Assembly: GCA_016748015.1 (NCBI GenBank)
Contig: JAAOMT010000607.1
Span: 1-64,000, forward strand
From: Geosiphon pyriformis
Taxonomy: Eukaryota; Glomeromycota; Glomeromycetes; Archaeosporales; Geosiphonaceae
Direction of reading: 5' to 3'
DNA: 64,000 bases
The translations under genes were made by a program, and so were the position numbers. This document shows positions 1 to 64,000 of this stretch, in pieces (position 1 is the stretch's first letter; the number at the start of each line of letters is the position of its first letter). The notes below the pieces were generated by a model, which was given only the letters and a program-made list of their open reading frames with translations, did not search any database and was not told the DNA's origin.

Positions 1-2040
1 TGATACACTCAGAGCAAATTTAATTGATTATTCTTAGAGAATTAAACCTAACCTACAACAATAAGATATTTCGATTAATAAAAGTTTTAAGGATAAGGCA
101 TGAAGTCTTTTTTTAAAACTTATTGTTTGCTTTGTAAGTTGATATTTAAAAATAATCTCAACAATGAATTGAAAAGTCAGCAGGTTTATAAAAATAAAAT
201 ATTTTTTGAAAAATTATTAGTGTTAGTGTTTGATGACAGAGTTACCCCATGAATCAGCACCGAAACATAGTATTTTTTGCTATACACATTTTTTGGTGGA
301 TAATTTTAAGAAAGGGTTACTTAATCCTAGAGAGTATATGAATATGCTTAATTTTAGAGCAAAAGGTAAAAAAAACTGATTTTGTTTTGGTTAGGTGTAA
401 GAGTGTTGTTATAAATAAATGTAGATAAAAAATAGAGCTGACATTCAATTTTGATATTTGATATTTTGATTGAAAGGTGATATTGGAAAGGGAGAAAAGA
501 TTTAATGCTGCTAAAATGAAGGTTCAAACAATATTACAAGATTTTTTTTGTTTACGATTCATTTTCATAAAGCCATTCAAAATATTCTGTGCAAATGAAT
601 CTCCTGGTTCTACTGCTTTTGAGTAGAGCTCAAATGCTTTTTCTGGGTTTTTCGTTGTTCCTAATTCCTTTTTATAAGACTGTTCAAGATTTTTCTGTAT
701 ATCTAAATTTCCAGCCTCACTAGATATACTAGATATGCCACTTAAGCTGATAGTGATGTAATTACTAAAACTATTATCTATTGTTTCTAGAACCGGACAA
801 CTGGATATCCATTCAATTTGGTTAAGACGATCAAGAACTTCAACTATCGATGGACGAACTTGGGGTGAATTATCCCAACATTCAGCGTAAAGTTTAACAT
901 ACTTTGCAGGAGTATTTTGAATTGGCGTTTCTCGACCTACATATACTATAGACCCTATATTAAAACATGGAGGGCGTCCACTTGATAACTCCCATAAAAG
1001 TACGCCAAGTGCATATATATCAGATTTTTCATTTCGAATATGTTTATCATTGAGTAGACACTGAGGCTCAATATAAAAAATTTGCCCTAAAACCTTCGAA
1101 GATTCTCCAGTTATATCTTTTAGATTTTTGGCAAGTCTATGATCCGAAATTTTTATCGAATTATTGTGAATCAAGATGCTTAAAGAATTCTTTTTTGTGA
1201 ATATAGTTTAAAAAAGATAAATGAATATTATGAATTTAGTATTGAATAAACAAATTGCCTCTATAAACTAAAGATTTTACTCACAAGATCTCTGTGAATA
1301 ATATTTTCTGCATGGAGACAGGCAATCCCACTGGCCATTTCATTTGCAAGTCGCAATTTCTCAGTACTATCCATGTTAGAAAAGTTTGATTGTAGATATT
1401 GACGTAGAGTTCCTCCATTTGCGTATTCCAAGACGAGCATATATTTATTCCGAGTAACTTAATATAGGTTTGAAAACCAGCCTTCAATTTTAAATGATAA
1501 TTCAAATTTCTATTCTTTAATAAATCTTAAAATTTTACCTTGGCTAAATTTCTTGTGACACCAAAGAACTGAATAATATTTGGAAAATAGCCGACTGTTC
1601 TGAAAAACTGCATCTATAAAGAATAAGTTAGTTTTATAATCTTTTTCATTAGGATTTTAAATTTTGAAAGCGTTAATATAGATGGAATAATTACTTCTTT
1701 AATAAATTCCTGTATTTCAAATATATCACTATTCGAGGACTGTTTTAAATATTTTAATGCGAATTGCATATCGTTGCTGCCTCTTTTCAACTTGGCACTG
1801 AAAATCTCTCCAAATCCATCCTGTCCAATTCTCTGAATGCTATGAAATTCGTCATACTTAAAAAGTTTAATATTTCCCTCTTGAATTGATTTTTCAAGCC
1901 AGTCGAAAGGTGAAATGGGATTTCCAATTAATGAAGTTGAAGACATATTTTTCAAATGCTACAAAGAGGCTATCGTAATTTAAGTATTTTGTGTGAGAAA
2001 GAAGAATCTAGTGAGAGTTCTCCGACTTATGGGGGGTACA
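1..2040. repeat. Left arm of large inverted repeat
   Basis: This arm is homologous in reverse complement to about 10835-13740. The match is visible at the outer ends (the first 150 bases against 13590-13740) and through the whole kinase-Sel1 gene. The right arm is longer because it keeps about seven Sel1 units where this arm keeps one. The arms carry substitutions and indels, so this is not a fresh duplication or a simple assembly fold-back. Confidence 0.8.
524..1955 (-). pseudogene. Protein kinase-Sel1 fusion, copy A, probable pseudogene
   Basis: Four exons can be traced: 1955-1695, 1613-1539, 1457-1285 and 1189-524. They encode a Gly-rich loop (GQDGFG), the ATP-binding Lys in FALKYLK, a C-lobe with HRDL at the end of exon 3, SDIYALGVLLWELSSGRPP, and one Sel1-like repeat at the C-terminus. 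This layout matches the TKL-like kinase-Sel1 families expanded in arbuscular mycorrhizal fungi. Exon 2 ends in phase 0 while exon 3 needs two leading bases, so the frame breaks there. The DFG/DLG position reads DHR, and the Asn of HRDxxxxN is not visible after the third intron. Copy C has one more A in exon 2, consistent with a 1-base loss here. A sequencing error in exon 2 is the main alternative to a pseudogene. Confidence 0.75.
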
Positions 2041-2916
2041 GCATATTTTATCGGAGCATTCTCTTTTGCCATCTGGTGATCACAACGAAATAGGATAAAG
2101 CCTTTTAAACAGAATCCCAATTGTATTTTTCATCTATATGGTTATAAATCACAAATATATATTTTAATTAAGACCATAAAATCTTTTTTGATATTTTCTA
2201 AATACAAAAATGGTGAAATCTTTTGATTTAGACAATATATTAAATAGGATTCATTTGAATCATTTTTAATTAACATATTAGGTTTTATTTAATTTTTCAA
2301 GTTTTAATTAATGTCAAGGTTAATTCAAAATAATTTTTAGAATTAGAATTTAATTAAATCATTATAAAAATAATAATTTAAAAATCAAATTATAAATTTT
2401 TGCTACAGATTATTTTGAAATTTTTTTTATTTAGTGTCTATATAATTAATCTATTACAAAAGTTTTTATTATTTTACATAAAAAATATACAATAAAAATT
2501 ACAGAATTAAAATATATTAAATATGTTATATAACATAATAAATTTTCAAGGTCAAATAATTTATTAGCTTTTTAATAAAGAATTTCTTCATAATTTTTAA
2601 CAATATATATTTAAAATATATTTAAAGCAACAAATAAAAAGATTTTAAACATCTAATTTTTCAACAAAACCTTTTTATATATATGTTATTCTTCAAATTT
2701 ATAAATAATATAACCCATTTTCAGTTTTATTATTTAATGCAAAAATCTAAACGCAGTTGATTCTTTTGTTAAATACTAAACTAAATTCGTATATTCGATT
2801 TGTGATTCTTTTGGTTGAAAATATAATGAAAAAATGGAATATGTTTTCTTAAACATCTTTCAACTTTATATTTGCAATTTGAGGATATGATTGCATATAA
2901 TATTAGCGTGTATAAA
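2041..2916. other. AT-rich intergenic stretch
   Basis: I see no gene here. The stretch consists of very AT-rich sequence with short homopolymer runs upstream of kinase copy A. Confidence 0.6.
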
Positions 2917-3063
2917 TCAGTGGGTTAGGCCAGCATCAAAGATATTTCTGGGGATTTTCCATTGTGCCAGAAAGTTGTCATTCCTCTCTTTACGAACATC
3001 TCGATAAGCTGAAAGCTTTTGTCGAGCCCAATACGCATTATATGCAAAGATTGATTTTGGAGT
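2917..3063 (-). pseudogene. Orphan coding-like fragment
   Basis: One minus-strand frame reads 48 residues to a TGA, with the segments AYNAYWARQKLSAYRDVRKE and NDNFLAQWKIP. Base composition is less AT-rich than the surroundings and the peptide is not low complexity, so it may be the last exon of a lost gene. There is no ATG and no clear 3' splice site upstream. The overlapping ATG-started frame (2925-3149) looks less protein-like over this stretch. I do not recognise the family. Confidence 0.25.
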
Positions 3064-3159
3064 TGAAATACAATTGTTAATTTAATTTGGTTGTTTTTAT
3101 TTATATTTAAGAAGTAATAATTGCTTTTTGGCTGTTTTTTCTTGGCCATTTGAAAAGTA

Positions 3160-4055
3160 GTGGTAGAAGTAATAATTAAAATGGATAGTTTAGCTACTGA
3201 TTTGTTGTTAAAACTCTGAAACTCTTTTTGATAGTAAGAACAACACTAAAACTAGTTTTGGTATGTTGTTTTGAAAAATTTTTAATGAAAAAGAAAATTT
3301 TAGCCAAAGAAAAGAAATACTTTTAAAACAAACAAAAATTGGCTTGCATTTAAAATATTTGAGAATAAAAATTTTATAATATTTAGTATATTTAATATTT
3401 TTTAATTACTATAAAAAAAAGTAGAGATTGTTTTTTTATTTTTTGCTTTGGTTTTAATTATGGAGATTAAAAAAATAAAGTTTTTTGAATTAAATATATT
3501 TTATTAAAAAGTTTTTAAACAAATTTTGAATGTTATAACTTGCAAAAAATTTAAAATAATTCTTTTAAGCTTTTTCAAAGTTATAAAAAACAGAATATAA
3601 TAATATAATAATATAATTAATAGTATTTTAAAAATAATTTGCACTTGTTACTTATTTAAAAAACAATGAGTAATTATATTTAGAATAATAACTTACAAAA
3701 AATATTTTGCCAATTATTCTTTGTCAAACCTATATTATCATTTTAGTAAACTCAATGTCGCGGTGTTGTGAGTTTAGTTATTGAGAATAAAGGCAAAAGA
3801 ATTAAATATTAATTTTAGATTAATAAAATCAGTTGTTTCTGGTCTTTTTAACAATATGATTTTCGTAACACTGTAAAATTATGAGTAACTGAGCGAAGTA
3901 ATCACAATCTTTGACTGGGTGAGGTGATCACAACCGGCATATATTGTATTATCATATTTCACATTTTTGACTTTTAAATTTTCAGTATATTTTCAAATAA
4001 GTAATCAAACAATAATGCCACACAAATATTGACAAATTTGTTTAATTTTGGACCG
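3160..4055. other. AT-rich intergenic stretch
   Basis: There is no supported gene. The sequence contains a short run of tandem TAATA units near 3597-3620 and otherwise unstructured AT-rich DNA. Confidence 0.5.
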
Positions 4056-4253
4056 CTAACAATAAAAACATGGTAAACGAATGAAGTTATTAATAATTAG
4101 CAGAAACTTTAACATACTGGTAAGAGCAGCCACGTTATCCTTTTGATCTTCTAAGAGATTCCATGACTTTCTATACTGTTCTATGGCACCTGAAGGATTG
4201 GAAATGTCAACGCTTTTTAAAAATTGAGATATGTGGCAAGGTATCGTATTCAT
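4056..4253 (-). CDS. Possible short first exon, unknown product
   Basis: An ATG-started minus-strand frame gives a helical-looking 5' part containing SGAIEQYRKSWNLLEDQKDN, followed after about 46 residues by a GTATGT that could be a splice donor. Past that point the frame becomes AT-rich and hydrophobic, as expected of read-through into an intron. I found no convincing downstream exon. It lies 190 bp beyond the stop of the peroxidase gene on the same strand. It may be a gene fragment or chance. Confidence 0.25.
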   Translation of the reverse strand: MNTIPCHISQFLKSVDISNPSGAIEQYRKSWNLLEDQKDNVAALTSMLKFLLIINNFIRLPCFYC

Positions 4254-4442
4254 GCTTTGGTTTAAATTGTACTAATTTTTACCATTCTAAAATCAAAAGT
4301 TAAGTTTCGATGGAAACAACTTAATGGATTAATATTTTATGGCTATCGTAAGAAGCTTTTATATTTAATTCTTTTGATTGACTATGATATTCTCGAAAAT
4401 TTAAAATTTCTAGAATACAAAAATTGAAGAAATACAATCTCT

Positions 4443-5376
4443 CTAAGGATTGAGTATTTGATTAACATTAAATCCTGGATCATTAGACACTAACCACGAG
4501 TATGGAAATAGATCAAAAGCTTGAATTTTCTGTAAATCAGTTGCACTAATATTCTTTGAAGGAGGTTTAAATCCGTCTACGAGTCGCTCATAACGAAAAA
4601 AAGGTTCGGCGATTTTTAAATCTACTTCAAGGTGTGTATCCCAGCCAAAAACACTAAGAAAATTTGAAGATTCAACAAGTTTAGCTCTTTGGGTTTCAGG
4701 TCGACCGGCGGTACAGTTTGGATTGTATTTGAAGCATTTTAAAGTTCTGAGAGTTTCTGCTTGGGTAATCGATTTCGGCGTTATTTTACCAACGCTGAAT
4801 GAGAAGAAATCGTTGACAAGGGTTTGATTTACAGGTATAATGTTGCCATCATTTAGATCATTTCTTATTAAAGAAGCATCGTGTTCGATAAAATTATGTC
4901 TGAATAAATCATCAAGGTTTCTAGTAAAATAATCATAAGTAATAAATTAGGAATCTTAGACATTGGGAATTGAAAATTTAACTTAGGACAGGTGTTCAAT
5001 ACATACATCTTTCCATCAGTGCCAAGCACTGCGACGACACCATTACTTTGAGAAGTTGAAAGAGCATCATCAAAACGATAGATTTTCGTAACTGCAGTAG
5101 CAAGCGTGAGCGCACTTATATTTTTTCCATCACGGGGCCTTTTCACAGAATAAAAATTGAAATTTTCAAATTCAAATTCAAAATTATTATTAAATCCAGA
5201 AATTTACAAGGTGAAACTTACAAGAAACCATGATTAGCAAGGGAGTTAAGTCCTGGGCATGGTGATCTTTTATCATTAGGCCCTGCTGGCCTCCAATCAG
5301 GGTAGGCATTAATGATGTGAGCCAAGATTAAAAGATTGAAAATAATAAAAACCAAAAAGCGTTTCAGTGAGTCCAT
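4443..5376 (-). CDS. Secreted heme-thiolate (chloroperoxidase-type) peroxidase
   Basis: Three exons (5376-5222, 5138-5007, 4920-4443) join in frame with GT-AG introns of 83 and 86 bp to give 254 residues. Residues 1-24 look like a signal peptide. Residues 38-52 (SPCPGLNSLANHGFL) contain the PCP motif whose Cys40 would be the axial heme ligand, and residues 108-110 read EHD within IEHDAS, the distal motif of chloroperoxidase-type members of peroxidase family 2 (unspecific peroxygenases usually have EGD). These enzymes use H2O2 to oxidise or halogenate organic substrates outside the cell. The length fits short members of the family. All three exons are open and both motifs are present, so the gene looks functional although it sits inside a decayed duplicated region. 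Substrate cannot be inferred. Confidence 0.85.
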
Positions 5377-5459
5377 TTTGATAAATTGATTTCAACTGTA
5401 GTAATTATAACTATTGCAACTTAAAAATGTCAGGAACGACAAAGACTTAATCAACTCTT

Positions 5460-5468
5460 CTTTTTATA
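5460..5468 (-). promoter_or_regulatory. TATA-like box of the peroxidase gene
   Basis: On the minus strand the sequence reads TATAAAAAG about 85-90 bases upstream of the ATG at 5376, a normal distance for a TATA element. It is predicted from sequence and position only. Confidence 0.4.
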
Positions 5469-5479
5469 CTCTATTGAAC

Positions 5480-6840
5480 AGCTTCTCTGGTCGAAACAAA
5501 AATTTAATTCCATCTAAAAAATCTGAGCTCGGATAAAGCTCGTTTTGAAAATTTTTGTAATACAAACGCCCAGTTAATTGTGCAATGAAATTTCCTGCAG
5601 TTTTGTTTTAAAAATTGAAAAATCGGTTCAAATAGATTTCAATTGAAAGCACCCCAAAGATAAAGATTGATTTTTTTGATAAAATATTTGCTTATCCATT
5701 ATTCATATTACACTAATTAGATTACAAAGGAATTATTAAAGACAGATTACATTATGTTTTAAATATCCAAAAAGACAAATTTAAAAAAATTTCACCCTTG
5801 AACTTAATTATTTATTGTAATAAATCGCTGTTAGATGTCACCTCATGTCCATGATTTTTCAATAACCAAATATGGAAGAAAAATAAAATTCAATAAGTTT
5901 CCTAAAAAATTGATTTCTGTGCTAAGCCTTGTGTGACGATCTTAAAAAGAAACTAAATGTATGCACATGTTGAATATCATGTTAAATTTTGAAGAGCCAT
6001 TCAACTTTTAGTTTTGTCTTAATCTGGAAACAGTGAAGGACAAGGGGTTTCTAAGGATTGACCTTTAAAGTAGGATATTTGGTTTGTGCTTTAGGCGAAG
6101 GATATTTTACCTTTTCGAAAATTTATCACCAGGGAAAATACTCAAATCAGTAAAAATCGCGTGTTTTGCGAATACTGTGTAAAGCCTTCTTTATAAAGAT
6201 ATAATTGAAACTGAAGAAATCAACAAAAAGGCATTATAAATTGTTTAAATTTGTTTTCACTGCCCTATTAGGAAAGCTAATTCTTTTTTAATCAACGAAT
6301 CCAGCTCACATGGATGATTGATAGCCAATACTATTTTTGGTAATTTAGAAGTTTCCATTCAAAAACCAGCATTAAGCAATCATGTCCAAAACTGTTGTAC
6401 TCTATGCAAAACTTGCCGTCACAGTCCTTGCATTTTATGGCTAACACATTTTAGTGCCAAAATCTTAATTTTCAGTAAGATGATAAAAAACAAAGTTGGT
6501 TAATTTTCTATTGAGTAACAAAGGCTGATAATTTAAGTTTTATTCCTCAAAAAAAAATTTGAGCACAATTAAATTCTTAAAAAATTTTAATTAGTTTTGC
6601 AAACTTATTTTTAATAACAAGATATGGTTTTTATTTTTTTTTGAAAAGAACTAATTTTGATTATTATTTTTCTTATAAATTATTTTTATACTCAATTTTA
6701 TAATATTTAAGTAACGTTTATAAATAATATCATTTTTTATTTTCAATATGAAAAATAATTAAGTTGTAATTCTAATTAAAAATATATTAATTTATATTGT
6801 AAATTAATTGACATAATACATGTAACTAATTCTTCTTTAT
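5480..6840. other. Intergenic stretch upstream of the peroxidase
   Basis: No gene is supported. The short plus-strand frame at 6318-6503 has no recognisable features and is probably chance. Confidence 0.5.
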
Positions 6841-6842
6841 TT

Positions 6843-8111
6843 GAAAAAAACAGTCATTCCCCATTTTTTGTTTATTATTTTTTTCAAAGTTTAAACATAC
6901 GCTGAAAAAAATTTTGCTTGGCAAAAATATGACACATGCCTATATGCAGTTAACCAACATTGAAAAGGTCAAAATACTAGCTCTTAAAAAAATTATGAGT
7001 GCTAAGAAAATTGTGAAAGACATAATGCGTGACTTCACAACAATACGACGGTTCTTGACTAAATACAAAAGGACTAAGAATCAAAAAATTTATCACAGCT
7101 CAGAAGATTACGTGTTCTAAAAAAAACCAAAAAATCCATTTATACGAAAAGCTATAAGATAACAATGCAAGCCACTTTATGATATTTTTAATAATTTAGA
7201 GCTTAAATACGCTTTAGCAACAACTAGGCAGTTCATGATGCAGGAAATTGATCCATATAGCAACAAAAAAGTTATTTATTTCAAAAAATTAAGTAATTAA
7301 AAAAGTAACTTGTTACAAAGAAATATATATTATTAGTGGCGTGTTATTCTCTTAGATAGAATGAGCGTATAAATTGGAAAATAATTATGACAATTAAAGT
7401 TATGGTGTCATACAGGAGAAAGATATAATGTAGAATGTTTAACTCCAACTTTCAAAAGTAGTCGAAGCTCGGTAATGGTTTGGGATGTTTTGTAATGAAT
7501 TCAATAATCTGTTAGCTTTTTTTGATAGAAAAAAAGAAAAATCAATAAAAAATTTTATTTAAAGGTTTATGAAATTCTTGTATCATTTTACAAATTATAG
7601 TGCTCATAAGTAAGGGAAAATTTGGTGTTTCAACACCACAAAAACTTCAATAATTTCTCAGAATACAAAAATTCGAAATTTATAAGAAAAATTGATAAAA
7701 CTATTTTACTTGTACAAACAATAGTATATGAAAAAAGAGTTAAATTTATCAGTTATTGAATTTATTTTTAATTATTGTTAATCTTATTTTTCTTTTATTT
7801 GTAAATAAATTAGATAATATAACAACAATAATAGTGACAATAACTTGCATTAATGTAATATACTTACACTCTCTCAAAAGTCGCTATTAATACAACTTAA
7901 AATTTAGAGTCTTTTGAAAATACAAATTTGTTATGAGCTTAACTTTGTAAAAAAATTTCAATTTTCATTTTAATGATATTTTTATTACCCCGCTCATGGT
8001 TAAATATGATTAATATATCTATAAATAAAATTTGAAAAGCTATTTTATCATTTTTGTGACACAAAATAACATAAAAGTAAAGTGTCCCATGACTTTTTTC
8101 CGGGTAGTGTA
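6843..8111 (+). mobile_element. Degenerate Tc1/mariner-like element
   Basis: Length (about 1.27 kb) and layout fit a Tc1-type element. At 6950-7120 a frame reads a helix-turn-helix start (LTNIEKVKILALKK, then RDFTTIRRFLTKYKR), resembling the paired-type DNA-binding domain of Tc1 transposases. At 7403-7495 a frame reads GERYNVECLTPTFKSS followed by SVMVWDV, matching the region of the DDE domain that usually ends VMVWGC. The right end, 8076-8111, reads as a terminal repeat containing GTGTCCCATGACTTTTTTCC and ends with TA; a weaker inverted match lies at 6843-6866. Stops and frameshifts throughout mean it cannot be autonomous. Confidence 0.6.
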
Positions 8112-9172
8112 GCTCTGTGCTTCTGAATTCCCTGCTGCAATACATATTACACCTTAAGCTGACAATGGTATAATTACTAAAACTATTATCTATTTTTCAG
8201 AATCGGACAACTGGATATCCATTCAATTTGGTTAAGACGATCAAGAACTTCAACTATCGATGGACGGACTTGGGGTGAATTATCCCAACATTCAGTTTGA
8301 AGTTTAACATACTTTGCAGGAGTATTTTGAATTAGCGTTTCTCGACTACCATTTACTATAGACCCTATATTAAAACATGGAGGGCGTCCACTTGATAACT
8401 CCCATAAAAGCATCCCGAGTGCATATATATCAGATTTTTCATTTCGAATATATTTATAATTTAGTAGGTACTGAGGTTCAACATAAAATATTTGCCCAAA
8501 AACCTTCGAAGATTTTCCAGATATATCTTTTAGATGTTTGGCAAGTCCAAGATCCGAAATTTTTATCGAATTATTGTGAATCAAGATGCTTAAAGAATTC
8601 TTTTTTGTGAATATAGGTTAATAAAGATGAATAAATATTGTGAATTTATCATTGAATAAACAAATGTCTCTTCGAACTAAAGACTTCATTCACAAGATCT
8701 ATAAGAATAATATTTCTGCATGGAAACAGGCAATCCCGCTAGTCAGCTCATTATTCCAAGACGAGTATATATTCATTTTGATTACCTATTATAGGTTGTG
8801 AAATCAGCCTTCAAGTTTAAATGATAAATTAAATTTCAATTCTATAATATCTTAAAATTTTTGCCTTGGATTAAAATTCTTGTGCCGACTGTTCTGAGAA
8901 ATTGCATCTATCAATAATAAGATAGCTCTATAAACTTTTTTATTAAGATATCAAGTTTTGAAAGCGCAATATAGATGAAAAACAAACTTCTTTAATAAAT
9001 TCTTTCATTTCGAATATATCACTATTTGAAGACTGTTTCAGAGAATCAAATGTGAATTGCATATCGTTGCCACCTCTTTTTAACTTGGCATAGAAAACCT
9101 CTCCAAATCCACCCTATCCAATGTTCTGAATGCTATGAAATTTATCATATTTAAAAGTTTAATATTTTTCTT
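8112..9172 (-). pseudogene. Kinase-Sel1 copy B, truncated pseudogene
   Basis: All four exons of the family can be traced but are damaged. The Gly-rich loop has an in-frame stop (CAG to TAG), the ATP-binding Lys segment FALKYLK is replaced by FTFDSLK, the middle of exon 2 is deleted, and exon 3 has lost the part between LVLE and the alpha-E helix. The last exon (8584-8186) is open and reads SDLGLAK and SDIYALGMLLWELSSGRPP. Just past its stop, 8112-8138 reads AAGNSEAQS in reverse, a typical Sel1 boundary, and stops exactly at the terminal repeat of the Tc1-like element. The Sel1 array was therefore cut or deleted at that junction. Confidence 0.85.
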
Positions 9173-10834
9173 CATTTGCATTTATAGTGTTAATTTCAAT
9201 TATTTCAATTATGTATTAATCACTAATGTTTCATTCTATTTTTAAAATTAATTTTTGATCTATTAAATAGTTTTATTGTTTGTTTTTTTATTTTCAGACT
9301 GAAGTTAAATTTATATATATTTTTTTTAAGTTAAATTTTTGTCAAACTTAGCTTGAAAACTAAAAAATTGCTTTTGAAATTTATTGAATAAATACCTGTT
9401 GAAAATAATAAATATAATTTATTAAATTCTAAAGTGCCAATTATAACATAGAATTTTAGCAACTGAATTTTTTTATTGGCAATTACAAACTATTTTTCAA
9501 CCTCTAAATTTCTTATAAAAAGATTAATAGCTGTTATTTTAAAACTAATTAGATTAATTAAATTGCTTACACATTTAATTTGTTTTTTTGTTAAGCCTTT
9601 TTTAATCAGATTTATATTTTTTTATTTTAATTCTTTTCATTTATTAATATATTATTTTAATTAGTAACAATAGTTTTAACAATACACATAATTACTTCAG
9701 TTAATTTAAAACTGACGATATTTTAATTAAGTATATCTTTAATTTATAATATAAATAATCAACATAACAATTAAATTCGCTAATTTTGGACTAATAAAAA
9801 CCAAGTAAAAAATTTTATTAAGTTTTATTAACCAAAAATTATATATATAAAATAAACCAAATTATTGTTTTTAGTATTAAATGTTGTAAATAAGTAGTTT
9901 TATTAGAAAAAATAATAAAAATTAAAAAAAAATTTCTACATATAAGATACAATATCATTGAAACTTTCATTTGAATGTTCGGTTTTTTTAAGATTTGTTT
10001 GCATTTATGTTCTATTATTTGCATACTAATGTATAAATGAAGTATTCTATCAACTTTTGTCATATATTTTGAAAGTTTGTATTTGAATAAAAAATCTGTT
10101 TTTTGACTTTTTGTGCTAGTAATAAGATGATTTAAAAATTTTTTAAAAATTCTAACTTCTAATAAAAAGTAATTTATAATAATTAAAAATATTATTTTAA
10201 TTTATTTTATAAGAGTTCTTAAGGCTTTCAAAAAGTATAGTAAATTATTTAAAGATGTACTATTTGCTTTTCTACATTTCTGATATTATAGCACTTTTGA
10301 AACAAGTTATTTATTCTTGAGTTTTTTGAAATCATTAATTTTATCAGTTTAGCAAAATTGCTAGCTTTAGAAATAAGTTATCTCCAAAAATTGAAAGTTT
10401 GTATGGTTAAGTCATAATGTTAATGATCATTCTTTAAGAATGTGGGAGCTTAGATTTTTGCCAAGAAATTTATTTTTTCTTTTCAAATTATTACATACTG
10501 TAGAATCTCTAATGGCAAAATTAATTTATTAATATAATATTAGAAAATGTTGAATCAGCCTCTTTAACTTGATAAAATTTTATTTTTGAGAGAACTATAT
10601 TTTCTTTTGTGAGTTTGCGATGAATGTAAAATATGTATAACAGATGAAGTTTTTCTTTCAATATTAACTTGTTCTGTCATAATAATATAATTAATTTAAA
10701 AATACTAAATTAAATAAGTGGAAAGAATTTTTTTGGAATATTTAAAGTCAGCATTCAAAAATATCAATTATGATATTAGTGAAAAAATTTTAACCCGATC
10801 TTCGAATGATCGATAATTACCATGTCCTAATCTC
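9173..10834. other. AT-rich intergenic stretch between kinase copies B and C
   Basis: I see no gene. The sequence is extremely AT-rich; short frames near 9476 and 9839 are low-complexity and unsupported. Confidence 0.5.
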
Positions 10835-10962
10835 ACATAATTTTTACCAATCCTATTTAGTTGCGATCACACTGCCCGAATAAAATACGGTATGCCTGAT
10901 AAGTTAATAACTCTCTAGATTCTTCACCCAAAATACTTAAACTGCGATAGCATTCGAAACAT

Positions 10963-12958
10963 ATGTCTTCAAATTTATCAACTGAAAACCCCATTTCACC
11001 TCTCGACTGGCTTGAAAAATCAATTCAAGAGGAAAATAATAAACTTTTAAAATATGACGAATTTCATAGCATTCAGAGTATTGGACAGGGTGGATTTGAA
11101 GAGGTGGCAACGATGTGCAATTCGCGTTAAAATGTTTAAAATAGTCATCGAATAGCAATATATTTGAAATGAAGAAATTTATGAAGGAAGTATGTATTCC
11201 ATCTATATTAACGCTTTCAAAACTTTATAAATTAATGAAAAAGATTATGGAACTAACTTATTCTTTATAGATGCAATTTTTCAGAACAGTCGGCTATTTT
11301 CCAAATATTATTCAGTTCTTTGGTGTCACAAGAAATTTAAGCCAAAGTAAAATTTTAAGATTTATTAAAGAATAGAAATTTGAATTATCATTTAAAATTG
11401 AAGGCTGGTTTTCAAACCTATAATAGGTACTCTAAATAAATATATGCTCGTCTTGGAATACGCAATGGAGGAACTCTGCGTCAATATCTCCAATCAAACT
11501 TTTCTAACATGGATGGTACTGAGAAATTGCGACTTGCAAATGAGATGACTAGCGGGATTGCCTGTCTCCATGCAGAAAATATCATTCACAGAGATCTTGT
11601 GAGTAAAATCTTTAGTTCATAGAGGCAATTTGTTTATTCAATACTAAACTCACAATATTCATTTATCTTTTTTAAACTATATTCACAAAAAAGAATTCTT
11701 TAAGCATCTTGATTCACAATAATTCGATAAAAATTTCGGATCTTGGACTTGCCAAACATCTAAAAGATATATCTGGAAAATCTTCGAAGGTTTTTGGGCA
11801 AATATTTTATGTTGAACCTCAGTACCTACTAAATTATAAATATATTCGAAATGAAAAATCTGATATATATGCACTCGGGATGCTTTTATGGGAGTTATCA
11901 AGTGGACGCCCTCCATGTTTTAATATAGGGTCTATAGTAAATGGTAGTCGAGAAACGCTAATTCAAAATACTCCTGCAAAGTATGTTAAACTTTAAACTG
12001 AATGTTGGGATAATTCACCCCAAGTCCGTCCATCGATAGTTGAAGTTCTTGATCGTCTTAACCAAATTGAATGGATATCCAGTTGTTCGATTCTGAATAA
12101 TAGATAATAGTTTTAGTAATTATACCACTGTCAGCTTAAGTGGTATATCTAGTGAGAAAGGGGATTTAGATATACAGAAAAATCTTAAACAGTCTGATGA
12201 AAATGGATTGGGAACAGCAAAAAACTTTGGAAAAGCATTAAATTCTACTCAAAAGCAGCAGAGGCGAGTGACTTAATGCACAGACAAATCTTGGGTTTTG
12301 TTATTGCAATGGAATAGGAACAACGAAAAACTTCGAAAAAGCGTTTGAGCTCTACTCAAAAGCAGCAGAAGCAGGAAATTCATATGCATAGAACAATGTT
12401 GGACGATGTTATTACAATGGAATAGGAACAACGAAAAATTTTGAAAAATCGTTTGAGCTCTACTCAAAAGCAGCAGAAGCGAGTGACTTAAATTCACAGA
12501 CAAATCTTGGGTTTTGTTATTGCAATGGAATAGGAACAACGAAAAACTTCGAAAAAGCCTTTGAGCTCTACTCAAAAGGAGCAGAAGCAAGAAATTGAAA
12601 TGCACAGACCAATCTTGGGTGGTGTTATGAAAAAGGATTAGGAACCACAAAAAACATCGAAAAGGCCTTTGAGCTCTATTCCAAAGCAGCAGAGGCAGGA
12701 GATTTAAAAGCACAATACAATCTCGGATATTATTATTAAAGAGGATTAGGAACAACAAAAAATTTTAAAAAAGCATTTGAACTCTACTCAAAAGCAGCTG
12801 AGGCGGGAAATTCAGATGCACAATATAATCTTGGATTTTGTTATTACAATGGATATGGAACAACTAAAAACTTAGAAAAAGCGTTTGAACTCTGCTCAAA
12901 AGCAGCAAAGGGAGGAAGTTTAATTGCACAGAATAGTTTGAATGGCTTTATGAAATAA
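10963..12958 (+). pseudogene. Kinase-Sel1 copy C, pseudogene
   Basis: The plus-strand homologue of copy A starts at ATG 10963. It has a roughly 25 bp deletion inside the Gly-rich loop (after GQGGF), an in-frame TAG after FALKCLK, a 1-base deletion in exon 3 (GCAATGGAGG for GCAAATGGAGG), and a CAA to TAA stop after NTPAKYVKL in exon 4. About seven Sel1-like repeats follow, with further stops. Exons 2-3 and their introns are closest to copy A, but the first part of exon 4 is identical at protein level to copy B over 95 residues, so the copy is mosaic. An intact ancestor would have been a kinase with a C-terminal Sel1 array. Confidence 0.85.
12200..12950 (+). repeat. Sel1-like repeat array of copy C
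   Basis: About seven units of 108 bp encode 36-residue Sel1-like repeats of the form [20 protein letters not shown] followed by a short Ala/Asn turn. Units are very similar to each other, with scattered stops (for example at AAEAGNSYA and LGYYY boundaries). Sel1 repeats form alpha-solenoid adaptor surfaces. A long minus-strand open frame across this block is only the antisense of the repeats. Confidence 0.85.
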
Positions 12959-13740
12959 ATCGGAAACAACAAAAATCTTGTAATATTGTTTGAACCTTCA
13001 TTTTAGCATTAAATTAGAAAATAGGAAAACTTAATTCTCTTTTCAATAATATTTTCAATACCCTATGTACGCTTTTTTATTCTGTTTGTATTTTGAAAAT
13101 TCCAGGTTTTTATTAACTCATTTCAGAGTCCCTCACAAGAGTATAGACCTTACTCAATTTTTAGAAATATTGATATTTATTTCCTTATTTAAAAAGTTTT
13201 AGAATGTTGGTTGAAATTATTTTAAATATGATAATTTATGATTATTAATTCCCTCCTAATTTTTCATTATGAGTTATCTTAAAAGATGTTTCAATTTTTA
13301 TTTATTAAAATTTTTACAAATCGGTATATGTATTTTAAATCGCAAATAAATCTTTTTTCCCATTTCCAATATCATCACGTTTCATTCAAAATATCAAATG
13401 TCAAAATTGAATGTCAATTCTATTTTTTATCTACATTAATTTATAACCACAACCTTACGCCTAAATAAAAAAAATCGGTTTTTTTACTTTTTGCTCTAAC
13501 TCTATCATCAAACACCAACACTGACAATTTTTTAGTTATGAATATATTATTTTTATAAATCTGCTGACTTTTCAATTCATTGTTGTGATTATTTTAAAAT
13601 ATCAACTTACAAAGCAAACAATTAGTTTTAAAAAAGACTTCATGTGTTATCTTTAAAACTTTTATTAATCGAAATATCTAATTGTTGTAGGTTAGGTTTA
13701 ATTCTCTAAGACTAATAAATTAAGAATAATCATTTGATGC

Positions 13741-14634
13741 ATAAGAGAGATTATATTGGTTAAGCTAATTTGAAAATTTTCATATCTGATAAACTTTAAA
13801 ATCAAACAGTTTATACAAGCAATGATACCTTAGTAAACACCAGGGTGTGGAATCCAATTAAATCAAACTTTTTTGAATTATAAATACTTAGACGACCGGT
13901 CTTTATGCGACTTGGAGCAACTTTAATAAACCTATCTTTTTTTTTGACCACTATCTTAATTATTCTCCAATGCTAAAGCATTGCTAATTTTTAAAAAGTT
14001 TTTATGTGTTAGTTACTAATCATTATTATTTTTTGATATCGTATTGCTTTGCAAAACATGCTTTCAGATGCATCTTTGAAGAATATTTTTCGCTTATAAC
14101 ATATTGATCATTTCAAAATGATTACTTTATATTCTTTGACCATATTAGTTTCTACTAACTTAATTTTTATGCTAAGTACCTGGGTATTATAAAGCATTAT
14201 ATTTTAATGTCTTTCTCCATCTTTTATAAATATAAATTAACAATCAATTTGGCTGAGTCCAATAAAATAAATAAAAACAGTTCCTCTTAAAATTCTCACT
14301 AAGAACAAAATCAAGGGTATATATTTCGATATCATTTGTAGAATATAAAGTTTACTAAACAGAAAAGCTCCCAAAACTCCCAGATTCAATATTTTACAAA
14401 TAATCAAATTTTTTTTTTAAGCTCTTATACTGTTTGGAGTAGTTTGTAAAAAAAGATATGGTCTTAAAATGTATATTTTGTCAATGAAAAATGGTATTTT
14501 GTAAAGTAAAAAACGGAATTTGGCTTATTTCACAAATTTTCCAAGCCAATTCTTAAAAATTATCTGAAAGATAAAAAATTTGTCTTTAATTTGGGCACAT
14601 GGCTTTTAAATATGCGCCTTACATACTATTGTTT
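13741..14634. other. AT-rich intergenic stretch
   Basis: No gene, RNA or clear repeat is visible between the inverted-repeat arm and the 2.2 kb duplicated block. Confidence 0.5.
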
Positions 14635-16826
14635 CTTATCCTCATAATTGTGGCAGAAGTTTTTGAAGATGTAATATATATTGAAAGTATTAGATTTTTG
14701 CATAATATGTTGGATTTTATAAAGTAATTAGTATTTTAATATTTTTAAGTTTTTAGCTTTGAGAATTGCTATAAAATGTTTTAAACAAGGTTAAACACAT
14801 AGTAGAGAATTTGGTTTGAAGGTCAAGAAATTTTTGTCTCATAAATGTTGAATTCATTAAATTTTTGCCAACTTTTAGCCTGCTAAATTATAAAAGAATT
14901 GTGACTTGAATTTTATTGGTCGAAGAATACATTCATTCGATAAGAGTGACTTCTACATTTATATTATCCTATTTGATGCCAGGGTGTATCAATTAAATAT
15001 ATTACCCAATATTTCAAAGTTACTTAATCTTAATTTAATGAGCTGTTAAACTTTTATTAATAATATTGGCGATTCTACATCTTTTAACCCAATATTTATT
15101 GCAAAAATCAGGTTTGTTTTTCTTCAATTCTAATTTGTCTATGTATATGACCGCTTAATGGTTAAAAGACATATTATTCTTTTTTTTAAAAAATGTATTT
15201 TAAAGTCAATATAATAACTACAAGTTCAGTCAGAGTTAATAATAAAACTTCACAAATCTTTATGCTAACACCAGTGTCGATAATATTAAAATAATCAACA
15301 GTTTCTTCAACAAGATTTAAAACTAAGTTTTTTAATAAAAATCTTAATTGTTTTATTTTCATATTTTTTCAGTTTTTTTTAATATTAACAAGGTCCAAAA
15401 TAAAAAATTCATGCCGTTCAAATTTTCACATATCACAACAAAAACAGTTATTTTTTTATTAGCATTATTAGCTATCAGATGTTCAATATATAGTTAAATA
15501 AATTGAGATCAAAATCTTTAGAATCTATCTTTTTGAATTTTTGAAAGTAGTCAAGTTCAATATTAAATTTTTTTAATTGTTTAGTATATCTTATACCAAA
15601 TTTTTTTTAAAGCTTTAACAAATGGCAATATTTACTATATCTAAAACATTTAAGATTAATATATGAGATCCATATTTGGAGAAATATAAATTAATATTAT
15701 TTATGTTAATTTATAATTTATTAAAAAGTATTATTTTATCTGTTAAGTAACAATTAATAAGATTATTTTTATTTTAATTAATATCAAAAACATCTTTTTA
15801 GATTTTCATTTCATTATATGTAAGTTTATAAATCTGTGTTCAGTAAATTATCATTACTAATTTGTATTCTAATTGAATTGATCATTAAATAATGAATTGC
15901 CGTATTAGGAAATTTTTTAAGCAGATTTGTTTTGAGCTTTAAACATTTTGTGATTGCAAAGCTTATTTGGGTTTAAATAACTTGTTTAGCCCATATATAA
16001 AACTGGTTGGGTTTAATAAAAAATAAAATACATTAATAAATATTTGGATAAAAATTGGTCAATAAAATAAATTGAAACAAAACTTTTTTAATTTGACATC
16101 TTAACAAACACATAAAATTTGATACAATTAACATAAAACAATTAGTCTGCATACTTATATTATAAAACAATAAATAGCAAGTTATCAATAATTAAATATA
16201 AAATACCAAATATTTAAGCTTTATTTGTATTAAATATAGAAAAATAAAATTATATAATTATATTTTAAATGTATTATTAATACAGAAATAGAAATAAATA
16301 TTATATAAACTTGTAAAGCTGTTTGGTAATCTGTTTTGAATTTTTGCTTAGTAAATTCAGAGTTTTTCAATAAAACTATAAATTGGCTTCTAAAAATTTA
16401 CCCAATTTTAACAAAAAAATTAGTTTTAAAAGTTAGAACAACAATACATTAAAGATATTTAAATGCATTAAAGTGGCTATTATTAAAGTAGCAAAATTTG
16501 TCTGCTTAATTTTATTAGTTTATAGAAAAAAAGTGTAAATACAAAATATAAAGACAAAAGCAGATTATAAGAAACAGAGTTGAATACCTAATGTTGATTC
16601 AATTGATATTTTTATAGTTTAGACTTTTTATGATTAGTTTTAGAAATTATCTATTTATATTTAATCATATGGGTTAGCCATTAATGTTATTTATATTAGC
16701 AACTTTACTTTTAGAATTAATTATTTATATAATCATTGATTTGATTATTAACTTGATTATTAACTCAATTATTAGATTGATTATTGATTTGATTATTCAC
16801 TTAATCAATTGTTCTTTTTAGAAAAT
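14635..16826. repeat. 2.2 kb duplicated block, copy 1
   Basis: This block runs from its first base up to the N gap and is repeated almost base for base at 16847-19037 with an offset of 2212. The only differences I noticed are in the last 120 bases, in a run of degenerate TTGATTATTAACT units. It has no coding potential. Confidence 0.9.
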
Positions 16827-16846
16827 NNNNNNNNNNNNNNNNNNNN
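16827..16846. other. Assembly gap of 20 Ns
   Basis: Twenty consecutive Ns are placed exactly between two copies of the same 2.2 kb sequence. This is the pattern left when two overlapping contig ends are scaffolded without being merged. Confidence 0.95.
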
Positions 16847-19037
16847 CTTATCCTCATAATTGTGGCAGAAGTTTTTGAAGATGTAATATATATTGAAAGT
16901 ATTAGATTTTTGCATAATATGTTGGATTTTATAAAGTAATTAGTATTTTAATATTTTTAAGTTTTTAGCTTTGAGAATTGCTATAAAATGTTTTAAACAA
17001 GGTTAAACACATAGTAGAGAATTTGGTTTGAAGGTCAAGAAATTTTTGTCTCATAAATGTTGAATTCATTAAATTTTTGCCAACTTTTAGCCTGCTAAAT
17101 TATAAAAGAATTGTGACTTGAATTTTATTGGTCGAAGAATACATTCATTCGATAAGAGTGACTTCTACATTTATATTATCCTATTTGATGCCAGGGTGTA
17201 TCAATTAAATATATTACCCAATATTTCAAAGTTACTTAATCTTAATTTAATGAGCTGTTAAACTTTTATTAATAATATTGGCGATTCTACATCTTTTAAC
17301 CCAATATTTATTGCAAAAATCAGGTTTGTTTTTCTTCAATTCTAATTTGTCTATGTATATGACCGCTTAATGGTTAAAAGACATATTATTCTTTTTTTTA
17401 AAAAATGTATTTTAAAGTCAATATAATAACTACAAGTTCAGTCAGAGTTAATAATAAAACTTCACAAATCTTTATGCTAACACCAGTGTCGATAATATTA
17501 AAATAATCAACAGTTTCTTCAACAAGATTTAAAACTAAGTTTTTTAATAAAAATCTTAATTGTTTTATTTTCATATTTTTTCAGTTTTTTTTAATATTAA
17601 CAAGGTCCAAAATAAAAAATTCATGCCGTTCAAATTTTCACATATCACAACAAAAACAGTTATTTTTTTATTAGCATTATTAGCTATCAGATGTTCAATA
17701 TATAGTTAAATAAATTGAGATCAAAATCTTTAGAATCTATCTTTTTGAATTTTTGAAAGTAGTCAAGTTCAATATTAAATTTTTTTAATTGTTTAGTATA
17801 TCTTATACCAAATTTTTTTTAAAGCTTTAACAAATGGCAATATTTACTATATCTAAAACATTTAAGATTAATATATGAGATCCATATTTGGAGAAATATA
17901 AATTAATATTATTTATGTTAATTTATAATTTATTAAAAAGTATTATTTTATCTGTTAAGTAACAATTAATAAGATTATTTTTATTTTAATTAATATCAAA
18001 AACATCTTTTTAGATTTTCATTTCATTATATGTAAGTTTATAAATCTGTGTTCAGTAAATTATCATTACTAATTTGTATTCTAATTGAATTGATCATTAA
18101 ATAATGAATTGCCGTATTAGGAAATTTTTTAAGCAGATTTGTTTTGAGCTTTAAACATTTTGTGATTGCAAAGCTTATTTGGGTTTAAATAACTTGTTTA
18201 GCCCATATATAAAACTGGTTGGGTTTAATAAAAAATAAAATACATTAATAAATATTTGGATAAAAATTGGTCAATAAAATAAATTGAAACAAAACTTTTT
18301 TAATTTGACATCTTAACAAACACATAAAATTTGATACAATTAACATAAAACAATTAGTCTGCATACTTATATTATAAAACAATAAATAGCAAGTTATCAA
18401 TAATTAAATATAAAATACCAAATATTTAAGCTTTATTTGTATTAAATATAGAAAAATAAAATTATATAATTATATTTTAAATGTATTATTAATACAGAAA
18501 TAGAAATAAATATTATATAAACTTGTAAAGCTGTTTGGTAATCTGTTTTGAATTTTTGCTTAGTAAATTCAGAGTTTTTCAATAAAACTATAAATTGGCT
18601 TCTAAAAATTTACCCAATTTTAACAAAAAAATTAGTTTTAAAAGTTAGAACAACAATACATTAAAGATATTTAAATGCATTAAAGTGGCTATTATTAAAG
18701 TAGCAAAATTTGTCTGCTTAATTTTATTAGTTTATAGAAAAAAAGTGTAAATACAAAATATAAAGACAAAAGCAGATTATAAGAAACAGAGTTGAATACC
18801 TAATGTTGATTCAATTGATATTTTTATAGTTTAGACTTTTTATGATTAGTTTTAGAAATTATCTATTTATATTTAATCATATGGGTTAGCCATTAATGTT
18901 ATTTATATTAGCAACTTTACTTTTAGAATTAATTATTGATATAATCATTGATTTGATTATTAACTTGATTATAAACTCAATTGTTAACTTGATTATTGAT
19001 TTGATTATTCACTTAATCAATTGTTCTTTTTGAAAAT
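16847..19037. repeat. 2.2 kb duplicated block, copy 2
   Basis: This is the second copy of 14635-16826. It continues into unique sequence (about 19038 on), which copy 1 does not reach because of the gap. Confidence 0.9.
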
Positions 19038-19419
19038 ATATAAACAAGACTCTTCATAGCTGTAAAAAAGTATCAATTCTGACAATAATTATTTTAAACA
19101 CAATTAAGTTTTTCAATACAATATTTTGAATTTCCTTTCATACTTTTTGATCTGAAAAATCACAATTCTCTTTTCCTTTTCTTTTTTGATTCGTATTTGT
19201 GTTAGTTTTTGAGAAGGTGTGTTGAATAAATAATTACTAAAAAGTACAAAAGATACCTATTATTAAATTCTAAAAATGTCTACTGAAGCATAGTATTATC
19301 TCAGTGTATTATCTTTTGTTGACAATATGGATTATCTCTATCTTCAGATTCCTTTGAAAAGATTAGTGACTGAGCTTCTTATGAAACTGATCTCATATAT
19401 TAAATTAATAAATATTTAA
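19038..19419. other. Intergenic stretch
   Basis: There is no gene; this is unique AT-rich sequence between the duplicated block and the conserved lipase upstream region. Confidence 0.5.
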
Positions 19420-19675
19420 TTCACTGACTGCTAAGCATTTTTGTTTCGAAATACTTGTATCTATTCACTGAAACTTAAGCTGATAAAATTGGAACCGACG
19501 AAGAATTTTTAATGCCTCAATAAAATTCATCATGATTCGAGAAAATTTATTTATCTCGTTAGATAAAAATAAAAACTTATCAATAAAAGTTTTTCATATT
19601 TTAAGCATTGGTTTTTAAATGCTAATGATATCCTAAGTCCCCAAATGTTATCCTGTGCTTATCTTGGTTTGTCAG

Positions 19676-19765
19676 GAAAAATTGATCGTCGACGATTCAA
19701 AAGATTACGTGTATTTTCATTTGGGAAATTTACCATTTGACGAAAATATTTGCTATTTTGATTAA
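19676..19765 (+). other. Conserved mini-ORF upstream of lipase-like gene 1
   Basis: After a pyrimidine-rich run ending in CAG that resembles a 3' splice site, a frame of 29 residues reads DDSKDYVYFHLGNLPFDENI and ends TAA. The same peptide, with substitutions, occurs upstream of gene 2 (53361-53467), and a shortened form precedes gene 3. It may be the last exon of a neighbouring gene carried along in the duplications, or a 5' non-coding exon of the lipase-like gene. I do not recognise the peptide. Confidence 0.35.
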
Positions 19766-19776
19766 TAGACCTAAAC

Positions 19777-19784
19777 TATATAAG
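19777..19784 (+). promoter_or_regulatory. TATA-like box of lipase-like gene 1
   Basis: TATATAAG followed by GGAATAGAT lies 81 bases before the ATG. The other two copies have TATAGGGGAATAGAT at 79 bases. The conserved spacing supports a core promoter. Confidence 0.5.
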
Positions 19785-19857
19785 GGAATAGATATCGAAG
19801 CAAGGTAACAGTAATAAGTTCAATATTCAAGAAAGTCATTTTTATTCATGTTTCAAA

Positions 19858-21163
19858 ATGAAAATGCTTTCAGGTTTTTGGTGGTTGCTTATTTTGAAGC
19901 CTTTTCACATGGTGATAGTTTCCATAGCAGGATTTGACACAAAACGAGAAGCGAACTTTCCCGAGCATCTTCCAATCAGATATGTAGACCTCAGCCTCCC
20001 CAAAAAGGATTTCTTAAACATTACCAAAGAGCAAAAAAGGTCCAAAATTGGTGAAGACTTCAACTTTCAAAAAGTTTTAGTAGATGACCAAGAGCTCCTC
20101 GGGATGCTAGCTAATAATGCTTACTATGCAAGACAGGCTGCATGTCTTGGAGATGAGAGCGAGCGCCTATGGATGCGCTTTTTTGGTAAAATAATAAAAA
20201 TTTTTTGAAAATTTGAAATGCATCGATATTATATTTGATAATTTAAAATTTCAGTGGGAATGCCAGAAAGCTTAAATCCAACCACAGGAGCATATCAACA
20301 AATAATATGGACTTTCAAATCTAAAGAAAGGAGATACACTCATTGGAAAATGCAAAAATCGACCTTGATTGCTTATCTTAGAATAGAAGGGGCTTTGGTA
20401 GATGAAAGTCATTTTAATGCATGGTTAAAGGGTAGAAAATTTTTTTGGGCCAAGATGAGATACCTGAAATCAAAACCTTACTTTCATGTTAAAAAGAATT
20501 ACTTTACATTCACCGGTTTTGGGCGAGCGGGCAGTAAGTTGTATTTATAATATTAAATATTGTTGCATATGCATATTTTAAATTATTTTCATTTTGAAAT
20601 TTTTTAGTAATAGCAGTATGGGCAGCATTAGAAATTGCTTCTGAATATGCAGTTAAACCAACAGTTGTCACATTCGGCCAACCAAAAATGGGAAATATGA
20701 AATTTGCCCAATTTGTGGCAACTAAAATTACGCTTTATCGTGTCACGTACCGAGATGATTTTACCCCAAGTGTTCCAGCATATGGTTATGATATTGATAA
20801 AAGAGCAATTGAATATTCTCAATTGAGTGGTGAATATTGGATTCCATTTCAATATCAATGTGAATGCTCACCTCTTTTCACAAAAACCTCTGACTTAGAG
20901 CCACCAATAAAGTTTCCGTCTGTTTATAAATGTTTTGAGGTCGGAACATTAAATGAAAATCCGGTGAGGAAATTTAGAACCATTCCAAGGTCAAACGTTA
21001 TTTTTAAAATTTAATGCGTTCTTAATTTTTTTATATCTGCAAGGATTGTAATAAAAGTCGTAATAAACGCAGAAGAAAAGACGGTCGATTAGTTACGACT
21101 AATGAGGGTAATGATCATTTCGGACCTTATTTTGGATACATGATGGGAATATGCCCCTCATGA
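19858..21163 (+). CDS. Secreted class 3 lipase-like protein 1, nucleophile Ser replaced by Gly
   Basis: Four exons (19858-20185, 20255-20533, 20608-20963, 21044-21163) join in frame to 360 residues. A hydrophobic start (about residues 7-24) suggests secretion or anchoring. The alpha/beta-hydrolase landmarks of fungal class 3 lipases are present: TFKSKE at 129-134 at the oxyanion-loop position (normally FRGT), TGFGRAG at 196-202 at the nucleophile elbow (normally GHSLGG), TFGQPKMGN at 224-232, an Asp at 252 or 253 in YRDDFTPSVP, GEYWI, and His346 in DHFGPYFG. The expected Ser is Gly199, so lipolysis by the standard mechanism is not expected. The first three exons alone would end at 21014; the 80 bp intron 3 (GTGAGG donor, CAAG acceptor) restores the His exon, which is conserved in all copies. 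Its role might be lipid binding or regulation, which is inference. Confidence 0.85.
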
Positions 21164-21629
21164 CCGGTTGATATTATAGTATACTCATTGACCCATGTAA
21201 TGCAGTTGTCTTAATTTGCTGATTGCTTTTTTATCAATTGACTGATTTCACTGGCCAAAGATTTCAAAAAAGAAAGTTATAATTCCCCCAAAAATAAAAT
21301 TAAATGGAAAAATATACTCCACCTCCTAAAAATATCCCGCAAACCAGTTATGGCAAAATTACCTGGCAAATTGTGTTCATCAATCAAATGTATTATGATA
21401 ATAAAATGGAAAGACATAAAAAGCAGTAATAAATAATATATTTGTAAGTTACAGGTTCAAAGCTTCTATTCTTACATTATAAATAGTCAATAGTTACTAA
21501 GACCTTTAAGAAAATTTACGAGAATCTGTCAAATTCTCTACATGAACAACATTTGGACAAGTGAATAGCAGACGCGAATTTTTGATAGATAGCACAAATC
21601 GATTAATTTATTAATTTTATAATCATAAG
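21164..21629. other. Intergenic stretch downstream of lipase-like gene 1
   Basis: A short plus-strand frame at 21304-21430 starts MEKYTPPPKNIPQTSYGKI and ends after 42 residues; I do not recognise it and it may be chance. Nothing else is visible. Confidence 0.4.
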
Positions 21630-22025
21630 CATTGGTTTACATACAATTGTTGAAAGATTCAATAAGACGCTACCAGAAATGCTTTATAAGATCTAATATG
21701 TTGTCAATCAATATCACTAAATTCAAAATTAGCTAAATAAGTATTCAATATGCTTGATTAGAGCTCAGAATTTTTCAAAATAGGGTTGGCTCCTGCAAAA
21801 GCCATCAATTTAAAAAAAGAGACTAAATTCTCAATAAAAATAAAGCAACTAAACTGGCATCAAGTTAGTAAAAGTGACAAAATTTTATTACCTGTTTGTT
21901 AATGCAAAGTGAGAAGAAAACTTTGAAAGCTAAAGGCATACGACAGATTCAATATGAAGTCTGACTTTATTTCAAGTTCAAAAGATTATAGTTTTTTAAA
22001 ATGAATTTGTGTTGTATTATTTAGA
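21630..22025 (+). pseudogene. Possible retroelement integrase remnant
   Basis: In broken frames the plus strand reads LHTIVERFNKTLPEML near 21640-21685, which resembles the integrase-core segment HGxVERFNKTL, then GLAPAKAIN near 21785. Near 21940-22020 it reads YDRFNMKSDF, resembling the (A)TDPIWS-type segment that follows the core in some fungal integrase proteins. Frames shift repeatedly. The call rests on short motifs only. Confidence 0.35.
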
Positions 22026-23269
22026 AAATTTATATGCTTCAACACACACGTTTTAAGTAAAGAACTAAACTATTTTCTCAAAGTATATTATTAGAATATT
22101 AACACGCTGAATTATTTTACTTCATTTGTGTTTCCGCTAATAGGCTAGCACAAACTGAAGAATATATTAAAATATTCATAAAAACCTGTTTCAAAGCTAC
22201 TTTATTCGAATGTTTAAAACTATTGTCCTTGAATGGCTTGAATAAAGCTCGCACTTCAAATTGGAGAAATGGTTCAATATTCTTTTTTGCCTCCAAAATT
22301 TGAAACTAATTTTGTATAAGCATTAAAGCTTCTTTTTTTTTAGTCATAAATCTTAAAGGTTTTTTGCGATAAACTTTTTCGTGGCAATGCAATTTGGAAT
22401 TTAAAGTTTAGGTCATAAATGATATATTTGATTGATATGTAAAAACACCATATATAGAACATGAATAAACAATAATAAAGTGCGATCAGTTATCAGCTCA
22501 CAAATGTTTATTGAATTTTTATAATCTTTTTGGATTGAAAAGAAAATTATAATTTATAAATATTTTTGGAATACACTGTCTCAGAGTGATAAAATTTTAT
22601 AAAATAAATTAATATTTAAAAAACAATAATTATGTATTTATTAGGATTGAAACAGAATTGATTAATGAAGTCTTCTAAATAAATAATACTTTTTGAAGGA
22701 ATTTTTAATTAATTTCAGTAGGAAAGTATTTTTCATGGTTTATACGAAGCCTAAACCGTTTTATTATCACCATTTTTGTTACACAAAAGAAATCACTTTC
22801 TAAACGTACTATCAAATGAAGCTTTAAAAAAATTCTCTTCGAATAATAAACCTATTTGATTTTATTCTTTATCAGCACTTATTCACACTTATTGAAAACC
22901 TTGAAATTAAAATAACTCTTCTGGAAGCACATCATTGCACCCTATGTGAAAATGTGAAGAGAGCATTCAAAACAATAAAGAGAAACGGTGTAGAGCATGC
23001 CAATTCTTATTTTTTGAATTCAGTCTTTGAAACTTAATAAAAAACTTTGGAAATGATACAAGAAATTTTTTGTTTTAAAAAAACCACAGTAATTCTCAGA
23101 TAATAAGGTGATTAGAGTTATACAAAAAAATCGATGAAATCTGAATTTATTTATAGTCTGTGCTGCCTTTGTAAGGTATCTATATTTTTCTAATGTAAAT
23201 AATAAGAAGTTTTTTTAACTTCAAATCAAAACATAAATTAAAATATATAAATATTGAAGAAATGTTCAA
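22026..23269. other. Intergenic stretch
   Basis: I see no gene, RNA or repeat in this stretch. Confidence 0.5.
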
Positions 23270-24318
23270 TCAAACAAGCAGATATATGAATTTATATAGA
23301 CATTTCATAATTACAATTCCAAAATATGCTCTTACTAGTTGAAAATTTATAAGATGATGTTTACTAGTTCCAAGGTAAATAAAGGTATAATTCTGAGATG
23401 AATTAGTTAATGTTTCCATGCTATTTGTTGCATTTACTTTTGAATTCGCATTCGGCTCTGAATTTTTTGTTGAAAATGACATACTGGTTGGAGTACTCGT
23501 TATTAAAGTTTGTTTGGCTGGTTCTTGGTGATTTAGACCAGAAGTTGATGTCGCTTGACTTTTTCAAGGTACATAAATATAATTTTTGATTTAGTATATA
23601 ATTTTATTAGAATATTGGGACTAAATAGGTGATGCTTAGATAATATTTCAAGTTCGCTTTACTTGGTTTTCTCTAAACCTTGTAATGCCCCTTTAAATAG
23701 AAAGAATTAGAAATCAGTTTTTTATTAACTTCAATGACTTTGACTCTTTTCTATGTTAAAAATACTTACCAGATGGGTAGAGTAACAGACGTGTTATATA
23801 TCGCAGGGTAATATTGAAAACTACCACCACCATCATTTTTATTGCTATTGAAATTGGAATTCCCAATATTCCAATTTTTGCTGTTATTGTTATTGTCATT
23901 GAAACTTCTATTATTCCCATTTCCGTTGCAATTGGCATTGAAACTCCCAAAATTCAAATTTTTTTAGTTATTTTCATTGTTAATACCGATACCGAATGCT
24001 CCATTGCTATTTGAACCTGATTCAGGAGTGGAGGTAGGGTTAGGAGTTAAACTGGTGATAGCGGCGCCAATAATATCATTAGTCGACCAATCAGAAAGCT
24101 GGAACAATTTGCGATGAGAGACTACAAAAAAATTTAGGTATAAATTTCGAAATTCAAAACAATTTTCAAAGATGTAATTGAATTTCATAATATTTTCTAT
24201 TTTAATAAAAATTTACAAACCTATTAGTTTGCGCCATTACAAAAACCTTTGCCCTGTTCATGAAAATTAAGAATAAAATAATACATTGGAAAACCCCAAA
24301 AAAACGAGCATTGGTCAT
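23270..24318 (-). pseudogene. Asn/Ser/Thr-rich secreted protein gene with an in-frame stop
   Basis: The minus strand shows a likely signal peptide exon (24318 to about 24217, start MTNARFFGVFQCIILFLIF). A second exon (about 24098-23770) has ITSLTPNPTSTPESGSNSN and an Asn/Gly-rich tract, and a third starts at 23558 (phase 2, in frame) with ITSTPTSMSFSTKNSEPNAN. Exons 2 and 3 join cleanly through a GTAAGT donor. One TAA (23966-23964) interrupts exon 2 in the otherwise open Asn-rich frame. The gene is either a recent pseudogene, contains a sequencing error, or uses an unseen small intron. The 3' end is uncertain. The composition suggests a cell-wall or mucin-like surface protein. It is divergent to the type I membrane gene at 25630. 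Confidence 0.5.
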
Positions 24319-25363
24319 TTCTAAAAAAGAAATATGGTTTTTTGCTAGAAAATTAAAATTTCAATGTTTTTTTTAAAAGATTAGAAATGCGGTTATTCAA
24401 TATTTTCGTGTTAGGAAACCTGTCAAGGAATTTTACAATAAAATATAAATGGAAATCAAACAATATAAATGGAAATCAAACAATATAAATGAAAAAAAGA
24501 GAGGAAAGTGAAATTTAGCTTTAACACTATTGCAATTAATGCTGAACTGAACAAATGTTCACAATTAAAAGAAAATATTAAGTCTTGGAATGAATTCTTA
24601 AAAGTTATTTATATAGTAATTTGATAAATTAGATTGGATTTTAGAGTCATTTTTGGTTATTGCTCTTTTTTTCTTTGCAAAAGCTTTATCTTTGTTATCC
24701 ATACATAATATTTCAATGATCCTTACTTTTTTTTAGATTTGAAGCAACAAATACGGATTCATTGAACGTTTTGATTTTGATTTTGATTTTCATTTTCATT
24801 TTCAATCGTAGAATGTGAAAACAGTGTTACACACTTTCTTGCTTACATTTTAATTTTCATTTTCATTTTCAAGCTAGCTTAACCTTTAATTTGGGCGGTT
24901 TTAACCCACTTTCTTTTTTACATGAAGAGTTATAAAGATTATTTTGTAATTAAGCCTTTTGCTATCTCAATAAAAAAAGTGCTAAATAGCAATTTAAAAG
25001 GTTTTTTCTAAAATATTCATTACCCACATTAAAAGACTGCATGTATATAATAAAAAAAATTTATTAATTAATATATATGCGCAAAAAGGGATATTTCCAA
25101 AGTGATCTTCCCTCATTCAATCAGTCGCCCGAATGATGATATAGCCGAAATTCAAATTTGATCACGCCACCCTCGCTCTTTTCAGAGTGTTCATGTATAA
25201 TTAGTTGTCATACAAATTAGGTAATCAAGAAAGTGATCCTTATTCTTTCGGCGATTTCATAATTTGAACTTGACAAAGTTTAAGTCCTCAAAGTGACAGA
25301 AACAAAGGTTTCCCTTTTTTACCAAATTAATATTTAAGTGAAATAAAGCCATTTTGGGCGTAA
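24319..25363. other. Intergenic stretch with short tandem motifs
   Basis: Roughly 19-bp units (aaatggaaatcaaacaatat) are repeated two to three times at 24446-24500. Runs of TTTTGA/TTTTCA hexamers occur at 24770-24806 and 24850-24870. No gene is seen. It is the shared upstream region of two divergent surface-protein genes. Confidence 0.6.
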
Positions 25364-25470
25364 ATTATCAGGCTTTGTGCTTCCTGACCAGTGAAAACAC
25401 AATTTTGTTAAATAAATATCATGCTTTGTACTTCACGTATAATGAAAAACACACTTTTTCTTAAATATGT
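25364..25470. repeat. Degenerate tandem duplication of about 54 bp
   Basis: Two adjacent units share the order TCAGGCTTTGTGCTTC / TCATGCTTTGTACTTC, then GAAAACACA, then TTAAATA. They lie about 160-265 bp upstream of the ATG at 25630 and may be promoter elements. Confidence 0.5.
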
Positions 25471-25629
25471 TCCACATTGGGTTTCCACTTTTTCTTAACG
25501 TTTCAGGCTGGACCGAAGCATATATTGATTTTATTTCCTTCTCAATCATACATTGTGTTTCTGGATTTACAGAGCTTTACTTTTTTTATATTTTTGGAGA
25601 GATTCAAAGCTTGAGGCGAAAACATTAAA

Positions 25630-26257
25630 ATGTTAAAATCATACTTTCTGAGAATGGTATGGATTTTGGCTTGTTTTTTTTCTTTGGGTAAGTTTTGCCC
25701 CATTAATTCTATGGTTTTTTAGTCGATAGATAAGAGAATGTACGATATTCTAAAACATTGAAAACTCTATAGATCAAAAAGTTTTAGGACAAAACTCAGA
25801 AATTGAAGGATCTCAAGGGTTTGATTTTGCCAAAACCCAAATACCAAATCCAATAGGCGTAATTACACCTACTTCATCTATTCCGTCAATAACAGAACCA
25901 AGAAATGTTATTTCTTCTACGAAATCAAAGATGCCTTTATCAAAATCTACTACAAAACCAATAACCTCTATAAAAATAACTTCGTCCCCATCGTCCGATT
26001 CAACATCTAATCACACAAAAACATCACCCACAGATTCAAAACAAAATAGCTTAAACACATCAAAAGAAACAATGACAGAAGCTCCAAAACAGAATAGCGA
26101 AATCCCGGGAAGAAAAATAAATCTACCGAATATTGGACCTATTGTTGTAGCTTCTAGTGTTGGTCTCTTGGTTTTGATTGTTCTGACCGCAACTTTATTT
26201 ATGACGAAACGAAATCCTCAAATAATCGAAGAAGTTTCAGGTGATAGTAAAGCATGA
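25630..26257 (+). CDS. Ser/Thr-rich single-pass membrane protein (mucin-like)
   Basis: Two exons (25630-25687, 25773-26257) join in frame through a GTAAGT donor to give 180 residues. Residues 1 to about 20 form a hydrophobic signal peptide whose last codon spans the intron. Residues 45-140 are rich in Ser, Thr, Pro and Lys (for example ITSSPSSDSTSNHTKTSPTD) and would be heavily O-glycosylated. Residues 143-163 (PIVVASSVGLLVLIVLTATLF region) form one transmembrane helix, followed by a 17-residue tail starting MTKRNP. The layout resembles fungal wall-stress sensors or mucin-like signalling receptors in outline only; I see no WSC or other named domain. The first 73 residues are missed if the internal Met at 25931 is taken as start. 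Confidence 0.7.
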
Positions 26258-26536
26258 AAAATAAACATTTGATATAGGAAATAGTAGAATTTTCAATGAA
26301 TAAATTCTTAATTTGTAGAAATGATAATTTTTATTTTTCATCGTGAATTCTAATAAGCGAATTTATTCCAATTTCATTAATAAAAACTTGCACTCGCATT
26401 GAAACATGATTAAATTTTATCAATTGAAAATACACAACAATTATCTGGTCAAATTTCTTCAAATTTTTCAATTAAAATACACAGAAATAAATGCTTATTC
26501 ACTGTAATTCTTGGGAATTAACCTCATTACTTTGGT

Positions 26537-29500
26537 TCAACTTTGTGCATCTACAAAGATCTGATTGCCTTCATCTTCGTCCTCGCTGATCTTGGCGTTG
26601 TGTTTTTGTTCCACAGTCACTGTTTCAACGACCATATTATCAAGGTCAATTTCAGTGGGGTCAATTTCGTTACCGAATTCATCAACATAAACCGTTTCAT
26701 TGACGATGATTTCTTCAGTTATAATTTTAGGATTCACCGTCGACTCACGTTTTGTCGAGGCACCTACTACGGTTGAAGCATTGGTAAAAGTGCTGTCGCG
26801 ACGAGGATCATTGTAAACAAAGCTCCCCAGATTCAGAGAAGAAAATTCGTTCTTAGAATTTAAGGAATCAGCTTTTGTTGAGGTTTGAGATGCGTGAGTC
26901 ATTGTGCTATCCCTTCTTTCCATCTCTTTATTAACAATTGGAACCATATGTAGTGGTAAAATTGGAGAAAAACGATCTGAAGTGAAGTTGTCAAATTCTT
27001 TTCCAACTGGTTTGGCATATTTTGCAGCCCCTTGAGCATCCAAAACATCATGGTCACCCGAAATTACTTGAGCAAAATTTGAATGTGTAGATTTTATAGA
27101 AATCACATCACCATCTCGAATATCCGGCTGACCCAAATTAAACCGAGAGAAACTTTCATTGTTTTCTTGTTCAGGAGACATTAAAAATTGTTCAACGTTG
27201 GCGGCGATCCGGGCATTTTCGATTAAAGAAAAATTTGTGGTTTGACGATCATCGGAGTCAGTAGGAGTGATTGAGACTTTTGGATTCAAAGACATGTCAT
27301 TATCATTATCCTTGAAAGCTGAGGAAATAGAATCAGGTGAAGAATTTCCTATGAAAACTTGGTTAGGTAAATCTTGGTGGCTTTTAAGAGCACTATTTCC
27401 ATTGTTTGAAAGCGAGATTTTATTTGAACCAATTGAATTAACAGTGGACAAAATTTGTTCATCGGAATGAGAAGGTCGAGATAAACTATCTACAGAGGAA
27501 TTAAGAGATTTAGTCTGAGTTTTTAGGGTGTCTTGCGGCATCTTTTGAGTTGATTCAACAACATTTTTATCAACCAAAAAAGCAGATCCAGCCAGAATAG
27601 CTCCAACATTTTTTGTAGTAATTTCAGACGGGCTAATTGTAGCTGGCAAAGGTTTTCGCATTGGACGCTCAAATTGAGTAGGTTTCGAGTTATTGCTTGA
27701 ATTCAGGTCGTTGTTTGGAGACATTAATGGTTCACTCTTCTCCAAAGCTGCTAGAGAAGGTGCCGTGTCAGAAGACTCGGGAATTTTCTCGGACGATTCA
27801 TCGCGAGTTGGAGGTTTCGAATTTCTCTTTCCTCCTAATCCTATTGCAGAAATGGCCGCCATGGCTCCTCCTGCAGCAGCAAGGCCAATTTTTTTACCTA
27901 TTCCAATTGATGGTGTCGATGATGGGAGAGCATTAGAAGAGCGTGTATTAGAATGAGGTAATCCTAGGGTTGGCGATATTGGTTCAGTCTTAGATTTTTT
28001 GAGTTTCTCATAAGCCGAATTTGGTGATTTCACATCTGCATCCATAATACCCCCAGCTGCAAATTCATTCGGTGGTAGGGCGCCCATTGTTTCAGTAGGT
28101 TTGGAATAAATTGTTGGCTGCTGATTTCCTTGTACTTCATGAGTCCCATCTGATGAGATCGGCACGGCTACATGAGAAGGTAGGGTTTTTGCTCGCTCAC
28201 CCTGGGATTTTTTCGCATTTGGCAGAAATAATGCTCCGGGTGTCGACTGCCCAGAAGAAGATGGACTTGAATTCGGTGCACCATTCTCACTACCCAGCAA
28301 TAATTGAGAATCTTCCGCCCTTTCTTTGGAATTTTTGATGTAATCAGGATTGACGAGATAGAGTTTCATAAAGTTCTCAAGATTATTGATTCGTTCAATT
28401 ATGCCTGCTCTGCCATCACTTTTTTCTAATAATGGGACTCCTTTATGGAATTGACCTTTCAATCGCTTCTTGGTTTGTCGTTTGCAACAGCACAGTTGAC
28501 AGCATCCCCAAGGACAAAGGGGTCTCTTGCCTTAAAATATTTAATATTAGCTTAAATCATGAAACATAAATAGATACGCTATCAGTGAGGTTTGAACATA
28601 CCAAAACAACACCACATTATACCAATAAGTAGAGCTAAAAAGGCTGCGATTAAACCAATGGTTTGTAAAAGCTAAATTTAGATGAAGAAAAAATTTAGAG
28701 ATATACCATTTTAATCAAAATAAAACGTTTTCTGCTTTAAATAGGAAATTTTGAGCTGCGCTACTTACGTCGTTCATTCTGTCAATTTTAAGCCGAATAA
28801 AATAAACATGAAATGAAAATCAATTAAAAACGAAAAGTTGAAATAATTTATTGAAAAACCACCCACCGAGTTTCTCGATTTATTTCTACCACCCAATCAT
28901 ATGTTCCCACAAATAAGCCTGCATAAAGACCGCCAACAATGTTAACTGGGGGTTCCATATAAGCGGTGTTTGTAACTTCTACATGTAGCGATCAAACAAT
29001 TAATTACTTGAAGGACCCGAAAAATTTTATCTACTTTAAATATTATGAACTTACCATGCTTAGTAGTAATATATGTAATTTCGAAAGGAATTGTTGGAAT
29101 TCCAATATAACTGACCCATTTTGGATTGATTCGTCTTGAAATGTGTCGAGACACAAACATGAAGTTTTCCTTTTGATAAAAAAAGATTCTCTTGATATCA
29201 AATTCATTTTCATCATGACGGAACTGAAATTTTTTTAAAGATAAACCTTACAGCGAAAGGTCCAATTATTTGCTTATTCGCTGAATCGAGGCTTCCATAG
29301 AAATTTGGGTCTAATTTTTTAATTGTTTTACTCGTCTTATCTGGTAAAGTACGTGGATCGAATTCTAGATTGGTGCATTGAAATGTCAATTGTGAATAAT
29401 TGTGCCATTGTCACTTTTCGTAGTTAACTCAAAAAGAATATTTTAAAGCATACCTGTGTCAACGGCACTTACAAACATTCCTAAATCATTGTTCGCGTTA

Positions 29501-30136
29501 TACTCTGTATCATCTATAAGAATGCTCAACTGAACTCCATAAAGTTTTTCATCAAAAATGTAACTCAAAGGCTTTACATCCGGTGTTGAAAAATTGTATG
29601 TTATCATATCAGCATTGTATTTTCCAGTTTTGCCTTTTTCTTTTGGCTGTCGCAAATAGGATGTGCATTGATTGGTGGTTGAAGAAGCATCACGACCGTC
29701 TGTGAAATTGATGATAGAAACCAATGAAGTATAATTAAATTATAATGAATCAAAAACTGAATAATTTCGAGTTTGTTGAAACATACCCAGATACTTGTAT
29801 TGACAAGAAACATTAAACCGATAATTAAATTCTATATGTAAATCTAAAAAATGATCCAATTTGTATGAGTAATTGCCTTTTGTTATCAAAAACATTTTAC
29901 CATCACAATAATTGCAGGTATTAAGAATATTTACTTGGCATCGGTATTTCTTTTTTTAATAAACGCTGAACTTTAACGACCGGTTGCTCGCTCACCACAA
30001 TCCATATCTCAGAGAGGACATAGAGCACGGTAACAATAGCCAATAGTATCAATATACACGTCTGTGCTCTTTTCAACGATTTTGGGTCTTCACTTTTTCG
30101 TTTCAATTTTTCGCTTAAGGTTTCTTTGCGTTCCAT
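26537..30136 (-). CDS. Two-pass membrane protein, 990 residues, 9 exons, unknown function
   Basis: Exons 30136-29935, 29843-29787, 29699-29454, 29364-29252, 29223-29055, 28978-28867, 28778-28769, 28671-28602 and 28530-26537 join in one open frame with GT-AG introns throughout. The basic N-terminus (1-25) is followed by a transmembrane helix (about 26-48). An ectodomain of about 255 residues contains two cysteines close to its N-terminal part (SCQYKY and NQCTSY). A second helix (about 304-326) ends in the juxtamembrane segment PLCPWGCCQLCCCKRQTKKR, a likely palmitoylation patch. The 664-residue tail is Ser/Asn/Pro-rich and probably disordered, with a Gly/Ala hydrophobic stretch at about 535-560 and an acidic C-terminus. 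With both ends cytosolic it could be a surface receptor or scaffold; that is inference. I do not recognise a named domain. The start is ATG 30136; an in-frame TTG lies upstream. Confidence 0.8.
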
Positions 30137-32318
30137 TTCAATTGAATTTTTTTTACTCAAAATTTAAAAGACATATATTCACGGGAATAAATCTTTGCCG
30201 AAGACCGCGTTAAAATTTTAGACGTTCAACCCTTGTAATCAAATTTAATTTGATCAGACTGGCAAGACATGAAAGATGCAAGAGAGAAAGAAAGGGTTGT
30301 GGCAGAAATCTTTGAATAGTTTGAACCTTTTCTACTCTCATCTCAATGGCAGGGAGCTTCTTGCATCTCTGACCCATGTCGTGTAGCTGTTACTTTTAGT
30401 TGGGTCAGTTGCAACAAGTGCAGGTTGTTGATCTTTGCTCTGAATGATTGAATGATTCTCACTGAAGACATTTTAATATGTTAAGTCAAGGAAGCGAAGG
30501 TTAATCGGTACGACATGGTCTTGTTGGCATTTGTTACAGTTCTCTTTTCACAACTTGATAATGCAGATTTGCCTTATCCTAAACAATTGGTACTCAGATG
30601 ACAAATCTTGTAACGTGACCTCTCTTGTTTCTGTGATGTATAAATTTTCAGTAAACCAGCCTTTGCATAAATTTCTTGGATGAAAAAGCATTAGTCCCGT
30701 ATCCCTTGAAAGATATTGTATTAAATGTACGCAGTTCGGGAAAAAGTGAAGAAGGGAAAAAAGTATTCATGAGACTTTAATGATGAAATTTCACAGAATA
30801 ATGGAGAATTTCGATTGTTTCGGCCGAGGTCATTATGCTAAAATTCTTTTTAGGAAGTTTGAACAAAAATCAAATCTTTTGTTTTATTATTTTGTATGTA
30901 AAAGACAAACAAAAAGGGACTTTTGATTATTTTTTATAAAAAAAAATTTCACCATGTGGTCAATTGCTTTGTAGGATATTATTTGGGATACATATTATGA
31001 TTAAATATAATTTATGGTTGAAAAAAACATTTAATAATCCATGATATTGTTTAAAATGAAACGACAAGATATCTAAATAATGATAAATATATCTTTTAGA
31101 ACTGTTGGTCAAATGAAAACAATATATTTCTAACAATAACTTTATTCCAAAACGGGTATTCATTATACTTAATTTCCATTAAGATGTGAAACCCATTGTG
31201 CTATCAATATTTAAGTTTTATACTGTGAAAATATTTACCTTTGATATTGAAGTTTCACACACAGAAAATTTTTAAATTTTCTGCACATTGACTTGATAAT
31301 TGATTTAAAATTTTCATTTGGGAATAAGAATTCTTGCTGCTATTATTTAATACAATAGGAAACGAACCGAGGAAGAAAATTTCATTTCAATGAATCATGG
31401 GCAGTATCGGTACCAATACCTTGGTCATAATTTTTTTTTAATAATACCCCTGTTGGGCTTCTTGTGTATTAGGCCTTTAATTCTTAGCTTCTTGTATTGT
31501 TATAGATGTATTTCTAAAAATGAAGAATTTGTAAAATTGATTAAAGAAAATTATAGATTTTAAAATTAAATTTCATTAGTTTTTTTTTTGAAATTTTTAT
31601 TTTTGTAAAAATTCAATTAATTTTCCGAACTTTTATGTTTGTAAAAGAAAAAAATAATCCTTCCCAGAATATAATTTGAAAACAATTTCTTATGATTATT
31701 TTTTCTTTTCACATAGATTGGAAGTATTGACGATCGTTAAATACTTGTCATGTGATAAGCCTTCATCACAATTTAAAACAAGCAAATAGATGAAAATTTA
31801 TTTTTTTCGAAGATAAACTCTTCTAAAAACTCATAACTCTCTTCCTGTAGTATAATATAATTCTGGATCAATTCAAATTTTTAACCCTCGGAGTTTCTCT
31901 AAATTTATACACAACTACAGTTGGAAAAAAAATTATTGAGTGAAGGGTACAGAAAGAATGGTCTAGTAGAAGGAAACGCTGATAAGATTAGTGCAAAACA
32001 GTGTATGGGTTGGCGAATGAAATGGTTTGGTAGTCTATTTCAAAAATTAAAGTAGAGAGATTTTTTGGATCAATTAAATTAAACGATACTAACTATTTTA
32101 TCAATGTACGAGATTTGAATGCGGGATTCGTGATTGAAAATTCTATAGGTGTATGTATATTTTCGGGGTGTTAATGGTATTGGAGGATTGTAACTTTGTT
32201 CTATCGACGATAACAACGGACTCTGTCCAGCCGAGTTTGATATTTTTCCAGCAGTCTCAATGTTGTGATACTGATGCTTCCAACTTAAAATTATACACTT
32301 GTTGCATTTTTTTCTTAT
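30137..32318. other. Intergenic stretch
   Basis: The first 500 bases upstream of the two-pass membrane gene are less AT-rich than the average and probably hold its promoter; they contain AG/GA-rich tracts (near 30280). The rest shows no gene. 32150-32318 is probably the 3' UTR of the convergent-side gene at 32319. Confidence 0.45.
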
Positions 32319-33062
32319 TTATGGGAAAGTCAAGAGCTGATGTTTAAGGGCTTCATCGAATTTATCGCAAGATTTTCCGTTACAGAAACTCGATTTGAAA
32401 GCTTTTGGAAAAATTCCCATTTTAGTCTTGATATTTTTTGAAATTCTGAGCGATAATTTGGTGATTTGATTCGTGGTCAGGCCACTTTTTGATAATTTGG
32501 TATGTACAGTTGAGAATAAGGTTGTTTCATAGTCAGAAATACCATTTTCAAGAGCACTATTGATTGTTTTAACATTTCTTTTCTTGATTAATCCAAAGAA
32601 ATGACATATTGAAGGAGGATTTCCACAAATGAAATTCATCTTTTCACAATCTTTTTCGGTCCATGAAACACCTATTGGTGGTTGTTTGACGCGTTTATGG
32701 CAATCACCCATGAAAGGTGGGCTTTGATGAAATATCGAATCGTATACCAATGTAGATAAACTATTATCGAATTCAGATTCTATTCTCTTTATATGTGATT
32801 TAACAGATTCCATGATCTCCGTTTTCACACTTGCTGCAACTTTAGTTGGAAGATATGAACGAAGATTGACTCCAGATAAAACTGATGACGTCACATTATT
32901 GGAAAGTGCTACCCAAATGGGTTTATCAACTTTTCTATATCTTTCGGCGAACGCATCACTAATCGATTGGCGACAATTTTTTTCACAGGCTTCTATAGTC
33001 TTTGCAGACAAGAGAAATAGTAAAGTGGACCCTGCAAAGAAAATAATTTTAAAAAATTTCAT
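32319..33062 (-). CDS. Secreted protein with eight to nine cysteines, unknown family
   Basis: A single open exon encodes 247 residues from ATG 33062. Residues 1-25 (MKFFKIIFFAGSTLLFLLSA) are a clear signal peptide. The mature protein carries Cys residues in the patterns CEKNC near the start, GDCHKR, KDCEKMNFIC, SICHFF and SFCNGKSCDKF near the end, probably disulfide-bonded. There is no transmembrane segment after the signal. It may be an extracellular structural or effector-type protein; I see no catalytic motif. Codon use and length argue that it is real. Confidence 0.75.
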   Translation of the reverse strand: MKFFKIIFFAGSTLLFLLSAKTIEACEKNCRQSISDAFAERYRKVDKPIWVALSNNVTSSVLSGVNLRSYLPTKVAASVKTEIMESVKSHIKRIESEFDNSLSTLVYDSIFHQSPPFMGDCHKRVKQPPIGVSWTEKDCEKMNFICGNPPSICHFFGLIKKRNVKTINSALENGISDYETTLFSTVHTKLSKSGLTTNQITKLSLRISKNIKTKMGIFPKAFKSSFCNGKSCDKFDEALKHQLLTFP

Positions 33063-35865
33063 GATGTTGAAATTTTTACAGTGAGAGGTTTTTATTTGAA
33101 AATAAGTGCTGTCGTGGTTCCCCTGTGTGTGTCTCGATTAAAATCTTTTGGAGTGTTGATTCGATTCTCGAGCTCGAGTTGAAAATGAAAGTTTGTGAGA
33201 TATGGAGGAATTAGGTGAAAATAGGCTAGGTAAGATGATTTGGGCTCTTAAAATTAGAAATTTAAACTTGAAATTTTGTAAAAATCAAGTTTTTGCCAGC
33301 AAAAAAATTTTTTAAACTAATAAAAAACTACAGCCAGCTGTGTGGGTATGATGTGGTCGGGTTTGAAAGAAGTAATAGTAATGGTATGATGGGTTTATAT
33401 GAGTACACCTTCAAAGGTGAGGAGGGAAAGACGTGATTAAATGAATGAGAGGGATTTTTTGGGCTGAGAGCCTTAATAGAGAAGGAAATTAAGGAAGAGG
33501 ATAACCACGACAGTGGGCGAAAAGGACGGAAAAATGTTGTGAGTGAAGGAGTGGGTGTTAAAAAGCACATTTAGAATCAATCAATAGCTTATATCTTGGA
33601 TTGTTGCACATCGCATTCGATGCATTAGCTGTACAAAAATTAGGCTTAAAAATTTATTATACATTTAATTTGATTTATATTGGGCTAAAATCATGCGTTT
33701 AGTTAAAGGTCTACCACCAATATCAATGTCATTTCAGATAGATTAAATGTTGAACGCCTATCTTTAATTTTCCATGGGTGGACTAACATGCATTTGTCCA
33801 AAAAGGTTTAAACTTTTTGGCGAATCTTTTTTCTTTTTTCGTAATTTGGTCCAACTAACAGTTGTACATGCGAATTGGCAATTTACTTTGTGTTCCAGTA
33901 CCTTGATATTTGAATGACATAGTAGATGAGGTGGCAAATTACGTTAATTAAAATGGATAATGTTTATTAATTTTATGAACTCTGCTTTGAAAAGCAAAAA
34001 ATTTAAGGTTTGTACCATTTGATCGAGAATATGACTTACAGAGATGTTTTAATTATCAGACTTATTACCTAAAGACCCGAGTGTTAGTGTTACCTTTTAA
34101 ATTTGATGAGTTTGATCACAATCAACTTCGGCGAATAATTAATAGAAAGTTAATTTCAGGGAAAATCAAAAATTTCTATCAATCAGATTTTTTATACTAT
34201 GAGGGGAGATTCTCCTTTTTAAAAGGGTCTAATATGTTAATTTTATCAGCCTCCAAACATTCTCAATCAGATTTCATTCGACATTAATGGCCATGGGAGA
34301 ACATTCACATCATTTTTAAGATTTTCCTGAAAGCAAATCAATACAAAGTAGAAAAACAGCCACACACACACATTTGATCTGAATATTTTTCATATCAATT
34401 TTTTTTTAGCAAGCTTTAAAATCTTGTTATTTTCTCTTTTAGTTATGATTTAAATCTTGGTTGATTATTATTTAAAAGTTTTTTTTTCTCTTCATCATTG
34501 AATCTAATAAAGTATTGTGAGTTTTATTACAATAAACATAATTTGCTGTAGCTAAAAGTTCTAGCTTTGAACCTCTGTAATTTGTATGTAAGAAAACAGT
34601 TTCCTATTACTTTTTAGTTGAAAGAAACATACTTAATATAAAGAACTTATTAATCTATAAAAAGCATACAATATCAAATTTTATTTCATTTTTTACCTTT
34701 ATAAAAAGTTAAGATGTTTAATATAATCTATGAAAAAAATTATTTGGATCTGATACTTTTTTGGGTAACTGTATGAGAATTTAAGGGTGACAAACAAAAT
34801 TCCAAGTTTCAGATAACGCTTGGGAGCATATTTTAAAGATTTGGTTTTGGGCAGGGAAACTTACGAATGATTCAAATTTTTGACAATTGATTTATTGAAA
34901 TTAAAATTTTCAAAGAAAAAATTTCAATATCTTGTTGGAAAAACATGAAGCTCAATTCACTTAATGATTATATTGTAAGATATTATGAAATTTTATTTTT
35001 TGGTTGTTGGGTTAAAGTTCAAATTTTTCGGTAAGCTACACAGCATAAATAGTCAAACTTGAGCTTTTATTAAAATTCAATAAGTGGGAAATTTGATTTG
35101 CATTTAATTTTTGATACATGTACATCAAAAATTTGAACCTGCTTTTCAGCTAATTTCTGAGGAAAAAAGTGAAGCATAAGAATGGTTAATTAAAATGAAG
35201 GAGTAAATTTCTGTTTGAATGAAATGAATATAAAGCAGCAACATGTGGAAATAAAATAAAAAATTGGTTATGATTGGGTTATATCATAAGTTTTCATATT
35301 AACTAAAAAAATTTTTGCAACGATGAAATATTAATTTGAAATTAAAGTTGGGAAGCTTCGAATTAGAATATTTATATTTGACGTTAGTATTGACCAATGA
35401 GAAAAATTTTGCATGACCCCAGTTTTTCTGAGACTTACTTAAGCTTATATCATAATCAAGAGTCGTAGGTTTAGTCGTCATACGAAACGAAAAATATTTC
35501 CTTTAACAATAAATCGAGATTTTTCCAAAAAGAATTGATTTCTTTGGATTTCAGATTAAAAAAGTATGACAGTTTTCTCTCGGACTTGGCCTTTGGTTAC
35601 AAAATATTTTTATGTACAAAATAAAATATAGGGTTTTTTGATAGTTGATTGGTTTTATATTTATTTATATTACTTTCATAATTTAGTAAGAATATATTCT
35701 TTGATCTGAGTAGCGGTTCAGAAAGATTTGTCTTTGTTTTTGCATGATCAAACAGGAAATTAATTTTTTACAGCTGCTTTAACTTTAGTGAAGCATATGA
35801 TAGTTGAAACTAATGGGTCGTACTTTTCAAAAACTTTTTTGGAGTTTTTATTAATAGCACGTGAT
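33063..35865. other. Intergenic stretch
   Basis: 33330-33560 is GA/GT-rich on the plus strand and gives a long antisense frame of low complexity, probably part of the upstream region of the secreted protein gene. A short CA run is at 34355-34370. No further gene is supported. Confidence 0.45.
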
Positions 35866-36650
35866 AAAAAATTAATTTTACAAATTGATCACAGTGCGAT
35901 TACTTTCGATAATCAATTCGCAACGCCGCAACATTGAATTTACTAAATTTATTGGCATGATTTTTGGCAAAGAATTCCCTTCTTCAACCATATATCGCTC
36001 ATATTTTGCAACATTTGTTTTTCTAATTCACACTTAACGATTGCCCACAGATTTTCAATAGGATTTAGATCCGAACTACACGATGGCCAGTCAATAACTT
36101 CAAGTACATGTTTTGACAAAATTTCAAAACAAAACTTAGCATTCATGATATGCCAAAACAACATAAGCTGATTTTCCCCTTCATATAAAAACCCCTACAC
36201 AAATATTTTTATACAATCTTTTTGTCTTGGACAAATTAGTCTTTTTCTCTCTTACCAATGTCCCAATTGTGTTTGAGAACAATTGAAATGTTGTTTCATC
36301 CCAAAATGAAGTTTTTTTTTTAAATTATCAATAAGACAAAATTTGGCCTATTCAAGAGTTCTCTGCTTTTAAACTTGCATGAACATTGACATAGTAATTG
36401 GTGAGCGTTTCATATATTCCAACTTTAACATTGTATCGTACAGTTGAGATAGGTAGCTTATTGATTTTAATTAATTTTAGAACGGAACGCTCACCTTCAC
36501 TTCAGGAGGAGATCAGCTTTTTTCTTGCTATATTCTTTGACCAACAGATTCCTTTTTAATGTGAATTATAAACAAAACTGCAAAATTAATTCCGCTTTGG
36601 AAATATTCTATACATGTAATAACTTTTATTTGTTGAGTGTTAAGTTTTTT
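35866..36650 (-). mobile_element. Degenerate Tc1-like transposase
   Basis: On the minus strand, frames read an N-terminal helix-turn-helix piece (VLKLIKINKLPISTVRYNV, about 36480), then SFWDETTFQLFSN near 36290. An open frame at 36164-35949 contains HVLEVIDWPSCSSDLNPIEN followed by LWAIVKCELEK. The WPxxSxDLNPIENLW signature is diagnostic of Tc1/mariner-type DDE transposases. Downstream NSLPKIMPINLVNSMLRR matches the usual C-terminal MPxR segment. Several frameshifts and stops separate these pieces; terminal repeats are not clear. Confidence 0.7.
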
Positions 36651-38512
<1,862 letters not shown>

Positions 38513-39400
38513 TTTTTTAGTTGTTTACAATTATGAATAAATTAGTTATTTATATTTTAAATATTTATTAAAACTGAAATGTTATTTTATTTTTTGAAAA
38601 AATTAAATTATAATTATTATTTTTAAATTTTATTTTATTAAATAAAAAAATAAATAAATAAATAAATTTTAAGTTAAAAATTTAATTCAATAACTTTTAA
38701 ATTGAAAATATCAAATTTTAAAAGTATTTAATAAGTTTAACAAAATTAAATTTTATAATTTGATGATATTTTTTAGTTGCAAAATTTTACATATTATAAT
38801 AGACTTTAAAATAAACTTCAGATTAAATTAAACAAATATATAAAATCAGATATTTAATTTTATGAATATTATTATCAAATAAAATATAAAAAAGTTTTAA
38901 AATTGGGTATTTTTTTTTTATTTAAAAACATATAATTTCTAAAAAATGAAAATCATTTCTCAATTAAAAAAATTTATACGACCATTTTTTTCCAGTTCGT
39001 TTTTTCAAATGTGTCACATGTAACAGAATATTTACTCCTGCATGTTTTTGTTTTTGCCGTTTCAAAAAGAAGACGTCTAGCAGTGTGATGCAGATAATCA
39101 TTTAGCATTATGATCCAGAATCAGAATTTAGCATTATGAATTTGGGGAATGAAAGTATCAAAGACAATAAATTTGAAAGTCTAGGTAAAATGTGGACAAT
39201 TGTAACCCATATTTGGCCGATTTTTATAAATCGTGCATCACTGTTATGAATAAAATAGGTAGAAAAACGATGGGAGTCAAAATAGGTAACTGGACTTTAC
39301 TTCGTTTCATTTCTCATTTTTTTTCTTCAATATATATATTCATCATCTCATTTCTAAAAAAAAATTCTTTTAATTTTTATCACAACCCTTTTTTCTCACA
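38513..39400. other. AT-rich intergenic and upstream region
   Basis: An AAAT/AAATA run lies near 38640-38670. From about 38990 composition becomes less extreme and this part is probably the promoter and 5' UTR of the gene at 39401. Confidence 0.45.
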
Positions 39401-40106
39401 ATGAATAATATATTTTTCGTTTCTTTTTTAATTCTGGCGATATCATTTTCTTTTAATGTAAACGCTGTCCCAATTAAATCTTTACCTTGGACAAAAAGAA
39501 TAAAATTTCCATCACCAGGTGTGAAGGCATTCGTTAAATTTGATTCAAAGCATTTGTAAGTATTTGTTTACTAGATATCTTTGATTTTCTAATTAAATTT
39601 CCTAATGGTTATAAATTTTAAATCTAAAATTTGATCACATTCTTTTAAAGAAAAGGGTTTTTTCAAATACACGATAATCTAATTGAAAGTGGTACTCGAG
39701 TGACAGGATATTGGCGAAAAACATCATTCCCTAAAAAAACTTTAGTATTCTATTCTTACATCAACGCAAATTGTAATACGGTAGAAACTGATACGGTGTT
39801 GGAAGTTGACGTAACTAACGATTTTACACCTAAATATGTAAATGAAAAAGGGGAAAGCAAATTATTTACAAGAAGTAATTTGTCATGGCTATATGGAAGA
39901 CACGTGCAAACTGTTATCGTGGCTTATGAGGTTAAATATACGGTATGCGTTTTTTTTTTTTTATTTAAATTAAAAGATTATTAGTTTTTTTGGCGTCACT
40001 TAATCAGGGTACTAAGTTTTTTTTTTGTAATTTTTTATAGAAATCTGGAAAGGAATATGTTCAATCGCTGACATGTTCACCAATTCAATACGAAGCAGAT
40101 GAATAA
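39401..40106 (+). CDS. Small secreted protein, 170 residues, unknown family
   Basis: Three exons (39401-39555, 39651-39942, 40041-40106) join in frame through GTAAGT and GTATGC donors. Residues 1-22 (MNNIFFVSFLILAISFSFNV) form a signal peptide. The mature part contains IKFPSPGVKAFVKFDSKHLK, then GFFQIHDNLIESGTRVTGYW and YSYINANC, and ends with two to three Cys (SLTCSP). The pattern of alternating hydrophobic residues suggests a beta-rich fold. The 5' exon and the short 3' exon are easily missed; the middle exon alone reads on into the intron. No enzyme motif is visible. Confidence 0.75.
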
Positions 40107-40423
40107 TAAACATCAGCTGAGCAAAACAAGTCAGAAATCTAAAAAAGAACATTTCTTAAAAATCCTTGAGAGAATTCAAAGTAAACTTGAAACCATAAAT
40201 TAAAATAAAATACGTCGGACTCTAGAATTTTTTTTTGAATCAAAAATCATCATATTCAAGAGAAACTTTTTAAAATCAAAAATTCCACATCATTGCCATA
40301 AAGTTTTGTTTCAAAAATTTAGAGAAGAAAGAATATTTATTTCAAATAAATCCAATTCAATTGATCCCACTAAAAATTTCAATATATCTCTTGCTGCATA
40401 TAATCAATGGGAAAAATATTTCA
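40107..40423. other. Convergent intergenic spacer
   Basis: About 320 bp lie between two convergent genes, presumably both 3' UTRs. No other feature is seen. Confidence 0.5.
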
Positions 40424-41014
40424 CTAATTCATTCCACCTAAAAGTCGTCCTTTGGAAGCAATTTCACTCATCAAACCATTACCATTCCCTTTCAAACCAC
40501 TCAGTCTTCCTCTTCCTTTTACTGTTTTAACATCGCTAGTTTCCCATTCATCATTCAAACTATACTGAAAATTATCTTTGGTTTCATTTTCATTGTGAAT
40601 TTCTCCATTTGTTGTGCCTTTGCCTTTTTTAGCCTTTGCGAGGAAAGGTGGCGTTGAGGAAACATTTAGTGGCTTATCAATGTATACCTCGTTGGGTAGC
40701 CTTTCAAGTTTTGTACGTTTTATGATTTGAGGCTTGAACTCGCCTGGATCGAATGCTGCAGAAACAGGGAGTTCCTCAAGGGACCCAATAAATGGACCAG
40801 GAAGAAAGGGTAATTTGAAATCTGATGATGACGATGACGATGATGATGATGATGATGATGATGATGGTGAGTTTGGATTATTGTCACGTTCATAATGATT
40901 TTGGGATATTCTGATTGGAAACGTATATGTTTGACGGGGTTGACATATTGTTATGCAAAGGGATGCAAATGTCATTTTTAGAAGCCAATAATTGATACGC
41001 AATCGAATTAACAT
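40424..41014 (-). CDS. Predicted secreted protein with a poly-Ser tract
   Basis: A single open exon encodes 196 residues. A basic then hydrophobic N-terminus (LIRLRINYWLLKMTFASLCI) looks like a signal peptide. At about residues 50-64 a run of some 14 Ser follows NNPNSP; it is encoded by a GAT/GAC-type trinucleotide repeat on the plus strand (40826-40864), so its length probably varies between strains. The remainder is hydrophilic, with Lys/Gly-rich segments (AKAKKGKGTTNGE) and a C-terminus rich in Gly and basic residues (KGRGRLSGLKGNGNG, SKGRLLGGMN). The family is unknown. A secreted, intrinsically disordered protein fits best. Confidence 0.6.
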   Translation of the reverse strand: MLIRLRINYWLLKMTFASLCITICQPRQTYTFPIRISQNHYERDNNPNSPSSSSSSSSSSSSSSDFKLPFLPGPFIGSLEELPVSAAFDPGEFKPQIIKRTKLERLPNEVYIDKPLNVSSTPPFLAKAKKGKGTTNGEIHNENETKDNFQYSLNDEWETSDVKTVKGRGRLSGLKGNGNGLMSEIASKGRLLGGMN

Positions 41015-43988
41015 AGCTTCTAGTTTGAGATTTTTTTGAAAACATGTGTGAAGGGCAAAATATACATAATTTTCATATCCAAAACTTTGTAATTTCTAAT
41101 TCAACAAGTCGATATATTCCATTTATTATAATTTGTTACATTTGATTTTATGTGCAGTAAATCAATCGTTAAACATTTTTAATTGATGGCAAAAGCGAAA
41201 ATGCAATTTTTTTGTCTAAATTAACCTATTAAACATTTTTCTGATTTTATAAAAAAAAAATAGCTTAGGGATTTTTAAATTTCTACAAACCGAAATTTTT
41301 TATGCTACTTTGAGGCTTTTTCTCCTCCATTCTCAATTGGTTAAGAAATGTTTAACTTTTCAGTGTTCTGAAACACTTTTATTATCTCCCAACATTTTTT
41401 AAATATGATCTTCATCTTTTTTTCACAGTGCATTATCAAAATGAAAAATTAAATATTATCCTAAAAAGTGATCACTCTTTAAAAAATCTCAACTTTTATG
41501 AGAAATTCTGAAACCGATCGTGAAAGTAATTTTTTTTTAATCGGGGGGTTATCTAAATATCTTGTGGCCTTGAAATGATGTGTACAAAAATTATGTTCTA
41601 AATTCTTATTTATTTAAATTAGACACAGATTTCCAAATGTGGGATTACTTTTGTCTTGTCTTTTTGTAAAAATTCTGCATGCACCCTAAAATATTTTGTA
41701 TCATACTGTGATATTATTTTATCCATTTTCTGTTGCATGGTCTAAAATTGTGATTTAACTCTGTAAAAAAATTAATAGTCTTATATGAGTCAGGAAAAAT
41801 ATATATACATTTTGACAAGATTCAAAAAAGCTTTTCTGTTACTGCTCAAAAACAATAGTGAAATTTATTTATTTTTAAAAAAATTTAATGTTAAAAGTAG
41901 TAAATGTAGTTGTAACAATTTTTAAGATATTTATTTCCAAATATTTCAACTAAAAATTTTTATAGATTTTAACAAAAATTGAATGATTTTCGAATCTATA
42001 CAGCAGCTGAAAAAGAATGGATTTGTAAAACTATTTTTTCCGCAATCTTGGCGTGGGAAGCGGAATAAATTGAACTCATTAAAGAAAAGATGAAAAAAAA
42101 ATTATTTTACTCGATGAGATTGATTTTGAGGTTGCTTACTCACTTATTGTATTACATTCTAGTGCATTTTCTTTTCTCACTTTTGTACCATTCGAACATA
42201 CATGATATTTATTTTTTCTTTTTACTCCAGGTTTCACTAAGGATCAAATGTGAATAAGAAGCAAAAGGTTTTAGAAAGTTTCACGAGATGGGTATTTTAT
42301 GAATCGTTTTTAACTAAATATTCTAATTTTTTTTAAAGAAAATAAAATTCAAAGAATTTTGATGTCTAGTATAATTTTTATTTTACCTTTTGATTAAAAT
42401 TTGATAATCTTAATTATCATTAAAACAAATTTATAAATATTTCATTTTAAAAAAAAAAAAATTTCTTTGTCAAAAATCGGATATTTTTTTCTTTATTAAA
42501 AAGCCTATAGATTTTATTGAAATTAATTCTATCTATAATCTATATTCGGCTTAGAATTGATGAAATATATCTTGATCAATAAATTTTTATTATTAGAGTT
42601 AGACCTACTCCAAGGTTGGAAGATAGTAACCTGAAAATGCATGACCAAAAAAGGAGACTCTACCAGAACCAAAGCCTGCTTTTTTGTCTGAAATTTTTCT
42701 CAAATCAAACTGATACCAACTAAATTAATGTTAACTCTTATTTTTTGAATATAGATTATTTTTTAACCTTCATTCTTTTTCTCTTTTCAGAAATAAAATG
42801 CTTACACAGAACAATGAAAGGTTGCACCAATTATATAATTTTTTCAAAGCCATGGGGTACAATAAACGATAAATGAGAAAAAAAGTTAAAACTTCAACTA
42901 ATAACTTTAACAATGATGAAATAGCATGGACACATTTAATAAAAATTTTTTGTAACGTTTTTTTAGGCTTATTATTTCTCTTATCTTTCCTAATTTTTCT
43001 CTTGCTCTCTCTTAACTCTATATATTATTTGTAAATCTTTCTCTATTTCTCTGCTTAAAACTAAAAGGAGTCTTTTGCATGCAAGAACAAAGACGCTGGG
43101 GCATGCATGCATGCATAGTGAGAGAAAATTGAGCGCAAATTCTTAAACTATGTTTTAGGGATAACATGGCGTACTGTTAATAATGATTTTTTCGATATGC
43201 TAATTAAATCAACCTATGTTTTCAATTTTAAGCATCTCAACGAGAATTATGGTGGTATCATGATAATAGCTCCTTTATCTTGTGTTTAGGATTAGTGTTA
43301 CCCTGTCATCCACCATACTAAGGCAAACTATATCTCTCTTTACATGCAAAATATTAAAATTTGGGTAGGGGTAGTGGTCTTCAATTAACAGTTATTAGCA
43401 CAGAATCGGGCCACCGTTCCCAAATTTGTCCATTCTTGATGAGGATTAAAAAAACTGATTTTTTTTGACCGAGGAAATAAAAATCAAAATTATATAATAA
43501 TAAACGGTTTGTATAATTATGTCAGCAGGAGTAAATATACTCTAATCTTTATTTTGATATTTATCTGTTAAATTAATTACTATTATTGTTTGTTTACAAA
43601 GTCTTTTAAAAATTCTCACCACGAACTTTGTTTACTAATTGTGAAACAAAAAATTTCTCATGAGAAATTGAACCAGTGACAATAAAATTCGGAGATTGAT
43701 TTAAAAAAAATTTGTTTATTGTTTAAATAACAGACAAGATTCTTAAAATCATGCCATTACGAAAAATTTGTAAATTCTATTTATAAAAATCTTAAATAAA
43801 CAGATAAATATAAATACACACATGTACATGTATTTAGTTAGATACATACTGTACATAAATAGATAGAGTAAAAAATTACAAATAAAATTCGTTAAAAAAA
43901 AAAAAACTAATGCAATCACAAAATGATACATGTAGTGGGCTTCATGATCTAAATTCCTTTTACCATATAAGGTTCTTGTGATTCAATC

Positions 43989-43989
<1 letters not shown>
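41015..43989. other. Long intergenic stretch
   Basis: I find no gene in about 3 kb. There is a short GCATGCATGCATGCAT run at 43100-43116, and a less AT-rich patch around 43250-43440 that gives no open frame of interest. Confidence 0.45.
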
Positions 43990-44025
<36 letters not shown>

Positions 44026-44080
44026 CATAATAATAATAGTAATAATAATGATAATCATTAATATTATTTAATATTATTAA
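43990..44080. repeat. (TAA)n microsatellite, imperfect
   Basis: About 90 bp of TAA units run here with CAT, AGT and TGA interruptions toward the 3' end. Confidence 0.9.
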
Positions 44081-44974
44081 TATTTAAATCAATAATAAAG
44101 CAAATCATTCGAAATTAATAATACATATGCTTAGAGTTTTATTTTATTGTTTCCCGAACGGACAAGTCAAAATATCCCCACCCGATAAAAGCAAAACCCA
44201 TTCAATAATGATGACGGTAAACAGGAATGACGGTAAAACCGAAATATTTTCGGTTTAAAATTTAAAATTTTTTATCCCAAAGAGTCAAAAACCATGAACC
44301 AATCAAATATCGTCATTTCGTATAGAAGCTCATCACAGAAATGAACAAACCTATACCATCTGGTTTTACTTAAATTTCCTATTCATAGCTATAACCCATA
44401 TTTAGTATTCATTATTTTTGATAAATTCAATCCACTTTTCTTTTTTTCTTTTTTTTTTTAAGAAAAAATCAGACTCTTGTCCTTTCATTTTTGTTTAGAC
44501 ACTTTTAATCACCAAAGATTACCTTAATACGTACAATAAACATTACCTTTCCCGAAATAAGGTAGTCGCACTTGATTAACCTTAACCCTTTTGAAGTATT
44601 TTAATTTTTTTCGAAAAAACAATTAGGTTTCTTAGCTCCTTTGTGTTTTCTTTTTCTAGTTTAAAACTTTTTATTTTAATTTGGAAAATCAAAATCTATC
44701 ACGAATATATACTAGAACAATTACATCAATTCATTGGTTTCAATATAAATAGTCTTAGTGGGTAATTTTTGAAAGAAACAGTAATAACCTTTCCTCGCTG
44801 TAAAAAACTTTAAATTTCAAATTTAAAGAATTAATCAATTAATTTCATTCTTGCTTTAAAATACATGATATATTCGGTTTCCTGTTGGTCAAAATTTAAA
44901 TTCAATTAATCTATCACCGCTTGTTTCTACATTCAATTAAATAAAATATTTTCTCTACATTATCCCCAAACATC
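44081..44974. other. Upstream region of the P450-like gene
   Basis: There is no gene. The last 100 bases become pyrimidine-rich before the TATA-like element. Confidence 0.45.
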
Positions 44975-44982
44975 TATTTAAA
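44975..44982 (+). promoter_or_regulatory. TATA-like element of the P450-like gene
   Basis: TATTTAAA is followed by the C-rich tract CCCCCTCTCCCC 38-45 bases before the ATG at 45020, a TATA plus pyrimidine initiator arrangement common in fungal promoters. Confidence 0.45.
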
Positions 44983-45019
44983 CCCCCTCTCCCCATCATT
45001 CAATTTCATTTCAAAATCC

Positions 45020-46804
45020 ATGGCCGAGGTGTCAATAACAGTTATCTTATCATTTCTTTTGACCGCTTTCACTTATATATCGTTCGCCTATATCTTTGTT
45101 CACTTTCTACTTCTAAACGACGATAAAAAAAAATCTAATCGTCATAATCAAGGAAAACATCGCAAACAATCATCATTCTCAACAATGAAAGCTTCAATTG
45201 TTAAACAATCGACTAGAACCAACACAACTACCACCACAACAATGAAGAAACCAATCACAAATGTAAATACAAGCCCTTTAACCCTATCGTTTGTCCTACC
45301 CAAAGGTATAAAGCCTTTACCTGGGCCAACTTCATTACCAGTCATTGGTAATCTCCATCAGCTATCTGATCCTTTGCACATGACCTTGAATGATTGGGCT
45401 CAAATTTATGGTCCTATATTTCAAATTCGTATGGGATCAAAAGTTTGGGTCATCTTAAATGATCATCAAATTGCCAATAAACTTTTCCTCGAGAAAAGTG
45501 ATATTTATCAACCATCATCTTCAAATTTATTAATCTCATCCACCCCTTTATCTCTGACCGCAAGGTCGCTTGCTCAACAAGCTTTATCACAAAAAACGGT
45601 CGAAACAAATTATACTCCTATTGTCCATAAACAAACTAAATCCTTAATGAGACATTTCTATAAATACTCGAACCAAACCATTGACCCTAGCGAAGCACTT
45701 GGAGAATTTGTCTCGAAAACCTTTTCCACTTTAACCTTTGGAAGTGTGGCAGAAAAATTTTCTGATGATTTTAGTCAAGTATTAGAATTAACCAAATCTT
45801 TAGAATCAAAAAATGCTCGATTAGAAGCTTTACCATTTCTTCGTTCTTTCACCTCATCACCGAAACTTGAATCAGAAGCTCGTGAAAGTGTACTAAAGTT
45901 TCAAGAAGTTTCCATGAATTTGGCAGCCACGTTGAAAAATCGTAACGCTAAAAAAAGCCCTGCCATTGATAAATCTTTCGTTTCACAAATTTTACGATCT
46001 ATGAAATCGAAAAATTCAATCGATGACCATGAATTAATGAATTTGAATACAAACTTTTTGTTCAATGGTACCGATTATACGATCAAAGAAATTAAATGGG
46101 TCTTCCTGCTGTTGTCATATGCACCACAAGTTCAAAAACGAATTCAGCAAGAATTACTCAAAGTAGTTGGAAAAGGAAAATTACCTGAGGCTAACGATTA
46201 TGCTAATCTGCCTTATTTGCGAGCCACCATAAAGGAAATCATGCGTTTCAGGTAAAAATCGTAATGATTTTTCCTGTTTTATTTTAAATAGTTTTGAAAT
46301 TCATTTTTTTGAAATCTCACTTTTTGAATTTTTTTTTTTTATAGACCCGTTGGTTTCTTCTCAAAAACATACACAGCAACAAAAGATGACATCTACGGAA
46401 ATTTACACATCCCACTCAACTCAACTGTAATCTTAAACACAAACTTTCTTCACTTTAGTCCGTCAGTTTTCGAACGTCCAAAACGATTTTCACCTGAAAG
46501 ATTCTTGGACTCTAATGGAAACTTAAAAGAAATCGATTCAACTCTGGACACTTGGTTGTTCGGTAAAGGACCAAACGAAAATTTGACTCAACACCTAACC
46601 GAAATCCTTTTATCATGTGTTACCACCTTCACCTTATCACTATTCAACATACAAGCTGAGATTGATCAGAAAACTGGGGAAGAGGTTGATATTAATTTGG
46701 AAGGCATTTCACGTGGTTTGGAATTGGATGCACCAGAATTCAAGATTATATTGGAACCGCGGGAAGATGTGCTTGATACTGTGGCCATTATTGGACGATA
46801 TTAA
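45020..46804 (+). CDS. Cytochrome P450-like protein lacking the heme-ligand Cys
   Basis: Two exons (45020-46251, 46345-46804) encode 563 residues. Residues 7-30 form an N-terminal membrane anchor. A Lys/Thr-rich linker leads to the Pro hinge KPLPGPTSLPVIGNLHQL. Later landmarks are the I-helix segment FNGTDYT (348-354), the K-helix ExxR (E406 to R409, KEIMR) and a PERF-type motif FSPERF (459-464). The heme-binding loop, normally FxxGxRxCxG, reads FGKGPNENLT at 483-492: the first FG and G are kept, but Arg becomes Asn488, the axial Cys becomes Asn490, and the following Gly is Thr492. The frame is open and spliced cleanly, with no stop or shift. Standard thiolate-heme catalysis is not expected. 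It could have another heme ligand, be a regulatory paralogue, or be in early decay. Confidence 0.85.
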
Positions 46805-47469
46805 CAACTGGTTTTTAGTAGTAGGAAATTAGGTTTAGGGTATTAAATTTGGGAAAACAATTTGTAGATCTTTATGTAGCTAGCAGGACTTTTTCAATCT
46901 TCGGATAATAGCCAATTAAATATAATTAGCAAAATTAAAAATGGGTTTATTGGTTCTTTTTTACACATGTATTGGAAGTTTTAAATTGAAGAGAAAATCG
47001 AATAATTCTGTTAGGAATGTTTTTGTTACCTGATATGGCTAGTTTTTTCTAAAATGAATTATTCTATTTAGAAAAGTTTCAAACAACAAATCATTTCATG
47101 AATTAAATTAGATTTACAAAAGGTGAATAAATATATAAAACATTTCACTCGTGACGAAGATATTTTGTACCATTCAGAAATATACACTTAATGATTAAAT
47201 ATTTTACAAGGGATCTAAGATTAAATGTAAAATGCCTCCTAAATTATTAAAGTAATAATTAAGAAACGTTGAGAAAATGGTTGAGAATAATTTAAATTAT
47301 CATTTATGATGCAAACTTTAGAATCAAAATTCAAATAACAATTTCGATATTAGTCAAAGAACCAGGTATGAATTTTAACATGTTCAAAAATTTTGGACTT
47401 ACGCTTCTGGCGGAATGTAATGGACAATTTTTAAAACACAAACTCGGGAGATCCTTTATTGAAGATGTA
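46805..47469. other. Intergenic stretch
   Basis: This is the P450 3' flank. No other gene or repeat is recognised. Confidence 0.5.
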
Positions 47470-47720
47470 TATAAAAATTAGTATGTAGTGTGAACTCCTT
47501 CTGCCTTTATATATAAGCTTGAATACTGGTAGACATGCTACGAATATTTGCTTATTCTTTTTTACTAGTCTAAAAAAAACCTTATGAGACACTGTTTTTT
47601 TTTTTGCAGCCATTCCTTTTACCTTTTTCTCTATATTATGGGCAAATATTCTCAATGGGGTTGAGGTCAGAACACGACATGGAAGTCTTGCTTGGAGGTA
47701 ATCGCACAAATTATTGGAGA
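47470..47720 (-). mobile_element. Tc1-like transposase C-terminal fragment
   Basis: In shifted minus-strand frames, DLNPIENICPII (around 47670) and RLVKKNKQIFVACLPVFKLI followed by YKGRRSSHY (to about 47490) match the end of Tc1 transposases, normally DLNPIENIW and then SMPxRIxAVIxAKGxxTKY. Only the last roughly 80 residues are present and the frame shifts between the two parts. Confidence 0.55.
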
Positions 47721-47782
47721 TGAGGGACATTATTGAGCGGAATGACAATTTAGCCAAGCCTTGAATCCTTGTCCCGGACAGT

Positions 47783-47996
47783 TTATTTGCCGACTTTGAA
47801 CTCTGGATGTATTTCTTTGAACGCTTTGATTTCTGCTCCAATAACAAATAATTTATATGCATGATTTGCCCATCCGGCGACAAGTAAGCTTGTGACTGTT
47901 TTTATGAAGTAATACAATGTAACGTTCACGGGAGCAAGGGAAACGCCAGTTAGTTTAGCCATTTCGAATGCATTGCTGTAACCAATTGGGTCAAGC
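47783..47996 (-). pseudogene. Orphan terminal exon, unknown gene
   Basis: After a possible 3' splice site (TAG at 47999-47997) an open frame of about 70 residues reads LDPIGYSNAFEMAKLTGVSL, then VTLYYFIKTVTSLLVAGW, and ends with IHPEFKVGK and TAA. It has markedly less AT-rich codon use than its surroundings, as real exons here do. No start codon or upstream exon is visible, and a Tc1 fragment lies immediately downstream. It may be a gene truncated by transposition. I do not recognise the family. Confidence 0.35.
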
Positions 47997-50108
47997 CTAC
48001 TCAACGAGTTTATGGTTCGAATTTATGACGTTAGGGTGCATTAGGTAGGTGAAAAAAGATAAAATGAATTGCGCAGGAAAAAAATGAAAGTTTTGTGATA
48101 TCAGGAGTAAAAAAAACATCATTTACACGTTGGCATTTTCTGAAAAGAGGTTCATAACGCGACAATTTTTTTTAATGGTGTTACCACATACTTTAATTAG
48201 ATTTATAACAAGAAATTAAAATTTTAATAAATGGAAACTAATTCTTGTAAACGTGTAATATTATTATATTGATAATTTCAAAAATAAGATAATATATCAA
48301 AGTTATAGTATATTCAAAGAATGGCCAACACATATTTTAAAGTGTCATGGTTTTAATTACGCCTAAATATTATGATTTTACCATATTAAAAATGGTTCGA
48401 AAAAACGATTTTAACTTTCAGTTATGGAATGATTACGCATCAAAATTTTATATCTTTTAAACATGCCACTAAATCTAAACTCTTATATAGCATATGTCAA
48501 TTTTTATTTGAAATAATTGAAAAAAGGTTAAATTTTATATTTTTAGAAATGGTGCTTATACTCAAGAGGGCAAGGAACTTGAAAAAATTGAAATTATTCC
48601 TTTTGAAGAAAATATTTAATATGTTCAGAATCCGTTACTTTATATGAAGATTCAAATCTAAATACTTTATAGCGATTTTTTTTATAAAGAAAAATCAAAA
48701 ATTGTATACAACTATTTCTTGTCTAATATTTCTTGAAAAATGGGTTTAGGCTAATGGGAAGTTTCGTCAAAATTGTTATGGGATTTTGAGCAATAATAGT
48801 TATGCAACAGGATTAAGCATTTTGCAAAAATCTTAGTCCCTTACTTACCCTGCTCTTAATACTTCTCACGACTTGAAAATATTTCAGAAATTGTCATCAA
48901 ATTTTATATTCTTCTTTGAATAAAAGTAGACGCGTTTTTTGCATATTCTTATTCCAAAGCGATTCGTTATTTATCTTTCGATTTAAAATTTTTTTTTACT
49001 TGAATTTTCTTTTGGTTTTGTAAAGCGATTTGTCTGATTTTTTAATTTGGGAAATTTTCAGGACACATTTCGACAAAACTTATAATTTTAAACTTCGGAT
49101 TCCATATATGTCCTTTTTTTTCTTCTTTTTTGGAATGGATATGTTATAAATTTTTCACATTAATTGATACTTTTCTCACCATATCATCCCAAAATTTTCT
49201 TTTCTTGATAAGGCCAATTAAATTTATCTGTAAATGACTATTATCATTAAAAAGAAGTGGATTGCAAAAACAAAATAATAGTACATGTATAAATTTTTTA
49301 GCGATGATGAGCAGAATGCTAATATATCAAGGTTATCCAATGTATTATTTTGGCCTTTGGTTTTCTGCTACCTCTAGCTCAAATAAATTTTTTTTTCAGA
49401 AGGGTAAAACTCTTGAAATAATGCTCACAAATAAATCAAGACAAGATTTTGAACAAAGGTGTGTCTGTCAAAAGAGCGTTTTGGGTACTTTGAATCAGCT
49501 TGTCTTTTGAAAATGTTTTATGATACTGTATGACCAATCTTTTATCATTTAATTTTAATTTGATTGTGCTTTATTTTTTTTGGGGTGATATAAATTTCAT
49601 TTTTCTACTATTTACTTTATCTTGTAGAAATTTCCTTAATGTGATATATTAGAAATTCTGGCTTAGCTTTGATCTTAATAGCCAATATTTTCGTGACATT
49701 TTAAATGTATATAAATTATTTTTTATATTTCATGATTCAAAACTGGTTCCAAGCTCTATAGTGTAAAAATTATCTTCAGAAGATTTCAAAGCATTAATAT
49801 TTTTATTCCAGAGTGCTTAAAAGTTATCCATCCATCTGGCAAGATTTGTAAATTATAAACCTCGAATGGTATTAAACAATTAGGTATGTGTTGGATAAAA
49901 TAAAATGACAAATTATTTCCGTTAAATTTATTAGCAAAAAAAAAAAACTAAATACATTGGAATATTTTCTATAGGCAGAGCATTCATTCGAATCATAGTT
50001 CTAATTCCATCGATATCTACCAGGTGCCACCAAAATGAGTTCGATTCATACTCATATCGCGTGACGATTCCAAGCTTCCGTCCAACCATGTTCTATATTC
50101 GGATCAAT
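47997..50108. other. Intergenic stretch
   Basis: No gene is supported. 49980-50095 could carry a further coding piece of the adjacent F-box gene in another frame (see that entry). Confidence 0.4.
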
Positions 50109-51181
50109 TTAAATCCGCATAAGTGACAATAAAATCGACATTTGAAACTTTAAAGCTAAAAATTCGAATCTATATTTATATTCATAGCTTCCCCAACGAT
50201 GCGGCTTAGTGAGCCGTTGATACTTGTACGTTACCTCACCACTTTGATCATTAAACGGTTTCACTATGATTTCTGGTATAGCTGGGGTCAAACGGGAAGG
50301 TTCAGATGGATCAAACTGCGGTTCTATCAAAGATGGGTGCGATGTTGACAATTCCCCAAGAAGCATAAGTGGTGATAGTTCTAGTTGAGGTTTTTTAGAA
50401 ATGCTTGTTTCTGGGGCTAAGAAGTTCAGTGGAAATAGCATTAATGGAACGTGTCTTGTTTCGGATACGTTCCCAGCGTTTTCTATAGGTGGGATTACGA
50501 AGCAAAGTACTAGATCACAATCTTCAACATAGTTGGTTTCAAAAATACATGGACCTTTTAGAGGTGTGTATGTGAAAAATTGATTATCTGGATATCCAAG
50601 TTTGGTGATGGTTGCTGGGTTAGAAGAGGGAGAAATTGTTTCGGAAGTCGAAGCATTGTTGTTTGAAGTTTGAAATGGCTCAAGGTGAAATTGAAAAATT
50701 TCTGTAGATTGCGGTTTACACTGCTAAAAAGAAACAGAAACATACGAAAATATCAATTTCAAGACCAATTATAAACTGTTCAAAAACACATTTCGTCCAG
50801 CTAAATATGGTAATTTACCTCAACATCAAGATACCAAAACAAATATTTTGAGAGCGAATCGGTCATAACGATAACGATTAAATCTCTCCATTGTCTACAA
50901 GTTCGTTGAAGACGCCACAAATCTTTAACACTACCGTTTGGGTAAATCGAAAAAATTTTCGATCAGTGAGTGTGGTTGTACGAATGTGGCGATAACCAGG
51001 GGTCGATCCGAGAAAATCACGATTTATGAACAACTTTTTTTATTTGACCGGCTCGATTTTAATCATCAACGTTAAAAACGGACATAGAATAACGCAAAAA
51101 TGATTACCTATTTTGTCGAAGAAAGATGGAGAATATTTCCATCCAGAGCTCATTTGGCAAAGCAATGTTTAAAGATGACAT
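50109..51181 (-). CDS. F-box protein
   Basis: Three exons (51181-51108, 50930-50819, 50720-50109) join in frame to 265 residues. The N-terminal F-box spans the first intron: LPNELWMEIFSIFLRQN, then after the splice SVKDLWRLQRTCRQWRDLI. F-box proteins bind Skp1 and present substrates to SCF ubiquitin ligases. The rest is a probable substrate-binding region with no named repeat; it includes FETNYVEDCDLVLCFVIPPI and a segment rich in Tyr (YKYQRLTKPHRWGSYEYKYR). Neither first exon is longer than 112 bp. The 3' end is uncertain: a 56 bp intron with a weak GTTTCA donor would replace the last dozen residues with about 27 others ending RTHFGGTW at 50032-50020. Confidence 0.75.
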
Positions 51182-51829
51182 TGTAAATGGGTAAAGTGAT
51201 GTTTTGATGAAAAAGTGGGAAAAGATGGGTACAACAATTGATTGGTGCTTTTATTTATACTACTGGTTAGCGTCAGCATGATTTGTACCAAAGCTCTCAG
51301 CCGGATCATGTGCAACCCATTTATTTTGAAATCAACCAATAAACAAACTGATTGATGCCTTCAAAGCTTTTGTACTAACCAGTTACGCCACATTAACAGT
51401 GTTGTCTAGGCTTATTGATGAGAATATGTGATTTGTCTTTTATGCCGATTAGGAACCTTCAAACTCGCTAGAATTCTAAACCAGTTAGAAACTGTATTAA
51501 TCATGGATTCTCTGGATTGATTTACTCATCCAAAATATACGTTGAGTTTCTAAAGTTTCAATCCATACTTCTGGCTTCAGTTTCCATCAAAAAGCTTTTA
51601 AAGAGCTGTTTTGAAAAATTCTAAATCGTATCCAATATTCAATTCATTGGCATATGATTTAATATGAACCTTAATTTCAATAATATGAAATTTTTGTAAT
51701 GCTTTAAAAGGTTTAAAGATTCCATCTGTTTGAAACATGTTTTTGGTTGGAAAATGCTATGGTTGTTATTAAAATTGAGCCTCAAAGGTGAAGTTGATTT
51801 AATATAGTAAACTACCAAACATCCGGATG
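51182..51829. other. Intergenic stretch
   Basis: This is the F-box gene upstream region and unassigned sequence. No gene is seen. Confidence 0.5.
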
Positions 51830-52930
51830 GATTGTAATATATACATAATAGATAATGCTAAACATTGCCCGGAGAAAAATACCCGTGAACGCCATTTTCA
51901 TCACTATCTATTACAGTCTAACAATTTCGGCATTTATATATCTCAGATTCTCCGGTGTTTTAGGTGTTTCCGCACCAACTGCAATCTTGGGCATATAAGC
52001 TTCATTTTGGATAATAACATAAACCCCTAATTCCTCTGCTTTGGCTATTAAACATTTCTCAAAATCAAGAATGTGCCCAGCCAAGCATCTTTTTAAATGT
52101 TTTTTTTTGTAATTTTTCATGTTTTTCGGTTCTTCATATTTGATATCTCAAGAGGAGTAATAATAATGACATCAAATTCATGAGTCCAAAAAGCAATAAT
52201 TTTTTTGTGAATTTCATTTTAGAAGTGTTTAATTTTTTGTTGAATGCATGTTATTGCTTTATCAAGCCCTTTAGCCTACTTCTTTTTGCATTTAAAAGTT
52301 GATGTATCAACTTCTTTTTTTGTGATATTAAATTGTTCATATAGATGCAAATATGAGCAATATTTTCAATATTTTATTGACTAATTTTATCTATTCCTTT
52401 AGTAGGAGAATATCATGTAATGGGTGTACAAATGCCAAGTAATAAAACTGCATAAATAAAGCTATTTGCTTGGGTTTTGCAGACTTGTTTTTGTATCTCA
52501 TAAAAATCAGGCAAACTTCTATTTATTAGTTTTTTGAAACTAGATAAGTTTGCTATCAGATATTATTTTGTATATAAAGGACCACTTGCACTTTGTTTCA
52601 AAATGGAAAGAACATAATGAACATTCATTATTATTTAAACTGGAAATAGGCTTGTATTGATAAAGTATAAAGATAATGTATTAGTACATTTTTTATAATT
52701 GTGTACTATATTGAATAACTTCATTTCATGCGGCCAATCTTTGATTAATTCTTCATTTGTAATATTGAGATAAATAATTTCATAAAAGCATGTCCAACCA
52801 AACAACAGCTTTACAAGACATTTGTTCACTCCAAATAGCTGAATTATCATAGAAAAGAAGTTGTTTTTTTCTAAAAGTTATAAGCTTTAACCAACTTCTT
52901 TCAATAATACCATTTTGATTTCTTCTAATC
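51830..52930 (-). mobile_element. Degenerate TnpB/Fanzor-like gene, copy 1
   Basis: In broken minus-strand frames the order matches TnpB/Fanzor proteins. The fragment QLFGVNKCLVKLL lies near 52840, where family members read WFGATRWxYNKCL. A Lys-rich helix (LISQKKKLIHQLLNAKRSR) follows near 52310, then FWTHEFDVIIITPLEISNM near 52180 and IAKAEELGVYVIIQNEAY near 52030. A zinc-ribbon frame then has CSWCG, GESEIYKCRNC and a DxDENG sequence (VIDSDENG) at the RuvC-III position, where intact members read DRDxNxA. The last Arg is Ser, and stops and shifts are many. It is a dead copy of an RNA-guided-nuclease family common in fungal and protist transposons. Confidence 0.55.
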
Positions 52931-53360
52931 TAATCTATTCCACTACTGTATTAAAAACAAATCTGACCAATCTTATCCATTGCTTTAAGAGTTGTTTTTG
53001 ATAATGGTTTGGATGTATCTTAATTATTAATGTTCATTGAGAATTTTTTCTGTTTTTTGGCACTTATTAAATAAGTTTCATTGCTAAGTATTTTTTGCTT
53101 CGAAATACTTATACTTATTCACTGAAACTTAAGCTGGTAAAATTGTAACCGACGAAGAATGTGTAATGCTTCAATAATATTTATCATGCTTCGAGATATT
53201 TATTTGTCTCGTTAGGTAAAAATAAAAAGTGATCAATGAAAGTAAATCTGATACCTGAAAGTTTTTTCATATTTTAAGCATTGGTTTTTTATATGCTTAA
53301 GGTATACTAAATTCCCAAATGTTATTCTGTGCTTATCTTGATTCTCTTTTTGTTTGTCAG
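52931..53360 (+). promoter_or_regulatory. Upstream region of lipase-like gene 2
   Basis: From about 53080 the sequence matches the upstream blocks of lipase-like genes 1 and 3. It begins directly beside the TnpB/Fanzor-like remnant. Confidence 0.5.
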
Positions 53361-53467
53361 AACAAATAACAATCGACGATTCCAAAGATTACATGTATAT
53401 TCGTTTGGGAAATTTACCATTTGACGAAAATATTTGCTTTTTGATTAATAAACCTAAAACCATATAG
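53361..53467 (+). other. Conserved mini-ORF upstream of lipase-like gene 2
   Basis: After TTTTTGTTTGTCAG, which looks like a 3' splice site, a frame reads IDDSKDYMYIRLGNLPFDEN and stops at 53467. It is homologous to 19676-19765. A longer pyrimidine run precedes it than in copy 1. Confidence 0.35.
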
Positions 53468-53470
53468 GGG
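53463..53470 (+). promoter_or_regulatory. TATA-like box of lipase-like gene 2
   Basis: TATAGGGG followed by AATAGAT lies 79 bases before the ATG, as in copy 3. Confidence 0.45.
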
Positions 53471-53541
53471 AATAGATCATCGAAGCCAGGATACAGTGAT
53501 AAGTTCAATATCTAAGAAGTAATTTTTATTCATGTTTGAAA

Positions 53542-54842
53542 ATGAAAATTCTTTCAAGCTTTTGGTGGTTGCTCATTTTGGGGCTATTTCACATGGTGAT
53601 AGTTTCCATAGCAAAATTTGAAACGAAACGAGAAGAGTATCTTCCAATCAAAGATGTAGATCTCAGCCCCCCCAAAAAGAATTTTATAAACATTACTAAA
53701 CAGCAAAAAAGGTCCAAAATTGATGCAAGCTTCCACTTTCAAAAAATTTTAGTAGAGGATCAAGAGCTCCTCGGGATGCTAGCTAATAATGCTTACTATG
53801 CAAGACAGGCTGCATTTCTTGGAGATGAGAGCGAGCGCCTGTGGGGACGCTTTTTTGGTAAAACCATATATATTTTTTGAAATTAGAAAATGCATCAATA
53901 TTTATATTTGATAATTTTAAATTTTAGTGGGAATGCCAGAAAGTTTAAATCCAACCAAAGGAACGTATCAACAAATAATATTGACTTTCAAATCTAAAGA
54001 AAGGGGATACAATCATTGGCAAAGGATAAAATCAACATCTATTGCATATCCTAGAATACAAGAGGCCTATGTAGAAAAAAGTCATTTTAATATATGGTTA
54101 AAGGGTAGAAAAAATTTTTGGACTAAAATGAGATACATGCAATTAAAACCTTACTTCAATGTTAAAAAGAATTACTTTACATTCACTGGTTTTGGGCGAG
54201 CGGGTAGTAAGTTGTGATTATAATATTAAATATTGTTGCATAATGCCATTTTATATTATTTTCATTTTGAAATTTTTTAGTAATAGCAGTATATGCAGCA
54301 TTAGAATTTGCTTCTGAATATGCAGTTAAACCAACAGTTATCACATTCGGCCAGCCACAAATGGGAAATAAGAAATTTGTCGAATTTGTAGCAACTCAAA
54401 TTACGCTTTATCGTGTCACGTATCGGGATGATTTTACCCCAAGTGTTCCAAGATTTGGTAAAAACTTTGATGGAAAAGCAATTGGCTATTTTCAATTGAG
54501 TGGCGAATACTGGATTTCATTTCAAGATCAATGTGAATGCTCACCTCTTTTCACAAAAACCTCCGACTTAGAACCATCAGTAAAGTTTCCGTCTGTTTAT
54601 AAATGTTTACAGGTCGGAACATTAAATGAACATCCGGTGAGGAAATTTTGAAATTTAAGAATTTTCCAAAGCTAAATGTTATTTTCAAATTTAATGCAAT
54701 CTGAATTTTTTATATCTGCAAGGATTGTAATAAAAATCGTAATGACCGCAGAAGACAAGACGGTCGAAATGTTAAGACTAATGAGGGTAATGACCATTTC
54801 GGACCTTATTTTGGATACATGATGATTGAATCCTATTATTAA
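53542..54842 (+). CDS. Secreted class 3 lipase-like protein 2, nucleophile Ser replaced by Gly
   Basis: Four exons (53542-53857, 53928-54206, 54281-54636, 54723-54842) give 356 residues, with splice phases identical to copies 1 and 3. It lacks four residues near the N-terminus relative to them (an in-frame 12 bp deletion around KREEYLPIK). The nucleophile elbow again reads TGFGRAG (Gly195), the oxyanion loop reads TFKSKE, the Asp motif YRDDFTPSVP is kept, and the last exon carries DHFGPYFGYMM. Reading on without the third intron would stop at 54651 and lose the His. The start is ATG 53542; an earlier in-frame TTG is not used. Confidence 0.85.
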
Positions 54843-56619
54843 TTTTTTGAGATAAGCAAGTTAGTTTAATTAGCTAGATGCCTAGTAGTTTCAATTTTAA
54901 TAAAATAAATAAATCTAGTTTAAAGACAGCAGCCTCAATAAAGATCAATTATAATAAATATGATTCACCATTTTTTAAAAATGAATGAAGTTGCTCTGGT
55001 TTTTCCAAATTACAAAATAGTTTTTGAAAAATCTCTGCAGTACTGGATACCATCTATCAAATAATATTTTGTATAACAATTTTCTTTTGAAATTTCTTTC
55101 TGATCAATCTCACTCTTACAACTTTTCAATATCTATTTTATAAATTCAAATCCAAATTTGAAAATCAGAGTGGTACCAAGTAGCAACAAGAAATTTTTGA
55201 CTTTTAATTTAATTGGTGTTATAAAAGCAGTTTTCTAAGCTATACATAATATCACAGATATCTGAAATATCACAGGATTTTCCAGATTGTACTGGAATAT
55301 TTTAGATGTTTTTTAAAATAATTAGTAAGAGATCAGAATATGTGAATTTAAAAATAAGGACTGAATGTATTTCCAATTCTTCAAACAGATCAATACTAAT
55401 TACAAAAATTAACAACCAGATTGGTTTATACTTTTATTTATCTTGTCTTATTTGGTTTTTTGTTCTGTTTTATCATAATAGTTTGATCTGTTTCCACTCT
55501 TTTATAGCTCATTATTTTTGCAGACCAAAATATTTTGCTCAAGTTGTCCAAGCTTTTTACATTGTTTAACAAAAAAAATTGTTTGAAAAAATTTCTTGCA
55601 CAGCTTGCTTAAGCTATTTCGCTTTAGTCTATAGCACTTAAATCAAAAATTAGCTTGTTTACAGTAGTTATTTAATGTTTGAGAGTTTGTTAATCAGATC
55701 TAACTTGTTATACAATTTCATTTTTGTTATTCTCTAATAATGTTAATCAAGTTAGATTTATCAGCACACTCTTTATTAATATTATTCTTACTTGGTTTGT
55801 TTTGTTAATTAAAATATCTGTTCTATTACTTTAGAAGTTTAAAACAATTTTTAATAATACAAATAAAACCTAGTTTTGGCCAACTAATTATATCATCTTT
55901 GTTAAATATTATCTTACTGCAATAAATATTACTAAATTTCATTAAATCAATATATAATATTAATTGAAAAAAGAAATATTATTCAAACTTTGTTGTTAAT
56001 TTTAATAAATGTTACAAGGCTGAATAAAGTTATTAATAATACAATCTGTTATAATAACCAATATTGCGAAAGTCATATTTTTACAAAAATATTATACTAT
56101 TGCATTTAATAGCAGATTAATTAACATTTATATCATATAATAATCTAATATTAATTAATATAATTTACTTTAAGTATTTTATTAAAGCTAGTATTGAATT
56201 AACAATTTTTAATTATGTTGTAAAAATGCTTATTATATTATTTATTAGTGGTTTATTAAGTTAATTAACAAAATTATTACAGTTTTGTCAAAAATAACTT
56301 TTTTCTACTTTTAATGTTTAAAATTCTGTTAATATAACAAATTATGTTTTGTATTTTATTTTAGTTAAATTTCAAGTTTTACTTATAGAATACAAAAATA
56401 ATAAATAACAAAATATAAATGAAAACATAAAAACCAAAAAGTGTAAAAAAATAACAACAATCTATAATAAAATTCCAAAAACGAAAATAATTTTTAATTA
56501 TACATTATTAATTAAGATATATTCGAATTATTTTTGAAAATAATTATTAAAATAAGAAATAAAGTTGACCAAATGTGCCTTTAATATAATAGTGAAATAA
56601 AACAACCAAAAGAAATTAA
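54843..56619. other. Intergenic stretch
   Basis: AT-rich sequence separates lipase-like gene 2 from the second TnpB/Fanzor-like remnant. The 87-residue frame at 55306 has no recognisable feature. Confidence 0.45.
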
Positions 56620-57605
56620 AAGAGTATTATTGAAGAAATTGGTTAAAGTTTATAACTTTTCAATAAAACAACTTCTTTTTAATGATAATTTTTATTTGAA
56701 ATAAGCAAAAATTTTATAAGTCGTTGTTTAAGTTTAGTTTTGCCAATATTATAAATGAAAAAATTGATTAAGCACTGATTGTATAAAAAAAATTTATTAA
56801 AAATAATACATAGTAACAACAAAATGCAAAAATCTATTATTTTTTCTTTTGTTTTTGTAAAGTACCATATCAAATAATTATAATTTGTGCCAAAATTTTA
56901 GCAAAATCTTTTGGAATTACTTCATGTTTTTTATTTTTACATTTTATTAATATACAAATATGTATATTAATATATATTTATTATGGCTTTTTAAGCACAA
57001 ACAACAAATGACTTTTTTTATACAAGATAATATCTAATAGCATACCTATCTATTCTTGAAAAATCAATGAATGAAAGTTTGTTTAAATTTATAAAATACA
57101 AAAAAAAGTTTACAAAACCCAAATAAATAGCTTTATTTATGCAGTTCCTATTAATTCTGTTATTTATACACCCTTTATATAGTATTTTTTACTAAAGAAA
57201 AAGGTAAATTGGTAAACAAAAAACAAGAAGACTAAAATACTTGCAAAATGAAATTTACAGAAAGACTATTGCTTTTTTTGCTCATAAATTTAATGCCATT
57301 ATAATTTTTTCTTTTGAGATATAAAATTACAAAAAAAACAGTTAAAAGATGCTTAGCTGACATATTATCAATTTTGACAATGTTTAATAGCCAGAGCAGA
57401 GGGATTAAAAGTTCATGTGATTATCCAAAATGAAGCTTATACATCCAAAACACCGGGGGATCTGAGATATATAAATGCCGAAACTGTAAAATTGTAATGG
57501 ATAGAGATGAAAATAGTGCTCACAGAATTTTTCTCTGGGCATTGCTTTGATTCTCTTGGGAGATCATGCAGAAAATAGTAGCAATGCTTAGCATTATCTA
57601 TTATT
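56620..57605 (+). mobile_element. Degenerate TnpB/Fanzor-like gene, copy 2
   Basis: This is homologous at DNA level to copy 1 (51830-52930) in opposite orientation, with matching blocks at 56620-56690, 57090-57170 and 57245-57605. The 3' part reads IARAEGLKVHVIIQNEAYTS followed, after a small deletion of the first zinc-ribbon Cys pair, by GSEIYKCRNCKIVMDRDENS and AHRIFLWALL. YTSKT, CRNC and MDRDENSAHR match the TnpB/Fanzor zinc ribbon and RuvC-III motif, and the DRD is intact here. The upstream half is full of stops, and the Lys-rich helix region of copy 1 is missing. Confidence 0.6.
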
Positions 57606-59469
57606 GATATATTACAATCCACCCGTAATAAGTATCCTAAGGTCTAAAATTAAATTATAAGTAATTCATTAAAGAAAATAAAAAAACTTTGATAAGCAAA
57701 GATCCAATTAGTAACATCTGGTCAACAAATAATTTTATTAGTAGATTTGTAAACACAAGAATAGGGTACCCAAGTTCTTTTAGAACTTGATAAACCATAT
57801 ATTGGATTCTGATCTGTGAATTTTCGTAGTAGATGATCATTTTAAAATATGTTTAAATGACTGAAAACCATTTTTAGAACAAAATAGGTTACTTGTAATA
57901 AAATCTGTTTTGTGATATTTAATATTTATAAATAAAATTTGAAGCTAAGGTCAATTTGACTTCTTAATCCTCCTTTAAAGTGGTTTTTTATCTACTTTGA
58001 TCTAAAACTAAGCCAAGGTTTTTTTTATTTCTTGAAATTCGCTTTTAGATCCCGAATCTTTTATCTCAATGAATAGAAATAATCTGAATTTTTATATCTA
58101 AACAAATTTCTTATTGGGAATATTTTCCCACTGTTTGAATATATTAATTTTAGTAAGATAGATGACAGTTAAAATCAAGCTAGAAATCCTTTCAAGAAAA
58201 TAGATATATATTTTTAGCTAATTCGTTAAAAGCTCACTCTAATGTATAAAGCATAATCTCATGGAAACTATATAAGAGTATTAAATGATTTAAGCTTATT
58301 TATGCGGCTTCTCTAACAATAGTGATTTAAAAATCAAAACCTTTTCCGAATATGAGGAAAATATTTTATTGAATTATTAGAAATTTTAATATTTAAAAAT
58401 TGAAGTAATTTTACAATGTGGGAAAACAAATGAATTTGGTTTATTTTTGTTTGCCTTTTATAATTTTTTTATCAATGTGAAATGAGATGAGTTTGTTCAT
58501 TTTAAAAGTTTTAACCTAATACAATTTTCAGTGGTCGAATCAAAATTTAATAAATTATAAGCCTGAAAATGTTTTTTGGGCAATTCAAAAAATTTGACAT
58601 TAAGAAGCAATTAGAATAAAGTTAGAAATAGACATTTTAAGCTTTAGGATGATAGCTGAGAAATCCAAAAAAATAAACTTTTGAATTTTATTTTAATTTG
58701 ATAAAAATAGGATGTAAAAATTGGAATAAATATTTAGCTGCTTTATAAAATTTAATAGATTAAAAAAAATCATTCATAACTTTGAAATTGATGTCGATCA
58801 CAGTTTGTAAATTTTTATATTTGATAAAGAAAATACCGTTTTGGGTAAAATCTTACTTTGTAAATATTTTTAGCATGTCGAATCACTTTGAAACTAACTT
58901 TAACAAAGACCTTGGATGAAAAAGAAAATTAATTGTTTTTAAAAAAATTTCTAAGCCTTTGAATTATATTCAAAATTCACGTATTCTGAAAAAAATCTGA
59001 AAATCTACAACATATTGGGTTTTCCATCTATTAGCTATTTTATAGATTAATCAAAACGATTTAATACACATTTATTGCTATGGCAACAGTTATTACTGTC
59101 TACCATAATGGACATCATTTAGCGAAATCTCTCGTCTGTTTTCCCTTTTTCAGCGCATCCTGAATCAACTCCTGTTAATCCCAAATTTAGTATACAAAAC
59201 TGGCTATTTTAAGAACATGGTAAAGAACCAAGGACATATTTTTAAAAAATTTAAGCCATATTCCTTGAAGGCTAGTTGATATCGTTTGTTTAAGAATTCA
59301 AAAATTACATATGGGATGATGGGTTAAATAGAAATTTTTATTATATATCGAACACATGTGAGGTGGCCGAATACAGTCAAAGTCGTCTATATGAATTTAA
59401 ATATTAGCCTACCTGGGAAGTCAAATTCTCAAGACTATATAAGTGCAGATATTTCAATAATATATTGAT
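57606..59469. other. Intergenic stretch
   Basis: No gene is supported. The 61-residue minus frame near 57655-57840 is hydrophobic and unassigned. Confidence 0.45.
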
Positions 59470-59734
59470 TCACTGCTAATATTCTTTGCTTCGAAATACT
59501 CATATCTATACACTGAAACTAAGTTGGTAAAATTGTAACCGAAGAAGAATGTGTAATAATATTTATCATGATTCGAAAATATTTATTTGGCTCCTTAGGT
59601 AAAAATAAAAGCTGATCACTGAAAGTAAATCTGGCATCTGAAAGTTTAAGCATTGGGTTTTCTAAATGCTTAAGATATACTAAGTTCCCAAATGTTATTC
59701 TGTGCTTATCTTTGATTCTCTTTTTGTTTGGCAG

Positions 59735-59857
59735 AACAAATCGATCGTCAACAATTCTAAAGATTACGTGTATTTTCGTTTGGGAAATTTAAAACAATAT
59801 AGGGGAATAGATCATCGAAGCCAGAATACAGTGATAAGTTCAATATCCAAGAAGTAA
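59735..59857 (+). other. Mini-ORF remnant upstream of lipase-like gene 3
   Basis: The frame begins like the others (VNNSKDYVYFRLGNL), but a deletion removes the PFDENIC part and the frame then runs through the TATA-like region to 59857. The conserved peptide is therefore not maintained in this copy. Confidence 0.3.
59798..59805 (+). promoter_or_regulatory. TATA-like box of lipase-like gene 3
   Basis: TATAGGGG followed by AATAGAT lies 79 bases before the ATG. Confidence 0.45.
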
Positions 59858-59876
59858 TTTTTATTCATGTTTTAAA

Positions 59877-61184
59877 ATGAAAATTCTTTCAAGCGTTTGG
59901 TGGTTACTCATTTTGAAGCTATTTCACATGGTGATAGTTTCCATAGCAAAATTTAAAACAAAACGAGAAGCGAACTTTCCCGAATGTCTTTCAATCAAAC
60001 ATGTAAACCTCAGCCCCCCAAAAAAGAATTTCTTAAACATTACCGAAGAGCAAAAAAGGTCCAAAATTGATGCAGACTTCCACTTTCAGAAAGTTTTAGT
60101 AGAGGATCAAGGGCTCCTCGGGATGCTAGCTAATAATGCTTACTATGCAAGACAGGCTGCATATCTTGGAGATGAGAGCGAGCGACTATGGGAGCGCTTT
60201 TTTGGTAAAAATCATAAATATTTTTTGAAAATTAGAAAATACATCAATATTTATATTTAATAATTTTAAATTTTAGTGGGAATGCCAGAAAGTTTAAATC
60301 CAACCGCAGGAGCGTATCAACAAATAATATTGACTTTCAAATCTAAAGAAAGGGTATATGATCATTGGAAAAGGATAAAATCAACCTCGATTGCATATCC
60401 TAGTATACAAGAGGCCTACATAGAAAAAAATCATTTTGATGTATGGTTAAAGGGTAGAAAAAAATTTTGGACCAAGATGGAAAACCTGAAATTAAAACCT
60501 GACTTCGATGTTAACAAAGATTACTTTACATTCACTGGTTTTGGGCGAGCGGGTAGTAAGTTGTATTAAAAATATTAAAAATTTTTGCATATGCATATTC
60601 TAAATTATTTTCATTTTGAAATTTATTAGTAATAGCAGTATACGCAGCATTAGAATTTGCTTCTGAATATGCAGTTAAACCAACAGTTGTCTCATTTGGC
60701 CAGCCACAAATGGGAAATAAGAAATTTGTCGAATTTGTAGCAACTCAAATTACGCTTTATCGTGTCACGTATCGGGATGATTTTACCCCAAGTGTTCCAA
60801 AATATGGTTATACCTCTGATGGAAAAGCAATTGGCTATATTCAATTGAGTGGCGAATACTGGATTCCATTTCAAGATCAATGTGAATGCTCACCTCTTTT
60901 CACAAAAACCTCCGACTTAGAACCATCAGTAAAATTTCCGTCTGTTTATAAATGCTTTGAGGTCGGAACATTAAATGAACATCCGGTGAGGAAATTTAAG
61001 AATTTTTCCTAAGTCAACGTTATTTTTAAAATTTAAAACGATCTGAATTTTTTTTATCTGCAAGGATTGTAATAAAAATCGTAATAAACGTAGAAGACAA
61101 GACGGTCGATTAATTAGGACTAATGAGGGTAATGACCATTTCGGACCTTATTTTGGATACATGATGATTAGAACATATTATTGA
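59877..61184 (+). CDS. Secreted class 3 lipase-like protein 3, nucleophile Ser replaced by Gly
   Basis: Four exons (59877-60204, 60277-60555, 60630-60985, 61065-61184) give 360 residues, and exons 2-4 have the same lengths as in copies 1 and 2. Landmarks are a hydrophobic N-terminus (SSVWWLLILKLFHMVIVSIA), TFKSKE at the oxyanion loop, TGFGRAG with Gly199 at the nucleophile position, TFGQPQMGN-like SFGQPQMGN, YRDDFTPSVP, GEYWI, a Cys pair in DQCECS, and His346 in DHFGPYFG. Copies 2 and 3 are closest to each other. Substitutions among the three are mostly scattered and no copy has a stop or frameshift, which suggests that selection has kept the frames open. Confidence 0.85.
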
Positions 61185-62500
61185 TTTTTGTATATTTCAT
61201 TAATAATTATAACTAGTGAAAATATTAAAAATTCTATAGTAATTAAAGTGGTAGTATTTTCAGTAATTTTATTTATGAAATTTACATAATTCTCAAATTA
61301 TAAAATATATTTAGGTGAAAATTTTTGATTATATAAACAATCCTTACATTGTTTATAACTCAAAATTTTTCTTATATTTTTGCAAATAAAATTAGCTTAA
61401 TATTTTTTGTTCAATAATTTTCATTAAAATAAAAGATTAAAGCTCAAATTTATAAGTTATAATTAAAATTAATTCTTTTTATTTAATGGCTTACCATATT
61501 TTTTTCTGATCTTATTTTCTTTTAGTTTTGCTATCTATTAGCTTGTCACGCTGACCAGATTATATTCAAATGTAGAAAATAAATACAAAATATTATCAGA
61601 TTAGCCTATTATTCTCAATCACACTTTTGAAAAGTTATTAAGTGTTAATTTTAAGTTTGATATGGTATTTTAGATGATTTTCACCAATCATATAAGTCAT
61701 GATACAAAACTTCACACTAGACTTTTGGTTATTTGTGGAAGTAAATTTTGTCATTTCAAGACATATTTAAGTATATATTTTCAAGATTTCTGCTTATATA
61801 AAAATGAATTTTTTGTTATATAGTAATATTTTGATTTTCATTTCAAAGATGTATAGCTTAAAGAATCTATAAAAGTTTCAAGATATAAAATTATCTAATT
61901 CTGAGTTTAAAATCAATTGATCACGACTTTGTGTTTTTTAAAACTTAATTTTAATATTAGACTTTAAGAACATAGGAATGCAAATTTATTTTAGGCAATT
62001 TTTTTCCGAATTCAAAAAAATATTATAATTTTGAAAACTAGGTTTTATGCATTTTGATGATCGGTACTTTCCCGTTTGGTAACTTTTCTTTCAGCGACAA
62101 AATTTTTTTAGATCTGTGATTCAGGTTTTGTGGCAGAAATGTGCGATTACTTATAAAATGAATAACAAAATAAATTTGAAAATTCTAAAAAAAATACTAT
62201 TTTATATTGCAGATTAAAGCAACACATTAAGTAATAACAAAAAATAATATCTTAGTAAAAAAGCAAATTGAATCTATACACAATTCAATTGATGTAATCA
62301 GTTTCAAAAATTACAATTATCAAACTTTTAAAATATATTTAAAAGAAAAAACAATTCTTAATTGTTAGTTTAGCATAAATTTCTTATTTTCAAATTGAAT
62401 TAAGAAAAAAAGTAAAAAAGTAATAGATTATTTCAAATGAAAAATTAAATCAAAAAATTTCTATAGCTTTAGAAAGTCGCATTTGCATAGATAATAAAAC
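61185..62500. other. Intergenic stretch
   Basis: I see no gene or structured repeat in this AT-rich stretch. Confidence 0.5.
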
Positions 62501-62504
62501 AAAT

Positions 62505-62640
62505 GAATAGCCAAGTTAACAACTAGATTAACAATTAGGTCAACAATCAAGTTATTAATAATGTTAATAATTAAGTTAACAACTAATTTTAAGAATAGAA
62601 TGGTTAAAATATATAAAATTAGTGGCTAATACATGTGTGA
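62505..62640. repeat. Degenerate minisatellite with flank related to the 2.2 kb block
   Basis: Repeats of the form GTTAACAACTAGATTAACAA run here. In reverse complement they resemble the TTGATTATTAACTT units at 16720-16800 and 18930-19015. The bases just beyond (GTGGCTAATACATG, in reverse CATGTATTAGCCAC) recall the ATGGGTTAGCCATTAATG that precedes the units in the 2.2 kb block. A shared dispersed element is likely. Confidence 0.4.
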
Positions 62641-64000
62641 TATAATTATAATTAAATACAGTATGGCAGAATTTACTTTTAATGAAAATTCAACTGTAAC
62701 AATATGAAAATTTTCATATCAAGCTGGACATAAGATTTTGCAAATAGCTTTACTTTTTAGCAGAAATTTAATGAAAATCCAGATTAAAATTAAATGTTTC
62801 CAAATAGATCCCTTAAAGAATCAAAATTTTCATCTGTATAATTAAAAATTTCTTTTAAGTCAATTTTATTGCTAAATTTAGCAGCTCCCATTCCACAGTT
62901 TTTTCATATTTAGGCATCTTTAAATAGAATTTGGACTAAAGCACTTTATTGAAGGAAGAGACATCTTGAGGATTGAAACAGGAGCTGAATTTTTCAGAGC
63001 GATTATAGTGCAAATTTTGAACGGATTATGCATAAATAATGCTTCATGCAAAATAGAATTATAAATTTTCAGCTTTTTTGCATGGTATTTAATTAGATAG
63101 TCTTCATGATGAGCAATGAGGTTTTATCAGAAATTCTAAAATTTTCGGTATTCTGTGTTCATTAAGTAATGTTTTTGCCACTATAAATATATATAGAGGA
63201 AACCAAAAATCCACTAATGCGAATAAAATATTTAAGCAAACAAAAGTGTTTACTGAAGAGTTGTCTCAAAAATTTTCAGTAGTAGAGAAGGCAAAAGTAT
63301 TATTTTTCTTTTAAACCAAATCGCTAGAGAGGGTTATAGTGAAATAAATCTAGAAAGAGTTCTAGAAATGTTGTTAGCAAGTTTATAAAACTCAAATCAG
63401 TACAAAAGTCACTTTAGTTTGATGCTAAGATTTGTATGTCACTTACAAGTAATTTAAGGGTTTAAAATAGTATTTGCATTCATTTTTATTACTATTCAAT
63501 TATTTTACAATTGAGCTCTTGATTCCAATTTTTCTCTATTGAATACAATTGTTTTGATGCCCATTAAAATGACCTTTTGAAAAAAATCTGTTGTCAAAAT
63601 TATTTAATGACTTGGATATTATTAAATTAAATCTGGGGTTATAACTAGTAAATTTTTAGTTTATATGAAGAGTACATGCTGTTTTCAACTAATTATAACA
63701 AAGCGGTAATGCTATTTGTCACTTTTATTCACTATTTTTAGAAATAGTTTTTTCTTAAAAGTCAACATTTTTTGCTTTTAGGATTTAGGTTTCTCTTAAA
63801 GATGTATTTGTTTGATTTTTACTAAAACAAGGTTGGCCTTTCTTTTTTTTTAAATGGAGGTATTGTGGCGAAGTTAATAATTTGTGATAAAAAAGTATAA
63901 AATGACATACTGTCATGTCTGTTATTCTCGTACGCGGATTTATTTTCCTAAATTTTCTACGATACTCTATTCTCCACAATATTCTGTTCTATACAATACC
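62641..64000. other. Intergenic stretch to window end
   Basis: No gene is supported. The 64-residue minus frame at 63785-63979 is less AT-rich than average and could be an exon edge of a gene continuing outside the window, but nothing identifies it. Confidence 0.4.

Follow-up and report, generated by a model that had tools for sequence, protein, structure and literature searches.

Three lipase-like genes (A, B and C) in a stretch of 64,000 nucleotides of Geosiphon pyriformis DNA, here called the window, carry a glycine where a catalytic serine would be expected, and the question arises whether a lipase fold which has lost its nucleophile is maintained for a non-catalytic job, as had been proposed in a first-pass annotation, or is decaying. 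The gene models were rebuilt exon by exon from the sequence and yielded a four-exon structure for each gene, with three GT-AG introns at positions matching across the three copies and a frame that is open throughout and ends with a stop codon, in accordance with what had been noted for the single exons. The features are as follows.

19858-21163, + strand: gene A, 360 amino acids
19858..20185, +: gene A exon 1, encoding the hydrophobic N-terminus
20255..20533, +: gene A exon 2, FKSK oxyanion loop, 3' end at the elbow
20515..20532, +: gene A elbow GFGRAG, nucleophile codon GGG (Gly) at 20521-20523
20608..20963, +: gene A exon 3, Asp motif TYRDDF, GEYWI and Cys
21044..21163, +: gene A exon 4, His motif DHFGPYFG and stop
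53542-54842, + strand: gene B, 356 amino acids
53542..53857, +: gene B exon 1
53928..54206, +: gene B exon 2, FKSK
54188..54205, +: gene B elbow GFGRAG, nucleophile codon GGG at 54194-54196
54281..54636, +: gene B exon 3
54723..54842, +: gene B exon 4 and stop
59877-61184, + strand: gene C, 360 amino acids
59877..60204, +: gene C exon 1
60277..60555, +: gene C exon 2, FKSK
60537..60554, +: gene C elbow GFGRAG, nucleophile codon GGG at 60543-60545
60630..60985, +: gene C exon 3
61065..61184, +: gene C exon 4, His motif and stop

Protein identities were 78% (A-B), 79% (A-C) and 86% (B-C). The best 12-residue hydrophobic mean of the three N-termini was 2.1-2.8, starting at residue 10, and judged by this hydrophobic N-terminus only, the products of the family are probably secreted. 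The 400 bases upstream of the copies showed a similarity about that of the introns, not higher, and were uninformative on expression.

A Pfam and PDB sequence search placed the three proteins in the same family as the fungal class 3 lipases of the Rhizomucor miehei and Thermomyces lanuginosus type (PF01764), with Lipase_3 matches of 40.6, 41.5 and 42 bits versus a curated cut-off of 22; besides Lipase_3, no Pfam family matched the 356-360 amino acid proteins at E <= 0.001. With these lipases they have in common the hydrophobic N-terminus, the Asp motif and EYWI, which align, and the His motif, which is recognised by its pattern. The elbow, however, reads GFGRAG in all three instead of GHSLGG as in Thermomyces lanuginosus lipase (TLL), so that the GxSxG serine of an active class 3 lipase is absent, and a local alignment paired the glycine of protein C with the TLL nucleophile serine (position 146, by a by-eye count in a longer alignment). 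The oxyanion loop FRG(T/S), FRGT in these lipases, is replaced by FKSK. TYRDDF aligned with THTNDI of TLL, where the invariant threonine of the Asp motif is also found. DHFGPYFG and GEYWI are retained, the equivalence of the histidine to that of TLL being assigned by motif, as the PDB alignment ends upstream of the motif. Four cysteines are kept as well (residues 287, 289, 311 and 323 in A and C); compared with TLL, the proteins have a cysteine-containing C-terminal tail (CxC, YxC, CN) past the end of the alignment at EYWI. The residue changes and retained motifs previously read from the letters were thus all recovered in the rebuilt models. Since the nucleophile is absent and the oxyanion side chain is not conserved, the usual acyl-serine reaction is predicted to be impossible for A, B and C.

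Three ways around this loss were considered and rejected. Splicing cannot restore a serine in the elbow, as the donor lies directly 3' of it and no serine is obtained from either side. A-to-I editing changes AGY into GGY, which is the wrong direction for regaining a serine. The TLL alignment placed no alternative serine as nucleophile, and in the Gly models serine led none of the 45 columns with the highest conservation.

That such a family might be amplified in the genome had only been surmised, and is now shown. Four homology searches pooled gave at least 322 lipase-like loci, a count of exon-3-type places only (138/150, 97/129, 149/151 and 147/153 of places listed). A genome-wide pattern combining elbow and intron site was found 186 times, with glycine at 128 sites, serine at 26 and another residue at 32; backwards-read control patterns yielded 0 for glycine, 0 for serine and 5 for any residue. 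A lipase homology match adjoined 56 of the 100 Gly pattern sites listed (of 128), and among the best matches of Pfam 15 Ser sites stood against 12 Gly sites. The non-Ser, non-Gly residues, read by eye in the first 100 places listed, were of nine kinds among 21, and the excess of glycine over these diverse residues is as expected if glycine is favoured or inherited. Serine is encoded by AGY in 25 of the 26 Ser sites and glycine by GGN, AGY and GGN being one transition apart. Further copies lie slightly beyond the window, at 66-72 kb of contig C328, as well as on C254, C311 and C400, and Ser-bearing paralogues share arrays with Gly members on C328 and C254. A, B and C are close copies within a very large family of Lipase_3 fold in Geosiphon pyriformis, many members of which, as read from their codons, have glycine for the nucleophile serine.

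The group is not confined to the three genes. In a 54-row tree, from which 3 of 57 models had been dropped (<160 amino acids), they fell in a clade of 11 models, all of them Gly, with a support of 98/91, which includes the copies on C328 (66-72 kb), C254, C311 and C400. In a reduced tree, from which 13 of 57 models had been dropped (elbow unreadable, <200 amino acids after masking, or the copy at C400:111 kb), the clade comprised 10 models, one being omitted, with 91/78. The glycine common to the three genes is one event, a state of the clade, not three events, and the earlier proposal is borne out in part: an inherited, intact and probably secreted lipase-like group lacking the nucleophile is supported. 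For the wider family, with the reduced set and long branches present in the tested trees, a single Gly origin was rejected by the AU test (p 3.07e-6), and so was a single Ser origin (p 1.76e-5). Because a single Gly origin is rejected, the wider family does not form a single inherited line of pseudoenzymes. Supported branches forced at least 6 elbow changes in the reduced tree and 7 in the 54-row tree. Sister genes with different elbow residues include C234:279.4 kb (Ser) and C112:11.8 kb (Gly), paired in the 54-row tree, and C328:92.8 kb (Ser) and C328:115.6 kb (Gly), paired in both trees; the C328:92.8 kb model contains one stop and is perhaps wrongly spliced or defective. The Gly label clustered no more than shuffled labels, 248 of 500 shuffles in the reduced tree being as low. 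It is conceivable, if rather unlikely, that the nucleophile is an evolutionary switch, with Asp and His held constant and at least 6 moves between glycine and other residues, possibly both ways, and that the Gly members form a large, poised stock of lipid-binding proteins one base from an active lipase. If this were true, Gly pseudo-lipases could regain lipase activity by a single base change.

Random decay had been dismissed because the loss is shared by three intact copies, and this was examined with a neutral simulation using the observed numbers of changes, a majority ancestor and a star tree. Three to four stops were expected per copy, and in 0 of 2000 runs were A, B and C all still open; their open frames are therefore not due to chance. 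The constraint on their amino acids is weak. When only A, B and C were compared, omega was 0.70 and not clearly below 1 (2 delta lnL about 3.5, P about 0.06); with D, E and F added, six intact copies in all, it was 0.62 and clearly below 1 (2 delta lnL about 15.7). These tests used kappa grids, with P read by hand from the chi-square distribution, and exon-wise runs were left out because kappa was unfitted under omega = 1. Omega was about 0.30-0.34 between A, B and C and the C311 copy, and 0.60 [0.40-0.94] for a separate Gly pair on C331 and C373. The dismissal of decay holds for the frames and for the six copies, less so for the codons of the three alone. A, B and C are maintained as folded proteins, as shown by their open frames, conserved core and retained Asp and His.

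Across 40 Gly models the aspartate was retained in 39 of 39 readable cases and HFGPYFG in 36 of 37, the figures for Ser models being 10 of 10 and 7 of 7 readable. The fold core and Cys pattern are kept too. A threonine or serine ending the oxyanion loop was found in just 4 of 37 readable Gly models, and when 33 non-redundant Gly models were ranked by column conservation, this position came 232nd of 255. Three of the 40 contain in-frame stops, so that some copies are dying. Gly relatives with stops lie at C254:40 kb, C254:57 kb and C400:111 kb. A lost enzyme alone does not explain why almost every Gly model has kept Asp and His.

With glycine for the catalytic serine and its two partner residues kept, these proteins may bind or sense fats, not cut them. 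The reading preferred here, tentatively and at somewhat under even chances, is that these are pseudo-lipases which are being maintained, do not carry out acyl-serine catalysis and serve in binding or as decoys. Gly members would reuse the former acyl-binding cleft, which the Asp-His pair still lines; the ligand could be a lipid or an acyl group, and the role that of a carrier, a sequestering decoy or a sensor. The site of action might be the symbiotic interface of a fungus which apparently does not synthesise fatty acids itself: the fungal fatty-acid-synthase domain PF08354, the one domain tried, was not found in the genome. If host or cyanobacterial lipids were bound, the family would be a candidate lipid-handling system at that interface.

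A binding job would be one among several that fit. The near-invariant Asp and His beside an absent nucleophile, with no serine heading the most conserved columns, could also mean that the proteins are not dead and that Asp-His activates water or the substrate directly for a reaction that is different, slower or not a hydrolysis, in a cleft which glycine has opened. This is improbable, as few positions vary more than that of the oxyanion side chain, Asp-His is perhaps kept for loop structure, and we know of no natural enzyme of the class 3 lipase family with glycine as nucleophile. Loss of serine may instead be tolerated in a relaxed family of high turnover, redundant copies becoming pseudogenes, to which the omega of the three genes, the stop-bearing relatives, the diverse residues at some elbows and the unclustered Gly label would correspond. 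Open frames far beyond neutral expectation, the dominance of glycine instead of a spread of residues, Asp, His and Cys near-invariant over deep branches and the low omega towards the C311 copy make this explanation doubtful. Retention of fold core and cysteines would also be accounted for if the pocket were irrelevant and Gly members were regulatory or structural partners by protein contact, as heteromers with the Ser paralogues lying in the same arrays or with surface proteins of the host or Nostoc. In neuroligins the change at the catalytic site is also Ser to Gly. According to a passage of PMC12931606, they have an alpha/beta-hydrolase fold without catalytic serine and act by binding, a precedent for function by adhesion. 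Neuroligins are animal membrane proteins of the carboxylesterase family and serve as an analogy only; the carboxylesterase domain of the neuroligin/cholinesterase-like family was not found in A, B and C (Pfam E <= 0.001). A role by contact would not predict the retention of Asp and His beside the lost serine and is considered unlikely.

A family-profile match (E 9e-9 to 7e-5) links the family to the plant lipase-like immune proteins EDS1 and PAD4, which signal without need of lipase activity. Both of these plant proteins are intracellular, and the second (EP) domain of EDS1, PAD4 and SAG101 was not found in A, B and C (Pfam E <= 0.001).

Lipase annotations are normally counted as enzymes in comparative genomics, and as a large share of the lipase genes of this fungus may not cut lipids, such counts could mislead. 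The Gly and Ser sister genes provide test material for the role of the retained Asp-His pair, and the family allows asking whether serine hydrolases lose and regain their nucleophile. Large numbers are also found in Entomophthorales, where a passage of PMC11105155 gives 348 Lipase_3 for Entomophthora muscae and discusses the expansions with the use of host tissue.

The three lipase-like genes of the window, reconstructed exon by exon from the raw DNA, comprise four exons apiece, joined by GT-AG introns whose positions match among them:

Window 19858-21163, + strand: gene A, product of 360 residues
Window 53542-54842, + strand: gene B, product of 356 residues
Window 59877-61184, + strand: gene C, product of 360 residues

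All three products match Lipase_3 above the Pfam cut-off, and the Pfam search found no second family in them at E <= 0.001. Among solved structures the top match was the lipase of Thermomyces lanuginosus, both for protein C (E 4e-8) and for a profile of 11 paralogues (E 3.6e-21), ten with glycine and one with alanine in the nucleophile elbow. In both alignments the nucleophile serine of the Thermomyces enzyme falls on the elbow glycine, and the Asp motif is aligned as well. The C-terminal histidine motif HFGPYFG, past the end of the structure alignment and assigned by motif, is common to serine-bearing paralogues, for instance a GHSLGG gene at 2204 kb of contig C370. The first-pass annotation had claimed three lipase-like genes with glycine at the nucleophile position, and this was borne out by rebuilt models, Pfam and structure alignments.

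The genome search covered 124.7 Mb in 406 contigs; the published assembly is given as 129 Mb in 795 scaffolds with a G+C content of 29.25% (PMC9453076). Four merged homology searches yielded at least 322 lipase-like loci on 115 contigs, a lower bound, since the best 113-150 of 556-748 candidates were scored per search, and a count of exon-3 matches rather than of proven genes. In a sample of 57 models, biased towards relatives of gene C, the elbow carries glycine in 40, serine in ten and another residue in six, and is unreadable in one. A phase-1 intron lies immediately 3' of the elbow in 54 of the 56 readable models (38/40 glycine, 10/10 serine, 6/6 other), so that the combined elbow and splice-donor pattern could be counted throughout the genome. 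This gave 128 glycine sites, one TCN serine site, 25 AGY serine sites and 186 sites with any residue, hence 32 with neither glycine nor serine; the pattern read backwards gave 0, 0, 0 and 5, which suggests about five chance sites among the 186. Of the 322 loci, 246 are missed by the strict pattern, a comparison that draws on the 100 listed glycine sites out of 128. A lipase homology match adjoins 56 of the 100 listed glycine sites and 20 of the 26 serine sites, an undercount because these matches come from the best-scored candidates among more; the serine site at 877.8 kb of contig C401 is a modelled lipase, yet has no adjoining match. The ratio of glycine to serine shifts from 12:15 among Pfam matches to 15:7 among gene C matches and to 29:3 and 31:2 with two GHG-type queries, so the exact share of glycine varies with the sampling; glycine is common in every sampling and forms the majority in the pattern count. 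Among the any-residue sites, 21 of the first 100 listed carry, by eye, neither glycine nor serine but Arg, Ala, Tyr, Cys, Asp, Asn, Phe, Leu or Glu.

All four third bases are used in the codons of the 100 listed glycine sites (GGT 43, GGA 29, GGG 16, GGC 12), which suggests that the glycine is old in many lineages. AGY serves in 25 of the 26 elbow serine sites, versus 17% of serine codons in other frames of the window and 35% in the lipase genes; as codon type is inherited, this bias shows no more than that a single transition separates serine from glycine here. In a tree of 54 models without outside root, counting changes irrespective of direction (serine loss or regain), the glycine label requires 11 changes, at least seven of them forced by well supported branches, and 45 of 500 label shuffles were equally low. 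For 44 longer models with the elbow masked, counted likewise, there are eight changes, at least six forced, and 248 of 500 shuffles were as low, so that clustering of glycine is not clear in this tree. The clade holding A, B and C is glycine throughout. On the window's contig a serine gene at 92.8 kb and a glycine gene at 115.6 kb are sisters (100/99 support); the former, whose model has one in-frame stop close to the last intron, may be mis-spliced or broken. Uniting all glycine rows in one group was rejected (AU p 3.07e-6), as was uniting all serine rows (AU p 1.76e-5), long branches being present.

Judged from the predicted products, A, B and C have no access to standard acyl-serine chemistry. 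Retention of the acyl cleft and of the Asp-His pair would serve ligand binding; as rival explanations the proteins might act by contact with protein partners, or run an unusual Asp-His chemistry. The aspartate is retained in 39/39 readable glycine models, 10/10 serine and 4/5 other models, and the histidine in 36/37 (one Asn), 7/7 and 3/4, a retention somewhat favoured by the aligner in that the last exon was located by similarity to the histidine motif. Among 33 non-redundant glycine models little or no variation is seen in four C-terminal cysteines, in E, W and I of the EYWI motif, or in GPxFG; the T/S position of the oxyanion loop ranks 232 of 255 columns in conservation, its alignment being less sure in distant members. 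Geosiphon, placed in the Archaeosporales of the Glomeromycota, probably takes fatty acids from outside: a search of the genome's contigs for PF08354, one fungal fatty-acid synthase domain, gave no match. This result fits the Glomeromycota, and Nostoc is described as the associate of Geosiphon (PMC11134847).

A further rival to ligand binding is relaxed turnover. Pairwise omega among A, B and C is 0.61-0.67, with bootstrap intervals extending to 1, and 0.30-0.34 between each of them and a copy on contig C311. Codon models gave 0.70 for A, B and C, 0.74 for five close copies and 0.62 for six, with 2 delta lnL of about 3.5, 4.1 and 15.7, respectively; a separate glycine pair has 0.60 (0.40-0.94). 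A neutral simulation with a majority ancestor and a star tree predicts 3-4 stops for each copy, and all three frames stayed open in 0 of 2000 runs. Together these values support maintenance of the frames, with weak amino-acid constraint in the close copies. Stop-free models number 37 of 40 with glycine and 8 of 10 with serine, favourable counts since the aligner penalises stops.

A hydrolase fold that lacks the serine and works by binding is known from EDS1 and PAD4. The same is described for neuroligins (PMC12931606), and large fungal lipase numbers are likewise known, with a mean of 189 lipases of all kinds in Glomeromycotina (PMC12574304) and 348 Lipase_3 in Entomophthora muscae (PMC11105155). 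Class 3 lipases with a Ser-to-Gly change were not found for fungi among the open-access papers listed, a set outside which the Geosiphon genome paper falls, and passages of PMC4771724, PMC8778642 and PMC9601742 yielded nothing on them.

The window's contig, C328, of which the window forms positions 1-64000, carries close copies of the three genes at 66-72 kb, as does contig C254 at 33-59 kb; further relatives are on contigs C311, C356 and C400. In-frame stops occur in the models of the relatives L043 (C254:40.4-41.7 kb, three), L045 (C254:57.6-58.9 kb, one) and L049 (C400:110-111 kb, two), from which gene loss seems also to be part of the family. Gene C (window 58877-61184 with its upstream bases) and the copy L042 (C254:33-36 kb) are 74-95% similar through 1000 bases upstream; in the other nine copy pairs compared upstream similarity ends about 400 bases out, and in all ten it ends directly past the stop.

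Other features of the window are:

Window 524-1207 and 8186-8617, - strand: two mutually similar protein kinase fragments (PK_Tyr_Ser-Thr and Pkinase matches)
Window 4443-4946, - strand: Peroxidase_2 match (haem-thiolate peroxidases) within an open frame
Window 44945-46804, + strand: two adjacent open frames with Cytochrome P450 matches

The tail of the longer kinase fragment resembles Sel1 repeats by eye only, with no Pfam match, and the first P450 frame has a Thr-rich stretch close to its N-terminus.
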